Shown here: piece by piece, positions 1-64,000 of the stretch
How the letters are laid out: every line of letters starts with the position of its first letter
Numbering within the stretch: the first letter of the stretch is position 1
Assembly: GCF_001651875.1 (NCBI RefSeq)
Contig: NZ_LNQB01000083.1
Location: forward strand, 129,130 to 193,129
DNA: 64,000 nucleotides
Origin: Sinorhizobium saheli
Lineage (GTDB): Bacteria > Pseudomonadota > Alphaproteobacteria > Rhizobiales > Rhizobiaceae
Reading direction: 5' to 3'
Translations under genes and position numbers: made by a program
The notes under the pieces: model-generated
What the model was told of the DNA's origin: nothing
Database searches by the model: none
The model's input: only the letters and a program-made list of their open reading frames with translations

Positions 1-441
1 GTCGACACCGACGGACGCCGGGATATACCCGTGCGCGCCGCTTTCGAGGATCTGCAGGATCTGTGCGATGTCGTCACTGTCGGAGAGGACGACGACGGGA
101 GCGGGGTGAAGCTCGGATGCGAGCGCGGCAATGTCTGCCTTGACGTCCTGCGGGTTGCGGCCGCCTATATTGAGGAGGACGGCACCGACCGGAGGGCAGT
201 CCTCCTTGTTCTCACGCCATTCGTCGATCGAACCGAAGGCGGCGACACTCATGCCGAGACCATGATCGATCAGCGTCCTCGCCAGGCATTCGCGGCCCAA
301 CGCCCTGTTATCGAAAATAAGCAGGCACGGTTTCGCTACATTCTCTACGGGCTGCCGTTCCGCTTCCCTTGCCGCTTGTCTGACGCCGTTCGCGCGGTGC
401 GGCTTCTGCGCGGCTGCCGGCACTTTCGCGAAAGAAGCCAT
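1..441 (-). CDS. LuxR-type response regulator, N-terminal receiver-like part (cut by window edge)
   Basis: The frame runs leftward from an ATG at 441 (a second in-frame ATG lies at 462) and leaves the window without a stop, giving about 147 residues. After a basic 35-residue N-terminus it has a receiver-like fold: a first strand CLLIFDN, a short strand VGAVLLNIGG where the phospho-acceptor normally sits, then VVVLSDSDD and the tail ESGAHGYIP that is common in NarL/LuxR receivers. The usual acceptor aspartate is replaced by asparagine (LLNIG), so this may be a pseudo-receiver that does not take phosphate. The DNA-binding half would lie outside the window, so the LuxR assignment rests on the receiver half alone. 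Target genes cannot be told. Confidence 0.6.
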   Translation of the reverse strand, partial: MASFAKVPAAAQKPHRANGVRQAAREAERQPVENVAKPCLLIFDNRALGRECLARTLIDHGLGMSVAAFGSIDEWRENKEDCPPVGAVLLNIGGRNPQDVKADIAALASELHPAPVVVLSDSDDIAQILQILESGAHGYIPASVGVD

Positions 442-490
442 TGCCGAAACCCCATTGATCATCGCACACTGACAAACTCGTCCAGGAAGG

Positions 491-751
491 CTAAGGACAA
501 TTTCTGCCGAAGCTGTCTGGAATACTTCTTTTACTGAATACCGTTCGATCTTTGCCCTTTGGGCGAGATCTCGTTAACTCAATTAATAGTTGTACTATCC
601 AAAACAACTGCTCTTCGGAAAGAGAGCGGTCTCTCAAATATGCACCGCGAGGATCAACTACTTTATCCTCATCCTTCAGATTAAGTGATGCGGCGAACCG
701 TTTTGCAATGGGCGAAATGAGAGGATGGCTATCACCTTGGAGGTAGACCAT
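491..751 (-). CDS. small hypothetical protein (86 aa), doubtful
   Basis: An open frame of 86 codons upstream of the LuxR-type regulator and on the same strand. Its ATG at 751 is preceded on the minus strand by AAGGAG about 12 bases away, so translation is possible. The product is mildly hydrophobic in the middle (LFWIVQLLIEL) and basic at the end, with no motif I recognise. The DNA is richer in A+T than the neighbouring genes, which fits either a small foreign gene or plain intergenic DNA holding the promoter of the regulator. I include it because nothing better explains this stretch. Confidence 0.25.
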   Translation of the reverse strand: MVYLQGDSHPLISPIAKRFAASLNLKDEDKVVDPRGAYLRDRSLSEEQLFWIVQLLIELTRSRPKGKDRTVFSKRSIPDSFGRNCP

Positions 752-859
752 AACCCTTCGCTTCTCCTTTCGGGGGACGGCATCATCCTCCGCCCTGTCA
801 GATCAGCTAGCTGATGCAGGTCTGCGCGAGGCTTTAAGCGATGGGCCCGGCCGAGCGCA

Positions 860-1312
860 TCAGGCGCCAGACACCTGCAGCGGAATGGGCAATGGCGTGT
901 GCGCCTGATCGAGGATCTCGAAGCGGTATCTCCCCTCCGGGTCGACGCTGACCGAGTAGCTCAGCCGGTCGCGTATATTGTTTTTCTCGTCGAATGTGAG
1001 CACCTTCGGCTTCAGCGAGGTGATCCGGCTTTCTTCGAGATAGACCGAGTTGCAGATGATGATCTGGTCGCCGGGTTGACAGGTGCGCGCCGCGGCACCA
1101 TTGAGGATGCAGCATTTCGAGCCGCGTTCGCCAAGGATGACATAGGTGGAGATCCGCGCACCGGAATTCTTGTTCCAGATCTCCACGAACTCCATCGGCA
1201 GAATCCCGGCTTCCTCGCAGTGATCGGGATCCAGCGTTATCGATCCGTGATAGTTGAGGTTTGCCTCGGTCACATGGATGCCGTGCAACTTGCCTGCGAC
1301 CAGCTTTCTCAT
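860..1312 (-). CDS. panD: aspartate 1-decarboxylase precursor
   Basis: PanD makes beta-alanine from L-aspartate for pantothenate and coenzyme A synthesis in the cytoplasm. The 150-residue product has the family landmarks: Lys8 in GKLHG, the self-cleavage site Gly23-Ser24 (YHGS) that creates the pyruvoyl cofactor, the substrate-binding stretch WNKNSGARISTY and the ERGS...NGAAA core. It is some 20 residues longer than the E. coli enzyme at the C-terminus. The ATG at 1312 has a clear ribosome site, GGGGAG, four to five bases upstream. No panB or panC is adjacent, so it stands alone here, divergent from a MerR-type regulator across about 230 bases. Confidence 0.9.
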   Translation of the reverse strand: MRKLVAGKLHGIHVTEANLNYHGSITLDPDHCEEAGILPMEFVEIWNKNSGARISTYVILGERGSKCCILNGAAARTCQPGDQIIICNSVYLEESRITSLKPKVLTFDEKNNIRDRLSYSVSVDPEGRYRFEILDQAHTPLPIPLQVSGA

Positions 1313-1438
1313 ATTCTCTCCCCGTCACTCTCGTCGCGCTTTATTAGAAAAAAGTCAGCCGGACGGGAAGAGCCCAACGTGCCACGGCATGGATCGGCGT
1401 GAAACCGGGCCGCTGGTGGCGGCGCCCTTGATTTCGCC

Positions 1439-1469
1439 TTGACCTTCCAACGGTTGGAAGCTCCATCCT
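1439..1469 (+). promoter_or_regulatory. MerR-family operator/promoter of the CueR-like gene
   Basis: A -35 TTGACC (1439-1444) and a -10 like CATCCT (1464-1469) are 19 bases apart, the long spacer typical of MerR-activated promoters. Within it sits a perfect inverted repeat CTTCCAAC-G-GTTGGAAG (1444-1460), close to the CCTTCC...GGAAGG operators of CueR-type regulators. It reads toward the regulator gene whose ATG is at 1541, so it predicts auto-activation. Confidence 0.75.
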
Positions 1470-1540
1470 CCTCTCATACCACTTCCGGGCGACATGCATT
1501 ATATCTCCGGCATGTCCTGCCGCGATCGAAAGGTGATGTC

Positions 1541-2005
1541 ATGAATATCGGCGATGTCGCACGCGCCTCCGGCGTCTCGGCCAAGATGATCCGTTACTAC
1601 GAGACGATCGGCCTCATTCCGCCGGCCGAGCGCAGCGAATCCGGTTATCGCAATTACGACGACAATGACGTGCACCGGCTGCGCTTCATCCGCCGCGCCC
1701 GCGATCTCGGCTTCACCGTCGAGCAGATGGCAGACCTTCTGGCGCTGTGGCGCGACCGCTCGCGCGCCAGCAGCGAGGTCAAGAAGATCGCCCTTCAGCA
1801 AGTGGCCGTACTGGAGCGCAAGGCTGAGGAGCTCAAAGCCATGAGCCGGACGCTCAAGCACCTCGCCGCCCATTGCCACGGCGACGAAAGGCCGGACTGC
1901 CCGATCCTCGACGATCTTGCCGACGCTGCCGCCGATCCCGGAAAGGCGCCGGAACCGGCGCGGTTCGGTCCCGGCGGCATCGATCCAGTGCGCGTGAGAT
2001 CATAA
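1541..2005 (+). CDS. CueR/HmrR-like MerR-family copper-responsive regulator
   Basis: A 154-residue cytoplasmic transcription factor. The N-terminal winged helix (residues 1-70) starts MNIGDVARASGVS and has the MIRYYETIGLI signature. A dimerisation helix follows (about 75-107). The metal loop has Cys112 and Cys120 (CHGDERPDC), at the same positions and spacing as the Cu(I) ligands of CueR, so monovalent copper, silver or gold is the likely signal. I start the gene at the ATG at 1541 because the family begins there, although the frame is open upstream. A matching operator lies 80 bases upstream. No copper ATPase or oxidase is next to it; the right-hand neighbour is a convergent FkbM gene. Its targets are therefore probably elsewhere. 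Confidence 0.88.
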   Translation: MNIGDVARASGVSAKMIRYYETIGLIPPAERSESGYRNYDDNDVHRLRFIRRARDLGFTVEQMADLLALWRDRSRASSEVKKIALQQVAVLERKAEELKAMSRTLKHLAAHCHGDERPDCPILDDLADAAADPGKAPEPARFGPGGIDPVRVRS

Positions 2006-2048
2006 CGACTGCAGATGCGCCTGCTTAGATGGGATACTACAGCGACCT

Positions 2049-2822
2049 TTACGCGTCTGACAGGACGCGCGGCGCTGTAGCTACAAAAAGCAGGTCGAAG
2101 CCCTTGAGTTCGCGCTTGGCGACGGATTTGCGAATTGCCGACCAGATCGCCGAAGGATTTTCCAGTCGAAATCCGCGGAAGCTCCGGATGAGCCGGAAGG
2201 TGGCAAGCGCGGTTCTGAGCAGCCGCAGGATGGCGGGCCCGGTGAGCGACGCGGCGAGGATCTGCGGGTGCACGGCCAGAAGCACGCCGGCGGTTTTCTT
2301 CCGATCGATCGCGCGGAACTGGTCTAGCACCTTGTATTCGTAGCCTTCGATATCGACCTTGAAACAGAGGCGCCCGGTCCGCGCCATCGCCTGAAGCGCG
2401 TGGATGCTGACCGTCTTCGCAGTGATCGACAGACCGGTGTCATCGGCGATGAGCGCCGAGGTCTCGGAACTGCCGAAGCCGCCGCCGACAGAGTTGAGGA
2501 CGAGACTGGCATCCTCGGACAGCGCCGCGTTGATGAGCTGCACCTCACCCGCATTTTGACCCTTCATCTCGGAGAGGATGCCGAAGCACACCGGGTCGGG
2601 CTCGACGACGATGACGTCGTGCGCGATCTGCGCAGTCCAGTAGGGTGTCACGCCGATCCAGCCGCCGATATCGATGTAGGTCGTATTCTCGTCTACGAGG
2701 CGTGCAATGTTGCGAAAGGTGTCGGGCTCCCATTGTCCTGCCTGCAGCCGGGAGAAGAACCGCGCCTTTTCCGGCTTGTCGGGGAAGCAAACGGTCTTCT
2801 GGAAATAGGTTATGGCGCGCAT
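2049..2822 (-). CDS. FkbM-family SAM-dependent methyltransferase
   Basis: A 257-residue cytoplasmic protein of the FkbM type, which O-methylates sugars or small acceptors in polysaccharide and natural-product pathways. Visible landmarks are the SAM-binding strand TYIDIGGWIG (about residue 48), the acidic end of strand 2 VVEPDP, and the family signature FKVDIEGYE (about 152-160). The ATG at 2822 has a weak AGAGAAG site. It is the last of three minus-strand genes (ABC protein, cyclic-nucleotide-binding protein, this one) with gaps of 90 and 163 bases, so they may share a transcript. It ends 43 bases from the convergent CueR-like gene. The acceptor is unknown. Confidence 0.82.
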   Translation of the reverse strand: MRAITYFQKTVCFPDKPEKARFFSRLQAGQWEPDTFRNIARLVDENTTYIDIGGWIGVTPYWTAQIAHDVIVVEPDPVCFGILSEMKGQNAGEVQLINAALSEDASLVLNSVGGGFGSSETSALIADDTGLSITAKTVSIHALQAMARTGRLCFKVDIEGYEYKVLDQFRAIDRKKTAGVLLAVHPQILAASLTGPAILRLLRTALATFRLIRSFRGFRLENPSAIWSAIRKSVAKRELKGFDLLFVATAPRVLSDA

Positions 2823-2985
2823 CGCGCTTCTCTACCGCATAAGCGCCTGAATCGGAATCGACCTTGAGGAAAAAATTATAGGGCACGCAGAGCTTGGTGG
2901 TGCACAACGCCGCGAGGCACATCGTCCAGCCTCGCTGCGCGCGTTCTAAGCGGCGGCGAAAGTCGAATGACGAAGCGTGAGGGCC

Positions 2986-3450
2986 TCAGGCTTCCGCGCG
3001 TTGCGCTCGGCTGCGGGCTTCGGTGAGTTCGGAGGTTGTCTGGCTGAGGCGGTCGGCGAGGACCCGCATGATCTCGACGGCCATCTCCGGAAAGTCGGCG
3101 AGCAGTTTCAAAAAATCGTCTTTGCGGATGCGCAGGGCTTCCAGCGCAGTCGCCGTCCGGACGGTTGCCGTTCGCGGCGTATTGCAGAGAATGGCGATCT
3201 CGCCGACGATCGAATTCTCCTCCACCTCGGCGACCTTCAACTGGCCGTTCGGCGTCGCCACCAGCACATCGGCCCTGCCCGCAAGAATGACGTAGGCTGC
3301 GTCGCCGATATCGCCCTGGTGAAACAGGTTTTCTCCCGCGCTGTACATCACCCGATCGGAGGTGAAAGCCAGAAGTTTGAGCTTAGCAGGCGGCAGTCCG
3401 GAAAACAGCGTTATCCGGCGCAGCATTTCCACTTCGTCTTTTAGGAGCAT
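2986..3450 (-). CDS. stand-alone cyclic-nucleotide-binding protein
   Basis: A 154-residue protein made almost wholly of one cNMP-binding domain (about residues 8-130) of the CRP/PKA type. The phosphate-binding cassette is intact: Gly83-Glu84 (VGEIAIL) and Arg93 followed by small residues (PRTATV). There is no helix-turn-helix, so it is not a CRP-type DNA binder; a short charged helix at the C-terminus (SQTTSELTEARS) could dimerise or dock on a partner. I prefer the ATG at 3450; an in-frame GTG at 3489 would add 13 residues. It follows the 902-residue ABC protein by 90 bases on the same strand, so it may sense cAMP or cGMP on behalf of that protein. That link is inference. Confidence 0.82.
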   Translation of the reverse strand: MLLKDEVEMLRRITLFSGLPPAKLKLLAFTSDRVMYSAGENLFHQGDIGDAAYVILAGRADVLVATPNGQLKVAEVEENSIVGEIAILCNTPRTATVRTATALEALRIRKDDFLKLLADFPEMAVEIMRVLADRLSQTTSELTEARSRAQRAEA

Positions 3451-3540
3451 AACAGTCCGTTTCTCCGAATTTCTCGCGGCCGCAACCACGTCCGATCCAA
3501 GGAAGCTGGCGATGTGCCATCCTCCTCACGTTATATTACA

Positions 3541-6249
3541 TCAAGATGCCAGCTCCTTATAGTCGCTGTCTTTTGAAGGGATTTTTGGCTCCTGCTGCAC
3601 CAGCCGCCCATTCTCGAAATGCGCGACGCGGTCGAAGTGTTCCGCAAGAGCCTGATTGGCGAGAACCCAGAGGATCGCCGGCTTGCGCTCGCGCGCCCTG
3701 AGAAAGTCGAGCACGTTGCGCATGATCTGGTCCTGCGTGCGCTGGTCGAGTGCCAGCAGCGGCTGATTGAAGATGTAGAAATCCGAGGTGCGGATCACGG
3801 CGCGCGCCAGATTGAGCTTTTGCCGCTGGCCGGCCGTCAGCCGCTTGCCACCGGCACCGACGTCGTAGTCGAGCCCAAATGCCAATACCTTGTTGTAGAG
3901 CCCGAGCGACTCGAAGAGATCGCGCACGATGGCCCTGATCCGCTCGGAACCGTCCGTATGCTTGTGACCGATACGGCCGAAGAGCACGTTGTCGATGATG
4001 CTCGCCGACGCCATGTAGCGGTTCGGCTCGTAGTGTTCGATGATGCCGACGAGGTCGGCCGGCAGTCCGTCGCTGAACTCGCGCCGCGCCACGACGATCT
4101 TTTCCATCAGGCCGTCGGTCAGGAGGCCGAAGCGGTGCCGGGGCTCGATATAGCCGAAGCACAGGCGGATGATCTTGATCGTGTCGTCTTCTGAAACCTC
4201 CTCGAGCGGTCGCCCCCTCACCTTCTGGAGAAGCGCCTCGTAGACGGGAATTTCCTCGGCGGTCATAAAGGTGAGTTGCTGGAAGAAGGGATGATCGGGC
4301 GGCAGGTCGCGGAACAGCTCGACGACGTTCTCGGCAATCTCCAATCCCATCTCGTAGAAGATCTCGTGCAGCCCCGCCCGCTTCAGGACGGTCTTGAAGA
4401 AGGGATGACTCTCCAGCGCCTGCTGCCAGCGCTCGGTGTTCGTGACTGTTCCGAAGAGCAGGTTTTCGCCGACCGTCGCCTCGATATTGTACGAGCCCGG
4501 CTCGAAGAACACGACGAGATCGCTGAGCTTCTCGGCCTCCAGACGCCGGCGAAGCGCCCCGCGCATCGCCACGATCTCGCCGGCGAAAGCCTCGTGCTCG
4601 GCGGGATTGATGGTCGCGCGGACGGCCAGGGCCATGATGTCGTTGGTGAGGAGCGTGACGTCGAGCACGGCCCTGACCTTTGCGAAGAGATCTTCAGGGC
4701 CGGTGGCGCCCGCCGCCTGATAATCGATCCAGTCGCTGTTGAGATCGAAACAGGGATTGCCGGCGAGCTTCGCCTCCATGAGCTCCCATCGACGGTGGGC
4801 GGCCTTGTCGCCGTCATAGACCACCTCGGTCAGCGGCGCATGCTTGAGCCCGTAAAGCAGGTTGTCGCCGAGGCTGCCCTGGAAGGTGTAGACCTCCGAG
4901 GAAGCGTAGGAAATCCGTCGTCCGGTGACGGATTCGGGCAGCGCGTGGAGATCGTCGTCACCGACGACGATCCTGCCGCTTGCGGGCCAGGTCAGCCGGC
5001 CGAAAGCCTCCGCCAGCGCCTCGCCACCGCCCGCGGTGCCGCCCGTGACGGCGACGGTCTCGCCGGGCTGGATCTGGATCGAGACGTGTTCGACCAGCCT
5101 CGACCCGCCGTCGTCGGCGACCGACAGATTGACGGCGGCAAGCGCGCCGGTGAGCGGTGCCGCCGGGGCCATGGAGATCTCCTGCACCTTGACGTCAATC
5201 AGCGGCTCGACGCTGAACTGCTCGACGACCTGGGCATATTTGACCTGCACGTCCTGGCGCGCCTGGTCCCAATCGATCAGTTCCTTCAGCGGACCCGGCA
5301 GGTCCTTGTAGGCGCCGATGACCGCGACGAGCTGACCGATGTCGAGTTGCCCCTGCAGCGCGAAATAGCCGCCGATCGAATAGAACAGGAAGGGCGTGAC
5401 CTGCGCCAGGAAGTTGTTCAGGAACTTGACCAGGAACTTCCATTGATAGAGGTCGTAGCGGATCTTGAAGATCCGGCCGAGCCGCGCGGCGATGTCGGCC
5501 CTTTCGTAGTTGGACGTATCGTGACCGCGGATCGTGCCGATGCCGTCGACGATCTCGCTCACCCGCCCGGAGAGCTGGCGTGCCGTCAACTGCCGCTCGC
5601 GGCCAAGCACCAGGAGCCGCCGGCGCATGCGCGGAATGATGATCGCCTGCACGGCAACGATAACTGCGGCGACGAGCCCAAGCCAGAAGCTCTGGATGAG
5701 AATGAAGATCAGCGCCGTAAGCGCCTGGCCGCCAAGTAGAGCGGGCTGCACGAAGGCATCGCCCGTGAAGCCGCCCATGGGCTCGACTTCATCCTTGATC
5801 ATCGTCGAGATCTCGGCAGGCTTCACGCGCTTCAAATGGCTGGGCGGGAAGCGCAGGACCAGGTCGACCAGTTCGAAGCGGATGCGCCGCAAGAGGCGTT
5901 CGCCGAGCCGGCCCTTGTAGGTGTTGATGTAGAACTTGAAGAGCCCGTTTATGATGACGAGCAGCAGAAACACGAGGCTCAAGCCGAGGAGCATCCCCTC
6001 GCGCCCGAGTTCGATGCCCGAGAACAGGTTGACCTCGCCGAAGAACGGCAGGTCGAAGGAGATCGGCAGGAAGGCCTGAGTCGCCTCGGGGCTGTCGAAA
6101 CCCTCGCCCTGAATCGGTCCGTTGACGATCTGCTTCGGCAGGTCGAAGGACAGAAAATAGGGGACCATCGACAGGGCCACCACCAGCAGGATCCAGAGCT
6201 GCTGCTTGCGGGTGTGGCTCCAAATATAGCGGGAAAGACGTGGTTCCAT
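3541..6249 (-). CDS. ABC-type membrane protein with degenerate nucleotide-binding domain (902 aa)
   Basis: The N-terminal 340 residues look like an ABC exporter membrane domain: helices near 16-36, 85-108, 170-205 and 280-315, and a large extracellular stretch at 40-80. The ATP-binding half is abnormal. The Walker A position near 402-411 reads GGTAGGGEAL, without the invariant GK(S/T). A long insert follows, in which an N-L/V-L-F/Y-G motif occurs three times (about 463, 596 and 754). The C-terminal half keeps a signature-like LTAGQRQ (about 804), but the Walker B region reads FYIFNQP with no catalytic glutamate, and the switch histidine is replaced (ILWVLANQ). ATP hydrolysis seems unlikely. 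It is followed by a cyclic-nucleotide-binding gene on the same strand. A regulatory or scaffold role is possible; the substrate is unknown. Confidence 0.8.
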   Translation of the reverse strand: MEPRLSRYIWSHTRKQQLWILLVVALSMVPYFLSFDLPKQIVNGPIQGEGFDSPEATQAFLPISFDLPFFGEVNLFSGIELGREGMLLGLSLVFLLLVIINGLFKFYINTYKGRLGERLLRRIRFELVDLVLRFPPSHLKRVKPAEISTMIKDEVEPMGGFTGDAFVQPALLGGQALTALIFILIQSFWLGLVAAVIVAVQAIIIPRMRRRLLVLGRERQLTARQLSGRVSEIVDGIGTIRGHDTSNYERADIAARLGRIFKIRYDLYQWKFLVKFLNNFLAQVTPFLFYSIGGYFALQGQLDIGQLVAVIGAYKDLPGPLKELIDWDQARQDVQVKYAQVVEQFSVEPLIDVKVQEISMAPAAPLTGALAAVNLSVADDGGSRLVEHVSIQIQPGETVAVTGGTAGGGEALAEAFGRLTWPASGRIVVGDDDLHALPESVTGRRISYASSEVYTFQGSLGDNLLYGLKHAPLTEVVYDGDKAAHRRWELMEAKLAGNPCFDLNSDWIDYQAAGATGPEDLFAKVRAVLDVTLLTNDIMALAVRATINPAEHEAFAGEIVAMRGALRRRLEAEKLSDLVVFFEPGSYNIEATVGENLLFGTVTNTERWQQALESHPFFKTVLKRAGLHEIFYEMGLEIAENVVELFRDLPPDHPFFQQLTFMTAEEIPVYEALLQKVRGRPLEEVSEDDTIKIIRLCFGYIEPRHRFGLLTDGLMEKIVVARREFSDGLPADLVGIIEHYEPNRYMASASIIDNVLFGRIGHKHTDGSERIRAIVRDLFESLGLYNKVLAFGLDYDVGAGGKRLTAGQRQKLNLARAVIRTSDFYIFNQPLLALDQRTQDQIMRNVLDFLRARERKPAILWVLANQALAEHFDRVAHFENGRLVQQEPKIPSKDSDYKELAS

Positions 6250-6502
6250 GTGCCGGTAAAGGACCTAACTTGAAATTCGGGACCGTACGGCCGTGGGCTG
6301 GCCTCTGTCGCAGATGGTACCCGCACACCTCATCTTCAATGGCCCCGCGCCTAGTCCGCCAAATCGTCACTCACGAAATGAGCGCAGAGCCGTGCGCCAT
6401 GTCAAGCACCTGACAAATATAAGCAAACGCTCAATTCTGGAAGCGATCGGCCTGTTTCGTGCGCCGCTTGCGCTCGCTCAGGCGCCAGCTTACAACAGCC
6501 GC

Positions 6503-7177
6503 ATGATGCATGCCAGCCGCTCGCCGCATTCTGCCGAAGATTGGCGCGAAAACGCCTATGACCTTGCCCGGGGGCTCGCCGCCTATTCCGGCAGCAGGCT
6601 GGCGGAAGGCATAGCGCGGGTCATTGCGAGGCACCCGGATGCAAAGATCGCCAACGCCTTCAACCACAAGCAGGTCGGCTGCAAGATCTGGGCCCGCGAC
6701 AAGCTCTTCGACAGTGTCGGCGCCTCCTGTCGCCGAGTCGTCGTGCTCGGCGGCTGGTACGGCATCTTGCCGGCGATGTTGCTCGAGGACCCGCGTTTCG
6801 ACATCGAAGCGGCCGACAGCTACGACATCGATCCCGCGGTCGCACCGGTGGCCAGCACGCTCAATGCAGCCTTCGGCGACAGGTTTCATGCGGTGACGGC
6901 CGACATGCACGCGCTCGACTATCGCAGCCTGAATGCCGATCTAGTCATCAACACGAGCTGCGAACACATCGCCGACCTCGGAAACTGGCTGGGCCTCATC
7001 CCGACCGGCACCCGCGTCCTGTTACAGTCGAACAACTATTTCAGCGAGCCCACCCATATAAGCTGCGTCCCATCGCTTGATGAGTTCCGCGCGCGGGCAG
7101 GCCTCGCCAGGGTCGACTTCGCCGGGGCGCTGCCGATGAATAATTACACCCGCTTCATGCTGATCGGGACGGTCTGA
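6503..7177 (+). CDS. class I SAM-dependent methyltransferase-like protein
   Basis: A protein of about 224 residues, counted from the ATG at 6503; an in-frame opening reaches back to 6293 but its translation looks non-coding. The SAM-binding glycine strand VVVLGGWYGILP (about residue 78) is followed by DSYDIDP, which fits the acidic residue that holds the ribose, and by NADLVINTSCEHI, where the catalytic strand would be. No narrower subfamily can be named. It is divergent from the ABC protein at 6249 and its last 23 bases overlap the end of the convergent glycosyltransferase gene (stop at 7155). Confidence 0.7.
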   Translation: MMHASRSPHSAEDWRENAYDLARGLAAYSGSRLAEGIARVIARHPDAKIANAFNHKQVGCKIWARDKLFDSVGASCRRVVVLGGWYGILPAMLLEDPRFDIEAADSYDIDPAVAPVASTLNAAFGDRFHAVTADMHALDYRSLNADLVINTSCEHIADLGNWLGLIPTGTRVLLQSNNYFSEPTHISCVPSLDEFRARAGLARVDFAGALPMNNYTRFMLIGTV

Positions 7178-8318
7178 CGCGCTCGGTCGACAGCAGCCGC
7201 TCCTCGAGCACTCTCGCCGTTCCCGCCGCGCCCTCGAGATCGAGCGGCGGCATCGCCGGCTTCGGCCGCGCGAGCATAGCTTCGATCTTCCCGGCGAGAA
7301 GCGCGGGCGTGATCCCCTCCTCCGGCAGGACGCCGGCGAGGCCGAGTTTCTCGAGCCGTGCCGCGCGCGTCTCCTGTTCCGTCTCGCCGCCGGCGGTGAA
7401 AGGAACGAGGAGGCTCGCGCACCCGGCGCGCAGGATATCACAGACGGTGTTGTAGCCGGCCTGGGAGACGGAAAGACGTGCGCCGGCAAGGAGGCTCGCG
7501 AAATCCTTCCGGAACCGGAAGAGGCCGACGCCGTCTCCCGCGGCCGCCGCGAAGGCGTCGAAATCAGCCTCGGGCAGATTGGGGCCGGTCACCAGGCACC
7601 AGCGGAGCGTCGCCGGCACGAGCCTTGCGGCTTCGAGCGCCGCGCCGATCAGTTCCTTGCCGACCGCACCGCCACCGGCGGAAACGACGATGTCGTATCT
7701 TTCGGCCGGTTCGGCCGGCGGCGGTGGCGCGACGAGGCCCGTGTAGACGACCCGGTCTTCCACCTCGCCGGCAAGCAGAAAGGTCTCTTCAAGCCGTGCG
7801 AAGGCCGGGTCGCCATGGACGAGCACGAGATCGAAATGGGACTTGACGAGCTCCACCGTTTCCTCCGCCCGCCCGGGCTTGGTGCGCTCCTGCAGAATGT
7901 CGCGCAGCGACGTCGCCACCAGCGGGCGCCGCTCCATCGCCGCAATGGCATCGAGCAAGGGCAGCAGCTCGAAGCGCATCTGCCGGCGCCCGAACGGAAA
8001 GGCCTCGATGATGACGATGTCCGGGTCGGTCGCCCGAAGCGCCTCGATCAACAGGCCCTTGCGGCGCTCCTCGAAGGCACGGGTGACCGGATTGCCCTCG
8101 CCGTCGACGAGGCCGGAAAAGCCCTTGTCACCGGAAGTCACCGCCGGCAGGGCAATTGTCTTCACGCCTTCGCCGGGAAATCCCGGCACGGCCGTGCCGC
8201 CCATGACCATCGTGACCTCGAGACCGCGCTCCACAAGCGCCTTCGCGATGCGGCTCGCCCGGGCGAGATGGCCGATGCCGAGGAGATGCTGCACATAGAA
8301 GAAGACACGGCGTCCCAT
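7155..8318 (-). CDS. MurG/COG4671-like glycosyltransferase
   Basis: A 387-residue GT-B fold enzyme. It begins MGRRVFFYVQHLLGIGHLAR, with the GIGH motif of MurG-like transferases near the N-terminus, and has the C-terminal nucleotide-sugar half with VSAGGGAVGKEL and SQAGYNT...LLVPF, like the donor site of MurG and COG4671 proteins. Donor and acceptor are unknown. The ATG at 8318 shares one base with the stop of the upstream glycosyltransferase (TGATG), so the two are translationally coupled. It is the last gene of the operon that starts with the ABC importer at 16817, and it is a distant paralogue of the product of 9569-10780. Its 3' end overlaps the convergent methyltransferase. Confidence 0.8.
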   Translation of the reverse strand: MGRRVFFYVQHLLGIGHLARASRIAKALVERGLEVTMVMGGTAVPGFPGEGVKTIALPAVTSGDKGFSGLVDGEGNPVTRAFEERRKGLLIEALRATDPDIVIIEAFPFGRRQMRFELLPLLDAIAAMERRPLVATSLRDILQERTKPGRAEETVELVKSHFDLVLVHGDPAFARLEETFLLAGEVEDRVVYTGLVAPPPPAEPAERYDIVVSAGGGAVGKELIGAALEAARLVPATLRWCLVTGPNLPEADFDAFAAAAGDGVGLFRFRKDFASLLAGARLSVSQAGYNTVCDILRAGCASLLVPFTAGGETEQETRAARLEKLGLAGVLPEEGITPALLAGKIEAMLARPKPAMPPLDLEGAAGTARVLEERLLSTERVRPSRSA

Positions 8319-9565
8319 CAAAGGCACCTTTTCCATTCGCTTTCGAAGAGTTCGCCCAACTGGCGGACGCTCGAATGATGGTCGAACTCGGCGCGGACGC
8401 GCTGTTCCGCCGCGACGCCGAGCCGCTGGCGCAGCTCCGGATCGCGGATCAGCCGCTCGAGCGCCGCCGCGAAAGCGCGAGGATCCTCCGGCGGCACGAC
8501 GAGGCCGTTCCGACCGTCTTCGAGCAGTTCCGGAACGCCGGAAACCGCCGTGGAGACGCAAGCGAGCCGCTGGCTCGATGCCTCGACCAGGACGTTCGGC
8601 AGGCCGTCGCGATCGCCATCGGCCGCTACCCGGCAGGCCAGGCCGAAGACGTCGGCCTCGCGGTAGCGCGCCAGCACGTCTTTCTGGTCGAGCGCGCCGT
8701 TCCAGCGAACGCGGTCGCCGAAGCCCCATCGGTCCGCAAGTTTCTCGAGTTCGCCGGCAAGCCCGCCTGCGCCGATATGCTCGAAGCGCCAGTTGAGATC
8801 GGCGGGCAGCAGCGAAAGCGCCTTGAGGAGGATGTCGTATCCTTTCTTGGGGACAGCGCGTCCGACGCTGACGATGCGAACCGGATCGCCCGGATCGGAC
8901 CCGTCGCGGCGCGAATGATCGCCCGCAAAGGGCGGAAATCGGTCGAGATCGAGGCCGTGGTAGCTCAGATGCACCCTCGACTTCTCGCTGGCGAGGCTCT
9001 TCAGATGCTCATGGCCGTTTCGTGTGCAGGTCACGGTCCAGCGGGCGCGCCCCAGCTTTTCCGAAAGCTCCCAGTCGGGAGACGTCCAGATGTCCTTTGC
9101 ATGGGCGGAACAGGTCCAGGGGACGCCGGTGATGAGGCTCGCATAGGCGGTCACCGAGGCCGGCGTGTGGATGAAGTGTGCATGCAGCCATTCGGCGCCT
9201 TCCGGCCATTCGGCGGCGAGCACCAGCGCCTGGCCGAACCGGCGGAAGCGGTTGCGCGTCCTGTCCCGCAGGAGATCCTTGGCGAACGGACCCAGCGCCC
9301 GCCAGAAGCCGGCCTTCGGTGCCGTCTTTACGAGCGCCCGCAGGACGCGCCAGGGCTCCTCGTGCAGATATTCCGGTAGGTAGTAGACGGCCGCGCGGAC
9401 CTCGTCATGAACGGGATGGCGCTTGCGGTCGGTCGGCCGCCGCAAGGCAACGAGGACGAGCTCGTGCCCCCGTTTCTCGAGGCCGAGCAGTTCCTGTGCG
9501 ATGAACGTCTCGGAAAGACGGGGGTAGCCTTTCAGGACAACGGCGATCTTCTTCTGCGGTGACAC
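8318..9565 (-). CDS. GT4-family glycosyltransferase
   Basis: A 415-residue cytoplasmic retaining glycosyltransferase of the GT4 type. The N-terminal half starts with VVLKGYPRLSETFI, the form seen in exopolysaccharide GT4 enzymes. The C-terminal half has VSVGRAVPKKGYD and the donor-binding E-x7-E region around DGLPNVLVEASSQ. It uses a GTG start at 9565, only three bases after the stop of the upstream glycosyltransferase, and its own stop overlaps the next start by one base, so three glycosyltransferases are made as a block. The sugar donor cannot be told from sequence. Confidence 0.87.
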   Translation of the reverse strand: MSPQKKIAVVLKGYPRLSETFIAQELLGLEKRGHELVLVALRRPTDRKRHPVHDEVRAAVYYLPEYLHEEPWRVLRALVKTAPKAGFWRALGPFAKDLLRDRTRNRFRRFGQALVLAAEWPEGAEWLHAHFIHTPASVTAYASLITGVPWTCSAHAKDIWTSPDWELSEKLGRARWTVTCTRNGHEHLKSLASEKSRVHLSYHGLDLDRFPPFAGDHSRRDGSDPGDPVRIVSVGRAVPKKGYDILLKALSLLPADLNWRFEHIGAGGLAGELEKLADRWGFGDRVRWNGALDQKDVLARYREADVFGLACRVAADGDRDGLPNVLVEASSQRLACVSTAVSGVPELLEDGRNGLVVPPEDPRAFAAALERLIRDPELRQRLGVAAEQRVRAEFDHHSSVRQLGELFESEWKRCL

Positions 9566-9568
9566 GGT

Positions 9569-10780
9569 TCAGTTTGTCTTTACGATGCTTAGGTGCTCTT
9601 TCGACCGGTGATCGAGCCAGTCGCCGACGATGTCGGATATATGGACGAGGCCTTCGAGCCTCAATCCGTTGGCATAGCGCGACGGCGGCGCGCGCCCGGG
9701 CAGCGCCTTCAAAGACGCGGCAAGCCGCAGCGGATCTTCCGCTTCCTGCGGTAGCAGCATCTCGACGAGGCCGAGAGCCGAGGCGCGCTGGGCGCGGATC
9801 AGTTGCTCCTCTCGCGGCTGGAGGCGCGGCACGATCAGCGCCGGCTTGTCGAAAGAGAGTATCTCGCAATAGGTGTTGTAACCGCCCATTGACACGACCC
9901 CCTTGGCGCCGGCGACCAGTTCCTCCATGCGATTGTCGAACTCGATCATCCGGATGAAGGGGATCTTGGCTCCCTTCCTGATCAGCTTGTTGCGCTGCTT
10001 GGCCGGCATGTAGGGGCCGAGCACCACCAGCGCGTTGTGCGTGAGCCCGGGGTCCTGCTGATAGGCATGGATCACGTCATGGATGAGATCGGCGCCGTCG
10101 CCGCCGCCGCCGGTCGTGACGAGGAGGTAGTCGCCCTCCGGCCTGTGGCTCGGAGCGCCGTCATGCGGGATGCCGCGTTGCAGGAAGCCGACGAAATTCA
10201 TCCGGTCCCGCACGGCCGCCGGTACTTCCAGCCCCACCAGAGGATCATAGAAGTCGGGCGGCCCATAGACCCAGATCGAGTCATAGAACTGCTCGATCTT
10301 GCGCATCGTGTCGCGGCGCTTCCACTCGACCTCGAGCAGATGCGGCGCATCCATGATATCCCGCAGGCCCAGCACCAGCCTGGTGCCGTGCGTCTTCAGA
10401 TAGGTCAGCGTGTCCTCGACCTCGCCGCGCAGCCCCATCGGTTCTTTGTCGACGATGAAGATGTCCGGCTTGAAGGTTTCCGCGGTCGAGCGGATGATCG
10501 ACTGCCGCATCTTCAGCGTCTCATGCAGGTCGATATGGCGATCGAGCGAGGTGTATTCGCCGTTCCTGAGCTTGATGACGCTCGGTATCTTCACGAAGTC
10601 GACGCGGGCGCGATAATCGAAGGCGCCGGCGATGGTCGCGCCGGAAATGATGAGAATCTGCAGTCCGCTGTAGTCTTCCACCAGCGCATGGGCGATCGCC
10701 CGGCAGCGTCTCAAATGACCGAGGCCGAAGGTATCGTGACTGTACATGAGGATCCGGGCATCCTCGAAACGCCGTGTCAT
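9569..10780 (-). CDS. COG4671-type predicted glycosyltransferase
   Basis: A 403-residue protein of the COG4671 family of MurG-like transferases. Landmarks are MYSHDTFGLGHLRRC near the N-terminus, with the GLGH loop, the family-typical IVDKEP and LVLGLRDI, and in the donor half VTTGGGGDG and SMGGYNTYCEIL with PRLQPREEQ. I choose the ATG at 10780, with AAAGG upstream; the longer frame from 10951 runs through the permease gene. It begins 74 bases after the DppC-type permease and three bases before the next glycosyltransferase, so an importer operon continues directly into glycosyltransferases. The acceptor is unknown. Confidence 0.82.
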   Translation of the reverse strand: MTRRFEDARILMYSHDTFGLGHLRRCRAIAHALVEDYSGLQILIISGATIAGAFDYRARVDFVKIPSVIKLRNGEYTSLDRHIDLHETLKMRQSIIRSTAETFKPDIFIVDKEPMGLRGEVEDTLTYLKTHGTRLVLGLRDIMDAPHLLEVEWKRRDTMRKIEQFYDSIWVYGPPDFYDPLVGLEVPAAVRDRMNFVGFLQRGIPHDGAPSHRPEGDYLLVTTGGGGDGADLIHDVIHAYQQDPGLTHNALVVLGPYMPAKQRNKLIRKGAKIPFIRMIEFDNRMEELVAGAKGVVSMGGYNTYCEILSFDKPALIVPRLQPREEQLIRAQRASALGLVEMLLPQEAEDPLRLAASLKALPGRAPPSRYANGLRLEGLVHISDIVGDWLDHRSKEHLSIVKTN

Positions 10781-10854
10781 GCGAAGGACCTTTCGCTCAT
10801 GAATGGAAGTATCCGGCCGATTGCAGCGGCTGCTTGCGGACCGCGGTATCGAGG

Positions 10855-12030
10855 CTATTTGTAGGGATCGGCGGCGTCGCGCAACCCATCTCCCAGGAAG
10901 TTGAACGCCAATATCACAAGAATGACCGGTATCGTGGGGAAAAGCAGCCACGGATAAAAGGCGATGACGCTGACGCTCCTGGCTTCGGTGAGCAGAATGC
11001 CCCAGCTCGTTATCGGCGGACGAAGCCCGAGACCGAGGAAGCTCAGCGCCGTTTCGCCGAGGATCATCCCGGGAATGGAGATCGTCGCCGTCGCGATCAG
11101 GTGCGACATGAAGCCGGGAACGAGATGCCGGCCGATGATGCGGCTGCTCCTGGCGCCCATCAGCTGCGCGGCGAGCACATAATCTTCCTCCCTGAGGGCG
11201 AGCAGCTTCGAGCGGACCGCGCGCGCGAGGCCGGTCCAGTCGAGGAGCCCGAGGATGACGGTGATGCCGAGATAGATGAGGATCGGGCTCCAGGTCGCCG
11301 GCATGATCGCCGCGAGCGAAAGCCAGAGCGGAATGCTCGGGATCGACTGGAGGACCTCGATCAATCGCTGCACGATGAGGTCGAACACCCCGCCGTGATA
11401 GCCGGCGAGCCCGCCGATGACGATGCCGAGCACGAAGCTGACGGTGATCCCGAGCAGGCCGATCGTCAGCGATATCCGCGCGCCATAGATGATGCGCGAC
11501 AGCACGTCGCGACCGAGCCTGTCGGTGCCGAGGAGGAAGAGCTGGCCGCCTTGCGCGGGACAGACGAGATGCAGATTGTTCTCGAAGAGACCCCAGAAGC
11601 GATAGCTGTCGCCGCGACAGAAGAACCGGACCGGCTCGATGTCCGCGGGATTGTCCTGGTAGTTCCGCTTCAGCGTGTCCAGGTCGAGCGTCATTGTCCG
11701 GCCATAGACGAAGGGACCGACGAAGGATCCCTCATGGAAGAAGTGGACACGCTGCGGCGGCGTGTAGATGAAATCCATGTTGCGCGTGTGCAGGTTGTAA
11801 GGCGCCAGGAATTCGCAGATGAGGATCATGGCGTAGAGCACCGCCAGGAAAATGCCCGAAGCGAGCGCCACCTTGTGCCGCTTGAACTTCCACCACATCA
11901 GGCGAAGCTGCGACGCCTGGTTCACCCGCACCTGCTCCTCCGTCATCACCTCGACCGAATAGGGATCGAAGGGGGCGGTCGAAACGTAATGCGGCAGCGG
12001 CTCGCCGGGCGCAGGAATCGGTGACGTCAC
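10855..12030 (-). CDS. ABC importer permease, DppC/OppC type
   Basis: A 391-residue inner-membrane permease of the peptide/opine/nickel class. One membrane helix near residues 57-78 follows a cytoplasmic tail. A large periplasmic insert (about 85-170) comes next, then the binding-protein-dependent transport domain with the entry motif LGTDRLGRDVLSRI and five more helices. The ATPase-coupling EAA loop is visible as ALREEDYVLAAQLMGAR. The GTG start at 12030 overlaps the stop of the DppB-type gene by four bases (GTGA). The large insert between the first two helices is seen in some long DppC/YejE-like permeases. The substrate is unknown; a peptide is usual, but some members take oligosaccharides. 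Confidence 0.88.
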   Translation of the reverse strand: MTSPIPAPGEPLPHYVSTAPFDPYSVEVMTEEQVRVNQASQLRLMWWKFKRHKVALASGIFLAVLYAMILICEFLAPYNLHTRNMDFIYTPPQRVHFFHEGSFVGPFVYGRTMTLDLDTLKRNYQDNPADIEPVRFFCRGDSYRFWGLFENNLHLVCPAQGGQLFLLGTDRLGRDVLSRIIYGARISLTIGLLGITVSFVLGIVIGGLAGYHGGVFDLIVQRLIEVLQSIPSIPLWLSLAAIMPATWSPILIYLGITVILGLLDWTGLARAVRSKLLALREEDYVLAAQLMGARSSRIIGRHLVPGFMSHLIATATISIPGMILGETALSFLGLGLRPPITSWGILLTEARSVSVIAFYPWLLFPTIPVILVILAFNFLGDGLRDAADPYK

Positions 12031-13025
12031 TTGGTGCTCCTGCCTTGCAGGCGAATTCTGGGGTCGAGGACGGCGAGCGCCAAGTCGGAAATCAGCACGC
12101 CGATGACGGTAAGGAACGCCAGGAACATCAGGAACGACCCGGCCAGGTACATGTCCTGGCTCTGCAGCGCCTTGATCAGCATCGGGCCGGTGGTTTCGAG
12201 CGAAAGCACGATCGCCGTGATTTCCGCGCCGGAGATGATCGCCGGCAGGATCGAGCCGATGTCGGAGATGAAGAAGTTGAGCGCCATGCGCAGCGGATAC
12301 TTGAGCAGGGTGCGCGTGGGCGAGAGGCCCTTGGCCCTCGCCGTCACCACATATTGCTTCTGCAGCTCGTCGAGCAGGTTGGCCCTCAGCCGCCGGATCA
12401 TGCCGGCCGTGCCGGCGGCGCCGACGATGATGACCGGAATCCAGATATGTTCGAGGATCGACTTCGCCTTCTCCCAGCTCATCGGCTCAGACAGGTATTT
12501 CTGATCCATTAGATGGCCGATCGAGGTTCCGAACCAGATATTGGCGAAATACATGAGGATCAGCGCCAGCATGAAGTTCGGGATTGCAATCCCGATCAGA
12601 CCGACGAGCGACAGGCCGTAGTCGCCCCAGCTGTACTGGTGGGTGGCGGCATAGATGCCGATCGGAAAGGCGATGATCCAGGTGAAGATGATGGTGAAGA
12701 AGGAAACGAGGATCGTCAGCCACAGCCGGTCGCCCACCACCTCGCTCACTGGCAGCTCGTATTCGAAGGAATAGCCGAAGTCGCCCTGCAGCATACCGCC
12801 GACCCAGTAGACATAGCGCAGAAGCGCCGGCTGGTCGAAGCCGTACTGCTTGCGCAGCGCCTCGATCTGCTCGTTGTCGACGCCCTCGCCCTGGGCCCGC
12901 AGCTCGGCGACGTAGCTTTCGAAGTAATCGCCCGGCGGCAGTTCGATGATGGTGAAGACGAGCGCGGAAATGATGAGCAGCGTCGGAACCATGACCGCGA
13001 TACGCCAGAGAATGTACCGGAGCAT
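12027..13025 (-). CDS. ABC importer permease, DppB/OppB type
   Basis: A 332-residue inner-membrane permease that pairs with the DppC-type protein. It starts MLRYILWRIAVMVPTLL, the standard first helix of this family, has a periplasmic loop with LRKQYGFDQP and GDFGYSF, and five further helices. The coupling loop reads DELQKQYVVTARAKGLS. The ATG at 13025 is one base from the stop of the binding-protein gene and the stop overlaps the next permease, so it is embedded in the operon. The open frame extends to 13235 but that part is antiparallel shadow. Confidence 0.9.
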   Translation of the reverse strand: MLRYILWRIAVMVPTLLIISALVFTIIELPPGDYFESYVAELRAQGEGVDNEQIEALRKQYGFDQPALLRYVYWVGGMLQGDFGYSFEYELPVSEVVGDRLWLTILVSFFTIIFTWIIAFPIGIYAATHQYSWGDYGLSLVGLIGIAIPNFMLALILMYFANIWFGTSIGHLMDQKYLSEPMSWEKAKSILEHIWIPVIIVGAAGTAGMIRRLRANLLDELQKQYVVTARAKGLSPTRTLLKYPLRMALNFFISDIGSILPAIISGAEITAIVLSLETTGPMLIKALQSQDMYLAGSFLMFLAFLTVIGVLISDLALAVLDPRIRLQGRSTK

Positions 13026-13026
13026 G

Positions 13027-14928
13027 TCAGGCGCCCTCTTCCAGCCAGAAGGTATCGGTCTTGTAGACGCCGAAGTAGCTCGTCGGGTCAAAGCCGTAGA
13101 GCCCCTTTTCGGGGAAATTGCGCAGCTTCGTCGTGTAGAGGATCGGCTGCAGCGACGAGTTGACGAGGCCGATCGAGAAGACCTGGTCCGTATAGATCGA
13201 CAACATCTGCCTCCAGACGTCGGCGCGCTCGGCATCGTCGCTGGAAAGCCTCCAGCGCTTCAAGAGGGCGAGGAGCTCGATCGCCGGCGGCAGATCCGGT
13301 GCCTCTCCCATTTCGCCATGCGAGATATAGTTGAGCCCCCAGACCGGCCATTGCAGTTGATCGTCCGCCGTCGGGGCAAGCTGTCCCGGGTTCATGTCGG
13401 GCGTCGGCACGCCGTTGTCGATGCCGAACCACATGGACATGATGATCTCTCCGCCGACCGCGCGGCTGCGGAACGTGTCGCGTTGCGAGGTGCGGATGAA
13501 GAGCGATATGCCGACCTTCTGCCAATAGTCGGTGATGAGCTGAAGGACATCCGTATCGAGGTTGCTTTCGCCGGGCGTCTCCACGACGATCTGCGCCCGG
13601 CGGCCATCCGGCAGGATGCGGATGCCGTCGCTGTCGCGCCTGGCAAGGCCGGCCTCGTCGAGGAGCGCATTGGCCTTGTCCGGATCGTGGGCGATCCAGG
13701 CATTGGCAAATTCGGGACGGAACAGCGGGCTCTCCGGAAGCACCGTATCGGCGCTCTCCTTCGTCAGACCGTAGAAGACGGCCATGTTGATCTCGCGGCG
13801 GTCGATCGCCAGCGACAGCGCACGACGGACGCGCACGTCCCTCAGCAACGGACGCCAGACCGGGTCGGCGCAGTTGAGATTGGGGAGCAGCGCCAGGCGC
13901 GAACCCGAGGTCTTCTTCCAGAGCGTGACCTTCACCGGATAGCGCTTCTCGGCATCCTTGAGGAAGGTGTAGTCGACGAAATCGATGCCGTTCGCCTGGA
14001 AGTCGCTCTCGCCGGTACCGGCCTTCGCCGGAATGAGCGCGGACGAGCTGACGCTGAGCACGAAGCGGTCGATATAGGGCAGTTGCAAGCCGTTCTCGTC
14101 GACGCGGTGGAAATAGGGATTGCGTTCGAAAACGAACTGCTCGGCCGGCAGCGGCGTGGTGTTGCGCCATGGATCGAGCGTCGGCAGGTCCGGGTTTTCC
14201 GGCCGGTAGGAGCGCGCCATGCGCATGTGCAGCTGGGCCCATCTCTTGAGGCGCTCCTCCTTCAGGAGGGCCTTGAGCTTTCCCTCTTCCTGGTACTTCT
14301 CGTGGAACTGCTTGAGATAGGCGGACGGCATGGCAATCACCAGCGGCTGCGGTGCCGCCAGCTTCTGCAGGAAGTCCGGGTTGGGTTTCGACCAGGAGTA
14401 ACGCAAAGTGCGCTCGTCGAGGACTTCGAATTTCGGCGCCTCGCCGTCGATGACCATCGCGGTCGGCACGCCGGCCGGCGACAGATCCTCGTTCTGGAGC
14501 ACGTCCTCCCAGCAATAGCGGAAGTCCTCGGCCGTCAGCGGCGTACCGTCCGACCACTTGTGGCCCTCACGCAGATGGAAGGTGAAGACGCGATCCTCCT
14601 CCGTCTCGTAGCTTTCGAGAACGTCCGCGTGCAGGTTGAGGTCCTCGTCGTAACCGACCAGCCGGGCATAGCCGTAGATCGTCATGAGGCGGATGTCCTT
14701 CGCGCTGCCGATCAGGCTGCGGATCGTGCCGCCGTGCCGGCCGGGCTTGCGTCCCATAGCGGCGACGTTGATGACCCGCGGCGTCTTCGGCAGCCGCTCG
14801 CCGAGCGGCGGAAGCTTGCCCTCCTGGACGAGGGAGGCGAGCGCGTCGAGCTCGCCCGCGGCCGCAAGCATGGCCTTGGGGAATGCGGTCGACGCAAGCA
14901 TGGCAAGCGCGATTCTTCGGGTAATCAT
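13027..14928 (-). CDS. ABC importer substrate-binding protein, peptide/opine class (long form)
   Basis: A 633-residue periplasmic solute-binding protein (SBP_bac_5 class). The start is the ATG at 14928; the frame is open far upstream but overlaps the ATPase gene. The N-terminus [16 protein letters not shown] is a signal peptide with two arginines. Family landmarks are [20 protein letters not shown] (about 115-135), [11 protein letters not shown], and [15 protein letters not shown] (about 400). At over 600 residues it is longer than DppA/OppA (about 535) and nearer in size to YejA-like proteins. It overlaps the ATPase stop by four bases (ATGA). The ligand is unknown; the glycosyltransferases downstream make an oligosaccharide or glycopeptide worth testing. 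Confidence 0.88.
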
Positions 14929-16817
14929 GGGCGTAACTCCCTCGCGTCCGCCGACTTGCGGGCGAGGACGAGATGACCGCCGCCCAGATCGGCGGGAACC
15001 AGCGCATTTTCCTCGCCCCCGTCCGAGAACTGCGCGCCCCAGCGCTGCTGGTCCGACCCTCCGCTCGCCTGAAGCGACTCGAAATCGAGCTTGCGATCGA
15101 GATCGGGATAGGGCACCGCCGCCAGGAGCGACTTCGTATAGGGATGCACCGGATTGCGCATCAGCACCTCGCGCGGCGCCAGCTCGACGATCCGGCCGGC
15201 GCACATCACGGCGATCCGATCCGCCATGTAATCGACCACCGCGAGGTTGTGGGAAATGAACAGCATCGTTAGGCCGAGTTCCTTCTGCAGATCCTTGAGC
15301 AGATTGAGGATCTGGGCCTGCACCGAGACGTCGAGGGCGGAGACCGGCTCGTCGCAGATCAGAAGTTGCGGCACGAGCGCCAGCGCCCGCGCAATGCCGA
15401 TCCGCTGCCGCTGGCCGCCGGAAAAACTGTGCGGATAGCGGTTGATGAAACGCTGGTCGAGGCCGACCGCCTGCAACAGCGAACGGACCGTTTCGACACG
15501 CGACCGCGGCGTTCCCCGCCCGTGGATTTCGAGCGGTTCGCTGAGGATGTTCTTGATCGTCATCCGCGGCGACAGCGACGAGACCGGGTCCTGGAACACC
15601 ATCTGGATCTTCGCCCGCAGCGCCTTCAGTTCCGCCCCTTCGAGCTTCAGGACGTCCACCGCCCCCTCGCCGTCGTCGAAGGTGACTGTGCCCGTGTCCG
15701 GCGTCACCGCGCGCATGAGGATCTTGCTCACGGTCGTCTTGCCGCAGCCGCTCTCGCCGACGAGCCCCAGGCATTCGCCACGGCGAATGTCGAAGCTGAC
15801 ATTGTCGACTGCGCGATGCCTGAAGGTGGTGTCGGCGCCGAACCAGCCGGAACTGCGCGTCGAAAACGTCTTCGACAGGTGGCGGACGGAAACGAGGACC
15901 TCCGGCCCGGAAGCCTTTGCGGCGCGCCGGTCGCCGACAAGCGCGCCGGGCTTGACCGATACTTCCCGCAGCGCCTTCAGCCGCTCGCCCGGCTTCATGT
16001 CGAAATGCGGCACTGCGGCCATCAGCCCCTTGAGGTAGGGATGCTGCGGATTGCGGAAGATCGCGTCGACCGGCCCCGCCTCGACGATCTCGCCGTGATA
16101 GATCACGACGACCTCGTCGGCCATGTTGGCGACGACGCCGAGATCATGCGTGATCAACAGCATCGCCATGTTGAGCTTGCTCTGAAGCTCCCGCAGAAGC
16201 TGCAGGATCTGCGCCTGCACGGTCACGTCCAGCGCGGTCGTCGGCTCATCGGCGACCAGCAGCGCCGGGCGGCAGATCAACGCCATCGCGATCATCGCGC
16301 GCTGCCGCATGCCGCCGGAAAGCTCGAAGGGATACATGTCATAGGCCCGCTTCGGCTTGGCAAAGCCGACATAGCCCAGAAGCTGTTCCGTTCTCGCCCG
16401 CCGCTCGGCCTTGTCCGCGTCCGTGTGGATCTTCAGGACTTCGGAGATCTGATTGCCGATCGTATGGAGCGGCGACAGCGATGTCATCGGCTCCTGGAAG
16501 ATCTTGCTGATGCGCGCGCCGCGGATCGCCTGGATCTCTTGTCCGTCGGTTTCCAGCCCCAGGAGATCGACCGGCTTCGTCCCGGCTGCCACGTCGTTGA
16601 ACAGCACCCGGCCGCTGACCTGCGCGACGCTTGGCAGAATGCCCATGATCGCCTGGCTGATCGCCGACTTGCCGGATCCGGACTCGCCAACGAGCGCAGT
16701 CACCTTGCCCGGCAAGATCCGGAAATTCGCTCCCCTGACGGCTTCCACCTCGCCGCCGAGCACCGAGAATGTGATCCGCAGACCCTCAACCCGCAGCAGG
16801 TCCGCTCCTGACGTCAT
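14925..16817 (-). CDS. ABC importer ATPase, two fused nucleotide-binding domains (DppDF type)
   Basis: A 630-residue cytoplasmic protein carrying both ATPases of a peptide-type importer in one chain. The first domain has Walker A GESGSGKS (44-51), signature LSGGMRQR (about 166) and Walker B LLVADEP; the second has GESGCGKT (354-361), FSGGQRQR and LLICDEP. Both end with the oligopeptide C-terminal motif [10 protein letters not shown] or [10 protein letters not shown]. All catalytic residues look intact. It is the first gene of the operon 16817 to 7155 and has about 230 bases of non-coding DNA upstream, where the promoter should lie. A GGAGGGG stretch precedes the start but about 23 bases away, so ribosome binding is not obvious. 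Confidence 0.92.
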
Positions 16818-17030
16818 TGCAGCACGCTTCCCTCATTACCCCTCCTGCACAACCCAGACCCGAGGGGCGCCCGGATAAAAATCATGCAGCAATTCCCAAG
16901 CACTACAGCGGCGTTCTCGCTTCCTCACGGGAATGCATGATGCGCCTGCAGCGTCCGCCACGCAAAAACACTAGCGTAGGTTAAACGGGCTGTCCAGCAT
17001 ACCGCCGGAGGGGGTTGACGGGCGCCACCG

Positions 17031-17044
17031 GGGCGCCGGCGCCC
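17031..17044. repeat. 14-bp perfect GC palindrome after the lyase gene
   Basis: GGGCGCCGGCGCCC reads the same on both strands and starts two bases beyond the lyase stop codon. It could fold in RNA only with a very tight turn and there is no T-run after it on the minus strand, so I call it a repeat and not a terminator. Confidence 0.4.
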
Positions 17045-17045
17045 T

Positions 17046-18023
17046 TTACGAAAAGGGGCAAACGCTCCCCGTCAGGACGTCGGCGCAACGCGGCGAGCGC
17101 CGAAAATCGTCGTAGTAGAGCGTCCAGTCGGTCGTGTCGGCGGCACGATAGGGGCCGAACTTGAAATACTGGTTCGCGCCGAGGCCCTTGTCCGCGTGGC
17201 CGATGCGCCCCTTGACGGTGACGATCGGCTGGCCGTTGGCAAAAATCTCGATATGGCCCGAACCGTCCGGCCCGGGTTTGGTAAAGACGGCGAAGTCGAT
17301 CCAGCCGGATTTCGGATCGGGCAGCGGATTGCCGTGGCTGGTGACGGTGATGGCGTTGGTGCACGAATTGAAGAGGGCGCCGTCTTCGGCCTTCCAGGTT
17401 CCGTCGGTCGCCACCAGCATGCGCATCTGGTTGACTTCGGGGCGAACCCACACCGGCACTTCGCCCGCGGCGCAGCGCGCCGCCGCGTTCTCGGGGCCGG
17501 TTGAAACGGGCGGCAGATAGTTGGTCTCGACAGTCACGAAGAGCTTGCCGAAATTCATCCGGAAGGCCAGGAAGGGACTGAAGTCGCCATCGGCGCCGGC
17601 ATCGATCTCACGCTTCCATTGGGCGATGAGGTAGCGGTGGTCGCCGCTCGGAATCGGGTCGGCGAACTTGATAGCAAAGCCGTACCACACGCCCTTGTCA
17701 TAGGGCACGCGCAGTTCCGTCTTCTCCCAGATTTCCGCACGTTCGCTGCAGCCGTCATCCGTTGCGGGACAGTGGGGGACGATGCTCAGCTTCAAGCCGC
17801 CCTTGCCCGTGCGCTTGACAGCGTCCTGGAACTCATAGGTGCCGGCGCTCTGCTCGAAATTCTCGCGGTAGTAGAGCCCGCCCTCGGGGGCGAAGTCCCG
17901 CCCCTCGAAACCGTCGACCAACTTCCGTTCCACGGGCGGCTGTTCCGCCGATTGCGCGTGCGCCACACCCGGCGCCGCAAGCGCCGCAGCCAACAGTGCG
18001 ATACGAAACATCGGGCTCCTCAT
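17046..18023 (-). CDS. secreted polysaccharide lyase (heparin-lyase-like)
   Basis: A 325-residue secreted protein. The N-terminus MRSPMFRIALLAAALAAPGVAHA is a clear signal peptide with cleavage after AHA. The mature part is a beta-rich jelly-roll like the Polysacc_lyase family: YRENFEQSAGTYEF, ERAEIWEKTELRVPYDKG, WYGFAIKF, YLIAQWKRE, and near the C-terminus WTLYYDDFR. Such enzymes cleave uronic-acid polymers by beta-elimination. Paired cysteines (PHCPATDDGC, RCAAGE, SRRCADVLTGSVC-like ends) suit a periplasmic or outside location. The ATG overlaps the cyclase stop by four bases (ATGA), so the two are made together. A perfect palindrome GGGCGCCGGCGCCC (17031-17044) lies just past the stop. Confidence 0.78.
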   Translation of the reverse strand: MRSPMFRIALLAAALAAPGVAHAQSAEQPPVERKLVDGFEGRDFAPEGGLYYRENFEQSAGTYEFQDAVKRTGKGGLKLSIVPHCPATDDGCSERAEIWEKTELRVPYDKGVWYGFAIKFADPIPSGDHRYLIAQWKREIDAGADGDFSPFLAFRMNFGKLFVTVETNYLPPVSTGPENAAARCAAGEVPVWVRPEVNQMRMLVATDGTWKAEDGALFNSCTNAITVTSHGNPLPDPKSGWIDFAVFTKPGPDGSGHIEIFANGQPIVTVKGRIGHADKGLGANQYFKFGPYRAADTTDWTLYYDDFRRSPRCADVLTGSVCPFS

Positions 18024-19369
18024 TGAAGCATCTTGTCGATGAGACCACGCGGTGCCGGCGGTCGCTTGTTGTCGCGGTAGAGGAGCATGACATGCTCCGC
18101 CTCCGAAAGTCCATCCTCCGTCGCGTCATAGGCGCGTTCCTCGGCTATGGCCGCTAGGGCCGCGTCCTGCGGAAAGAGGACGGTGAATTTCTGGCGAACG
18201 CCGCGCAGCTTCTCCTGTCCGAGCGTCTGCCAATCGCCGCCGCAATAATTGACGAAGGATTCGCTCGCGACGACGCTGTGGGCATATTTCTTGGTGAGGT
18301 TCTGCAGCCGCTGCACCTCGTTCACCGCCGAACCGAAGACCGAGAAGGTCAGCCTGTCGCGAAGACCGACATTCCCGAACATCACGTTGCCGACATGGAG
18401 GCCGATACCGTAACCGATCGCATCGCGGCCCTGCCTCTTGCGCTCGGCGTTGAGCATCGCCATCCGCGCAGTCGCCGCGCCGACCGCAGCAAAGGCTTCG
18501 CGGCTCGCCATCTCCGAGGGCTCCCTGTGCCGGCCGCAGGGATAGACGGCGATGAACCCGTCCCCGACGAAACTCAGGATCTGTCCGCCGTTCCGGTTGA
18601 AGGGCGTGGCGATCGCGTCGAAGAAGCCGTTCAGCGATTCGATATAGGCCTGGCGCCCCTCCTTCTCGGCGAGCACCGTCGATTCGCGCATGTCGGCCAT
18701 CACGAGGACCGCGCGCACAGTCTCGCCGTCGCCGCGCCGCACCTGGCCGCTCATTACCCGCCGCCCCGCATTAGCACCGAGATAGGTGGTCAGCATGTTG
18801 TCGGCGAGCTTGCCGAGGACCGCCACCTTGGCGGCGATCGCAAGGTGGTTCTGCAGCCGCAACAGCGCCGCGATGACATCATCGCTGAAGCCGCCGTGGC
18901 GGTCGGTGGTCCAGGAGCCCACCATGCCGTGTTCGGACTCCGCCCCGAGCGGCTGCATGAAGGCGATGTAGTCGGTCGCGCCTTGTTCCTTCAGTTCGTC
19001 GAAAATCGGAAACTCCGACGGCACCGCCGGATCGATGCGCCGTCTAACATGGTCGAGATTGTTGCTGAGCAGGTAATAGTAGGGGCTGCGCAGAAACCGT
19101 TCGGGATTGAGCGCCAGTTCCTCGTGACGCAGGCCGCTCACCTCTATGCCCTTGCCGCGCCACCAGGTGAAGCCGAGGGCGTCATAAAGCGGGTGAAGCA
19201 TCGAGAAGGACAGATGGACGCGCATCAGCGGCAGGCCGGCCGCGGCCAGCCGCTCGCAGAAACCGCGAACGATGGTCTCCAGCGACTCGTCGCTGAGCGA
19301 GGTGCGCATAAGCCAGTCGGCGACCTTGTCCAGCAGGATTTCGGAAACATTGTCGTTGATCTGGCTCAT
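18020..19369 (-). CDS. class III adenylate/guanylate cyclase
   Basis: A 449-residue cytoplasmic protein with an N-terminal region of about 205 residues of unknown fold and a C-terminal class III catalytic domain (about 215-400). The two metal aspartates are present, Asp226 (VLVMADMRES) and Asp270 (SFVGDGF), as are the transition-state residues Asn350 and Arg354 (AVNEVQRLQ). The two positions that usually choose adenine (Lys and Asp in adenylate cyclases) are Ser266 and Ser347, so ATP against GTP cannot be decided. The ATG at 19369 has GAGGA seven bases upstream; the longer frame to 19603 looks non-coding. It is coupled to the lyase gene by an ATGA overlap and is divergent from the UDP-sugar dehydrogenase. 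Confidence 0.88.
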   Translation of the reverse strand: MSQINDNVSEILLDKVADWLMRTSLSDESLETIVRGFCERLAAAGLPLMRVHLSFSMLHPLYDALGFTWWRGKGIEVSGLRHEELALNPERFLRSPYYYLLSNNLDHVRRRIDPAVPSEFPIFDELKEQGATDYIAFMQPLGAESEHGMVGSWTTDRHGGFSDDVIAALLRLQNHLAIAAKVAVLGKLADNMLTTYLGANAGRRVMSGQVRRGDGETVRAVLVMADMRESTVLAEKEGRQAYIESLNGFFDAIATPFNRNGGQILSFVGDGFIAVYPCGRHREPSEMASREAFAAVGAATARMAMLNAERKRQGRDAIGYGIGLHVGNVMFGNVGLRDRLTFSVFGSAVNEVQRLQNLTKKYAHSVVASESFVNYCGGDWQTLGQEKLRGVRQKFTVLFPQDAALAAIAEERAYDATEDGLSEAEHVMLLYRDNKRPPAPRGLIDKMLQ

Positions 19370-19820
19370 GCCGTGTCCTCTTCGTGGCGGTGACGGGCGC
19401 CGCAACACGCCCTCCCGCGAAACCTGGCGATCAAGATCGCCGGCCTCGCGGGCCACTGGTGTGCGCACCCCTCGGTAAAACGGCCCTGCCGGCGGCCCTC
19501 TCTCGCAGCGAAGGCGTCGCCACGCTGCCGCCTGCAGATATTCACCGCCGAGCGGGTTTTCCAGAGACGCAACGCGATTTTTCATCGTCGCCCGATGGTA
19601 CACACAACCGGCTTGTGCATTGCACCCTCAAATTGTCGGGGACGGGCGCCCCCGCGCTGTTTTGTCCCAGAAGCAGCCCTGAACAGCGCGCGAAAGGAGG
19701 CAGGCCGCGTTTGATCTGGGGCACGCTTGACTTGGCCGCGCTTTCTCGCCAACAAAACGGGATACATCCGGCGGCCGATGCGGTGAGAACCGCCGCCCGC
19801 CCTGAACCTGGAAACGCATC
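19370..19820. other. 451-bp divergent spacer between cyclase and UDP-sugar dehydrogenase
   Basis: No convincing gene is seen. The small open frames are short and mutually overlapping. It must hold the promoters of both divergent genes; a TTGATC or CTTGAC near 19711-19731 could be a -35 for the rightward gene but no good -10 follows. No clear hairpin with a T-run was found. Confidence 0.5.
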
Positions 19821-21158
19821 TTGACCTCCCCTCATCACGACAGGCTTCACGAATCGATTTTGGCGCGCAGCGCCCGCGTCGGCGTCATCGGCCTCGGCTA
19901 TGTCGGCCTGCCGCTCGCGGTGGCCGTCGCGCGCTCCGGCTTCCCGGTGACCGGCTTCGACATAGACCCTGCCAAGATCGTCGCGCTCGACGCCAGCCGC
20001 TCCTATATCGAGGCGGTTTCGGACGAGGCCCTCGGCCGCGAGGTCGCCGCCGGCCGGTTCCGCTCGACGACCGATTTCGCCGAGCTGCGGCTTTGCGACG
20101 TCATCGTCATCTGCGTGCCCACGCCGCTCACCAGGCACCGCGACCCGGATCTCTCCTTTGTCGAGAACACGGCGCGGGCGATCGCCGCCTGCTTGCGGCC
20201 GGGCCAGCTCGTCGTTCTCGAATCGACCACCTATCCCGGCACCACCGACGGCGTCGTTCGCTCGATCCTGGAGGAAACGGGCCTCAAGTCCGGGACGGAT
20301 TTCTTCGTCGGCTTCTCGCCGGAGCGCGAAGACCCGGGCAACCGCACGTTCGAGACCGCCAGCATACCGAAGGTGGTGGCCGGCGACGGTCCGCTTGCGG
20401 CGGCACTGATGGAGCGGTTCTATGCCGCCGTGGTCAAGACGGTCGTGCCGGTCTCCTCGAACGCCACCGCCGAGGCGGTCAAGCTCACCGAGAATATCTT
20501 CCGCGCCGTCAACATCGCGCTAGTCAACGAGCTCAAGGTCGTCTACGAGGCGATGGGCATCGACATCTGGGAGGTCATCGAGGCGGCCAGGACGAAGCCG
20601 TTCGGCTATATGCCCTTCTATCCGGGGCCCGGGCTCGGCGGCCATTGCATCCCCATCGATCCCTTCTATCTCACCTGGAAATCGCGCGAATACGAGCTGC
20701 CGACCCGCTTCATCGAACTTGCCGGCGAAATCAATTCGGCGATGCCGCGCCATGTGGTCTCGCGTCTTGCCGAGGCGCTCGACCGGCGGCAAGGCAAGGC
20801 GCTCAGCCGCTCAAACATCCTCATCGTCGGCCTCGCCTACAAGAAGAACGTGCCCGACATTCGCGAAAGCCCCTCCTTGAGGCTGATCGAACTCATCGAG
20901 GAGCGCGGCGGCAAGGCTGCCTTCTACGACCCGCACGTGGCGGAGGTCCCCGCGACCCGGGAGCATATGGCGCTCAAGGGCCGCCGCTCGATCGCCTTCG
21001 AGGAGGCGACGGTCCGCCGCTTCGATGCGGTGCTCGTCGCCACCGACCACGACGCGGTCGACTATGCGGCGCTCGCCGCCTGGGCGCCGCTGATCGTCGA
21101 TACGCGCAACGTCTTTGCGCGCCGCGGCCTTGCGGCCGAGCACATCGTCAAGGCTTGA
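19821..21158 (+). CDS. UDP-N-acetylglucosamine 6-dehydrogenase-like nucleotide-sugar dehydrogenase
   Basis: A 445-residue enzyme that oxidises C6 of a UDP-hexose twice to give a UDP-uronic acid, using NAD. The Rossmann motif GVIGLGYVGLPLAV (about 20-33) is followed by the dimer helix with KLTENIFRAVNIALVNEL, and by the catalytic cysteine in GPGLGGHCIPIDPFY. The last block and the dimer helix match the WbpA/TviB branch that uses UDP-GlcNAc better than plain UDP-glucose dehydrogenases; this is a family inference. The first codon is TTG at 19821 with GGAAAC seven bases upstream; a second TTG at residue 15 is possible. Its end overlaps the convergent DUF3095 gene by 11 bases. It could supply an acidic sugar to the polysaccharide locus. 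Confidence 0.87.
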   Translation: MTSPHHDRLHESILARSARVGVIGLGYVGLPLAVAVARSGFPVTGFDIDPAKIVALDASRSYIEAVSDEALGREVAAGRFRSTTDFAELRLCDVIVICVPTPLTRHRDPDLSFVENTARAIAACLRPGQLVVLESTTYPGTTDGVVRSILEETGLKSGTDFFVGFSPEREDPGNRTFETASIPKVVAGDGPLAAALMERFYAAVVKTVVPVSSNATAEAVKLTENIFRAVNIALVNELKVVYEAMGIDIWEVIEAARTKPFGYMPFYPGPGLGGHCIPIDPFYLTWKSREYELPTRFIELAGEINSAMPRHVVSRLAEALDRRQGKALSRSNILIVGLAYKKNVPDIRESPSLRLIELIEERGGKAAFYDPHVAEVPATREHMALKGRRSIAFEEATVRRFDAVLVATDHDAVDYAALAAWAPLIVDTRNVFARRGLAAEHIVKA

Positions 21159-22350
21159 CCGCCGTGGCAGCGTCCGCGCCTTGCTCGCGGGCCGCATCGA
21201 AAAGCGCAGCCTTGAGGTTTCGCGCCGCCATGGCATAGCCTCCGGCCGCACCATCGATGAAATGCATGTGGTCGCGGCTCATCGGCGAGGGAACGATGCA
21301 GGTCATCAGCGCCGAGTCCTGCCGGTGCAGCCCGTAGCGGCAGATGCCGGCGGCCGCCGCCTGGACGAGGCGCTCCTCGATGCGACGCAACCGGTCGGCG
21401 CCGATGTCGATCGTCATCTTCAGCCCGTCGTCGAACTTGCGGAAGTCGGAATTGCTGGCGAGGTCACGCGCGTATCGCTTGACGTCGAAGGGTCCGAGAT
21501 TGATCCCGAGCCGGAAGCAGAGGAACAGGACCAGGCTCTGCACGGCGATGAAGGGCCAGGTGAGCAAGCGCCGGCCCCTCGGCGCGACGGCGCGCGCTTC
21601 GATGCTCACGCCTCGCATCGAGAGATGCGGTTCCGGGCCGTCCTCGGGCACCGGATGCCCGCCCCGCTCCTCCCCTTCGGCGAGCGCCACGATATCGCCG
21701 ATCAGCGCCTGGAAGTCGGGGCCGTTGCCGCGCTCGCCGGGCACCGCGATGATCGACACGATCGCCCCGTGGCGGGCGACGATCGGGTTCCAGCGGCACG
21801 ACAGGCCGGAGAGGTCCGGCCGCGTGCCCTGAGGGGCCGCCGTGATCTGGTAGCGCCCCGCCTTCATCTGCGCCTCCGCCCAACTGGCGCCGCCGCCGGA
21901 AAACATTGCGTAGGACACGCCCTCGCTCGCCCTGAAGCGAGCGACGCGCATGTCGTGGCCATTGGCGCGGACATCGGAAACAGGAACGAGCGCGGCGCGC
22001 AGTTCGAGGCCGAGTTCTTCCGCCACCCAGGTCTTGGCGGCGGCAAGCGCCTCGCGCGCCTTTGCCGCCAGTGCCGCCGGCACCGCGGCGAGCGCCCCGT
22101 CGCCACCGAACACGAAAGGCAGGTTGCGCTCGTCGAGACCGTTCATCAGCGCCGAGATGACGCTGGCGCCTGCCATGTTGACGCTCTTGTAGCGTCCTTC
22201 CGCGATCGCCCCCGTCGAGTTGACGATGTCCGCAACGGCAAGCCACCAGCCCTCCGGCAGGGGCCGGTAATTGGCCTCGTCGGCAACGCCTTCGAATGCC
22301 TCGAAAAGAGGAAGGCTCTCGTAGAACCGCATGTCCGGTGCCTGCGCCAT
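21148..22350 (-). CDS. DUF3095-family cyclase-like protein
   Basis: A 400-residue protein of the DUF3095 type. Its N-terminal 120 residues resemble a class III cyclase core: VADIVNSTGAI with Asp41 and FGGDGAL with Asp84 sit where the two metal aspartates should be. The middle and C-terminal parts are specific to the family, with one probable membrane helix near 263-283 (PFIAVQSLVLFLCFRLG). I choose the ATG at 22350, which has GAGAGG ten bases upstream; frames starting at 22371 or 22377 lack a site. No transition-state Asn/Arg pair is evident, so cyclase activity is uncertain. It is divergent from the metallo-hydrolase at 22588. Confidence 0.75.
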   Translation of the reverse strand: MAQAPDMRFYESLPLFEAFEGVADEANYRPLPEGWWLAVADIVNSTGAIAEGRYKSVNMAGASVISALMNGLDERNLPFVFGGDGALAAVPAALAAKAREALAAAKTWVAEELGLELRAALVPVSDVRANGHDMRVARFRASEGVSYAMFSGGGASWAEAQMKAGRYQITAAPQGTRPDLSGLSCRWNPIVARHGAIVSIIAVPGERGNGPDFQALIGDIVALAEGEERGGHPVPEDGPEPHLSMRGVSIEARAVAPRGRRLLTWPFIAVQSLVLFLCFRLGINLGPFDVKRYARDLASNSDFRKFDDGLKMTIDIGADRLRRIEERLVQAAAAGICRYGLHRQDSALMTCIVPSPMSRDHMHFIDGAAGGYAMAARNLKAALFDAAREQGADAATAVKP

Positions 22351-22587
22351 GAATGCGAAACCTCTCGCCATGATCAATTTTTGAACTGCGGCGGAGCGAC
22401 TTGCCGCGCCGGTGGTTGGATCACGTTAAACCTGAAGACAGCGTTTGACATGGGCTTTCTGCCTCGAAACAGGCAATCGACAACAAGGAGATGTTAATTG
22501 CATTTGCAGGACCCTCATGATCTGTGCTTGTCTAGGCATAACCCGCAGGCAAGGTGCCGGCGCGGGTAGGACGAAGCCGAAACGGGA

Positions 22588-23418
22588 ATGCAGGAAAACA
22601 CCTTTCGAGTGCGGTTCTGGGGAGTACGGGGCAGTTTGCCGGTTTCCGGCGAGCAATTCCTGCGCTATGGCGGCAACACACCATGCATCGAGGTCCGCTG
22701 CGGCAGCGAGGTCCTGATCTTCGATGCCGGATCCGGATTGCGCGAGGCCGGCCTCACGCTCAAGTCCGAGGGCATCGCCGAATTCGACGTCTTCTTCACC
22801 CACAGCCACTACGACCACATTATCGGGCTACCCTACTTCAAGCCGATCTATTCCTGTAGCAGCGCGGTCCGCTTCTGGTCCGGCCACCTTTACGGCACGA
22901 TGTCCACCCGGGAAATGATCGGCGAGTTCATGCGGCCGCCCTGGTTCCCGGTCGGCCCGGGCATTTGCGAGGCGAGCCTTGACTGCCTCGACTTCCGACC
23001 GGGCGACGTGCTGACACCCCGCACGGGGGTTTCCGTCCGCACCATGAGCCTCGTGCACCCCGGCGGCTGCGTCGGTTACCGGATCGATTGGGGCGGGCGG
23101 GCGGTCGCGCTGATCTACGACACCGAGCACGAGCCCGGCATTCTCGACCCCGCCCTCCTCGACTTCATCGCCGGGGCAGACCTCATGGTCTATGATTGCA
23201 CCTATCTCGAAAGCGAGATGCCCGCCTATCGCGGCTATGGACATTCGACCGGCATCCACGGGTCGAAGCTCGCCAAGGCCGCGGGGATTCCGCGGCTCGC
23301 CATGTTCCACCACGACCCTTCGCGCACCGATGCGGCACTCGCCGCCATGGAGCAGGAGGTCCAGACCTTCTTCCCGGGCGCCTTCGCCGCCCGCGATCGG
23401 CAGGTCATCGATCTATAA
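22588..23418 (+). CDS. metallo-beta-lactamase-fold hydrolase
   Basis: A 276-residue protein with the binuclear-metal motif HSHYDH (72-77), followed by His157 (LVHPGG), Asp178 (YDTEH), a late His in GYGHSTG and FHHDP near 240, so the metal site is complete. The N-terminus FWGVRGSLPVSG and RYGGNTPC is typical of the PhnP/RNase Z-like branch that often acts on phosphodiesters, including cyclic nucleotides. Its position, divergent from a cyclase-like DUF3095 gene, makes a cyclic-nucleotide phosphodiesterase a reasonable but unproved guess. AGGACG precedes the ATG at some distance. Its last 14 bases overlap the convergent deacetylase gene. Confidence 0.8.
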   Translation: MQENTFRVRFWGVRGSLPVSGEQFLRYGGNTPCIEVRCGSEVLIFDAGSGLREAGLTLKSEGIAEFDVFFTHSHYDHIIGLPYFKPIYSCSSAVRFWSGHLYGTMSTREMIGEFMRPPWFPVGPGICEASLDCLDFRPGDVLTPRTGVSVRTMSLVHPGGCVGYRIDWGGRAVALIYDTEHEPGILDPALLDFIAGADLMVYDCTYLESEMPAYRGYGHSTGIHGSKLAKAAGIPRLAMFHHDPSRTDAALAAMEQEVQTFFPGAFAARDRQVIDL

Positions 23419-24175
23419 GGTCCACGACCTTGCGCCAACGGCAGGCCGGGTGCGCGGCGGTGAACTCGAAGAGCGTCGACAGGAACGCCCACACGCTCTC
23501 GTCATGCACGAGATGATGGGTCAGGATGCCGACGGTGCCGCCTTCGCCCAGCTGATCGATGCGCCGGACCGTATCCGCAACGATCGCCGCATGATCGCGG
23601 CAACCGCGCGTTCCGCGCCAGTCCATCACGTCCACATGCGTGTTGATGACCTTGATCTCCGCCCGGCGGAAGAGGGCTGCGTTCTTGCCGCTCGCTTCAG
23701 GGCCGAACACGGAAAGCGCCCGGAAGCCGATCGTCGGCAGTTCGCCGATGAAGTTCGGCTCGATCCGGTTCCACGGCGGAACAAGCAACGGCACGAAATG
23801 GGCGGGGTAAAGCCCGGCAAGGCGGACGAAGCCGGATCGGAGCTCTTCGACGACCGCTTCCCGCGGCCGGTGGGCGCCGAGCTCCTGGTTCTTTTCGCCC
23901 GCCGGCGCATGGCTTTGATGCGACCAGCCATGGACGGCGACCTCGATGTCGCCGCGGGCGCGAAGGCGATCGGAAAGGCGCTCGTCCGTATGCGCGGGGA
24001 TGACGGCGAGCGTCGCCGGAACGGAGAAGCGCTCCGTCAGCTCCAGCAATCGGTTAAGCGCTCCCGTCGGCTCGATCGCATCGTCGTCGCGCAGCCAGAA
24101 ATCGACCACCTCGCCTGCGGTCCGCCGCCGGTCCAGCGCGTCGACGAGCGGCTGCCAGATCGATGCCGCCGTCAT
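23405..24175 (-). CDS. polysaccharide deacetylase-like protein
   Basis: A 256-residue protein with the NodB-like fold: WLRDDDAIE (about 27-35) carries the catalytic and metal aspartates, and HGWSHQSH (about 83-90) gives the metal histidines. LVPPWNRI and a late THH (GILTHHLVH) complete the active site. No signal peptide is visible, which suggests action on a lipid-linked or nucleotide-linked glycan in the cytoplasm. The ATG overlaps the stop of the GT4 gene by four bases, so the two work together. Confidence 0.82.
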   Translation of the reverse strand: MTAASIWQPLVDALDRRRTAGEVVDFWLRDDDAIEPTGALNRLLELTERFSVPATLAVIPAHTDERLSDRLRARGDIEVAVHGWSHQSHAPAGEKNQELGAHRPREAVVEELRSGFVRLAGLYPAHFVPLLVPPWNRIEPNFIGELPTIGFRALSVFGPEASGKNAALFRRAEIKVINTHVDVMDWRGTRGCRDHAAIVADTVRRIDQLGEGGTVGILTHHLVHDESVWAFLSTLFEFTAAHPACRWRKVVDLIDR

Positions 24176-25269
24176 TTTTCCACCCCTGCCAATTCACCGA
24201 GGATCTCGCCGAGACGCGCGGCCGCCGCGGAAATCGAACGCCGCTCGAACACGAAGCGCCGTGCACGCTCGCTAAATTGCGCCCTGAGCGCCGCGTCGCC
24301 GACAAAGCGCCTGAGCGCCGCGGCGAAAGACTCGATGTCTCCTTCCGCCGTCAGCAGTCCCGTTTCTCCGTCCTGGACGACCTCCGGCACGCCCGCCGTC
24401 CGTTGCGCGACGACCGGCAGGCCTGCCGCCTGCGCCTCCAGGTAGGAAAGTCCATAGGCCTCACCGCAGCCCGGCCAGACATAGACATCGCCGCCAGCGA
24501 GAATGGCCGGGATCGCCCTCGGCTCTACTTCGCCGCGCCAGTCCAGCCGTTCCGCGGGCAGCGCAGCGAAGGCTTCCACCACGTCCGCCCGGGCGGGACC
24601 GTCGCCGACGATCGTCAGCCGCCACGGCAGGCCGACAACGAGAGCGAGCGCGCGCGCGAGCATGCGGTAGCTGTCCGTCTTGTCGCCCGGACGCATCATC
24701 GCAACGGCCATGAGCCGGCACGCGTCGGCTGCTGTCCCGGGCGGCTTGCTGAACGGCGACACGTCGATGAAGGGAGGGAGCATCGCGCAGCGCACATTCG
24801 CGATCGCCTCTTCGAGACCCTCGCGGTCGCGGTGCGTGAAGCAGATGTTGACTACCGCCTGCCGTGCGCCGGCAGCGACTTCGTCCTGCGCAAGCTTCCA
24901 GCCGCCCTTGTTGCGCCGGTCGGAGTAGGAGCTTTCTGCGGTGAGGTAGGGGATCGAGAACTCCGCCGAGAGGCGGGGGCCGATGAGGTCCGGCGCCTTG
25001 TAATAGGGATGATAGCAAAACCAGGCGTCGGGTGGCCCGTCCTTCTGCCAAAGTCGCCGAAGGCGGGCAATCTCCTGCTCGGCTTCGTCGCGGCGCGCCG
25101 AGAACGCCGTCTCCGAAGCGTCGCGGGAAAACGTGCGCAAGGGCGAGGCGACCTCGGCGTCGTGACCCGCGAGCCGCAGCGCTTCGATCAGCATGCGCGC
25201 CATCTGCCTGTCGCCGGAGGGGACAGGATGGTCGGGCGATTTCAACGGCGCATGAAAGGCGATCTTCAT
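24172..25269 (-). CDS. GT4-family glycosyltransferase
   Basis: A 365-residue GT-B transferase. N-terminal MKIAFHAPLKSPDHPVPSGDRQMAR fits the acceptor side; the donor side has LTIVGDGPARAD and the E-x7-E region in YVWPGCGEAYGLSYLEAQAAG. The start is the ATG at 25269, 58 bases after the channel gene on the same strand. It is coupled by ATGA to the deacetylase, which suggests addition of a sugar that is then de-N-acetylated, or the reverse order. Donor unknown. Confidence 0.84.
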   Translation of the reverse strand: MKIAFHAPLKSPDHPVPSGDRQMARMLIEALRLAGHDAEVASPLRTFSRDASETAFSARRDEAEQEIARLRRLWQKDGPPDAWFCYHPYYKAPDLIGPRLSAEFSIPYLTAESSYSDRRNKGGWKLAQDEVAAGARQAVVNICFTHRDREGLEEAIANVRCAMLPPFIDVSPFSKPPGTAADACRLMAVAMMRPGDKTDSYRMLARALALVVGLPWRLTIVGDGPARADVVEAFAALPAERLDWRGEVEPRAIPAILAGGDVYVWPGCGEAYGLSYLEAQAAGLPVVAQRTAGVPEVVQDGETGLLTAEGDIESFAAALRRFVGDAALRAQFSERARRFVFERRSISAAAARLGEILGELAGVEK

Positions 25270-25327
25270 TCGGGGGCGAGCTATCCCGCCTTCCTCTCTC
25301 CATGTCAACATGGGCCCGCAAGCGAAG

Positions 25328-27445
25328 CTATTCGGCGGCCGCCTCCCCGCCCTGCGCCGCGGCCGCGTTCTTTCTGGCGATCGCATCGCGGGTCGCGGCG
25401 GCGGCCGCCGTCGCCGATTGCGCCTCGTCGCCGGCGACCTGCACGGTTGGCGAGGCGAACTGGATGTTGTTCTCCTTGAAGGCTTCCTTGATCATCGCCT
25501 GGGCGCGGCGGCGGACCTGCGTCTGGTTTCCGGGTTTCGTCTTCATCGCGAAGCTCAGGGTCACGCCGTAGTCGCCGAACTGCTCGACGCCCTTCATCTT
25601 CACCGTTTCCAGGATCAGCGGCGCGAGTTCGGGATCCTCCAGCAAGGCCGCACCGACGCCCTTCACCACCTTCTTCACCCTGGCGACGTCGGTGTCGTAG
25701 GAGACGTTGATCCTGAACTTGTCGATGACCCAGTCGCGGCTCATGTTCTGCACGGCGCCGAGCGAGCCGAACGGCACGGTGAACACCGGACCGCGGTGGT
25801 GGCGCAGCTTGACGGAGCGGATGCTGAAGGATTCGACCGTCCCCATATAGCTGCCGCTCTGGATGTATTCGCCGACCCGGAAGGCGTCGTCCATCATGTA
25901 GAAGATGCCGCTGATGATGTCCTTGACGAGCGTCTGCGAGCCGAAGCCGATCGCAACGCCGAAGACGCCGGCGCCGGCGATCAGCGGGCCGATCTCGACG
26001 CCGAGACCGGAGAGCACCATCATGACGGCGACCACCGCGATGAAGGCCGCGAGGAAATTGCGCAGGATCGGCAGCAGCGTGCGCAGGCGCATGTCGCGGG
26101 CAAGCTGCGCCGGATCCGCGGCCTCCGCGGCCGCCTGTCTCATGCGCAGATCGATGAATTCCTTCGCCAGTTGCCAGACGAGATCGGCGGCGAGCAGGAT
26201 GACGACGCCGGCGAGCACGCCGCGGAAGATGCGGTTGGCGACGTCATCCTGCATCATCGCCGTTCCGTTGAAGCGGAGCACAACGGCGAGCCACGCGGCC
26301 GCGAGCGCGATGATTGCGAGCCTTGCGCCGCGGTCGACCAGAACATTGCGCACCACGCGCACATAGTCGGCGGCTTCGGCGTCCCGCATCGACCTCGCCA
26401 TTGTGCTCGTGAAGCGCAGCAGCGGCGGCAGGCCGAGAATGTAGACGCCGATCCAGAACAGCACTTCCATGCCCGCGACCCAGAGGAGCCAAAGGAGCGC
26501 CAGGAAGGCGACGGTCAAAGCGTTGCTGAGGAGCCGACGCGCCGGCGTCATCTCGGCACGCGGCCGTCGCAGCGCCGTATCGATCGCCAGCGCGAGGATG
26601 GCGATCCCGAGGACGGCCACCACCAGGTCGCGCACGTCCTCGGAGAATGCGAACGCCCGCATCACGTCGCTGACGGCGAAGACGAAGGCGAGCGCGCAGA
26701 TGAACAGGACGGATCGCCTGAACCAGAAGCGTGCGGCGTCGGGGGCAAGGGACGACTGCGGCGGCGCGTCGGTCGGCGTGGCTCCCTCGATCGCGGGTTT
26801 CAGCGCTGCCGAGGCGATCGCAATCAGCAGGCGCGCCACGATCCAGGCGATCAGCATCGGCGCCACCGCAGCCTCCAACTGGCGCGGCCAATCGGCAAGC
26901 ACGAAGGCAGCGACGGCGGCGACCGCGAAGACGACGAGCGGCGCGACCCGGACGAGGGCCGCCAGGCCGGCCCCCGCCTGAACCGCATTGCGCGCCGCGC
27001 TTCGCCTGAGAAGGTAGCCCAGCAGCAATTCGGCGCCATAGCCGACCAGCAGAACCACGGCAAAGCCCTTGAGGACCGGCATGTTTCCGTAACTCTGCAT
27101 GTCGCCGGTCACCCGGTCCTTCGCCGCCTGCCATTCGGGCAGCACGCGTGGGACGGCGTCGCGAAGCCCGGTGAAGTGCCTTCTGATCTCCGCGATCCAT
27201 CGCGAGGCAAATCCGCGCGGCTCACCGAGGACGGCCGGTGCCGGAGCCGCCTGCTTTGCCGCGAGCCATTGGCGCACTTCCGGGTCATCCAGCAACTGGA
27301 TGAGCTGCTGGACCTTGGCCGGCGGCGCGCCCGCAACGGCGTCCTGCGCTGCCAGTGGTGTGGCGAGACCGAAAAGCGTCAGGAAAAAAAGGAGGGCCGA
27401 TACGAGAACAGCGCTCCTCCCGGAACGTGTCGAACCTGTATTCAT
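25328..27445 (-). CDS. MscS-type mechanosensitive channel, large form
   Basis: A 705-residue inner-membrane channel. A signal peptide (about 1-33, ending TPLAAQ) leads to a periplasmic region and about ten membrane helices. The MscS core is at the C-terminal end: the pore helix region with GLGVEIGPLIAGAGVFGVAIGFGSQ, split here only for reading, then the beta domain FRVGEYIQ and the alpha/beta vestibule domain ending near 690. It resembles YbiO/YnaI-like large MscS proteins. It lies on the same strand as the GT4 and deacetylase genes, 58 bases upstream of them. The tail is rich in alanine and likely disordered. Confidence 0.86.
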   Translation of the reverse strand: MNTGSTRSGRSAVLVSALLFFLTLFGLATPLAAQDAVAGAPPAKVQQLIQLLDDPEVRQWLAAKQAAPAPAVLGEPRGFASRWIAEIRRHFTGLRDAVPRVLPEWQAAKDRVTGDMQSYGNMPVLKGFAVVLLVGYGAELLLGYLLRRSAARNAVQAGAGLAALVRVAPLVVFAVAAVAAFVLADWPRQLEAAVAPMLIAWIVARLLIAIASAALKPAIEGATPTDAPPQSSLAPDAARFWFRRSVLFICALAFVFAVSDVMRAFAFSEDVRDLVVAVLGIAILALAIDTALRRPRAEMTPARRLLSNALTVAFLALLWLLWVAGMEVLFWIGVYILGLPPLLRFTSTMARSMRDAEAADYVRVVRNVLVDRGARLAIIALAAAWLAVVLRFNGTAMMQDDVANRIFRGVLAGVVILLAADLVWQLAKEFIDLRMRQAAAEAADPAQLARDMRLRTLLPILRNFLAAFIAVVAVMMVLSGLGVEIGPLIAGAGVFGVAIGFGSQTLVKDIISGIFYMMDDAFRVGEYIQSGSYMGTVESFSIRSVKLRHHRGPVFTVPFGSLGAVQNMSRDWVIDKFRINVSYDTDVARVKKVVKGVGAALLEDPELAPLILETVKMKGVEQFGDYGVTLSFAMKTKPGNQTQVRRRAQAMIKEAFKENNIQFASPTVQVAGDEAQSATAAAAATRDAIARKNAAAAQGGEAAAE

Positions 27446-27628
27446 GCATACGGCCCCTGTCGCGCGCCGACTGTCGAAGCGCCATCGACACGTTTTACAC
27501 GAATTTCATACGACCCGACAGCAGCAGGCTCCGGACGCGTTGTCCGAGATCGGCTCGGCACGACCGGCCCGCTCCAGCGCGGGCGCCTCGTCGGGGCGCA
27601 CGAAGATCGCCGCCGCGCATCGCCGCAT

Positions 27629-29911
27629 TCACGACTTTCGCCAGGCACGCAGGCGCGCGGCTTTCACCCCTCCGAGCTTTCGATTGAGGGTCGACTTCAG
27701 CGATCGAAGCAAGTTCGACACGCCGCGGCGCCAACCTTCACGCCGGACGGCGGAGAAGTTGACGAGAATGCCGGCGACGGGCGCCCGGTTGATGCCAAGG
27801 CGTTCGACCGCCTCCTTCAGATCCTGTTCCTGCGTCCGTTCCGCCGCGACGACGACCAGCACGGCGTCGACATGGGTGCACAGCCATACGGCATCGTCGT
27901 CACGATCGAAGCTCGGCGCGTCGACGATGATGAGATCAAACCGGCGGCGAAGCTCGTCGAACAGTCGGCCGTGATCATGAAGCCCCATTCGGGAACTGAT
28001 GACGCGCAGGAAGGGGTACTCGGGCGCCACCGCGATCACCGCGTCGAGGTCTACCGTGCCCTCGGCAACCATTCCGAGCGACAGGCTCCTGTTGGCGATC
28101 CCGAGGACGCCCGCCGCCCCGTCCGGTTTCGGATCGATGTCCAATATCACGGAGCGCAGGCCGCTGGTCGTCGCCATCGCGGCCATGCCCAGTGCGCAAG
28201 TGGTCTTTCCTTCGCCGGCCGACGCGGAGGTGAGCATGAGGACCTTTGGTTCGGCGCCGGGCTCGAGCGCCCGCCAGGCAAGGCAGAGCGAGCGCATGGC
28301 CCGCGCGAAGGCGGCATGAGGATTGGCGAGCATGTGATAGTAGGGGCTCTCGCCCGGCATCAGCACCGATTGCACGTTCGGAACCGACACGAGGTTCGGG
28401 CGCTTGACGATCGCCTCGGCGGCACTGGCGGTCCTGACGCTCTTGTCGAGCGCATCCGAGGCGATGGCGACCATGACGGCGACCAGGAGCGATGCGATGG
28501 CGCCGACCGGGATGATCAATTCGGGTTGGGGGAAGGACGGCTCCGAAGGTACTTCGGCGAAGGAAGCCATGCGAGCGGTCGCCTTCACCTCTTCCTGCTC
28601 GGGGTCGAACGAGCCGAGCCGCAGCACCACCTCGTCATAGCGCTTCTGCTCTGCCAGCAGGTCGCGCTCTAATTCCCTTCGGCGGATCTCGTTCAAGTTG
28701 CGATCCTGCATCTCCTTCTGCAACCGGCCGACTTCCTGCTGGAACTTCTTGACCCGCACGCTCGCGACCTTGGCATCGTTCTCGAACTCCTGGACGATGC
28801 GCCTGACTTCCTCGTCGATCAGACGGCGGTTGGAGGCGATCTCCGCGTCCGCGTCCATCACCAGCGGGTGGTTCCTGCCGAACTTCGCCGTCAACTGCGC
28901 CCTCGTGCGCAGCAGCCGTCCTTCCTCCGTCCGTAAGGTGCTCAACAGATCCGAGGTCAATACGCGCCCGACCGAATCGACGCTGGTCGCGAGCAATTGC
29001 TGCGCCTCGTTGAACTTGGCCCATGCACCGGCCTCATCGACCCGCGCGAGCGTGAACTGCTCGTTCAGCTGCTCCATTCGCGCCCGCACCACGTCATCCC
29101 TCGGATCGAAGGTCAGATCGCTGCGCGTCGTGAATTCGGCCATCTCGCGCTCTTTTTTCGCGATCGAATCCGCGAGCGTCACCGCCTGAACCCGCAGGTA
29201 GCTCAACGTGTTCTTCGCCGCCCGCTCCTTCAGCCTCGACGTCCAGACGACGTAGTCGGATGCGACGCCGTTGGCGATCTCTGCGGCGCGCGCAGGAAGA
29301 GCGTGTTGAACGGAGATGGTCATTGCGAGGCTGTCGCCCCTGCGGGCGGCGGAAACGGAGCCGATCAGTCGCGTGATGGCGCGATCACGCTGCGCACCGC
29401 TCGCTGCAATTCGCTCGCGCAGGTCCTGGCGGCCCCTCGCGCTCTCGTCCGCGTCCCCGAATGACAGCCATGCCGGCAGCCATGACGACACGCCCTCGGA
29501 TTGGGCGGCGGGGCGCGGGTTGAAGTAGGGATCCTCGAGGAGCCGCAGGTCGTCGACAACGAACCCCAGGAATTCGCGCGACTCGACCATGTCCATTTCG
29601 GTATCCATCGCCGATTTGTCGCGCTCGAGATTCTGCAGTTCCAGCACCGATTCATAAGGGCGCGTATCGTTGCGGTCGAACACCAGCGTGGAGGAGGCGG
29701 TATAGGTCTTCGTCAAGGAATACGTGGCGACGACCGACAGGAGCGTGCCGCAGACGGCGATCCCGATGATGAGCTTGGCGTAACGCAGGAATATCTCGAG
29801 GAGGTCGGCGAGCGTGTAAGCCGAAGGTTCGCGTGCCGCCACCGCCACGCTCGTCTCAACACCTTGGCGCAGCTGTTCGCGAGCTTCAAATTCCCGATCG
29901 AATACCAGCAT
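27629..29911 (-). CDS. polysaccharide co-polymerase with fused tyrosine-autokinase-like ATPase (ExoP/Wzc-like)
   Basis: A 760-residue inner-membrane protein that would set chain length and drive export. A Wzz domain starts with a helix near 45-66, a long periplasmic coiled coil spans about 230-430 and a second helix lies at 467-487. The cytoplasmic ATPase has Walker A SASAGEGKTT (about 562-571), Walker A-prime VILDIDP (about 588) and Walker B DLIIVDAP (about 659). The C-terminal 40 residues are basic and contain no tyrosine cluster, unlike Wzc and ExoP, so control by tail phosphorylation is doubtful. I start at the ATG at 29911, with GGGGGTGAG just upstream, not at the GTG at 29920. It opens the large polysaccharide locus. 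Confidence 0.87.
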   Translation of the reverse strand: MLVFDREFEAREQLRQGVETSVAVAAREPSAYTLADLLEIFLRYAKLIIGIAVCGTLLSVVATYSLTKTYTASSTLVFDRNDTRPYESVLELQNLERDKSAMDTEMDMVESREFLGFVVDDLRLLEDPYFNPRPAAQSEGVSSWLPAWLSFGDADESARGRQDLRERIAASGAQRDRAITRLIGSVSAARRGDSLAMTISVQHALPARAAEIANGVASDYVVWTSRLKERAAKNTLSYLRVQAVTLADSIAKKEREMAEFTTRSDLTFDPRDDVVRARMEQLNEQFTLARVDEAGAWAKFNEAQQLLATSVDSVGRVLTSDLLSTLRTEEGRLLRTRAQLTAKFGRNHPLVMDADAEIASNRRLIDEEVRRIVQEFENDAKVASVRVKKFQQEVGRLQKEMQDRNLNEIRRRELERDLLAEQKRYDEVVLRLGSFDPEQEEVKATARMASFAEVPSEPSFPQPELIIPVGAIASLLVAVMVAIASDALDKSVRTASAAEAIVKRPNLVSVPNVQSVLMPGESPYYHMLANPHAAFARAMRSLCLAWRALEPGAEPKVLMLTSASAGEGKTTCALGMAAMATTSGLRSVILDIDPKPDGAAGVLGIANRSLSLGMVAEGTVDLDAVIAVAPEYPFLRVISSRMGLHDHGRLFDELRRRFDLIIVDAPSFDRDDDAVWLCTHVDAVLVVVAAERTQEQDLKEAVERLGINRAPVAGILVNFSAVRREGWRRGVSNLLRSLKSTLNRKLGGVKAARLRAWRKS

Positions 29912-30537
29912 AACGCTCACCCCCCGCCGGGCATCGACAAGGCCCGGCTCAAAGCTCTGAAAGTTTAGACCACCGTTACCCGCACTGGTTCACTCGGCGA
30001 AAGAAGGAACGCCAAGCAACTGAATTTCCTCAAGCTTCGTTACGGTCATCGCCGATAGTACAGCAATAATATTTCCCGTTGATACCGCCGCATTGCGCGG
30101 ACGCCAACAACCCGCCGCACCGCGCATGCCGGTGCAAGAGCCTCTCCGTCCTGTCGGACGCCGATCCATGTGTTGATGGCAGAACGATCGAAAATGGCCG
30201 TATTCGCCTGGCGCACTGCGCACCGCGACCGATGCCGGCCAGCAGGGAGCCCGTCCAACCGAGGGGACAACCGGAGCATGACGAACGGTCCACGACGACT
30301 CGGTCATGACAAATCCACTCAAAAATCAATTGCCGACGGCGTTATCGAAATATCAAAACATAAAAAAATCGGAATGCCTTCTTTACCATGCGCGCCCGCC
30401 GGGAACAACAGAAACCGTCACCACCATACTGCCTGTCCGGGCACAATATCCGCAAGACTGTGAAATACTGCGCAATTTCTACATTCGAAGTTTAACCGGA
30501 CGGGTCGCGCCAATTATTGCGGCGAGAACGAGCCTCA
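29912..30537. other. 626-bp spacer between the co-polymerase and polymerase genes
   Basis: The largest gap in the window. It should hold the promoter of the leftward co-polymerase gene. The part at 30300-30500 is A+T-rich. A minus-strand frame of 110 codons (29990-30322) has an N-terminal half of low-complexity GC type and no motif, so I do not call it. No terminator with a clear stem and T-run was seen after the polymerase gene. Confidence 0.5.
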
Positions 30538-31836
30538 TCAATGACGGCCGCTGCGGGCGGCAGCCTGCCGCGCTCGGGCGAATTCGAGCAGCAGCGGATA
30601 CATCACCAGCAGCAGGGCCGTATACCGGTAGCGCTGATAGATATGCGCGTTGGCACTCGCCATCGCGACGAAGACGAGATAGTAGACAAAGACCGCCGTC
30701 CTGCTTTGCGCAGCAATGCCTGCGCGCCAGGCGAGCATCCAGAGGATCATCCCGATCGACGAAAGCAGGATCCAGCCGGCAAGGGACAATATGCCCCCTT
30801 CCGACCAGACAAGCAGGTAGCTGTTGTGAACCGGCGCTTCCTGCACGCTGTAGAGCCGGAACTGATCGGCCCCGATGCCAAGCCAGGTCACGCCCCTTTG
30901 GCCGATCAGATGCAGGGCCTCCACCATCAGCGCGCTACGGTCATTGAACGTGCCGGCCTCCGACAGGTCCCCGGAGACGACCGCTGGCATGACGCGCTTC
31001 TGGAAAGTCGCGGGAAGATAGTCGACGCCGCCGAATTGAAGAAACAGGGCCGCGACGATCGCGAGCGGCAGGAGCTTGACCAGGAGACCGACCCGGAACG
31101 TCAGCGTCATATAAACCAGGATACCGACCGTGGTCGCGATAAGGCCGGTATTCGAGCTCGTCAGCACCAGAGCCACGACCATGACGGCGAAGAAGCCGAC
31201 GAAGGGCAGTACGGGCAGCCGCTTGATCGAGCGCAGCCAAAGCGACGCCACGATCGCCATGGCGTTCAAGCAGCCCGCCGCATTGGCATCCCCGACCAGC
31301 GTCGCGAGCCGCTTGCCTCCCGTCACCGTCACCGCACCGGGCACATAACCGACGGTATAGAACGTGATGATACCGTGAAGATCCAGGGCGAAGACGCCCA
31401 GAAGGAATACCAGAATGCGCCGATATGCCTCGTCCTCGTCGCCAACCATCAGAATATAGGGCAACACCAGGAAGCAGAAGGAATACTGAAGGAGCAACAC
31501 CAGCCCGCGCACGGGATCGCCGACGAAGAGACTGCTCAAGAGAAGGCCGCCCACGGTCAGGACGAAGGCTGCGATCCAGAACGGCGCCGCCACGCCGAGC
31601 GGATCGCGCGGCAGGCGCCCCTTCAAGAGAAGGATTCCGAAGGCCAGGCAGTAAAGTGCGTCGCTGACGGTGAAGTACACGACTTCGGTCTTGAGGTTGA
31701 GGAACGGCGCCAGAAACACCGCGAGGTAGACGATGTAACGCTCGACGACGGACTCGGACGACGAGCGCGGCGGCGAGGCGGGAATTGCGGCGCTTGCGAA
31801 GCGACCGTTGGCGCGTCCGACAAACCCCTGTGCCAT
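30538..31836 (-). CDS. O-antigen/exopolysaccharide polymerase (Wzy/ligase-like)
   Basis: A 432-residue polytopic membrane protein with about ten to twelve hydrophobic segments and the loop pattern of Wzy_C/O-antigen ligase proteins: a large periplasmic loop between about residues 270 and 345 with RSALMVEALHLIGQRG, WLGIGADQF and APVHNSYLLVWSEGG. It would join repeat units on the periplasmic face. I choose the ATG at 31836, with GGGAG eight bases before it; a GTG at 31863 overlaps the stop of the upstream glycosyltransferase as GTGA and would add nine residues. In either case the pair is coupled. Confidence 0.83.
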   Translation of the reverse strand: MAQGFVGRANGRFASAAIPASPPRSSSESVVERYIVYLAVFLAPFLNLKTEVVYFTVSDALYCLAFGILLLKGRLPRDPLGVAAPFWIAAFVLTVGGLLLSSLFVGDPVRGLVLLLQYSFCFLVLPYILMVGDEDEAYRRILVFLLGVFALDLHGIITFYTVGYVPGAVTVTGGKRLATLVGDANAAGCLNAMAIVASLWLRSIKRLPVLPFVGFFAVMVVALVLTSSNTGLIATTVGILVYMTLTFRVGLLVKLLPLAIVAALFLQFGGVDYLPATFQKRVMPAVVSGDLSEAGTFNDRSALMVEALHLIGQRGVTWLGIGADQFRLYSVQEAPVHNSYLLVWSEGGILSLAGWILLSSIGMILWMLAWRAGIAAQSRTAVFVYYLVFVAMASANAHIYQRYRYTALLLVMYPLLLEFARARQAAARSGRH

Positions 31837-31859
31837 ATCTGTCGCTCCCGTCCGACCTG

Positions 31860-33023
31860 TCACCCCGGTCCCGCGGCCTGTCGCTCAAGGGCCGACGCCG
31901 CCACGGCATCCCATTGCGAAAGGATCCGCTCCGGCGCGTATTTTTTCGCGCTCGCCGCGGCGCTGGCGGCAAGGCGCTTGCGCAACGGGGCGTTGCCGAG
32001 CACGCTGGAAAGCGCCTCGGCGAGTGCCTCGACGTCGTTGCCTGGGACCAGAATGCCATCCTCGCCGTTTTCCACCATGTCGGACGGCCCCCATTCGCAG
32101 GCGAAGGAAACGACAGGGAGGCCGGCGGCCATGGCCTCCAGCAGCACGATGCCCCAGCCTTCATAGCGAGACGACAGGACGAAAACGTCCGCGGTCTCCA
32201 CCCACATTCCCGGCCGCTCGGTCACCCCGGGCATCTCGACCTTGCCCTCGAGGCCAAATGCATTCCTGAGCGCCTCCAGCGACTTCCTGGCCTCGCCTTC
32301 GCCCCAGATGACGAGCTTCCACTCGGGATGCCTGGCGGAAATCCGGGCGAAAGCCTCGATCAGCAGGTCGAAGCCTTTCTGATGGGTCAGGCGTCCGACG
32401 GCCGCCAGGATCTTCTTGCCGCGTCTCTTGCGCCATCCGGCCGGCAGATCGACGGCGTTGGCAATCACCCAGCCCCTGGAGCGCATCCTCTCGGGAAAGT
32501 AATCGAGTGCTCCCCGTGTCATCGTCACCAGCCCGAATGCGCGCGGATACAAGAGGCGCTGCAGCCATTTCCAAAAAGGGCCGAAGGGTTGCAATGCCGG
32601 ATTGTTGCGCTCGGAAACGATGACGGGGAATGCCAATCCCATCGTGGCGATGAGCGTCAGTACATTCGTCCGCGTCAGGAAACTCATGACGAAATCCGGC
32701 CGGGAGCGCTCGATGGCGGCGCGCAGCCGGCGAATTCGCTGGAGAACGAGCAAGCCGGACCGCAGCTTCGACACTCTTTGCGGCGGCACGCCGAGCCGCT
32801 CGATGACGATCCCGGGATCGAAATTATAATACGGCCGGGCACCGGGCGGCTCCAGCGTGATGATCGTTACCGCGCAGCCGATGCTGGTCCAATGATTTGT
32901 GACCAGGTTGACGACATGCTCGGTGCCGCCCGCGCCAAGTGCCGGAACGACGATGGTCATCCGCGCGCCGGCGATGCTGGGCACGCCAACCGACCAGGAA
33001 CTCGCACTCTCATTCATGTTCAT
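31860..33023 (-). CDS. GT4-family glycosyltransferase
   Basis: A 387-residue GT-B enzyme of the PglH/WbnK-like kind. The N-terminal PALGAGGTEHVVNLV motif binds the acceptor side, and the donor half has AVGRLTHQKGFDLL and the E-x7-E segment SSRYEGWGIVLLEAMAAG. There are two in-frame ATGs (33023 and 33017) and a GGGGGAGGG stretch about ten bases upstream. It runs into the polymerase gene with an overlap and is divergent from the first sulfotransferase across 472 bases. It probably adds one sugar of the repeat unit on the cytoplasmic side. Confidence 0.86.
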   Translation of the reverse strand: MNMNESASSWSVGVPSIAGARMTIVVPALGAGGTEHVVNLVTNHWTSIGCAVTIITLEPPGARPYYNFDPGIVIERLGVPPQRVSKLRSGLLVLQRIRRLRAAIERSRPDFVMSFLTRTNVLTLIATMGLAFPVIVSERNNPALQPFGPFWKWLQRLLYPRAFGLVTMTRGALDYFPERMRSRGWVIANAVDLPAGWRKRRGKKILAAVGRLTHQKGFDLLIEAFARISARHPEWKLVIWGEGEARKSLEALRNAFGLEGKVEMPGVTERPGMWVETADVFVLSSRYEGWGIVLLEAMAAGLPVVSFACEWGPSDMVENGEDGILVPGNDVEALAEALSSVLGNAPLRKRLAASAAASAKKYAPERILSQWDAVAASALERQAAGPG

Positions 33024-33495
33024 GTCGAAATCGCCCTCCCCCGGCCGCCCGATGGCGGCCCGATCGCGTGCCTCGTCGGCGCAGACTCCGTCTGCGCGTC
33101 AGCGCATGCGCAGGCTCTTCCCCGCGACGCGCGCTTCAGTCGGTCTCAGGTTCGATGGCAAGTGCGTTATTGACAGGATGCGTGTTTTTCATTTCATATT
33201 CAACTTGCTAAAATGTTTTCAAGAAATCGACTTCAAAAGAGACACATTGCAGGCGACAGTTTACTGGAAGAATCCGGAGAATCAATATTAGTTTTCATTA
33301 GCATTTCCTGCTAAGACGGGCATTCGCTCGAGAATGGCGAAACCGCGCTGAACAATTGGCGCGACAGAATATTTTTGGCATGACGTCCGCTTGCGCACCG
33401 CAGTAGCAATCAAAGCTATTTTCGCCGCAACAATTCAATGGCGTTGCGGCTATATATGTATTTATATTTGGCCTGAGACAGGCGAGGGCAGAACA
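33024..33495. other. 472-bp A+T-rich divergent spacer
   Basis: It separates the leftward glycosyltransferase and the rightward sulfotransferase and must contain both promoters. The DNA from 33170 to 33490 is much richer in A+T than the genes and includes TATATATG near 33450 and the half-site AATTCAA at 33432-33438 that recurs upstream of other genes in this locus. No coding frame is convincing. Confidence 0.5.
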
Positions 33496-34338
33496 ATGGC
33501 AAGCATTTTCGGTCGCGCGTGGCGTCGGATGGAGAAGCGGGTGCGGCTGACCGCGTACGCGGCTCGCGCCGACAGTTTCCTGATCTCCTATCCGAAATCG
33601 GGTCGCACCTGGTTCCGCTACGTTCTTTCGCACTATTTCGCCTCGGTTGCCGGCGTCTCCGGGCCGATCGACCTGCACAACATGTTCTCGGTCGTGCCGA
33701 ATTTCGATCTCGACCCGACGCGCGGAATTCCCGCCTATCGCTTCCGCGACAAGAATGGCGTGATACCGACGGTCCTGGTAAGCCATCTCGGCTATCGCGC
33801 GAGCCTGTTTCTCAGGCGCCCGGTCGTGATGATGGTCCGCGATCCGCGCGATGTGATCGTGTCGGCCTATTTCCATGCAACCCGGCACAAACACCGTTTC
33901 GAGGGCAGCCTTTCGGATTTCATCAAAGATCGCGACCAGGGCATGCCTGCGATGATCGGCTATCTCAACCGCTGGGCAGAGGGCCTCTCGAACCGCGACC
34001 ATTTCGTCCTGAGCTATGAGCGCCTCTCGGCCGATACGGAAGGGCAAACGGAAGCCGTTCTCGGGTTTCTTGGCTGCCGCATCGATCGCACGGCGCTTCG
34101 GGATGCAGTCGAGGCCGGACGCTTCGAGGCGATGCAGGACCGGGAGCGCGCAGAAGGAATCCCGGCCCACGACTATGATCGCAATGACGTGGAAAGCTTG
34201 CGCATGCGGCGCGGCAAGGCGGGGGGGTTTCACGACTATCTCGACGAGGCGCAGATCGCCGAGGTCGAGCGATTGTGCGCCACGCAACTGACGAGCGCCG
34301 CCAAGGGCCTTGTCGCGCGCACGGGATTGCATGTCTGA
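33496..34338 (+). CDS. PAPS-dependent sulfotransferase (first of three)
   Basis: A 280-residue sulfotransferase. The 5'-phosphosulfate loop is SYPKSGRTW (31-39) and the 3'-phosphate site is RDPRDVIVSAYF (115-126, with the serine at 123). A later RRGKAGGFHDYL stands for the RKGxxG motif of the Sulfotransfer_1 family. It would move sulfate from PAPS to a hydroxyl of a glycan or lipid. The ATG at 33496 has GAGGG ten bases upstream; the open frame before it is not coding-like. It is a single rightward gene followed by the GMC oxidoreductase 209 bases later. It belongs to a different subfamily from the other two in the window, so a different acceptor is likely. Confidence 0.86.
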   Translation: MASIFGRAWRRMEKRVRLTAYAARADSFLISYPKSGRTWFRYVLSHYFASVAGVSGPIDLHNMFSVVPNFDLDPTRGIPAYRFRDKNGVIPTVLVSHLGYRASLFLRRPVVMMVRDPRDVIVSAYFHATRHKHRFEGSLSDFIKDRDQGMPAMIGYLNRWAEGLSNRDHFVLSYERLSADTEGQTEAVLGFLGCRIDRTALRDAVEAGRFEAMQDRERAEGIPAHDYDRNDVESLRMRRGKAGGFHDYLDEAQIAEVERLCATQLTSAAKGLVARTGLHV

Positions 34339-34547
34339 CTGCGGAGAAACGGCCTCTCACGGTTTTGACGGAGAAGCCATTGCTTCGGTCTCAATTCTGC
34401 TCTACGAAGATTTCACAATATTTCTCACTTTATACAATCCTGTTTAAGATACCTTGGCCTCCTCTACGAGAGAGGCTTGCGTAAAGCTGAGCAAAATCAA
34501 GAATTTCCGATCGCGGCTCACCGTTAATCCATCAGGATGTGGCCCCA

Positions 34548-36146
34548 ATGGTTATCGTCAATCGGGCGGGACAAGAGACTGCATTTGAATTCGACATCTG
34601 TATCATCGGGGCCGGGGCCAGCGGCCTTACAATTGCTTCTGCGCTCGCCGGCACGCATGTAACCGTCTGCGTGCTCGAAAGCGGCGGCGATGCCAATTTT
34701 ACGGGCACGTCCGACCTCGCGACCGGCGAGTCCTCCGGGTTGCCTTATGCGCCGCTCGACACCAGCCGCCTGCGCGGCTTCGGCGGCAGTACGCGCGCGG
34801 GCGGATGGGGCGGCCTGTGCAAGCCGCTGGATGAGCAGGATTTCGAATATCGCCCTTGGGTGAACGACAGCGGCTGGCCGTTCGGCTACGATCATCTCCA
34901 CCCATATTATGAGAGAGCCAAGGAGACGCTTGGCGTTCCGGATGTCGACGAGCTGCGTCCGCGTGATACCGTCTTTGCCGGCCGTTCGGCGAAGCTCGCG
35001 AGCGACAGGCTGGCGCTCTGCCGCAATTTCCGGCTCGGCGACAGCCTGCGGGCGACGATCGAACGCTCGCCGTCGACGACCATTTTTCTCCATTCGACCG
35101 CCCTCTACCTAGAATTCGACAGCGCCCGGCACGCGGTCGCCTCGGTTCTGTTCAACCAGGGTGACGACCGAACCCTGCGGGTCACCGCACATGCCTATGT
35201 GCTGGCCGCCGGCGGGCTCGAAAACGCGCGCCTGCTGCTCCTCAGCCAAGGACTCGAAGGTCCGCCGAAGCAACTCGTCGGTCGGTATTTCATGGACCAT
35301 CCGCGCTTTTCCGTGGGCACGATCTACCCTCTGAAAAAAGATGCCTTCGCCGAACTCTTGAGTTTCGATCGCGTCCGCATCGCCCGCCGCCACACGGTGG
35401 AACGGTTGATCTGGCCGGGCTCGCGCCGTCACTTCAGGGTCAAAGGCCTGACGCTGTCCTTCGATGCCCAGAAAGAAGAGCAATTGCTCAACCACCGGGC
35501 CTGGGTGGAGCCCGTGTTCTCCGGTCAGGTAGACGAGACAATCGAGGCGCTCAAGTCGAAGATCCTCTCGCTGCGGGACTTGAGCCTGCAAGGACAGCGG
35601 CGCCCGCGCGTCTCGCACTCCATTCGCAACTTGCGGACCGTCAACTGGACGACGATCATGCATCTGGCGCGACCGGCGAGGCTCGCGCGCTGCTTCCGCC
35701 TACAGCACATCCTCGAGCCTGAGCCGTGCGCCGAGAGCGCCGTCAAGCTCTCGCGGCACCGGGACCGCTTCGGTCTGCGCAAGATCGACCTGCATTGGCG
35801 GCTCTCCGAGTCGACTTTGACGTCGCTGCGCCGAACTTTCCAGATCCTCCAGGCAGAGTTTCTGAGAACAGGCATCGCCCGGCTCGAAGCGACACCGGAG
35901 GAATGGGAACGGCTCGAGCGGCCGATGTGGACCTGGCATCACATCGGCACCACACGCATGCACGACGACCCCCGCCGCGGCGTCGTCGACGCCCAATGCA
36001 GGGTCCATGGTGTCAGCAACCTGTTCATTGCCGGCAGCTCCGTTTTTCCAACTGCCGGCAACGACACGCCGACATTCACCGCCGTGGCGCTTGCGCACCG
36101 CCTCGCCGACCATCTGATGGATATTGCTGCGGGATCATGTCCATGA
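34548..36146 (+). CDS. GMC-family FAD-dependent oxidoreductase
   Basis: A 532-residue enzyme with the FAD-binding motif CIIGAGASGLTIASALA near residue 16, an internal AAGGLENARLLL typical of the glucose-methanol-choline group, and the C-terminal domain HHIGTTRMHDDPRRGVVD and FPTAGNDTPTFTAVALA, where the catalytic His and Asn lie. No signal peptide. It would oxidise an alcohol, here most likely on a sugar or glycan intermediate. The ATG at 34548 has AGGA ten bases upstream; a GTG at 34539 is too close to it. Known polysaccharide clusters rarely carry this family, so its job is open. Confidence 0.83.
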   Translation: MVIVNRAGQETAFEFDICIIGAGASGLTIASALAGTHVTVCVLESGGDANFTGTSDLATGESSGLPYAPLDTSRLRGFGGSTRAGGWGGLCKPLDEQDFEYRPWVNDSGWPFGYDHLHPYYERAKETLGVPDVDELRPRDTVFAGRSAKLASDRLALCRNFRLGDSLRATIERSPSTTIFLHSTALYLEFDSARHAVASVLFNQGDDRTLRVTAHAYVLAAGGLENARLLLLSQGLEGPPKQLVGRYFMDHPRFSVGTIYPLKKDAFAELLSFDRVRIARRHTVERLIWPGSRRHFRVKGLTLSFDAQKEEQLLNHRAWVEPVFSGQVDETIEALKSKILSLRDLSLQGQRRPRVSHSIRNLRTVNWTTIMHLARPARLARCFRLQHILEPEPCAESAVKLSRHRDRFGLRKIDLHWRLSESTLTSLRRTFQILQAEFLRTGIARLEATPEEWERLERPMWTWHHIGTTRMHDDPRRGVVDAQCRVHGVSNLFIAGSSVFPTAGNDTPTFTAVALAHRLADHLMDIAAGSCP

Positions 36147-36207
36147 CGGCACGCGCTGCACCACCCTGCTCGTGAAACCATTCCCGCGGGATGGCGCGCG
36201 GGGGGGC

Positions 36208-36241
36208 AAAAAGAGAGGGCCTTTCGCCGAGAAAGGCCCTC
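36208..36241 (-). terminator. intrinsic terminator, leftward
   Basis: A perfect 11-bp stem GAGGGCCTTTC/GAAAGGCCCTC (36215-36225 and 36231-36241) with a five-base loop is followed on the minus strand by TCTTTTT (36214-36208). On the plus strand no T-run follows, so it acts leftward. Confidence 0.7.
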
Positions 36242-36256
36242 CGACAACCTAAGGAA

Positions 36257-36328
36257 CTAACAGCGTGCCCAAAATTGCATTTTGCGGAGTGTGCCGGATG
36301 TCATGCTACCTTGACGCGTGGCCGTCAT
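36257..36328 (-). CDS. possible 23-aa small protein
   Basis: ATG at 36328 is preceded on the minus strand by GGAGGAGG about nine bases away, one of the best ribosome sites in the window. The frame codes for 23 residues ending MQFWARC and stops with TAG 16 bases before the terminator stem. It has only one tryptophan, so it does not look like a trp leader, and no gene lies downstream on that strand to be attenuated. Confidence 0.3.
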   Translation of the reverse strand: MTATRQGSMTSGTLRKMQFWARC

Positions 36329-36410
36329 CCGTGGTTTCCTCCTCCATGCTTTTCGGTGCCGCTCGCCGAGCGAGCCAGATATCGCCTGAACGGCTAGCGG
36401 TGCAGCACAT

Positions 36411-36441
36411 TTGAATTCAACCCATCGCTCGCTTGTATTAT
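36411..36441 (+). promoter_or_regulatory. possible promoter/operator of the acyltransferase gene
   Basis: TTGAAT (36411-36416) and TATTAT (36436-36441) are 19 bases apart, a little wide for a sigma-70 promoter. The -35 lies in the perfect palindrome TTGAATTCAA (36411-36420), which recurs at 51966-51975 before the dehydratase gene. Confidence 0.4.
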
Positions 36442-36499
36442 ACGTGGGCTGTTTTTATTTCGAATTCATATTTTAAATGGTGCTCAAAGGGATACTCAA

Positions 36500-38515
36500 A
36501 TGGAGTACCGAAAGGATATTGACGGATTGCGGGCGATCGCGGTCCTGCCGGTCGTTTTCTATCATGCGGGCATTGCCGGGTTTTCGGGCGGGTTTGTCGG
36601 TGTCGATATATTCTTCGTCATCTCGGGCTTTCTGATCACGGGCATCCTCCAACGGGAGCTTGCATCCGGACGCTTTTCGCTCGTCAAATTCTACGAGCGT
36701 CGCGCGCGGCGGATTCTGCCGGCGCTGTTCACCGTCGTTGCGATCTGCCTCGCGGCCGGTGCGTTTCTCCTTCTGCCGGACATGTTCACCAATCTCGCGC
36801 GCTCGGCGTTAGCGACGATGGTGTTCGCGTCGAACATATGGTTCTGGTACTCGACCGCCGATTATTTCGCCCCGAGTGCGGACCTGGAACCTTTGCTTCA
36901 CACCTGGTCGCTGGCGGTCGAGGAGCAGTTCTACATAGTCTTCCCGCTGCTCTTATGGTGGCTTTTCAGGAAACCTCGGAAGACTGCGGTCGGCGCGCTT
37001 GTCGGCTTGTGCATGCTGTCCTTCCTGCTGTCGGTGTGGGCGACGGGCGCCCATCCTCAGGAGAGTTTCTATTCCGCCCCTACAAGGGCCTGGGAGCTTG
37101 GTCTCGGCGTCCTTCTCGCGCTCGGCGTATTTCCAGCCAGTCGAAACGCGCGCCTCGTCGAGGCGATCGCCCTGGCGGGGCTCGCCGCCATCCTGGTGGC
37201 GGTCGTGTTCTATGGCGATGAGACGTCCTTCCCGGGTCTCGCTGCCGCGCTGCCCTGTCTTGGGGCGCTGGCGTTGCTGTGGTCGGGCGAGCAGCGAACG
37301 ACGGTGGTCGGCCGCATGCTCTCGAGCCCGATCCCGGTCGCGATCGGGCTCGTCTCCTACTCGCTTTATCTTTGGCATTGGCCCCTCGTCGTCTATTTCA
37401 GGCTGACGCTCGGCACGCTGGATCTTCCCCTGGCGCAGGCCCTGCTTGCCGTTGGACTGTCCTTTGCCTGCGCCTTTGCAAGCTGGCGCTTCGTCGAAAG
37501 GCCATTTCGCCGACGCCCGCCGGTCGGGTTTTCGCCGCGCTTCATTCTCGTCTCTGCCCTTGCCGGTGTGGCGGGGCTGTCTGCGGTGTCGGCGGTGATA
37601 AACGCACGCGAGGGGTTTCCGGGGCGGCTTCCGAAGGATGTTTGGCTTGCCTATTCGGAAAGCCGCGACATCGACACGCGGCGCGGCCGATGCGACGGCA
37701 AATTCCCGAAAGACGGGCTCTGCCGCATCGGGGCCGAGGCCAGTGCGGGCGGGAAGCCGACGAACGACGTGCTTCTTTGGGGCGACTCCCATGCGGGAGC
37801 GATCATGGTTGGCCTCGATCGGCTGCTGGGCGGAAAGAACCGGGGTGGGGCGGTTGCCTTCAAGGGCGCATGCCCGCCGATCCTCGGCATACAGCGGCTG
37901 GACCAGAAAGAGAGCCACAATTGCGCCGCCTTCAACGCGGCCATCATGGCAATGCTGGAGCATGGCAACGATTTTCCGATTGTCATCCTCAGCGGCCGCT
38001 GGCCGCTGGTGGCGAGCGGCAAGCGCTATCCCGGGGAGACTGGGCGCGCCGCTATCCTCGACCGCGTCGATTTCGAGGAGACGAGCCACGGTACGGCGCA
38101 AAACTACGGAATCTTCAAGAGCGAGTTCTTGAAGACGGTGCGGGCCATTCGCAATACCGGCCGGCGCGTCGTCATCGTCGACGGGATTCCGGAGATCGGC
38201 TGGTCGGTCCCCCACGCGCTCGGCCTCAGCCGTTTCATCGACGCCGACCTGCCGCCCGCGCCAACGAAGGAGATGGTCAAGGAGCGGAGTGCCAAGGCGA
38301 ATGCGGTGCTCGCGATTGCCGATGAGGATCCGGGCGTACAGCGTGTCAGCGCCGTGCCGCTTCTCTGCCGGCCCGTCTGCGCCGTGGAGAAAAACGGCAT
38401 CCCGCTCTACTCCGACGACGATCATCTCAGCGTTTACGGTGCCATGACCCTGGTACCGATCATGATGAAAGACCTGATGCCGACAGCGGCCGATCGCGGT
38501 TTCCAGCCAGGCTGA
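36500..38515 (+). CDS. OafA/YrhL-type membrane O-acyltransferase with SGNH domain
   Basis: A 671-residue protein that would put acetyl or another acyl group on the polysaccharide. Residues 1-360 form the acyltransferase-3 membrane domain with about ten helices: YRKDIDGLRAIAVLPVV at the start, FFVISGFLI, KFYERRARRILPA and LHTWSLAVEEQFY are standard. The periplasmic part (about 400-665) is an SGNH domain with LLWGDSHAG for the nucleophile serine and DDHLSVYGA for the Asp/His pair. The ATG at 36500 has AAGGGA seven bases upstream. It ends 118 bases from the convergent aminotransferase. Confidence 0.9.
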   Translation: MEYRKDIDGLRAIAVLPVVFYHAGIAGFSGGFVGVDIFFVISGFLITGILQRELASGRFSLVKFYERRARRILPALFTVVAICLAAGAFLLLPDMFTNLARSALATMVFASNIWFWYSTADYFAPSADLEPLLHTWSLAVEEQFYIVFPLLLWWLFRKPRKTAVGALVGLCMLSFLLSVWATGAHPQESFYSAPTRAWELGLGVLLALGVFPASRNARLVEAIALAGLAAILVAVVFYGDETSFPGLAAALPCLGALALLWSGEQRTTVVGRMLSSPIPVAIGLVSYSLYLWHWPLVVYFRLTLGTLDLPLAQALLAVGLSFACAFASWRFVERPFRRRPPVGFSPRFILVSALAGVAGLSAVSAVINAREGFPGRLPKDVWLAYSESRDIDTRRGRCDGKFPKDGLCRIGAEASAGGKPTNDVLLWGDSHAGAIMVGLDRLLGGKNRGGAVAFKGACPPILGIQRLDQKESHNCAAFNAAIMAMLEHGNDFPIVILSGRWPLVASGKRYPGETGRAAILDRVDFEETSHGTAQNYGIFKSEFLKTVRAIRNTGRRVVIVDGIPEIGWSVPHALGLSRFIDADLPPAPTKEMVKERSAKANAVLAIADEDPGVQRVSAVPLLCRPVCAVEKNGIPLYSDDDHLSVYGAMTLVPIMMKDLMPTAADRGFQPG

Positions 38516-38575
38516 AGCAGCGCACCGCATCCGTCGACCTTGAGCGCCGAGCGGTGATGTGCGTTCTCTGCAAGC

Positions 38576-38595
38576 GGCCCGCGGGTCAGCGGGCC
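38576..38595. terminator. possible hairpin between convergent genes
   Basis: A perfect seven-base stem GGCCCGC/GCGGGCC with a six-base loop lies between the ends of the acyltransferase and aminotransferase genes. There is no T-run on either side, so termination is only likely by position. Confidence 0.3.
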
Positions 38596-38633
38596 TCCGA
38601 GGGAGCACTCGCCACAAGAGCGCGGTCGGCGGT

Positions 38634-39818
38634 TCACGCGGGCTGGTGCGCCACCTGCCCGGCACTTGCTTTTGCAAACACCGCCCTCAGGACATGAGCC
38701 GCCTTCTCCATCGCGGCCGTGTCGAGGGCGGGATCGACCAGGAACGTCAGGCTCGTCTCGCCCAGTTCCCGTGCATTCGGCAATCTTTGCGCGGGCGCCA
38801 TGCCGATGTCGGCAAATGCCTTCTCCAGGTAAATTTCCGAGCAGCTACCGCTGAAGCACGAGACCCCGGCCCCGTTGATCTCCGCAATGATCCTGTCCCT
38901 GCTCCAGCCGGGCCTCAAAAACTCCGGACGAACGAAGGTATAGAACCGGTACCATGCGTGCCTTATGCCGCCTGACGGCAGCGGTGTGCGCAGCGCCTCT
39001 ATCTCCGCGGCCGCCTTGGCGAGGATCCCCGCATTGTGCCCCCGGATGGTGTGCCATTGCGCCAGACGCTGCAATTGCCGCGAACCCAGCACGGCCTGTA
39101 TCGAGGTCATCCGCCAGTTCGTCCCGATGGACCCGTGCAGCCAGCGGAAGCCCGGCGGGTGCTCTCTGTTGAAAACCGCGTCGTAGGATTTGCCGTGATC
39201 CTTCCGGCTCCAGGCCTTTTTCCAGAGCTCGTCGTCGTTCATCGCCACGAGGCCGCCCTCGCCGCCCGTGGTGATGATCTTGTCCTGGCAGAATGAGAAG
39301 GCGGCGATATCGCCGAAACTGCCGACCGGCCGGCCGTCGATTTCCCCTCCATGCGCCTGGGCGCAGTCCTCGATGACCCACAGCCCATGCTCGCGGGCAA
39401 GCGCCATGATCGCCGGCATGTCACAGGGCCAGCCGGCAAGATGCACGGCGATGATGCCCTTGGTCCTCGGCGTGAGCTTCGCCCTGATGGTCTCTGCCGT
39501 GATGTTCTGGCTGTCGCGATCGACGTCAGCGAAGACCGCCACCCCGCCCGCCATCGGCACGGTGGACGCCGAAGCGATGAAACTGCGCGGGGTCACGATC
39601 ACCTCGTCGCCCGGTTCGAGCGCGAGCGCGAAGAGTGCGAGATCGAGCGCCACCGTTCCGTTCGCCACGGCGACGGCATGCCTGACGCCCAGAAATCGTT
39701 CATAGGCGGCCTCGAAGTTGCGCACGTGCGGCCCCGTCCAGGCGTTCACCTCGCCCGATCTCAACACGGACACGACGTCCTCGATCTGCTCCTCATCGTA
39801 AACCGGCCAGCGTCCCAT
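38634..39818 (-). CDS. DegT/DnrJ/EryC1-type sugar aminotransferase
   Basis: A 394-residue PLP enzyme that turns a keto-sugar nucleotide into an amino sugar. The Schiff-base lysine is Lys180 in SFCQDKIITTGGEGG, the ring-stacking region is IEDCAQAHGG (149-158), and the phosphate site is NGTVALDLAL near 53. The family partner is a 4,6-dehydratase, and one is present at 52109. Together they could make a UDP-4-amino-4,6-dideoxy sugar. The next gene on the same strand, 121 bases on... upstream, is the PIG-L deacetylase, then the ExoY-like transferase and ExoF-like protein, so four leftward genes may form one unit. Confidence 0.88.
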   Translation of the reverse strand: MGRWPVYDEEQIEDVVSVLRSGEVNAWTGPHVRNFEAAYERFLGVRHAVAVANGTVALDLALFALALEPGDEVIVTPRSFIASASTVPMAGGVAVFADVDRDSQNITAETIRAKLTPRTKGIIAVHLAGWPCDMPAIMALAREHGLWVIEDCAQAHGGEIDGRPVGSFGDIAAFSFCQDKIITTGGEGGLVAMNDDELWKKAWSRKDHGKSYDAVFNREHPPGFRWLHGSIGTNWRMTSIQAVLGSRQLQRLAQWHTIRGHNAGILAKAAAEIEALRTPLPSGGIRHAWYRFYTFVRPEFLRPGWSRDRIIAEINGAGVSCFSGSCSEIYLEKAFADIGMAPAQRLPNARELGETSLTFLVDPALDTAAMEKAAHVLRAVFAKASAGQVAHQPA

Positions 39819-39939
39819 CTCTCCCTCCAGGTCCTTGCCTCATTCTTCGCGCCGGGCGCCGTTATGACGCCGCAACAGGCGCAAGCCGCAGGAAAGCATC
39901 CCATGCCGGAAGGCGTCCGCCGGCCGGCCTCATCGAAAC

Positions 39940-40626
39940 TCAAACGACGTGACGAACCAGAACGAAGGCCTCGGCCGCGCGCCGCAACACCGTGGCGCCG
40001 CGGAGCGTGGCGAGCGCGCTCAGCGTCTCGATCGAGCGCTCGTGCGGGGCCTCGCGCAGTTGCGAAGCGAACATCTGCATCGCCTTCAGCTTTGCTTCGC
40101 GATAATCGCTGATGTCGACAAAGACATTCGGCGCGAAGGCCGGAGACAGATAGGGTGCGTTCCAATTCGTCTCCGACAGGGTTTCGTAAGCGAGAATGAG
40201 CTTCGGGAATTCCGCCTGGTGCGGCCGGCAGGCGACCAGCGCCGAGGCGAAGGTCAATTGATGATCCATGTGCATGTCGCCGACGAAGGGCAACAGCACG
40301 GTTTGCGGCGCCAGGCGGCGAACGAGTTCGAGCAGCGCGGCGTTGACGGTCACGTGCGCCATTTCCGCAAGCTGCGCCGCCGGCAGCCGCAGCCAGAAGG
40401 TCTCCTTCACGCCGAGCGCGCGATGCGCCTCCTTTGCCTCCGCCTGCGTCCTCGCAACCTCGGCCGGATCGAAGGCCGGCGGCTTGCCCTCCGTCACGAC
40501 CGCGACGAAGACCTCCTCGCCCTCCGACGCCAGCCTTGCGATGGTCCCGCCCGCGCCGAGCACTTCGTCATCGGGATGCGGCGCGAAGACCAGAGTGCGT
40601 CCGAAAGAAAGGCTCGAACCCGGCAT
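39940..40626 (-). CDS. PIG-L/LmbE-family deacetylase
   Basis: A 228-residue zinc-dependent de-N-acetylase. The metal motif HPDDE is at 17-21 (FAPHPDDEVLGAGG) and the third ligand is in DMHMDHQ (about 118). Family members remove acetyl from GlcNAc in lipids, mycothiol precursors or nucleotide sugars. No signal peptide, so it works in the cytoplasm. It lies between the aminotransferase and the ExoY-like transferase on the same strand, which suggests an amino sugar near the start of the repeat unit. Substrate is inferred. Confidence 0.86.
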   Translation of the reverse strand: MPGSSLSFGRTLVFAPHPDDEVLGAGGTIARLASEGEEVFVAVVTEGKPPAFDPAEVARTQAEAKEAHRALGVKETFWLRLPAAQLAEMAHVTVNAALLELVRRLAPQTVLLPFVGDMHMDHQLTFASALVACRPHQAEFPKLILAYETLSETNWNAPYLSPAFAPNVFVDISDYREAKLKAMQMFASQLREAPHERSIETLSALATLRGATVLRRAAEAFVLVRHVV

Positions 40627-40707
40627 GAAACCTCCTTGAATATCCTTGGTGCCTCACATGCGCTCCGTCGCCTATTGCGATCGGGAGCGCCGCTTGGCGA
40701 AATAAAT

Positions 40708-41406
40708 TCAAAAAATACTGCCCGCCGCCGCAGGCTCCGCCCCCGCAGCGGCGCGACGCGCGAGGAACTCCTCGGCCATCTTCAGACGTCCCGCATGGAC
40801 GCGCTCGCCGGTCACCAGCGTCTTCAGCGTCAACAGCAGGATCCATGCGTCGAGCCTGAGATTGGCATGCGCGACATACCAGAGATCAAGCGCGATCTTC
40901 TCCTCGTCCGAAAGCCGCGTGTTGCCGTTCACCTGGGCCCAGCCGGTCATGCCAGGGGCAACGAGGCAGCGCATGCGGCCCAATTCGCCGAAGGCCGCAA
41001 TCGTCGCCACCGGAAGCGGCCGAGGCCCGACCATCGACATGTCGCCGGTCAGCACGGAAAGCAGTTGCGGCAGTTCGTCGAAGCGCAGCCGCCGCAACAG
41101 CCTGGTCGCAGCGGTCTGCCGCAATTCATCCGGCAAGAGCGTGCCGTCGGGGAAACGCGCATCCGTCATCGTGCGAAACTTGGCCACGGTGAAGACACGC
41201 ATCCCCACGCCCGCGCGCGCCTGGGTAAAGAACAGCGGACGCCCGAGGCTCGCCCGGACCACCACCCCCGTCACAGCCATCAGCGGCAGGCAGAGCACGA
41301 AGACGAGCCCGGCGAACAGGCATTCGAGCACTCGCCTGAGGCGGTAGGACCCCAAGGCGGGCGGCAGACCAAGAACGGTGACGGCTTGCTCTCGATTGGG
41401 CTTCAA
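40708..41406 (-). CDS. undecaprenyl-phosphate sugar-phosphate transferase (ExoY/WcaJ-like)
   Basis: A 232-residue initiating transferase that puts the first sugar-1-phosphate on undecaprenyl phosphate at the inner membrane. One re-entrant membrane helix spans 28-50; the catalytic core has PLFFTQARAGVGMRVFTVAKF... shortened here to QARAGVGM and AKFRTM, then RRLRFDELPQLL, GDMSMVGPRP and TGWAQVNG. It is the short form without an N-terminal multi-helix part, like ExoY. Its start lies 53 bases after the ExoF-like gene's stop. As the only such enzyme in the window it is the likely first step of this polysaccharide. Confidence 0.92.
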   Translation of the reverse strand: MKPNREQAVTVLGLPPALGSYRLRRVLECLFAGLVFVLCLPLMAVTGVVVRASLGRPLFFTQARAGVGMRVFTVAKFRTMTDARFPDGTLLPDELRQTAATRLLRRLRFDELPQLLSVLTGDMSMVGPRPLPVATIAAFGELGRMRCLVAPGMTGWAQVNGNTRLSDEEKIALDLWYVAHANLRLDAWILLLTLKTLVTGERVHAGRLKMAEEFLARRAAAGAEPAAAGSIF

Positions 41407-41459
41407 CTCGATGTCCCTGGCGCGTCGAACGTGTTTTTCGATAGTGCTTCGAGTGGTCC

Positions 41460-42707
41460 TTACATCCCGGCAATGCCCACGACGACCACGTCGCCCGGCA
41501 GCAGTTCCGTCAGCTGGGAAGCCTGCATGCTGGTCGGCTTGCCGCCGACCGGGTTCCGACGAACCTCGTAGGTATAGGATATCTCGCTCTTCTCACTTTC
41601 TTCGGCTGCCACGGCGGCCATGAGGAGAATCTGCTCTTCGGCAGCGTGTTTCTGCGTAATCAGCTTCTTGATTTCGATTTCCCGCAACTGGAGCTGGGTC
41701 AGGATATCCTTCTCGCGGTCGGCGGCGAGCTTCGCCAATTGCAGCTTCAGTTCGCTCATCTCCTGGCGCGACCGTGCAAGCGTCGCGAAGATTTCAAGAA
41801 GCTGCGCCTTCTCCGCCGATGCGGTGTTCTTGGCACGGGAAAGCTCGCTCTCGGTGTTCAGCTCGCGCTTGCGCAGAGCACCGATGCGCTCCAGATCCTG
41901 TTCGCTGTTCTTGATGACTTCCTTCTGCTGCTTGACGAGCTCGTTCAGGATCTCGATCCCGCCCTCGGCCTGGACTATGCCTTCCGAAAGGATCTGTGCC
42001 TGGGATTTGTTGGCAGCCAGATCGGCCTTCAGAATCTTCTCCTCGATCTCGATGACGCTATCGAGCGGCACGCCCTTCACATATTCGCTTGCGATCTCCG
42101 GAACGTCGTTGAGGTCGATCTTGTCGCTGGACTTCAACTGCGCCGCGAGCCGTGCCGCGTAAACGGCCTCATGGATGATCTGCGCACTGGCGGACTCGAT
42201 CTCGCCTCGAAGGCGCGCTCGGGCGACGATCCGGTCCGAAGCGTTCGCAGCAACGACCTGCATGCCGCCCGCCAGACCTATGGCCTGCTCGACCGTCAGG
42301 CCGTTATAGTAGGGGAACGAGCCGGGGTTCTTGACCTCGCCCAGGACAAAGATCGGCCGGAAGGTGGAGATGTTGAGAGAAATCTTCGGGTCGACCAGAA
42401 TCTCGCGGCGACGATATTCGCTGCGGAGTTTCTCGAGCGCCTCGGGTATCGTGAGCCCTACGACGCTGACCGCGCCGATCAGTGGAAACTGCCCCTCACC
42501 GTCCCCCGAAATCGTGGCAGTCACCGGAAGCTCGGCATCATCCAGGAAATCGAACGTCACGACGTCGCCCGTCGTCAACCGGTATTCGCCGGCATAAGCG
42601 CGGGGCGCCAGCGCCACCGAGCATGCGATCGTGAACAGGGTGATCAGCAGCAGGCACATTGCCCAAAGGGTTGAGCTCGTCCTGAGCGTGGCCGGTGATA
42701 TACCCAT
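41460..42707 (-). CDS. outer-membrane polysaccharide export protein (ExoF/Wza-like)
   Basis: A 415-residue exported protein. A signal segment lies at about 13-39 (SVALAPRAYA then GEYRL). The polysaccharide-export domain follows with YRLTTGDVVTFDF (about 42-54), then an SLBB domain with PIFVLGEVKNPGSFPYYNGL (about 112-131). A long helical coiled coil spans about 205-360, with a final SLBB-like end (LLPGDVVVVGIAGM). This is the ExoF layout. GGAGG lies seven bases before the ATG at 42707 and a good promoter lies 55-84 bases upstream. It is divergent from the flippase. Confidence 0.88.
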   Translation of the reverse strand: MGISPATLRTSSTLWAMCLLLITLFTIACSVALAPRAYAGEYRLTTGDVVTFDFLDDAELPVTATISGDGEGQFPLIGAVSVVGLTIPEALEKLRSEYRRREILVDPKISLNISTFRPIFVLGEVKNPGSFPYYNGLTVEQAIGLAGGMQVVAANASDRIVARARLRGEIESASAQIIHEAVYAARLAAQLKSSDKIDLNDVPEIASEYVKGVPLDSVIEIEEKILKADLAANKSQAQILSEGIVQAEGGIEILNELVKQQKEVIKNSEQDLERIGALRKRELNTESELSRAKNTASAEKAQLLEIFATLARSRQEMSELKLQLAKLAADREKDILTQLQLREIEIKKLITQKHAAEEQILLMAAVAAEESEKSEISYTYEVRRNPVGGKPTSMQASQLTELLPGDVVVVGIAGM

Positions 42708-43076
42708 CCCGCAGCCTCCGGAAAACCAATAAAAGAAAACGCTACCAAAATATATGCGCCGACTATATTCTTCGACGCGCTACTACGTCAAAGGATTTTA
42801 CTACTCCCGATGCCAGCAAATGGCGACGGGACGAAATTATGCAGTAATTCAACGCGTTGCAGCTCTTTGCGCAGATTGGGCGTATAGCGCTGAGGGGTTA
42901 TTGAATCAATTTGTTCGGCAGGCGGACCTTTCGAGGCCTGCTGCAAAGGCCTTGGATGCCGCGGGGATGCAACGGCCGAAGCCCGTTTCAGGCGGACGCG
43001 CCGGAGAAGTAACCGACGCCGGCGTTCGAATGCATTTTCATGTGACGATGTCATTGGCGTTCGTGGGAAGGGTCCC
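42708..43076. other. 369-bp divergent regulatory spacer (ExoF-like / flippase)
   Basis: Besides the promoter above it holds two short palindromes: CAACGCGTTG (42850-42859), joined to the half-site AATTCAA (42846-42852), and ATTGA-a-TCAAT (42900-42910). They are candidate operators for divergent control. The frame 42754-43182 through it looks non-coding. Confidence 0.45.
42762..42791 (-). promoter_or_regulatory. promoter of the ExoF-like gene
   Basis: On the minus strand, TTGACG (42791-42786) and TATAGT (42767-42762) are 18 bases apart, each matching five of six consensus positions. Transcription would begin near 42755 and reach the ATG at 42707. Confidence 0.6.
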
Positions 43077-44435
43077 ATGGGATTTCAAAAGAAGCTTTTC
43101 AAGAAAATCAATGGATTGCAGAAAATCCTCAGCCGAGAGGCGAGCCTGCGGGAGCGCCTGCAGCATATTGCGCATCTGCTGACGGGGAACGTGCTGAGCT
43201 CGGTCATCGGTCTGGCCGGCTTTGCGCTGACGGCGCGGGCGCTCGGCCCCGAGGGCTATGGCGTCCTCGCCTTGTGCTTTTCCTATACGCGCGCGATCGA
43301 AAGGCTCGTCAGCTTCCAGTCCTGGCAACCGCTCATCAAATATGGCGCGGATGCGCAGGCGCGGGGGGCTGAAGGGACCGCCGAATTGCAGTCATTGCTC
43401 AAATTCGGCCTGCTGCTCGATGTTTCCGCGGCGGTGGCCGGATGGCTGATCGCCGTCCTGCTGGTGCTCATTGCCGCGCCCTGGCTCGGCATATCGAAGG
43501 AGATGTCCGGCCTCGTCATCCTCTATACGACCATCCTGCCGTTCCACATCTCCGGCATGGCCACGGCAGTGCTGCGCCTTTACGGACGCTTCATGGCGAT
43601 CGCCTATGGCCAGGTCGTATCGAGCGTCGTGCGGGTTGTCCTCTGTGCGGTCGGCGTCGTCGTCGGTGCGGACCTCTTCGGCTTCGCACTGATCTGGATG
43701 TCGGCGCAGCTGATCGGCGCGCTCGCCCTCCTCTTCCTGTCGCTCTTCGAACTGCGTCGGCAAGGCCTGCTCGCGGGACTGCCGCGCGCTTCCCTCAGCG
43801 GCATCACGTTGCAATTTCCAGGTCTCTGGAAATTCGCGATCTCGGCCAATATCTCGCTCACCATTCGTTCGAGCGCCAACGAGGTCGACACGCTGCTGGT
43901 CGGCTATCTCGCCGATCCGACATCGGCCGGCCTTTATCACATTGCCAAGCGCATCGGCCGCATCGCCCAGCAGGCGGGCGTCCAGGTCCAGGCGGTCCTC
44001 TATCCGGAACTCGCGCGGGCATGGGCAGCCCGGGCGCTCGGCGCCTTCCACCAGGCGGTCAACCAGATGCAGGGACTGCTTCTCGCCTTCGGCCTGGCCT
44101 TGGTCGGCGGCCTCTATCTCCTGATCGGTCCGCTGCTCAACCTGGCCGTCGGCCCCGACTTCGCGGCCGCCGGCCCCCTGGTCATCGTCCAGTCGATCGC
44201 CGTCACCATGACGCTCTGCGGCGCGGTCATCCGGTCCGCACTACTGGCGATGGGGCGTGAAAACGAGATTCTCTGGAGCGTGCTGATCTCCACGGTCGCC
44301 TTTCACGCAACCGCGCTGACACTCATTCCGGCCATAGGCGCCATGGGCGCGAATATCGCCCACATCGTCATGGCCTCGATCTGGCTGTCGACCATGATGG
44401 TGAGCTATCGGCGGAAACCCAGCCTCGTGACCTGA
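43077..44435 (+). CDS. Wzx-type polysaccharide flippase
   Basis: A 452-residue membrane protein with about twelve to fourteen helices. It has the MOP-superfamily start HLLTGNVLSSVIGLAGFALTAR... in short GNVLSSVIGLAGF, then RALGPEGYGVLALCF, and a middle ANISLTIRSSANEVDTLLVG pattern, which mark polysaccharide flippases. It would turn lipid-linked repeat units to the periplasm for the polymerase at 30538. GGAAGGG lies just before the ATG at 43077. It faces the pectate lyase-like gene tail to tail. Confidence 0.88.
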   Translation: MGFQKKLFKKINGLQKILSREASLRERLQHIAHLLTGNVLSSVIGLAGFALTARALGPEGYGVLALCFSYTRAIERLVSFQSWQPLIKYGADAQARGAEGTAELQSLLKFGLLLDVSAAVAGWLIAVLLVLIAAPWLGISKEMSGLVILYTTILPFHISGMATAVLRLYGRFMAIAYGQVVSSVVRVVLCAVGVVVGADLFGFALIWMSAQLIGALALLFLSLFELRRQGLLAGLPRASLSGITLQFPGLWKFAISANISLTIRSSANEVDTLLVGYLADPTSAGLYHIAKRIGRIAQQAGVQVQAVLYPELARAWAARALGAFHQAVNQMQGLLLAFGLALVGGLYLLIGPLLNLAVGPDFAAAGPLVIVQSIAVTMTLCGAVIRSALLAMGRENEILWSVLISTVAFHATALTLIPAIGAMGANIAHIVMASIWLSTMMVSYRRKPSLVT

Positions 44436-44447
44436 GCACCTCTTGAG

Positions 44448-44483
44448 GCGCGTCGCATTCAAACCACTTCATGCGACACGCCT
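44448..44483. terminator. possible bidirectional hairpin between convergent genes
   Basis: GGCGCGTCGCAT (44448-44459) and ATGCGACACGCC (44472-44483) pair over twelve positions with one mismatch and a 12-base loop, in the 73-base gap between the ends of the flippase and lyase genes. No T-run is present. Confidence 0.4.
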
Positions 44484-44508
44484 ATCGCGCATCGGTGTTC
44501 CAAGGCCG

Positions 44509-45966
44509 TCATTGGGGATAGCGTCCGGCGACCCGCTCCTCGGAAAGCCATTGCATGAACTCGTCGAAATTGGTCCAGCCGTCCTCGTCGGAGTCCTCCC
44601 AGGCATCGTTCGCGCCGGGCTTGGCGCCGAATTGGCTCTCCACGCCGTCGGCCATCCCGTCCCCATCCGCGTCCACATAGGGCTCACCCTGAGCGATCTC
44701 CGGCAGTTCGCCCGGTTCGCGGACCATCTTTCCCCTTCCCTTGGTCCCGATGGGGGCCAGCCCCTCGATTAGCCGCTCGTCCACGCCATCGCGGGGGAAG
44801 GCCCCGGCGCGGCGGCTGACCTCCTCGTAGGCCTCTTCCGCGGAAGTGACTTTCGAGATGGCAAGCGGACAGGGCGGCTTGTCGACGAGGTGCTGCTCCG
44901 TGTCCGGAGCGATCAGCACGACGGATTTGCCTTTCGGGCTCCAGGTGACGTTCCCGGTCTGGTAGATCTGCGGCGCCGCGGCACTGTTCGTATCGTTCCA
45001 GTTGATCGCATAGGTCACGTCATTCGTGCTCGGTCCGGCCTTGAAGTAGTTGCCGACAAAGGCAATCGGCGTGCCGCCGGGGCGTTGCGAGAAGACCTCC
45101 CCCCACTCCGATGCCGCATTGAAGAAGACGTTGTTGACGATCTCGATGCAGGACTTGCCGTAGTGATTGTCGTCCGGGTTGCGGTCGCGATTGGAGATGC
45201 AGGCGTTGCTCCAGAAGCTGATGTTCTGCGGCATCCGGGGATCGGAACCGAGCAATGCGCATTTGCTGTGCTTGTTGAGGCCCTCGCCGAAAACGGAGTA
45301 GGCGACCGTCAGGTCGGACGTGTTCGAATAGGCGTTGAAATTCTCGTCGGTCGCCCAGGATGTGGAGACATGGTCGACATAGACACGCCGGCTGTCTTCG
45401 ACCGTGAGGCCGTCGACATTGCGCACGGCATTGGAAAAGCGCGGCCGGACACGAATATGGCGGATGATGACGTCGTCGGCTCTCTTGACGAGCAGCGGCG
45501 TATGCTGCTTTGCGCTGTTAACCCGATCGATGGTCACGAGGACGCCGCCGCCGGGCGCCGTCTGTCCGAGGATCGAGAGCCGGCCATTGCCTTTGACGGC
45601 CAGCGTCTTGATCAGATGGATGACCCCGCTGACGCGAAAGACGCAATTGCGCGGCCCCGGCATTTCGACGCATTCCCGCAGGCTTCCGGGGCCGGAGTCA
45701 TTGAGGTTGGTGACCGGCACGATCGCGCCGCCCCGGCCGCCGAGAGCCATCTTGCCGTAGCCCTCCGCGCCGGGAAAGGCGATCTGGGACTGCCCTGCTG
45801 CGTGGGCGGAGCCGCCAAGCGGGGAGAGGAACGCCACCAGCAGCCAGGCGCAGAGAGCGCGCCGCGAACCGGCGAGCCTCTCCGCATGCTTGCGCAGGCG
45901 TTTCTGATGGAGACATATTGAAACGCCAAAATTAGCGGAGTATGTTGCTTCCCGCGTGTTTTTCAT
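44509..45966 (-). CDS. secreted pectate lyase-like enzyme with C-terminal calcium repeats
   Basis: A 485-residue secreted protein. The signal segment is set back: a basic N-terminus of about 35 residues precedes LCAWLLVAFLSPLGGSAHA. The mature part is a right-handed beta-helix of the pectate lyase type, starting FPGAEGYG, with LGGRGG, NLNDSGPGSLRECV, ILGQTAPGGG and VYVDHVSTSWATDENF. The C-terminus (about 430-475) has two aspartate-rich calcium loops, DADGDGMADGVE and DSDEDGWTNFDEF. GGGAG seven bases before the ATG at 45966 supports this start. It may trim the polymer made by the locus, as ExsH/ExoK-like enzymes do for succinoglycan, but with an eliminase chemistry. Confidence 0.82.
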   Translation of the reverse strand: MKNTREATYSANFGVSICLHQKRLRKHAERLAGSRRALCAWLLVAFLSPLGGSAHAAGQSQIAFPGAEGYGKMALGGRGGAIVPVTNLNDSGPGSLRECVEMPGPRNCVFRVSGVIHLIKTLAVKGNGRLSILGQTAPGGGVLVTIDRVNSAKQHTPLLVKRADDVIIRHIRVRPRFSNAVRNVDGLTVEDSRRVYVDHVSTSWATDENFNAYSNTSDLTVAYSVFGEGLNKHSKCALLGSDPRMPQNISFWSNACISNRDRNPDDNHYGKSCIEIVNNVFFNAASEWGEVFSQRPGGTPIAFVGNYFKAGPSTNDVTYAINWNDTNSAAAPQIYQTGNVTWSPKGKSVVLIAPDTEQHLVDKPPCPLAISKVTSAEEAYEEVSRRAGAFPRDGVDERLIEGLAPIGTKGRGKMVREPGELPEIAQGEPYVDADGDGMADGVESQFGAKPGANDAWEDSDEDGWTNFDEFMQWLSEERVAGRYPQ

Positions 45967-46256
45967 GTGAAATCTCCCAAAAGAAATTTTTCATCTCAAT
46001 TGTTGCTTAGGCTTAACACTTAAACTGAGGTCATTTTCCCTGAATTCTTAGCGCAGTTTCCGCCGCTCCGCCACTTAACAGTGCCAACCGACGCGTTCGC
46101 CTGGGCCGAACGGGAATAGCAGCGCTGCATTCGATTAGTAATTGTATTCGCTCGAAAGCAGGTTTGGGCTCGTATTCACCCTCAATCGAATTTCCGATAG
46201 GCGCCCAAGCGGACTTGAACTGGTTTCCGAGCGCAGCCTTTAGAAGGAACAGTTGC

Positions 46257-47492
46257 GTGAGTCTCAGGAAGATCGTCATCGCTTTTCCTTTCGTTGGAGA
46301 CGACCTCGGCGGGAGCCACATTTCGGCGACGAGTTTGATCGCCGGTCTCGACAGGGCGAAATTCGAGCCCATCGTCGTTCTGCACAAAGGCGGGATGGTG
46401 CTGGAAGAGCACTTCAAGGCACATGGCCTCCCGGTCACCTTCGCACCGGACGTGACGGTACTCTCGCGCAGCGACGGCGGCAATACGCCGGCTCGTCTGG
46501 CTGCGGCACTGCGGTTCCCGCGGACAACCGCGAGGCTTGCCCGCTTCCTCAGCGATCACAAGGTCGATGTCGTGCACACCAACGACGGCCAAATGCATGC
46601 GACCTGGGCGCTGGCCGCGCGGCTGTCCGGCGCCAAGCTGGTGTGGCACCATCGGGGCGCCCCGAAGGCCTGGGGCGTCAACGTGATGGCGCCTCTGCTT
46701 GCCAATCACATCGTCACCGTGTCGAACTTCGTCGAGCCAGCCAATCCGATCACGCCGGTCAGGCACAAGATCACCGTGCTGCACAGCCCGTTCGAGCATC
46801 CGTCGGTGCTGCCGGATCGCGAGGCCTGCCGACGGCGATTCATCGAAGAGCTGCAGCTCCGCCCCGATACGCGCTTCGTCGGCTATGTCGGGACCCTGGT
46901 CGAGCGCAAAAGGCCGCTGCGGTTCGTCGAGGCGGTACATGCGTTCCTGGAGCGCCATCCCGATTTTCCGCTCGCCGGCCTCGTCTTCGGCGCATCCGTA
47001 ATCAACCTGCCGCCGCTCGAAGGCGCCATCAGGAAGCGGGCGGAAGAGCTCGGCATCTCCGACAGAATCCACCTCATGGGCTTTCGCTCGCCCGTGGCGC
47101 CCTGCATCGGCGCGTTGGATGCCCTCCTCGTCACCGCGATCAACGAGCCCTTCGGCCGGACGCTGATCGAGGCGATGCTCCTTGCGACACCGGTGATCGC
47201 CACCGATCATGGCGGCAATCCGGAGGCGATCGAGGACGGAGCCACAGGCTATCTCGTGGAGGCGGAACGACCGGAAGCTTTCGTGGCGCCGCTCGAGAAG
47301 CTCTTGTTCGATCGTCGGGAATGGACGCGGATCAGCGGTTCGGCGCGGCAGCATGCGCTCGTGAAGTACGGCAGCCGGGCGCATATCGATGGGATCAGCG
47401 CGCCTTACGAGACACTCCTTGCGGGAAAGGCGGTGCATGACCATCGCCTTCAGCAAGTCGCTCTGCCCGACAATCCGGCAAAAGGGGCCTGA
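46257..47492 (+). CDS. GT4-family glycosyltransferase (paralogue A)
   Basis: A 411-residue GT-B enzyme. It starts with GTG at 46257, supported by AAGGAA eight bases upstream, and opens MSLRKIVIAFPFVGDDLGGSHISA. Other landmarks are HTNDGQMHA, WHHRGAP, YVGTLVERKRPL and the donor segment NEPFGRTLIEAMLLATPVI with GGNPEAI. The same landmarks occur in the gene at 48509, so the two are paralogues. It is followed after two bases by a sulfotransferase, which suggests that the sugar it adds is sulfated by that partner. Confidence 0.88.
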   Translation: MSLRKIVIAFPFVGDDLGGSHISATSLIAGLDRAKFEPIVVLHKGGMVLEEHFKAHGLPVTFAPDVTVLSRSDGGNTPARLAAALRFPRTTARLARFLSDHKVDVVHTNDGQMHATWALAARLSGAKLVWHHRGAPKAWGVNVMAPLLANHIVTVSNFVEPANPITPVRHKITVLHSPFEHPSVLPDREACRRRFIEELQLRPDTRFVGYVGTLVERKRPLRFVEAVHAFLERHPDFPLAGLVFGASVINLPPLEGAIRKRAEELGISDRIHLMGFRSPVAPCIGALDALLVTAINEPFGRTLIEAMLLATPVIATDHGGNPEAIEDGATGYLVEAERPEAFVAPLEKLLFDRREWTRISGSARQHALVKYGSRAHIDGISAPYETLLAGKAVHDHRLQQVALPDNPAKGA

Positions 47493-47494
47493 AG

Positions 47495-48334
47495 ATGGAA
47501 ATGCGCGACATCGACTTCCTGATCATCGGCGCAACGAAAAGCGCGACGACATGGCTGCAGCAATCGCTGCAGCAGGATCCGGACATATTCATGCCGGATC
47601 CCGAAGTGCATTATTTCAGCCGATACTACGACCGCGGCGACGAATGGTACCTTTCCAATTTCGCCGGCCAGGAGCACAGGCGGCTTCGCGGCGAGAAATC
47701 AAACTCCTACATGGACGTCCCGGAAGCCGCTGCGCGGATAAAGGAAAAGCTGCCGCACGCCCTGCTCATCGCCCAGCTTCGCAACCCCGTGGACCGGGCA
47801 TATTCGGACTATTGCATGCTTTATCGCCGTGCGGAGGTCGGGCGCGACATCGCGCAGTACCTCGACCCGCGCAAGGGCGCAGGCGGACGCTTTTTGAACG
47901 GCGGCCTCTATTTCCAGCAATTGCAGGCCTATCTCGACCGCTTCCCCGCGGATCGGCTGCTCGTGCTGCTCTACGAGGACCTGAAGGCCGATGCCCGCAC
48001 CCATCTCGGCCGGGTCCGAAGCTTTCTGAAACTCGAGGACAACCTGCCGCCGCAACCGCTCGCAAAGAAGGTGAAGGACAAGTCCGAACCGGTCGTCAAC
48101 CCGGCGCTACGCCGTGTCCTGCGCCCGTTGAAGCCGGTCGTTGCACCTTTCAGGCAGAACGCCGGTTTCCGGAAATTGCGCTCGCTGATCGCCGGCGAGC
48201 TTCGATACGCACCGCTCAGCCGCGACCTGCGCGAGCGCATGGCTGATTATTACGCGCCCGAAACGGAAAAACTCGGCGCCCTTGTCGGAAGGGACTTGAC
48301 CGGATGGCTGAGGAACCAAGGCCTTGAGAAATGA
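47495..48334 (+). CDS. PAPS-dependent sulfotransferase (second of three)
   Basis: A 279-residue enzyme of the heparan/NDST-like subfamily. The 5'-phosphosulfate loop is GATKSATTWL (12-21) with Lys15, then EKSNSYM (about 67) and the 3'-phosphate site RNPVDRAYSDY (96-106). LNGGLYFQQLQAYLDRFP and LLVLLYEDLKAD are typical of bacterial members. The ATG lies two bases after the glycosyltransferase stop, with AAGGGG seven bases before it, so the two are co-translated. No membrane segment; it should act on lipid-linked intermediates on the cytoplasmic side. Confidence 0.9.
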   Translation: MEMRDIDFLIIGATKSATTWLQQSLQQDPDIFMPDPEVHYFSRYYDRGDEWYLSNFAGQEHRRLRGEKSNSYMDVPEAAARIKEKLPHALLIAQLRNPVDRAYSDYCMLYRRAEVGRDIAQYLDPRKGAGGRFLNGGLYFQQLQAYLDRFPADRLLVLLYEDLKADARTHLGRVRSFLKLEDNLPPQPLAKKVKDKSEPVVNPALRRVLRPLKPVVAPFRQNAGFRKLRSLIAGELRYAPLSRDLRERMADYYAPETEKLGALVGRDLTGWLRNQGLEK

Positions 48335-48508
48335 CCTCATTCAAAGGGCGCGGCGTGCCAGACGACAATCAGGTCAAGCCGCGACGGTGCGCCATTGCCA
48401 TCCGGAGCAATCACGCCGTTTTCGCGCCCGCCGCCCATTGCCCGAAACGGCGAAACTATCGTGCCCCGACGGACGTTTTCGCGTCTTGCGCCTTGAGGAG
48501 TTGAAGCA

Positions 48509-49759
48509 TTGACGTCCTCGACCGTAGTGGATTTTCGCTCTCGAGAGGTCGAGAGCCAGTCGATCGGTAAAGGCGACGACCGGGTTGTCGTATGCTTTCC
48601 GTTCATAGGGGATTACGTTGGCGGCAGCCACCTGTCTGCGCTCGGACTGATACGAAACCTCCCGAGATCCCGCTTTCTGCCCCTGGTTGTGCTGCACGAC
48701 ACCGACGGGCCGGTCGCGGATCTGTTTCGCCGCGAGGGCATCGAGTTTGAAGCCGCTCCGGTTTCAAACCGCCTGGAGCGGGCTGGCGCACGCAACGGCG
48801 CCGCCGCCGTCAATGTCGTGCGGACCCTGCCCGCACTCGTGCGTTTCCTGCGGGCCAGGAATACCGCAATCGTGCACACGAATGACGGTCGCACACATCT
48901 CGTCTGGGGGCTTGCGGCGCGGTTCGCAGGCTTGAAGCATCTCTGGCACCACCGTGGCGATCCGTCTTCCTTCGGGCTCCGGCGCATCGCGCCCTGGCTT
49001 CCGAGCCGGGTCGTGGCCGTGTCCCGTTTCGCATCGCCGCGCCCCGGGCTTTTCTCGGCCGCGGACAAATGCAGCGTCGTCCACAGTCCATTCGACATCA
49101 CGAAACTGCTCGGCGTGGAACGCGAAGACGCTCGCAGCAAGGTCATCGCCGAGGTCGGATGTCCCCCGGACACAAGGCTTATCGGATACGTCGGAACCCT
49201 GGTCGATCGCAAGCGGCCGCTCCTGTTTGTCGAAGCCCTTGCCGCCCTTCGACGGCGGGAACCGGAGATCCGGTTCGCGGGTCTGTTCCTGGGGAACGCG
49301 CTCAACGGACTTGACGCCGCCGCACGGGCGCGCGCCGAAGCGCTCGGCGTCGGCGAATGCATTCACTTCATGGGTTTCCGCCACCCGGGCGAGCCGTGGA
49401 TCGCCGCGCTCGATGCCCTTCTCGTGACCGCCGTGAAGGAACCTCTGGGGAGAACCCTCATCGAAGCCATGCTGCTCGGTACACCCGTCATCGCCGCCGA
49501 CTCGGGCGGCAATCCGGAAGTGGTCGTCGACGGCGAGACCGGCATGCTCGTTCGCCCGGACGACCCGGATGAATTCGCCAGGGCCTGTTCAGACTTATTC
49601 AACAATGCCGCCTATCGCGATCACATAGTGGAAACAGCTCGCGCCGAGGCACGCTCCCGCTTCAGTATCGAGCGCCACGTGCTGGCAATTACGGCGGTCT
49701 ACGACGAACTCGTGGGGATGGGCGCAAGCCCAAGTCCCGCGGGCCTCGGGGCGGCATGA
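48509..49759 (+). CDS. GT4-family glycosyltransferase (paralogue B)
   Basis: A 416-residue GT-B enzyme read from a TTG at 48509, with GAGGAG eight bases upstream. It has a 25-residue extra N-terminus compared with paralogue A, then VVVCFPFIGDYVGGSHLSA, HTNDGRTHLVW, WHHRGDP, YVGTLVDRKRPL and KEPLGRTLIEAMLLGTPVI with GGNPEVV. The match to the gene at 46257 runs through the whole protein. It is followed 81 bases later by the third sulfotransferase, repeating the glycosyltransferase-sulfotransferase order. Confidence 0.88.
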   Translation: MTSSTVVDFRSREVESQSIGKGDDRVVVCFPFIGDYVGGSHLSALGLIRNLPRSRFLPLVVLHDTDGPVADLFRREGIEFEAAPVSNRLERAGARNGAAAVNVVRTLPALVRFLRARNTAIVHTNDGRTHLVWGLAARFAGLKHLWHHRGDPSSFGLRRIAPWLPSRVVAVSRFASPRPGLFSAADKCSVVHSPFDITKLLGVEREDARSKVIAEVGCPPDTRLIGYVGTLVDRKRPLLFVEALAALRRREPEIRFAGLFLGNALNGLDAAARARAEALGVGECIHFMGFRHPGEPWIAALDALLVTAVKEPLGRTLIEAMLLGTPVIAADSGGNPEVVVDGETGMLVRPDDPDEFARACSDLFNNAAYRDHIVETARAEARSRFSIERHVLAITAVYDELVGMGASPSPAGLGAA

Positions 49760-49840
49760 GGCGATCGTGTGGGAACCCGAGGCAATGCTAGCTCGACTTC
49801 ATATTGAAGGCAGACTCGAACATCACGGAAGGCTTTAAGG

Positions 49841-50764
49841 ATGCCCTCGCAATCGGTTCGCATTGCTTACGTCGCGGGTTACGGACGCAGCGGCACGACC
49901 ATACTCGACATTGCGCTGGGACAGCATGCCGCCGTGATGGGAGCGGGGGAGATAACGGCGCTCACGCGACACGTCTGGCAGAACAACGAATATTGCGCAT
50001 GCGGCCGGCCGGTTCGCGACTGTGACTTCTGGAGCGCAGTCGTCCAGGAGTGGTCCGAGGGATGGGATTCGAGACTGATGGCGGATTATTGTGCGCTTCA
50101 GGAAAAGTTCGAAGGGCTTCCCGTGTTCATGAAAGCTCTTGGCGGAGCGGAGCCCGGAGAACAACTCACGTCCTATGGACTTCATACGAAGCGGCTGTTC
50201 AGCACGGTGCTCTCGCGTTCCGGCAAGCAGATGATCGTCGATTCCTCGAAGTTGCCGGGAAGAGCGATGTCGCTCGCGAAGATCCCGGGCATCGACCTGC
50301 GCGTCATCCATGTGGTGCGCGACGGTCGCGGCGTCGCCTGGTCGATGATGAAAAGCTATGACCGCGACGTGAAATCAGGTTTGCAGAAGGAGCTCAGGCC
50401 CAAACCCGTGTTCAGGACGGCCTTGCGATGGAGCATCGTCAATCTGGCGGTCGAGTATCTCTCGCGGCAGTTGGGCCCAGATAGGGTCATGCGGGTAAGA
50501 TACGAGGATTTCGCGTCCAACCCGGCTTTGGTCATGCAGCAGATCGGGGCGTTTCTCGAGCTTGACCTGAGCCAGATCGGTTCGTCGCTGGAAAACGGCG
50601 AGCCCATATGTCCGGGGCACCAGGTCGCGGGGAGCCGGTTGCGCATGAATGCATCGATCGCCCTCAGCAAGGACGAGTCCTGGCGAACGCGCATGCCGGC
50701 CCGCCAGCAGGTGTCCTTCCAGCGGCTGGGCAGTTGGATGCTGAGACGCTACGGCTATCTGTGA
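49841..50764 (+). CDS. PAPS-dependent sulfotransferase (third of three)
   Basis: A 307-residue sulfotransferase of another subfamily than the first two. The 5'-phosphosulfate loop is GYGRSGTTIL (13-22), a cysteine-rich stretch CACGRPVRDC follows (52-61), and the 3'-phosphate region reads HVVRDGRGVAWSM. The C-terminal part RVRYEDFASNPA is common in the family. GGAAGG lies eight bases before the ATG. It sits between paralogue B and the formyltransferase, all rightward with short gaps, so this part of the locus is probably one transcript from 46257. Confidence 0.86.
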   Translation: MPSQSVRIAYVAGYGRSGTTILDIALGQHAAVMGAGEITALTRHVWQNNEYCACGRPVRDCDFWSAVVQEWSEGWDSRLMADYCALQEKFEGLPVFMKALGGAEPGEQLTSYGLHTKRLFSTVLSRSGKQMIVDSSKLPGRAMSLAKIPGIDLRVIHVVRDGRGVAWSMMKSYDRDVKSGLQKELRPKPVFRTALRWSIVNLAVEYLSRQLGPDRVMRVRYEDFASNPALVMQQIGAFLELDLSQIGSSLENGEPICPGHQVAGSRLRMNASIALSKDESWRTRMPARQQVSFQRLGSWMLRRYGYL

Positions 50765-50815
50765 GCCGTCGCCGTTATATCAACAGGATATCGGGTCAAC
50801 AGGATGTCGGGCAGC

Positions 50816-51727
50816 ATGCGTATCGTTTTCGTTGGTGCCGTCGAAAGCTCGAGGATCGCTCTGGAGGCGCTCATCGAGGCGAAGCGCGCCCCGGCCCTGG
50901 TGATAACGCTCCCCCCGGAAGCGGCGGCACGCCATTCCGATTTCGTGGATATTGCCGCCCTGGCGCGGAGCGCCGGGATCGCGGTCTGCCACGTGACCGA
51001 CATCAATGCTCCGGCGACGCTCGAAGCCATGACAGCGGTCGGTCCGGATCTCACGCTCGTCGTCGGCTGGTCACAAGTCTGTCGGCAGCCGTTCCGGGAG
51101 ATCGCGCGAAAGGGGACCGTCGGTTTCCATCCGGCGGCGCTGCCGCGTTTCCGTGGTCGGGGCGTTATTCCCTGGACGATCCTTGAAGGCGAGGAGAAGA
51201 CGGGGTCGACCCTCTTCTGGCTGGATGACGGGATCGACTCCGGGCCTATTCTTCTCCAGCGGCTGTTTGCCGTGGCGGCGGACGAAACGGCACGCAGCCT
51301 CTACGCCAAGCACACGGCAAATCTGGCCGAGATGGTCGTCGAAGCAACCGCTCTCGTCGAGGCGGACAGAGCCGGACGGACGGTACAGAACCACGCCGAG
51401 GCGAGCTATTGCGCCAAACGCACGCCGGAGGACGGGCTGATCGACTGGCGGCAACCGGCGGCGGCCCTGTTGCGCCTGATCCGCGCCGTCGGCGATCCCT
51501 ATCCGGGCGCCTTCACGTTCAGGCGGGGTGACCGAATCCGCATCGATGCAGCGGCACAGGTTAAGAATTCCAGGCGGTTCATCGGGCTTGCCGGGCAGGT
51601 TCAGGCGCACACGGAGCAAGGCTTCATCGTGCTGTGCGGCGACCGGGAATGCATCGAGGTGCTGGCCTGGGATTCGCCATCCGGCAAACGACCGCCGGTC
51701 CATAGCAGGCTTGGCCCTCCGGGCTGA
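50816..51727 (+). CDS. formyltransferase-like enzyme for an amino sugar
   Basis: A protein of 303 residues (307 if the ATG at 50804 is used; I prefer 50816, with AGGA eleven bases upstream). It has the formyl-THF transferase N-terminal domain: FVGAVESS, then FHPAALPRFRGRGVIPW with the catalytic histidine, TGSTLFWLDDGIDSGPIL with the catalytic aspartate, and a C-terminal domain beginning EDGLIDWRQPAA as in ArnA and methionyl-tRNA formyltransferases. The asparagine two residues before the histidine in ArnA is glycine here, a variant I associate with some HPxxLPxxRGR-type members. With the aminotransferase and dehydratase it suggests a formamido sugar. Confidence 0.8.
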   Translation: MRIVFVGAVESSRIALEALIEAKRAPALVITLPPEAAARHSDFVDIAALARSAGIAVCHVTDINAPATLEAMTAVGPDLTLVVGWSQVCRQPFREIARKGTVGFHPAALPRFRGRGVIPWTILEGEEKTGSTLFWLDDGIDSGPILLQRLFAVAADETARSLYAKHTANLAEMVVEATALVEADRAGRTVQNHAEASYCAKRTPEDGLIDWRQPAAALLRLIRAVGDPYPGAFTFRRGDRIRIDAAAQVKNSRRFIGLAGQVQAHTEQGFIVLCGDRECIEVLAWDSPSGKRPPVHSRLGPPG

Positions 51728-51931
51728 TCGGGTTAGCGGGCCGGCCCAAATGCGTACCTATGACTGCATTATCGCAGACGCGCAATCGCCCCTCGAATGC
51801 CGCAAACTGCCTATGAAATTCACCTTGTTAGTAGAAAACTATAATTGGGGTGAAGCAGGAAAACTAGTTTACAACTGGTTAATTACGTGCTTTTTTATTA
51901 TCGAAAACGAATATGCCAGTAAATTTTGCGT

Positions 51932-51967
51932 CCCGATCTAATCCATCGGGGTCGATTATGTTTTTTT
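51932..51967 (+). terminator. weak possible terminator after the formyltransferase
   Basis: A six-base stem CCCGAT/ATCGGG with a seven-base loop is followed by a run of seven T, but ten bases separate stem and run, more than in a standard intrinsic terminator. Confidence 0.3.
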
Positions 51968-51975
51968 GAATTCAA
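51966..51975. promoter_or_regulatory. palindrome TTGAATTCAA, candidate operator
   Basis: A perfect ten-base palindrome 134 bases before the dehydratase start, identical to one at 36411-36420 before the acyltransferase. Half-sites AATTCAA occur at 33432 and 42846, also in spacers of this locus. Confidence 0.35.
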
Positions 51976-52108
51976 TTTACCAGCCTTTCGAGTCAGTCGA
52001 CGAGACAAACCAACCAGACGCACCATTCTCGGGCCACCATGGGACTTTGGGAAGGTGCGGTTTCGTTCGGCAGGACGGCAGGCTTAGGGATATTAGGAAG
52101 GGGCCGTC

Positions 52109-54304
52109 ATGCAGCGTATTTACGCCGCCGCGAAGGCAGTTCGTGATCAGTTCCTAATGGCGCCGTCGATATTGCGGCGAGAAGGAGCCCGAACATCAGC
52201 CAAAGCACTCGGGGCATTATGCGGCGCGGCCATCGATATCTCCCGTCGGCGCATCCGTGCGGCCGTTCGTGGCGTTCAGAAATACGCGGCTCTCTATCTT
52301 GCCGATCTCACCTCCGCGGCCATAGCCCTCGCCTTGCCGTTGCTGCTGCGCTATGGCATCGACGGGCTCAAGGCGAGGCCGGACACGATCTCCGTGCTCG
52401 TCTGGTCCGGCACCCAATATCTCGCGATCTGCGCGCTCGTTTTCCCCCTGTCCGGCCTCTACAGCCGGAACTGGAAATACGGTTCCATTTCCGACCTCTT
52501 CATCATCCTGCGTGCGGTCCTGCTGACATCGCTCCTCCTGATCACACTCCTGTTCTTCTCGACCAGGCTCACCGACATGCCGCGCACGGTCCTGCCGCTG
52601 CAGTCGCTCCTGTTGCTTGCATGCCTCGCGGCCGCACGGCTGAGTTTTCGCGCTGAGGAACTTCCGCTGGGGCGGCCCGTCTTCAAGAACAGGCAGGAGG
52701 ACCATCGCGTACCGGTGCTGCTGGTCGGCGCGGGCGATGCCGCCGAGCTCTATCTCAGGGCGCTCGCCAGGGATCCCAACTCCACACATCTGCCGGTTGC
52801 CTGCCTCGACAGGAACAGGGACCAGCTCGGCATGAGCCTTCGCGGCGTGCCGATCGCCGGAAGCGTCGAGGATTTCGAGCAGGTGGTGACCGAGTTGCAG
52901 CGGGCCAACAGGCAGCCGCGCCATGTCGTCTTCACGGAAGCGCCGGCGAATTTCGGCGAAAGCGCATCGGATGAGCTGCTGCGGTGCGCCGAGCGGCTCG
53001 GAATCGCCGTCTCGCGGCTGTCGCAGATGACCGAGCTCAAGCGCGCCAAGGGCGAGAACCCCTACGAGTTGCGCTCGATCGAACTGACCGACCTTCTGGA
53101 GCGGCCGCAGGCGGCCCTCGACCGCGAAGCGATTGCCCGGCTCGTGCGCGGCCGGCGCGTGCTGATCACCGGCGCGGGCGGCTCGATCGGCAGCGAACTG
53201 ACGACGCAGGTCGCCGCCTGCGAGCCGGCGGAGATCGTCCTGATCGACAACACGGAATACAATCTTTACGCGATCGACATGATGCTTACCGAGGGCTTCC
53301 CGGACGTGCCGCGCTGGAGCTATCTCTGCAGCGTCCGCCGCAGCCAGCGGGTCGAGGAGATTTTCGAGCGGCATCGGCCCGAGCTGGTCTTCCATGCCGC
53401 GGCTCTGAAGCATGTGCCCATGGTTCAGATGAATCCGTGCGAGGGCATCCTCACCAATGTCATCGGCACCATGAACGTCGCCAATGCGGCGAAAAAATAC
53501 GGCACGCTCGCCATGGTCCAGGTGTCGACCGACAAGGTGGTGAACTCGACGAGCGTCATGGGCGCGACGAAGCGCCTGGCCGAACTTTATTGCCAGGCCC
53601 TCGACCTCGACGGCCTCGAAACGGGCAAGGGCCCGCGCTTCATGACCGTTCGGTTCGGCAATGTGCTCGGTTCGAGCGGCTCGCTGATCCCGCTGTTCAA
53701 ACGCCAGCTCGCAAGAGGCGGCCCGCTGACGGTCACCGACCCGTCCATGACGCGCTTCTTCATGACGATCCGCGAAGCCGTGGAGCTGACGCTGCAGGCT
53801 TCCGCCTACGGCTTCGAGATGCAGCTCGGGCAAGGCGAAATCTTCGTCCTCGACATGGGCGAGCCGGTCAAGATCATCGACATCGCCCGTCGGATGATCC
53901 GGCTCGCCGGCTTCACGCCGGACCAGGACATCGAGATCAAGATCATCGGCTGCCGGCCGGGCGAAAAGCTCTTCGAGGAGCTCTTCGATGAAACCGACAA
54001 GCGGATCACGTCCCCCGTGCCGGGGGTGCTCGGGGCGGTCCCGGAGCCGATCGCGTTGCCGACGCTGAGGGACGCGTTCGCGCGCCTGCAGCGCCACGCG
54101 GAGCGCGGCAACGAGCCGGCGGTCGTCGCGGTCATGCGCGAATTGCTGCCGCGCTACGAGCACGAAGGGAACCACAAGCCCCTTGCGGCAAAACGCCTGC
54201 CGCCCCGGGCGAAAAAAGAACAGAGAAGCCGCCTCAAGGCGCGTACGACCCCCGCGGCCTTTCCAAAGGGCAAGCGCAACCATCTCGGACTACCGGGCGC
54301 CTGA
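52109..54304 (+). CDS. membrane nucleotide-sugar 4,6-dehydratase (CapD/WbpM/FlaA1 type)
   Basis: A 731-residue inner-membrane enzyme. Four helices lie near 60-180, then a first Rossmann-like domain with VLLVGAGDAAELYLR (about 203) and the catalytic short-chain-dehydrogenase domain with VLITGAGGSIGSELT (351-365). The active site reads STDKVVNSTSVMGATKR: the tyrosine of YxxxK is Met484 with Lys488, the SMK form known in WbpM and PglF. It would turn UDP-GlcNAc into the 4-keto-6-deoxy sugar. A basic low-complexity tail (about 690-731) is extra. GGAAGGGG stands just before the ATG. Confidence 0.9.
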   Translation: MQRIYAAAKAVRDQFLMAPSILRREGARTSAKALGALCGAAIDISRRRIRAAVRGVQKYAALYLADLTSAAIALALPLLLRYGIDGLKARPDTISVLVWSGTQYLAICALVFPLSGLYSRNWKYGSISDLFIILRAVLLTSLLLITLLFFSTRLTDMPRTVLPLQSLLLLACLAAARLSFRAEELPLGRPVFKNRQEDHRVPVLLVGAGDAAELYLRALARDPNSTHLPVACLDRNRDQLGMSLRGVPIAGSVEDFEQVVTELQRANRQPRHVVFTEAPANFGESASDELLRCAERLGIAVSRLSQMTELKRAKGENPYELRSIELTDLLERPQAALDREAIARLVRGRRVLITGAGGSIGSELTTQVAACEPAEIVLIDNTEYNLYAIDMMLTEGFPDVPRWSYLCSVRRSQRVEEIFERHRPELVFHAAALKHVPMVQMNPCEGILTNVIGTMNVANAAKKYGTLAMVQVSTDKVVNSTSVMGATKRLAELYCQALDLDGLETGKGPRFMTVRFGNVLGSSGSLIPLFKRQLARGGPLTVTDPSMTRFFMTIREAVELTLQASAYGFEMQLGQGEIFVLDMGEPVKIIDIARRMIRLAGFTPDQDIEIKIIGCRPGEKLFEELFDETDKRITSPVPGVLGAVPEPIALPTLRDAFARLQRHAERGNEPAVVAVMRELLPRYEHEGNHKPLAAKRLPPRAKKEQRSRLKARTTPAAFPKGKRNHLGLPGA

Positions 54305-54473
54305 TCGGCCGTCGCCCCCTCAACCGGGATGGTCTGGCCGGGCGGATACGGGCGCGAATGTGAACATTCTGCCCTCCGCCCAGGCAGCGTGCCGCGCCCC
54401 GGCAATGACTTTCGAATTGCCGCGGAGGGCGAGCGGAAGCCAGCAGGCTGCGGCTTGAAGAGGTAGGTTCGCC

Positions 54474-55613
54474 TTGAACGACATCCGCGTTCTCAATTGC
54501 ATCACGGGACTGAATGTCGGCGGCGCGGAATACATGCTCGCCCGCTTCGTCAAGGGCCTGTCCGACAGCGCCTATCGACCTTCGGTGCTCTCGCTGATGC
54601 CGCCCGGGCGAGTGGCGGAATGCCGTGAACTTGCCGGCATTGACATCCAGTCGATCGGCATGCCGCAGGCGCATCCACGCTTCAATTCCCTGTGGCGGTT
54701 GTCGAAGGCAGTCCGGCGCGCCGACCCGGCGCTCTTTCACGGCTGGATGTACCACGGCAACATCGCCGCCTCGGTCGGCGCGCTCATGCACCGGCGGACA
54801 CCGGTGATCTGGAGTATCCACCATTCCGTCGTCGACATCAAAGCGGAAAGGCGCATGACGCAGCGCCTGATTGCGCTCGCCGCGCGACTGTCGCGCTGGA
54901 CCGCGGCGATTTCCTATTGCTCGCGCGTGTCGGCCGAACAGCATGAGGCGCTCGGCTTCGAGCCGTCGAAGCGGCATATCATCCCCAATGGGATCGACTG
55001 CGGCGAGTTCCGCCCGGCCGGGGAGGCCAGGAGCATGCTGCACCAGCTCTTCGACATTCCATCCGGGCGGCTGGTCATAGGGAATGTCGCCCGGGCGCAT
55101 CCGATGAAGGATCATGCAAGCTTCGTGAAAACCTTGGCGATCCTGCTCGACCAGGGCCATGACGTGCACGGCCTGATCATCGGCGAAGGGCATGAGACTG
55201 GCGATGGGCGCCGGACCGCCCGGGCCCTTGGCATCGAAGACCGGCTCACGACTTCGCCCGCCCGATCCGATATCAGCCGGCTGCTGCCGGGCCTCGACGT
55301 CTTCATGCTCTCGTCGTCCTGGGGCGAGGCGTTCCCGCTCTCCGTCGCCGAGGCGATGGCCTGCGGCGTGCCGGCCGTGGCGACCGACGTCGGCGACTGC
55401 GCCTGGCTGGTCGGCGACGAGGACCTGATCTCGAAACCCAGCAGGCCCGAAGCGCAGGCGGCCATCGTCGGCAAATTGCTCTCCCTCGCCGAGAGTGACC
55501 GGCGACAACTGGGCATGGCGGGACGCAGACGCGTCCTCGAGAACTTTTCGATCGAGAACTATGTCGCGCGACATTTGGCGCTTTACGAACAGGCGCTTTA
55601 CCGACGCACATGA
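54474..55613 (+). CDS. GT4-family glycosyltransferase
   Basis: A 379-residue GT-B enzyme that begins with TTG at 54474, backed by GAGGTAGG upstream. Landmarks are ITGLNVGGAEYMLARF at the N-terminus, WSIHHSVVD, HIIPNGIDCGEF in the linker and the donor-binding SSSWGEAFPLSVAEAMACGVP. These fit GT4 enzymes of O-antigen and capsule clusters. Its stop overlaps the next glycosyltransferase start by four bases (ATGA). Donor unknown. Confidence 0.88.
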   Translation: MNDIRVLNCITGLNVGGAEYMLARFVKGLSDSAYRPSVLSLMPPGRVAECRELAGIDIQSIGMPQAHPRFNSLWRLSKAVRRADPALFHGWMYHGNIAASVGALMHRRTPVIWSIHHSVVDIKAERRMTQRLIALAARLSRWTAAISYCSRVSAEQHEALGFEPSKRHIIPNGIDCGEFRPAGEARSMLHQLFDIPSGRLVIGNVARAHPMKDHASFVKTLAILLDQGHDVHGLIIGEGHETGDGRRTARALGIEDRLTTSPARSDISRLLPGLDVFMLSSSWGEAFPLSVAEAMACGVPAVATDVGDCAWLVGDEDLISKPSRPEAQAAIVGKLLSLAESDRRQLGMAGRRRVLENFSIENYVARHLALYEQALYRRT

Positions 55614-56860
55614 CGAAGGAGGGCTCCTTGGAACCGGCAAGCCAGACTTTGAGGTCCACAGCGGAAGTCGCCACCAGGGCTCTCCCCCATGCGGACAAGC
55701 CAACCATCTCGCACCCCTCCCACCGAAACAGGCGGGTGATTGCGGTGATCGCCAGTTTCACGCCGTCGTTGACGATCTTTCGGCTGGAGCTTTTGAGAAG
55801 GCTGGTCGCCGCCGGGCATCGGGTCGTGGCATTCGCCCCCGAGCAGGATGCAAGGGTCGAACATCAACTCGCCGGGATCGGCGTCGAATTCATTCGCATA
55901 CCCATGGCACGCACCGGTCTCAATCCGCTTGAAGACGTTGCGACGCTCTGGTCGCTCGTCAAGCACTTCAGGCGGCTGCGGCCGGACATGATCCTGCCCT
56001 ATACGATGAAGCCGATCATCTATGGCGGCATCGCCGCGCGGGCCCTGGGGATCAAGGACCGTTGCTTTCTCGTCACCGGTCTCGGCCACGTCTTCTCGGA
56101 GCAGGCGGACGGTTCGGCGAAGGCGCGGCTGGTGCGGCGTCTGTGCGTCTCGCTCTACCGGGTCGCTTTCGCCGGCGCAAAAGTGGTGTTCGTCTACAAT
56201 GACGCGGATGATGCGGATATCCGCAACCACCGCATGTTGCGGGACAATGCACTCATCACGATGGTGCCGGGTTCCGGCGTCGATCTCGATCACTTCGCCT
56301 TTTCGCGGCCGCCACAGGGCGCACCGGTCTTCCTGATGGTGGCCCGGCTCCTGCGGGACAAGGGCGTCGTCGAATATGTCCAGGCGGCACGGATCGTCCG
56401 GCAATCGTTCCCCGAGGCGAGATTCCAGCTCCTCGGCCATTTCGACAGCAACCCGACCGCCATCTCCCGGGAGGAGATCGATGGCTGGGTCCGTGAGGGG
56501 GTCCTTGAATATCTCGGCAGCACCGACGACGTCCGGCCGTATCTCGCCGCCTGCTCGGTCTTCGTGTTGCCCTCCTACTATCGCGAGGGCATTCCGCGCA
56601 GCATCCTGGAAGCGCTGGCGACGGGCCGGCCGGTCATCACCACGGACCTCCCCGGCTGTCGCGACACCGTGGAGCCCGGCGCCAACGGCTTCGCCGTCAA
56701 GGCGCGCGACGCGGCCGATCTGGCGAAGGCGATGATCGCCCTCGCTGAAGATCCGGAACTGGTTGAACGGATGGGCGAGAAGTCACGCGAGATAGCGACG
56801 AGCAAGTTCGACGTCCATGCCGTCAACCGGCTGCTGTTCGAGCGCATGCAACTGGAATAG
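55610..56860 (+). CDS. GT4-family glycosyltransferase (CapM/WbaZ-like)
   Basis: A 416-residue GT-B enzyme with a 40-residue extra N-terminus before VIAVIASFTPSLTIFRLELLRRL. It has PYTMKPIIYGGIAARALG and VTGLGHVFS, typical of the CapM/PglA-like transferases that act early on undecaprenyl-linked sugars, and the donor segment SYYREGIPRSILEALATGRP. The start overlaps the previous glycosyltransferase by ATGA. It is the last rightward gene of the locus and is followed by a RIME-type repeat. Confidence 0.88.
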   Translation: MTKEGSLEPASQTLRSTAEVATRALPHADKPTISHPSHRNRRVIAVIASFTPSLTIFRLELLRRLVAAGHRVVAFAPEQDARVEHQLAGIGVEFIRIPMARTGLNPLEDVATLWSLVKHFRRLRPDMILPYTMKPIIYGGIAARALGIKDRCFLVTGLGHVFSEQADGSAKARLVRRLCVSLYRVAFAGAKVVFVYNDADDADIRNHRMLRDNALITMVPGSGVDLDHFAFSRPPQGAPVFLMVARLLRDKGVVEYVQAARIVRQSFPEARFQLLGHFDSNPTAISREEIDGWVREGVLEYLGSTDDVRPYLAACSVFVLPSYYREGIPRSILEALATGRPVITTDLPGCRDTVEPGANGFAVKARDAADLAKAMIALAEDPELVERMGEKSREIATSKFDVHAVNRLLFERMQLE

Positions 56861-56867
56861 GAAGAAC

Positions 56868-56916
56868 CGCTCACCGCCTGCGGGGAGAAGGTGGCCGACA
56901 GGCCGGATGAGCGACC
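56868..56916. repeat. RIME-type rhizobial intergenic repeat
   Basis: The spacer after the last glycosyltransferase contains CCGCCTGCGGGGAGAAGG and GTGGCCGACAGGCCGGATGA, the core of the Rhizobium-specific intergenic mosaic element. The inner GGCC-gaca-GGCC and the GCCTG/CAGGC ends can fold. It lies between convergent genes, as such elements often do. Confidence 0.75.
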
Positions 56917-57031
56917 CGACGCATTGCATTAGAAGGGGGATGCGTTCACATACATTAACGCGCAACTATAACTATTTGTTTTTCCCTGCATTTGCGCGAC
57001 GCCAAGTGATTGCACCCGGCCGCAATATGCG

Positions 57032-57949
57032 TTAGCCGAAGTCCCCAAGCCCCGTCTCTGCCTTCCACGCTTCGATGCCCTCACGGAGCGAGCGGGGGCT
57101 GTATCCTAACTGCTCGACGGCCTTGGCGACATTCAGGGCCGCGAAGCCGATCATCGTCTTTCCCTCCCGCTCGCCTTCGATATTGACGAGGGTCGGCTCC
57201 GCGCCGAGGGCCGCGGCGACAATCCGAGCCGCATCCGACGAGTTGCAGGCCTCGCCACTGCCGGCGTTGAACACGCCGGCCTTTTCCTTCTCGACCGCCG
57301 CCAGCGCCAGCGAAACGACGTCGTCGACGTGGACGAGGTCGACGCGGTATCGCCCTCCGTCCCGTATGACCACGGAACGGCCGCTCGCAAGCGCGCGAAT
57401 GAAAGTCGGCAGCATCCCCGTGGCATGCATGCCGGGACCATAGACGGAGGCGAGGCGGAGCACCGTCACAGGCATGGCGTTGGCCGCGCCGAAGGCGAGC
57501 AGGCAAATCTCTGCCGAGAGCTTGCTCGCGAGATAATAGCTCGCCCGCTCGACGGGAAAGGTAGGGCTCGTCTCCAGGGCCGGTTCCGCGGCGGGCGTAT
57601 AAACCTGTCCCGATCCGAAGAAGACAAATCTCTTCACGCCGTGGGCCGCGGCACTCATCGCGACCTGCAGGGCCCCGTTGGTGTTGACCTCGAAGCACCT
57701 GGCGGCCTGGTGCGCGTCGCCGAAATCGGCAGGAATATAGGCGGCGAGATGGAAGATGGCATCCGCCCCCGCGACCGCCGGCAAGGGGTCGCCGATCGAC
57801 CATTTCTCGACGACGAAACGAGAATCTTGTCGCGGCGCGACCCCGTCCGGGTCACGGGCCAGTGCCGTAACCTGGTGACCTCTTGAAAGCGCCTCGGCGA
57901 TCAGCCTCGAGGCGATGAACCCTGTCGCTCCGGTGACAACGAGTTGCAC
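57032..57949 (-). CDS. NAD-dependent nucleotide-sugar epimerase/dehydratase (SDR family)
   Basis: A 305-residue extended short-chain dehydrogenase. The NAD loop is VTGATGFIAS (5-14), the catalytic pair is Tyr139 and Lys143 (SYYLASK) with a serine in FGSGQVY near 113, and VYGPGM and RVDLVHVDDV follow as in GalE/RmlD-like enzymes. The start is read as GTG at 57949; the frame upstream to 58030 lacks a good start. It is the last gene of the operon with the ATP-grasp and PHP genes. Its sugar is unknown. Confidence 0.83.
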   Translation of the reverse strand: MQLVVTGATGFIASRLIAEALSRGHQVTALARDPDGVAPRQDSRFVVEKWSIGDPLPAVAGADAIFHLAAYIPADFGDAHQAARCFEVNTNGALQVAMSAAAHGVKRFVFFGSGQVYTPAAEPALETSPTFPVERASYYLASKLSAEICLLAFGAANAMPVTVLRLASVYGPGMHATGMLPTFIRALASGRSVVIRDGGRYRVDLVHVDDVVSLALAAVEKEKAGVFNAGSGEACNSSDAARIVAAALGAEPTLVNIEGEREGKTMIGFAALNVAKAVEQLGYSPRSLREGIEAWKAETGLGDFG

Positions 57950-58035
57950 GTCGAGCCCCGCCTTCCCTACCGTATGCAAAGTGCTGCAGAGACGCTGGCG
58001 CGTCTGATCGGACACGCGGCGCCGCAGCAAGCCGC

Positions 58036-59028
58036 CTACACTTCTTCCTGCAACCGCTCCTTGGCCGTTATCAATTCACCGGGTCTCACGACGGTTTCCG
58101 ACCAGTGCCGCAAGATCGTCACCGGCACGATCTCCGGCTGCTCGACCGGCTCGCCGAAGAGGATGTGACGGATGCACATCTCGACCTCGTTGAACCCCGC
58201 ATGGATCCGGACGGCCGTGGTCCCGGAGAACCGTGCATTGATCTCGAAAATACGGGGAACGCCGTCGTCGAGGCGGAACTGGAAGTTCGCAGGGCCATAG
58301 GCGCCGAGCGCATCGGCGGCCTGTGCCATCGCCGTATTCAGGGCGGGAAAGGCTTCGGCGAATGCCCTGTAGGTGTTGCCGTCCCGGAGATCCCGGCGCA
58401 TGACGATCGTCGCGCGGCATTTGCCGTCGAAGGTGAGCGTACCCGCCGTGTATTCGGTCGTTTCGGAACCGACATATTTCTGTATGACAATACCGGGCTG
58501 CTCGGCGATCGCGCGCCTCAGTTGCTCCCGGTCGCGCACGATGCCGAAGCCGATCGATCGCGCGCCGACCCTCGGCTTGACCACGAGCGGAAAGCCGCAC
58601 GCTTCGATCAAGTCCTCCTCGTCGCCCGGCAAACACGAAGGAACGAAACCGAGGCCCCGCTCCCGCAGGAACTCGGACGTGAGCCATTTGTCGTTCGCAA
58701 TCGAGACCACAGATGGCGAACTGATGATCACCTTGGTCCCATAGGCCCTCTCTATCATCTCGCGATTGGCCGAGAGGATCGGAAGCTCGACATCGGTTCC
58801 GGGGATGAGGATATCCGGCCGTTCCGCCACCAGCAAGTCGCCCAGCCGGTCCAGATAGGCCGGGTCCTTCGCCATCGGCACGAGGTGGGCCGCATCCCCC
58901 CAGTAGAGCCCGGCCGAGAGCGGACTCGGATCGCCGACGATGATCGTCGCTTTCAGGCTCGAACGCCGCAAGGCGCGGATGATCCCTTGCCCGAGGAGGG
59001 CGCCCGCCCCCGTAATGAAGACCTTCAT
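58036..59028 (-). CDS. ATP-grasp (carbamoyl-phosphate-synthase-like) ligase
   Basis: A 330-residue enzyme. The N-terminal part MKVFITGAGALLGQGIIRALRR is a pre-ATP-grasp Rossmann-like region; ANDKWLTSEFLRERGL, FPLVVKPRVGARSIGFG and FEINARFSGTT mark the ATP-grasp nucleotide and metal sites. Such enzymes join a carboxylate to an amine or similar group through an acyl phosphate. In this setting it might amidate a uronic acid, but no substrate motif supports that directly. The ATG overlaps the PHP stop by four bases; the gap to the epimerase is 86 bases. Confidence 0.8.
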   Translation of the reverse strand: MKVFITGAGALLGQGIIRALRRSSLKATIIVGDPSPLSAGLYWGDAAHLVPMAKDPAYLDRLGDLLVAERPDILIPGTDVELPILSANREMIERAYGTKVIISSPSVVSIANDKWLTSEFLRERGLGFVPSCLPGDEEDLIEACGFPLVVKPRVGARSIGFGIVRDREQLRRAIAEQPGIVIQKYVGSETTEYTAGTLTFDGKCRATIVMRRDLRDGNTYRAFAEAFPALNTAMAQAADALGAYGPANFQFRLDDGVPRIFEINARFSGTTAVRIHAGFNEVEMCIRHILFGEPVEQPEIVPVTILRHWSETVVRPGELITAKERLQEEV

Positions 59029-59765
59029 GATCGCCCTATCCCCAATTCAAGCAGTTGATCCCTGCAACGACCGAGTTCGCTCAACCTGTGTGCATCGGAA
59101 CCGATCGAGACATAGGGATTGATCTCTTCGCAGAGCGCCAGGAATGCAGGCATGTCGACGAGATAGGACGAGTTGATCTCGATCGCGATCCGCCGTTCGA
59201 GCGTCGACGTCATCAGCGCGCGAAAATATTCTTCCGGGAAACGGCCATGCCGCCTCAGGCTCATCCCGCCTGGATGGCCCAGGACGTCGATGGGCGCCTT
59301 CGCAATCATGCCCAGCGACAGCCGGAACTCAATCTCGGCGGTCTCCTCGAAGGAAAGCTGCTTGAAATCGAGATAGCCGCCCTTGCCGTCCGGCAAACGA
59401 TGGACGACGCCGAGAACGATATCGCATGCGTCGAGCACCGACTGCGACACATCCAGCCTGCCCTGGTCGTCCATGGCCTTGGTTTCACAGCCGACACAGA
59501 CCCGTATGTCGTCGAACGCGCCCGCGGCCGAAAGAACCTCGGTCTTGAAATCGGGAAACCAGGCCGTGTCCTCGCGGACATGCTCGGTGAACGCCAGGGC
59601 GCCGAGGCCGCGTTCGCGGGCAGTCTGCAGGATTTCGAGGACCGTCGCCTGTCCGTCGGTCCAGGTGGTGTGAAGCTGAAGTTCGACATTCACTTGCTCC
59701 CGGCCGAGATCCCGGAACCGAGAGAACACATGCTTGCAGGTGTGCGTCTTGCCTTGCCCGTCCAT
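59025..59765 (-). CDS. PHP-domain metal-dependent phosphoesterase-like protein
   Basis: A 246-residue protein with the PHP metal motifs: ELQLHTTWTDG near residue 28, AFTEHVRED near 57, a middle DIVLGVVHRL, VLGHPGG and a late IGSDAH (about 228). The family includes histidinol phosphatase and the tyrosine phosphatases CpsB/CapC of capsule loci, so dephosphorylation of a sugar or of a kinase is possible. The ATG at 59765 is chosen because the longer frame to 60068 overlaps cysQ. It is coupled to the ATP-grasp gene and lies 85 bases after cysQ on the same strand. Confidence 0.78.
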   Translation of the reverse strand: MDGQGKTHTCKHVFSRFRDLGREQVNVELQLHTTWTDGQATVLEILQTARERGLGALAFTEHVREDTAWFPDFKTEVLSAAGAFDDIRVCVGCETKAMDDQGRLDVSQSVLDACDIVLGVVHRLPDGKGGYLDFKQLSFEETAEIEFRLSLGMIAKAPIDVLGHPGGMSLRRHGRFPEEYFRALMTSTLERRIAIEINSSYLVDMPAFLALCEEINPYVSIGSDAHRLSELGRCRDQLLELGIGRS

Positions 59766-59850
59766 GCTCAATAGGTCCTTCGATAAGCGCCGCGGCGAAT
59801 TCCGCGAAGACCGCCGCTCTGCCGAGGCGTGAGCCGCGGAGGCTGCGGCA

Positions 59851-60654
59851 TCAGGCCACCGGAACCGAAGCCATGTCCGCCCAGGCGATGAAATGCGGGT
59901 TGGCAAAGTCGCTGTCGCCGTCCTGCCGCGTCTTGCCATAGAGCAGGCGGGCGCCGTCCAAGCGCACCACCGATCCGCCGGCGGCCCTGAGCACGGCATC
60001 GCCGGCCGCCGTGTCCCATTCCATCGTCCGGCCGAAGCGCGGATAGACGTCCGCCTTGCCCTCGGCAAGCAGGCAGAATTTGAGCGACGAGCCGACGGAT
60101 GTGCAGTCCGTGACGCCGTGGCCGACGAGGAAAGCCTCGGTCTCGCTGCTTCCGTGCGAGCGGCTGGCGACCGCCGTCAGCCTCTCGCCGCGTGTCCGCA
60201 CGCGGATCATCTGCCGCTCCTCGACCGCGAAGGCTTGGCCGAGGACGAGCTTCTGCGCCCGGCCGCTATCGGCGACATAGGCGCAGCGCTGCGCCGGCGC
60301 GTAGACGATGCCGGCAATCGGCACATTGCCCTCGATGAGGGCGATGTTGACGGTGAAGTCGTCGCGACGGTTGATGAATTCCTTCGTCCCGTCCAGCGGA
60401 TCGACCAGAAAGAACCGGCCGCCGTTGATATCGGGAACGCGGCCCGCAGCCACCGCCTCCTCGGCAACGACCGGGATCCCGGGAAAGGCGGCGGCAAGGC
60501 GCTCGAGGATGATGGCTTCGGCGCGCTCGTCGGCTTCCGTGACCGGCGACTGGTCGTGCTTGTAGCAAACGCTGGGCCCGGCCTCATAGACGTCGAGGAT
60601 CGCCGCGCCGGCGTCGAGCGCGATGTGTTCGAAGAGTTCGCAAAGGGGCGTCAT
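59851..60654 (-). CDS. cysQ: 3'(2'),5'-bisphosphate nucleotidase
   Basis: A 267-residue magnesium-dependent phosphatase of the inositol-monophosphatase fold. Landmarks are [11 protein letters not shown] (about 36), VVAEEAV, the metal motif DPLDGTKEF (about 85-93) and WDTAAGDA near 213. CysQ removes the 3'-phosphate of PAP, the by-product of every sulfotransferase, which otherwise inhibits them. Its ATG overlaps the cysNC stop by four bases, so the PAPS maker and the PAP remover are made together, in a locus with three sulfotransferases. Confidence 0.9.
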
Positions 60655-62552
60655 TTTTCGTCCATTCTCCCGTCGAGGAATTGCTCGATCCGGAGTGCGA
60701 GCTCGATCGGCTCATAGCCGACCGTCTCGAGGTGAAGTTCCGGTTTTTCGGGAGCCTCATAGGGCGAGGAGACGCCGGTGAAATTCGCGATCTTGCCGGC
60801 GAGCGCCTTTTCGTAGAGCCCCTTGGGGTCGCGGCGCGCGCACTCGTCAAGCGGCGTATCGACGAAGATCTCGATGAATTCGCCCTCCTCCATCAATTCG
60901 CGCGCCATGCGCCGCTCGTCGCGGAACGGCGAGATGAAGGATACGAGAACGATCAGGCCGGCATCGGCCATCAGCTTGGCGACCTCTGCGACGCGGCGGA
61001 TGTTCTCGACACGGTCCTCCTCGGTGAAGCCGAGGTCGCGGTTGAGGCCGTGGCGGACGTTGTCGCCGTCGAGCAGGTAGGTGTGCTTGCCCCGCGCATG
61101 CAGGATCCGGTCGAGCGCATTTGCGATCGTCGACTTGCCGGAGCCGGAAAGCCCGGTGAACCAGAGCACGGCAGGGCGCTGGTGCTTCATCGCGCTGCGG
61201 GCGCCCTTATTCACCTCGAGCGCGTGCCAATGCACGTTGTCGGCGCGACGCAGCGGAAAATCGATCATGCCGGCGCCGACGGTGGCGTTCGTCACCCGGT
61301 CGACGATGATGAAATTGCCCGTCGCCCGGTTGTCCTTGTAGGCGTCGAAGGCGATCGGCGTCTGCGTCGAGAAGTTGCAGACGCCGACCTCGTTCATCTG
61401 CAGCGATTTTGCCGCCTCGCGCAGGAAGCTGTTGATGTTCACCTGATGCTTGAGCGCCGTCACCGTGGCGCTGACGCTGTCCGTCTCGGTCCTGAGAATA
61501 TAGCTGCGCCCGGGAAGCATAGGGCTCGCGTCGAACCAGATCACATGAGCCTGGAACTGGTCGGCCACGAAGGGCCGCGCGGCGGGGGTGACGAGCATGT
61601 TGCCGCGGGAGGCATCGACCTCGTCCGCAAGCACGATCGTCACCGCCTCGCCCTCCGCCGCCGTTTCAAGATTGCCGTCATAGGTGACGATCGCCTTGAC
61701 CGACGAGCGCTGCCCGGATTTCGCGACGACGACCGGATCGCCGACCGAAACGCTGCCGGAAGCGACCTGGCCGGCATAGCCGCGAAAATCCGCGTTCGGC
61801 CGCATCACCAGTTGAACCGGGAAACGGAAAGGCTTCTCCCCGTCGGTCGGATCGAGCTCGACCGTCTCCAGGTATTCGAGCAGCGCCGGCCCCTTGTACC
61901 AGGGCGTGTTCGCCGATGCCGAGATGACGTTATCGCCGTAGCGGGCCGAGATCGGGATCGGCTGGACGCTGGCGAAGCCCAGCTCCTTCGCAAAGACCGC
62001 GTAATCGGCGACGATCTCGTCGAAGACCTGCTCGCGGAAGTCGACAAGGTCGATCTTGTTGACCGCGAGCACCACGTGGCGGATGCCGAGCAGCGAGGCG
62101 ATGTAGGAGTGGCGCCGCGTCTGCTGCAGGATGCCCTGGCGGCTGTCGATGAGGATGATGGCGAGATCGGCCGTCGAGGCGCCGGTCACCATGTTGCGCG
62201 TATATTCCTCGTGGCCGGGCGTGTCGGCGACGATGAACTTGCGCTTCGAGGTGGCGAAATAGCGGTAGGCGACGTCGATCGTGATGCCCTGTTCGCGCTC
62301 GGCCTCGAGCCCGTCGAGAAGCAAAGCGAGATCGATCTCCTTGCCGTTGGCGGCGCCGGGGGCGCCGACGCGCCCGAGATTTGCCAGTTGGTCCTCGAAG
62401 ATCAGCTTGGCATCGTAGAGCAGCCGTCCGATCAGCGTCGACTTGCCGTCGTCGACCGAGCCGCAGGTCATGAACCTCAGGATCGACTTGTTGTCGTGCT
62501 CGGCCAGATGCGTCTCGATGTCATGGGGCGGTATGGATTGGACATAAGACAT
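60651..62552 (-). CDS. cysNC: bifunctional ATP sulfurylase GTPase subunit and APS kinase (NodQ-like)
   Basis: A 633-residue fusion. The N-terminal GTPase (about 20-230) has GSVDDGKST (31-39), [12 protein letters not shown] and NKIDLVD, and two beta-barrel domains follow. The C-terminal kinase begins near 456: P-loop GLSGSGKST (467-475) and the active serine Ser541 in [10 protein letters not shown], so both halves look active. With CysD it makes APS and then PAPS, the sulfate donor. This fusion is the form of rhizobial NodQ, and the pair may be a nodPQ copy; no nod genes are nearby, and the neighbours point to polysaccharide sulfation. Its ATG shares one base with the cysD stop (TGATG). Confidence 0.94.
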
Positions 62553-63451
62553 CAGAAGTACCCCTCACGCTTCTTCTTCTCCATCGCGCCCGCCTCGTCC
62601 TTGTCGATGAGGCGGCTCTGCCGCTCGGACGTGCGCACCGTCAACATCTCCCGCAATATGTCCGGAACCGTGGCGGCCTCGGACTCGATCGCGCCCGTCA
62701 GCGGATAGCAGCCGAGCGTGCGGAACCGCACCAGGCTTTCGACGACCTCCTCGCCGGGCCCGATCGGCATGCGCTCGTCATCGACCATAATCAGCATGCC
62801 GTCGCGGCGCACGATCGGGCGCCGTGCGGCGAAATAAAGCGGTACGATGGGAATGTCTTCACGCAGGATGTATTGCCAGATGTCGAACTCCGTCCAATTC
62901 GAGAGCGGAAACACCCGCATCGTCTCGCCCTTGCCGACCCGCGTGTTGAAGGTCTTCCACATCTCCGGGCGCTGACGCTTCGGATCCCAGCCGTGCTGGG
63001 CGTTGCGGATCGAGAAGATGCGCTCCTTGGCGCGAGACTTCTCCTCGTCGCGCCGCGCCCCCGCCAGTGCCGCATCGAAGCCGTATCGCTCCAGCGCCTG
63101 CCTTAGCGCCATCGTCTTCATGATGTGGGTGTGGACGTTGGAGCCGTGCGAAAAAGGGCCGACGCCCTGATCTATCCCGTCCTGGTTGACGTGCACGAGG
63201 AGGTTGAATCCGAGCTCCCGCGCCATCCGGTCACGGAACTCGATCATCTCCCGGAACTTCCATTTGGTGTCCACATGCAGGAAGGGGAAAGGCGGTTTGG
63301 CCGGGTAGAACGCCTTCATTGCCAGATGCAAGAGCACGGACGAGTCTTTTCCAATGGAATAGAGCGCGACCGGATTTGAAAACGTTGCAACGACTTCCCG
63401 AATGACATGGATCGCTTCAGCTTCAAGCCGCCGAAGGTGAGGAAGAGACAT
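62552..63451 (-). CDS. cysD: sulfate adenylyltransferase catalytic subunit (NodP-like)
   Basis: A 299-residue PP-loop enzyme that joins ATP and sulfate to give APS, working with the CysN GTPase. The PP-loop is [14 protein letters not shown] near residue 31, followed by [25 protein letters not shown] and [17 protein letters not shown] lies nine bases before the ATG at 63451. It opens a six-gene leftward operon (cysD, cysNC, cysQ, PHP, ATP-grasp, epimerase) with a strong promoter 140-170 bases upstream. Confidence 0.94.
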
Positions 63452-63793
63452 GTGACAATCCCTCTGATTTTAAATAATGAAATGACTTGCTATGCGATGA
63501 AAAACATTATCGCCAGCGAAATGCTTGCCGGCGCAATCAAGTAAGCGGCGGGAGCGGCCAAAATTCGCCGCCCGCTGGTATAGGCCGGCATTAAACCGCC
63601 TTATCACTAATATTTCAAGTAACAACAGTAACACGCGTTTCCGAACCCGATGCGGCCGCACCGAGGTCCGCCGCTCATCCGTCCATCTGGCGCCCTGCCC
63701 CTCGCCGTGGCGATCCCTTATGCTCGCCTTCGCCGACACACTGAGTCGAGAATGCCGGTGCGCCGGCCAGGTCCACACCCGGAGCGAATTGAA
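63452..63793. other. 342-bp divergent spacer cysD / sugar kinase
   Basis: It contains the cysD promoter listed below and otherwise no convincing gene. The leftward frame 63470-63892 runs antiparallel into the kinase gene and has no motif. Confidence 0.55.
63590..63618 (-). promoter_or_regulatory. sigma-70-type promoter of the cysD operon
   Basis: On the minus strand, TTGAAA (63618-63613) and TTTAAT (63595-63590) are 17 bases apart, each five of six to consensus. Transcription would begin near 63583, leaving a leader of about 130 bases before the cysD ATG, long enough for sulfur-responsive control, though no riboswitch is recognised. Confidence 0.65.
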
Positions 63794-64000
63794 ATGCGCC
63801 CACTTGCAGCCATCGGTAACGTCAATGTCGATCTCATCCTCGGCCCGGCCGAGCCCTGGCCGAAGGCCGGCACGGAGATCATCGTCGATCACGACGAGCT
63901 GCGCGTCGGCGGCTGCGCCGGCAACAACGCGCTTGCCTGGGACTCGCTCGGCGTCGATTACGCCATCGCCGCCAATGTGGGAAACGATCAGTTCGGCGCC
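63794..64000 (+). CDS. PfkB-family carbohydrate kinase, N-terminal part (cut by window edge)
   Basis: The first 69 residues of a ribokinase-like sugar kinase. It starts MRPLAAIGNVNVDLIL, the first strand of the PfkB fold, and has the sugar-binding GGCAGNNALAW, matching the GG(x)2N signature, then ANVGNDQFG. GGAGCG lies nine bases before the ATG. The ATP-binding half lies outside the window. It is divergent from cysD and probably opens a sugar-use operon unrelated to the polysaccharide locus. Confidence 0.85.
   Translation, partial: MRPLAAIGNVNVDLILGPAEPWPKAGTEIIVDHDELRVGGCAGNNALAWDSLGVDYAIAANVGNDQFGA

Follow-up and report, generated by a model that had tools for sequence, protein, structure and literature searches.

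A polysaccharide locus of Sinorhizobium saheli, in which Wzx/Wzy-type genes are interspersed with three sulfotransferase genes and with genes for the activation of sulfate, corresponds by gene content and largely by gene order to the nodP2Q2–SMb21249 cluster on pSymB of S. meliloti. It very probably directs the synthesis of a Wzx/Wzy-dependent surface polysaccharide that has a sulfated repeat unit and its own PAPS supply. The inference of a sulfated polysaccharide is well supported, yet it is already in print for the orthologous S. meliloti cluster. The window referred to below is the whole stretch of 64,000 nucleotides that was analysed (contig NZ_LNQB01000083.1, positions 129,130 to 193,129), and unless a contig is named all positions are those of the window.

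Gene content of the locus

A first-pass annotation of this DNA had placed three sulfotransferases of different subfamilies in a Wzx/Wzy-type locus together with cysD, cysNC and cysQ, and all six genes were confirmed in place by profile matches (Table 1). The Wzx/Wzy designation also holds, a Wzx flippase, a Wzy_C protein, a Wza-type export protein and an initiating sugar transferase all being present. Genes for both enzymes of PAPS synthesis, ATP sulfurylase and APS kinase, lie within the polysaccharide cluster, and CysD and CysNC score above curated cut-offs. The cysD and cysNC genes share one base in TGATG, the ATGA overlap reported between cysNC and cysQ is seen in the sequence, and the final gene of the run, encoding an epimerase/dehydratase, lies 5 bases from the ATP-grasp gene, whose S. 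meliloti counterpart SMb21227 has also been called ATP-grasp (PMC12542648). A promoter/terminator scan of 63400–63700 found nothing, tRNA and Rfam scans of the whole window gave no matches, and a Clr-box consensus scan of the 64 kb found no box upstream of cysD; its single match, at 18559, lies away from the locus, with 0.37 expected by chance.

Table 1. Features of the sulfation and polysaccharide locus (window positions)
Feature	Position	Strand	Evidence
Wzc-type co-polymerase/kinase	27629..29920	-	family match
Wzy-type polymerase/ligase	30538..31863	-	Wzy_C
Glycosyltransferase GTa	31860..33023	-	family match
ST1, cytosolic-SULT type sulfotransferase (SMb21249 counterpart, tag by gene order)	33496..34338	+	PF00685 Sulfotransfer_1, E 4e-24
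GMC oxidoreductase	34539..36146	+	family match
OafA-type acyltransferase with SGNH domain	36500..38515	+	family match
DegT-type sugar aminotransferase (SMb21248 counterpart by order)	38634..39818	-	family match
PIG-L deacetylase (SMb21247 counterpart by order)	39940..40626	-	family match
Initiating sugar transferase (Bac_transf)	40708..41406	-	family match
Wza-type export protein (exoF3/SMb21245 counterpart)	41460..42707	-	family match; place fits published pSymB coordinates
Wzx flippase	43077..44435	+	PF01943
Pectate-lyase-like protein (PelZ-like)	44509..45966	-	below family cut-off
Glycosyltransferase GTb	46164..47492	+	family match
ST2, sulfotransferase related to heparan sulfate 3-O-sulfotransferases and NDST (SMb21243 counterpart by order)	47495..48334	+	Sulfotransfer_3, 4e-18
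Glycosyltransferase GTc (SMb21242 counterpart by order)	48509..49759	+	family match
ST3, Sulfotransfer_3-type sulfotransferase (SMb21237 counterpart by order)	49841..50764	+	Sulfotransfer_3, 1.5e-15
Sugar N-formyltransferase-like protein	50804..51727	+	below NCBIfam cut-offs
CapD/PglF-type UDP-sugar 4,6-dehydratase	52109..54304	+	PF02719
Glycosyltransferase GTd	54474..55613	+	family match
Glycosyltransferase GTe	55610..56860	+	family match
NAD-dependent sugar epimerase/dehydratase, final gene of cysD run	57032..58030	-	family match
ATP-grasp ligase-like protein (SMb21227 counterpart), in cysD run	58036..59028	-	NF009402, above cut-off
PHP-domain phosphoesterase-like protein, in cysD run	59025..59765	-	PF02811; start from equal-length S. 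meliloti ml21 gene
cysQ, predicted PAP phosphatase	59851..60654	-	TIGR01331, 285 bits (cut-off 229)
cysNC (nodQ2 counterpart), ATP sulfurylase GTPase subunit–APS kinase fusion, predicted PAPS maker	60651..62552	-	NF004035, 1047 bits (cut-off 715)
cysD (nodP2 counterpart), ATP sulfurylase small subunit	62552..63451	-	TIGR02039, 523 bits (cut-off 397)

The three sulfotransferases are intact, mutually unlike and match different groups of solved structures, which bears out their assignment to different subfamilies. The nearest solved chain to ST1 is SULT2B1; the enzyme is 82% identical to its counterpart in S. meliloti 1021 and carries the motifs YPKSGRTWF and VRDPRDVIVSAYF, which are identical in S. 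meliloti ml21. Its longest open reading frame begins upstream at 33391, but the start is supported as the ATG at 33496 because the 13 orthologues found in the genus align only from residue 29–35 onward. ST2 (85% to S. meliloti 1021) has as its top solved-structure match the sulfotransferase 3rnl (E 3e-25), also matches 1t8t (E 2e-17), and contains IGATKSATTWL and LRNPVDRA. For ST3 (76% to S. meliloti 1021) the solved structures gave weak matches only, to CurM-type and tyrosylprotein sulfotransferases, and its motifs in this strain are GYGRSGTT and VRDGRG, the first of these patterns being unmatched in the ml21 orthologue. We take the motifs of all three enzymes to be PAPS-binding motifs. ST1, ST2 and ST3 are under purifying selection, with dN/dS values against S. 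meliloti ml21 of 0.12, 0.09 and 0.19, respectively.

Proposed route of sulfation and the wider sulfur metabolism

In the proposed scheme CysD and CysNC would activate sulfate to PAPS, ST1, ST2 and ST3 would move the sulfate from PAPS onto sugars, and CysQ would clear PAP, the product of sulfotransfer. Since PAPS is cytoplasmic, the most likely substrate would be the lipid-linked repeat unit, sulfated in the cytoplasm. From the sequence we infer that the polymer carries sulfate, and likewise where on it and when the sulfate would be added and that the three sulfotransferases would each have a separate site. Cysteine synthesis in this strain would not need to draw on the PAPS from CysD and CysNC, because its reductase is of the APS type: CysH passes TIGR02055, the model for APS reductases, and has both cysteine pairs and ECGLH, and its gene is found on contig C73 with a separate cysDN that has no APS kinase. 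An assimilatory role for the cysD–cysNC of the locus was rejected on these grounds.

It had been claimed that the polymer has its own donor supply, and the local PAPS genes agree with this; the genome also holds another possible PAPS source, another CysQ and further sulfotransferases, however, and the supply is probably not exclusive to the polymer of this locus. Scans with PF00685, PF13469 and PF09037 found five sulfotransferases in the genome, two of them beyond the locus, namely ST4 (C83:113730-114431, outside the window) and one at C83:415728. No CysNC other than that of the window was found in the genome, and it accounts for one of only two APS kinase matches there. The second belongs to a PAPS-type gene pair at C83:97379 to about 100.2 kb, outside the window, in which the APS kinase adjoins an ATP sulfurylase fusion ~14 kb from ST4, both being below NCBIfam cut-offs. 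No description of a pyruvate kinase–ATP sulfurylase fusion was found among the literature matches listed (titles and abstract openings, with few subscription papers covered). A second gene above the TIGR01331 (CysQ) cut-off lies at C59:78641, and a sulfate ABC transporter is encoded ~7–11 kb beyond cysD, outside the window.

Relationship to the S. meliloti cluster and to other sulfated polymers

Matches to 23 of the 26 locus genes are found in S. meliloti 1021 pSymB 786637–820132, 19 of them at 69–91% identity; these include cysD (90% for the protein), cysNC, cysQ, the PHP, ATP-grasp and epimerase genes, ST1–ST3, Wzx, Wza, the initiating transferase, the deacetylase and the aminotransferase. 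Gene order in the ~33-kb S. meliloti cluster, for which locus tags were anchored on SMb21245 and SMb21240, whose pSymB coordinates are published, and otherwise assigned by order, is largely as here, except that ST3 is inverted and the order of GTd and GTe is swapped. From the nodP2Q2–SMb21248/SMb21249 genes a sulfated polysaccharide has been proposed, and nodP2, nodQ2 and the sulfotransferase SMb21243 are Clr-activated (Zou et al. 2017, PMC5498481); in the available portion of that paper the authors consider the cluster perhaps an indirect Clr/cAMP target and credit it with 13 glycosyltransferases, 2 tyrosine kinases and 3 transport proteins. Diverged or replaced between the species are Wzy (44%), Wzc (26%, to SMb21240), GTd (29%) and the lyase-like protein (29%), whilst the GMC oxidoreductase, the OafA-type acyltransferase (found in S. 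americanum) and GTb are extra in S. saheli. The backbone may differ between the two species, since identity falls to 26–44% for Wzy, Wzc and one glycosyltransferase, and the genes for the lyase-like protein, Wzy and Wzc occupy other places in the S. meliloti cluster.

The synechan (xss) cluster of Synechocystis is of the Wzx/Wzy type. This cyanobacterial cluster, likened to the present locus by description, includes sulfotransferases and makes a sulfated exopolysaccharide, according to the part of the source available (PMC8205485). In the accessible text on Cobetia marina KMM 1449, the capsule cluster holds a cysN/cysC fusion, cysD, cysQ, a sulfate permease and sulfotransferase genes, and the reported polymer structure is sulfated (PMC11766843); the capsule there is of the ABC-transporter (Kps) type, in contrast to Wzx/Wzy here, and the likeness is by description, not sequence. 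Second copies of cysC, cysN and cysD accompany three sulfotransferase genes in the capsule cluster of Vibrio sp. KMM 8419, the capsule structure of which has been solved and is sulfated; export is via an ABC transporter, ‘cysQ’ is absent from the available main text, and the authors term PAPS genes plus sulfotransferases a hallmark (PMC11641403, available in part). With the same sulfation genes recurring in the corresponding S. meliloti locus, where the inference is published, and in clusters for solved sulfated capsules, surface-polysaccharide sulfation with a local PAPS supply is the best reading, which upholds the preference for it, expressed earlier, over Nod-factor sulfation.

Distribution in the genus and among CysNC relatives

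The genus survey returned 33 genomes. CysNC of this type was found in 27 of these (a count that pools nod-linked and locus copies, 12 genomes carrying two), as was ST2; ST1 is absent from 19 and ST3 from 12. At least one of ST1–ST3 was present in all 27 genomes with CysNC, compared with one of the six without it (Fisher p 2.5e-5, ignoring relatedness). CysNC lies within 60 kb of ST1–ST3 in 23 of the 27; in the other four the sulfotransferase is on another contig (three genomes) or 929 kb off (one). Across the genus, then, the genes for sulfation in the ‘unknown polysaccharide’ cluster of S. meliloti are widespread, and because the sulfotransferase set varies, some genomes having three and others two or one, a link of sulfation pattern to host or niche becomes testable.

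Among the best 80 of 592 CysNC relatives, a cysQ homologue accompanies 45 and the PHP plus ATP-grasp genes accompany 3, whilst a detectable sulfotransferase occurs with 6 and NodA/NodC with 3, none of these last 3 having cysQ; the counts are lower bounds, as many contigs are short and sulfotransferases were sought only with a NodH fragment and the enzymes of this strain. Most of the more distant CysNC loci within these 80 showed neither a polysaccharide gene nor a sulfotransferase.

Alternative readings of the sulfation genes

It is a serious possibility, if somewhat short of an even one, that cysD–cysNC–cysQ constitute the cell's general PAPS supply for several sulfated glycans and not for one polymer; besides the locus polymer, these glycans would include the exopolysaccharide made next to it, with ST4, and whatever the Stf0-type enzyme produces. 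The single CysNC and the two sulfotransferases outside the locus fit a general supply, and nodPQ loss in M. loti abolishes sulfated polysaccharides (second-hand, from a review available in part), but the second APS kinase near ST4 and the proximity of CysNC to ST1–ST3 in most genomes that carry it point the other way. That one or two of ST1–ST3 act on the polymer and the remainder on protein, lipid or a small molecule is unlikely: ST1 is SULT-like, ST3 weakly resembles CurM and tyrosylprotein types and the presence of the three differs between genomes, but they lie among glycosyltransferases here, in S. meliloti and in S. kummerowiae, and the acceptor is not readable from similarity. Less likely again is a cluster that encodes two polysaccharides, only one of which the sulfation genes would serve; mixed gene orientation, the many glycosyltransferases and the published S. 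meliloti inventory given above could suggest this, but the block in the window has one each of Wzx, Wza, Wzy and initiating transferase.

Nod-factor sulfation is an unlikely role, and it is extremely improbable that the locus cysDNC is a nodPQ remnant kept for that purpose, even though nod-linked NodQ is among the closest relatives of the window CysNC (best 80 of 592) and the genome has nodA. The first-pass remark that no nod gene is near agrees with the scans: the window genes that were covered, from 14925 onward, include no nod family, and nodA lies on contig C88, 36 kb long, in an assembly of 102 contigs. No NodH was present among the genome's matches to PF00685, PF13469 and PF09037, a NodH fragment scoring just above the PF13469 and PF00685 cut-offs; NodH gave no match to the five sulfotransferases better than E 0.004 (19% over 93 residues), and on the plasmid with the closest nod genes no nodH is annotated within 15 kb either side of them. 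In the tree, the nod copies fall among locus copies. With neither NodH nor linkage to nod genes seen, this role was rejected. The S. meliloti 2011 pSymA nodH–nodPQ region has a CysNC 91% identical to that of the window, but its acceptor enzyme is NodH and the 20.8 kb examined holds no cysQ, PHP or ATP-grasp gene.

Origin of nod-linked nodPQ

The general statement that nodPQ copies are usually tied to Nod-factor sulfation needs qualifying, as nodPQ apart from nod genes was already known in the form of nodP2Q2. In the portion available of a 2013 comparative paper, S. meliloti nodPQ is described as serving the sulfation of Nod factors and nothing else, and a single nodPQ copy without nodH is ascribed to S. 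saheli and S. fredii; the locus offers the missing, non-Nod-factor role for nodPQ copies in such nodH-less species. We lean towards the view that the polysaccharide locus is the source from which Nod-factor nodPQ was repeatedly copied or overwritten. If so, polysaccharide sulfation would be the older role in the genus, Nod-factor sulfation would borrow its PAPS genes, and the retention of one ‘nodPQ’ by nodH-less sinorhizobia would be explained. No gene conversion of nodPQ was described among the literature matches listed, few subscription papers being covered, and in the accessible part of PMC1780047 gene conversion comes up solely in cited work on tuf and rRNA genes.

Within each of S. meliloti and S. 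medicae, nodPQ on pSymA is ~99% identical to that species' pSymB locus copy over ~2.81 kb. Between the two species, pSymA nodPQ is only 89.6% identical, with pSymA flanks at 96–99%. The nod-linked nodPQ of these species look overwritten by the locus cysD–cysNC through gene conversion.

Sulfation genes of the locus and proposed pathway

The locus is real and conserved and, on sequence evidence, very probably a functional polysaccharide sulfation locus. All six sulfation genes named in the first-pass annotation were recovered in place by gene calling and Pfam/NCBIfam scans of the genome (6.0 Mb, 102 contigs), with CysD, CysNC and CysQ passing curated cut-offs. The three sulfotransferases do belong to different groups, as judged by their nearest solved structures: ST1 is nearest to the cytosolic SULTs, ST2 to the solved sulfotransferase 3rnl and the heparan sulfate 3-O-sulfotransferases, and ST3 matched CurM-type and tyrosylprotein sulfotransferases weakly and nothing more strongly. 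In each of them the 5'- and 3'-phosphosulfate-binding motifs are recognisable.

Positions of the features discussed (C83 is the contig carrying the window, which spans C83:129130-193129; L021, L022, L119 and L110 are extracted stretches, the last from S. meliloti RCAM1115)
Feature	Position	Strand	Basis
ST1	window 33496-34338	+	
ST2	window 47495-48334	+	
ST3	window 49841-50764	+	
cysQ	window 59851-60654	-	
cysNC	window 60651-62552	-	
cysD	window 62552-63451	-	
PHP-domain and ATP-grasp ligase genes	window 58036-59765		
Pectate-lyase-like protein	window 44509-45966		PelZ family, under cut-off
Guanylate/adenylate cyclase-domain protein	window 18020-19603		
DUF3095 protein	window 21148-22377		
Pyruvate kinase barrel + PUA + ATP sulfurylase fusion	C83:97379-99622 (L021:7380-9626), outside window		
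ST4, sulfotransferase	C83:113730-114431 (gene L022:3524-4486)		Pfam scan
Stf0-type sulfotransferase	C83:415728-416369 (gene L119:7609-8379)		Pfam scan
ST2 orthologue, RCAM1115	L110:3342-4177		

Sugar nucleotides would be made by a CapD-type dehydratase, an aminotransferase, a formyltransferase and a deacetylase, in an order of steps that we infer; a Bac_transf enzyme would then start the repeat unit, glycosyltransferases would extend it and ST1–3 would sulfate it with PAPS as the donor. Along the standard pathway of Wzx flipping, Wzy/Wzc polymerisation and Wza export, Wzx would flip the unit, Wzy and Wzc would polymerise it and Wza would form the export route, while CysQ, whose role is to prevent PAP build-up, would keep PAP from accumulating. 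Any figure for the number of sulfated sites on the polymer is a guess.

The genes cysD-cysNC-cysQ-PHP-ATP-grasp-epimerase share a strand and are separated by -1, -4, 85, -4 and 5 bases; the last three are therefore probably in the same operon as the first three. The PHP and ATP-grasp genes, which overlap by 4 bases, follow cysQ in six of six Sinorhizobium megaplasmid stretches (L110, L113–L117), and at 3 of 45 cysQ-homologue loci among the best 80 of 592 CysNC relatives; sugar decoration is a possible role for the pair. The pectate-lyase-like protein is possibly a polymer lyase that tracks the backbone.

Counterpart clusters and conservation in Sinorhizobium

The best-matching plasmids are Sinorhizobium megaplasmids. 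In S. meliloti 1021, 23 of 26 locus genes were matched in pSymB 786637-820132 (reversed), 19 of them at 69–91% identity (CysD 90, CysNC 91, CysQ 84, ST1 82, ST2 85 and ST3 76%), whereas Wzy reaches 44% and GTd, Wzc and the lyase-like protein 26–29%; GMC, OafA and GTb have no counterpart in this interval. Gene order is mostly conserved. The exceptions are Wzy, Wzc and the lyase-like gene, which are placed elsewhere (the S. meliloti lyase-like protein, about 30% identical to that of the window, adjoins Wzc), GTd and GTe, which are exchanged, and ST3, which is inverted. Because the backbone-assembly genes have diverged more than the sulfation genes, the backbone may differ between the species with the sulfation set retained. 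Published pSymB coordinates of sites before SMb21245 and SMb21240 (PMC12542648) fall directly upstream of the Wza and Wzc matches, which anchors the locus tags; by gene order, the S. meliloti sulfotransferase counterparts are SMb21237, SMb21243 and SMb21249.

The sulfated polysaccharide locus proposed by the first-pass annotation was rightly read, and the idea is already in print for this orthologous cluster, since Zou et al. 2017 (PMC5498481) took nodP2Q2 and the cluster's three sulfotransferases to suggest a sulfated polysaccharide; nodP2, nodQ2 and SMb21243 are among their Clr-activated genes. A literature search on five of the cluster's locus tags turned up no polymer structure in the passages found. 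The architecture of PAPS genes with sulfotransferases in a polysaccharide cluster is likewise known: it is called a hallmark in work on Vibrio sp. KMM 8419 (PMC11641403), and the capsule cluster of Cobetia marina KMM 1449, for which a sulfated structure is solved, holds cysNC, cysD, cysQ and a sulfate permease (PMC11766843). The window's sole Clr-box consensus match (18559, chance level) lies inside the cyclase gene which, like the DUF3095 gene, is left of the polysaccharide genes.

In a survey that allowed for up to 120 genus genomes and covered 33, our own included and one of the 33 only 70% complete, CysNC was found in 27, counting copies near nod genes, ST1 in 14, ST2 in 27 and ST3 in 21. 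The combinations were ST1+ST2+ST3 (13), ST2+ST3 (7), ST2 alone (6), ST1+ST2 (1), ST3 alone (1) and none (5). At least one of ST1–3 occurs in 27/27 genomes with CysNC versus 1/6 without (p = 2.5e-5, ignoring relatedness), and lies within 60 kb of CysNC in 23 of the 27. All three are present in S. meliloti ml21 and S. kummerowiae; ST3 alone was detected in the S. americanum and S. terangae stretches. Between this strain and ml21, dN/dS is 0.06–0.19 across the six sulfation genes. The ST2 orthologue of S. meliloti RCAM1115 aligns as two pieces, where the (incomplete) gene table has no gene, and may be broken.

Relationship to nodPQ

The 24 close rows of the CysNC tree comprise 12 nod-linked copies and 12 with PHP/ATP-grasp adjoining. 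The two labels interleave, well-supported branches force at least five nod-label changes, and locus-type copies form the two deepest branches, for which support is only moderate (92/79, 86/79). The pSymA and pSymB copies of S. medicae ml18 are 98.9% identical over 2809 bases, and comparing the 21-kb stretches that hold them gives no other alignment at E 1e-20; those of S. meliloti (2011 pSymA, 1021 pSymB) are 99.1% identical over 2809 bases. From one species to the other, identity is 89.6% for either kind of copy, against 96–99% for the pSymA flanks. Taken together, these values suggest that pSymA nodPQ and the cysD-cysNC pair in the pSymB locus (counterpart of window 60651-63451) evolve in concert. 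Overwriting of pSymB by pSymA in both species would have given an interspecies identity near that of the flanks, which is not seen; the locus copy was therefore the donor in at least one of them, judged from one copy pair in each of two species.

In the present genome NodA is encoded on contig C88, in a region nearest to plasmids of Agrobacterium pusense and S. alkalisoli (Sesbania nodules). None of the five sulfotransferases detected in the genome closely resembles NodH, which was sought via the Pfams into which it falls.

Sulfate activation and sulfotransferases elsewhere in the genome

The five sulfotransferases, sought with three Pfams, are ST1–3, ST4 and a Stf0-type enzyme. ST4 belongs to a second exopolysaccharide cluster (C83:110000-129500, L022) with Wzx, Wza, Wzc-type, initiating transferase and ABC exporter genes, the last with an HlyD partner. 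On one side the Stf0-type gene adjoins two genes resembling family-2 glycosyltransferases, and its product may, like LpsS, sulfate LPS.

The other cysD, on contig C73, lies beside a cysN that lacks the kinase domain; C73 also carries cysH, whose product clears the cut-off of the APS reductase model TIGR02055 and retains ECGLH as well as both cysteine pairs, so that cysteine synthesis is predicted to be able to use APS directly. In rhizobia CysH is reported to prefer APS (Abola et al. 1999, as cited in a review). Two CysQ genes exceed the cut-off, the locus copy and one on C59. A sulfate ABC transporter (substrate-binding protein, CysT, CysW and CysA types) lies ~7–11 kb beyond cysD (~14–18 kb in RCAM1115), and is excluded from the locus because other genes intervene.

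APS kinase matches number two, the locus CysNC and a stand-alone kinase at C83:99706 (above the Pfam, below the NCBIfam cut-off). The latter stands between a fusion gene and a Na+/H+ exchanger. In the fusion protein the pyruvate kinase barrel spans 26-335, the pyruvate kinase C-terminal domain was not matched, and the sulfurylase has HSRN in place of QxRN with HxGH and GRDH intact; both halves are above Pfam and below NCBIfam cut-offs. At E 1e-100 the fusion was seen in two plasmids out of 72,556 records (from S. chiapasense and E. adhaerens), where its neighbours are conserved, and, among 397 genomes sampled from the order, in our own alone. A conceivable role is to link sulfate activation to the regeneration of ATP from PEP.
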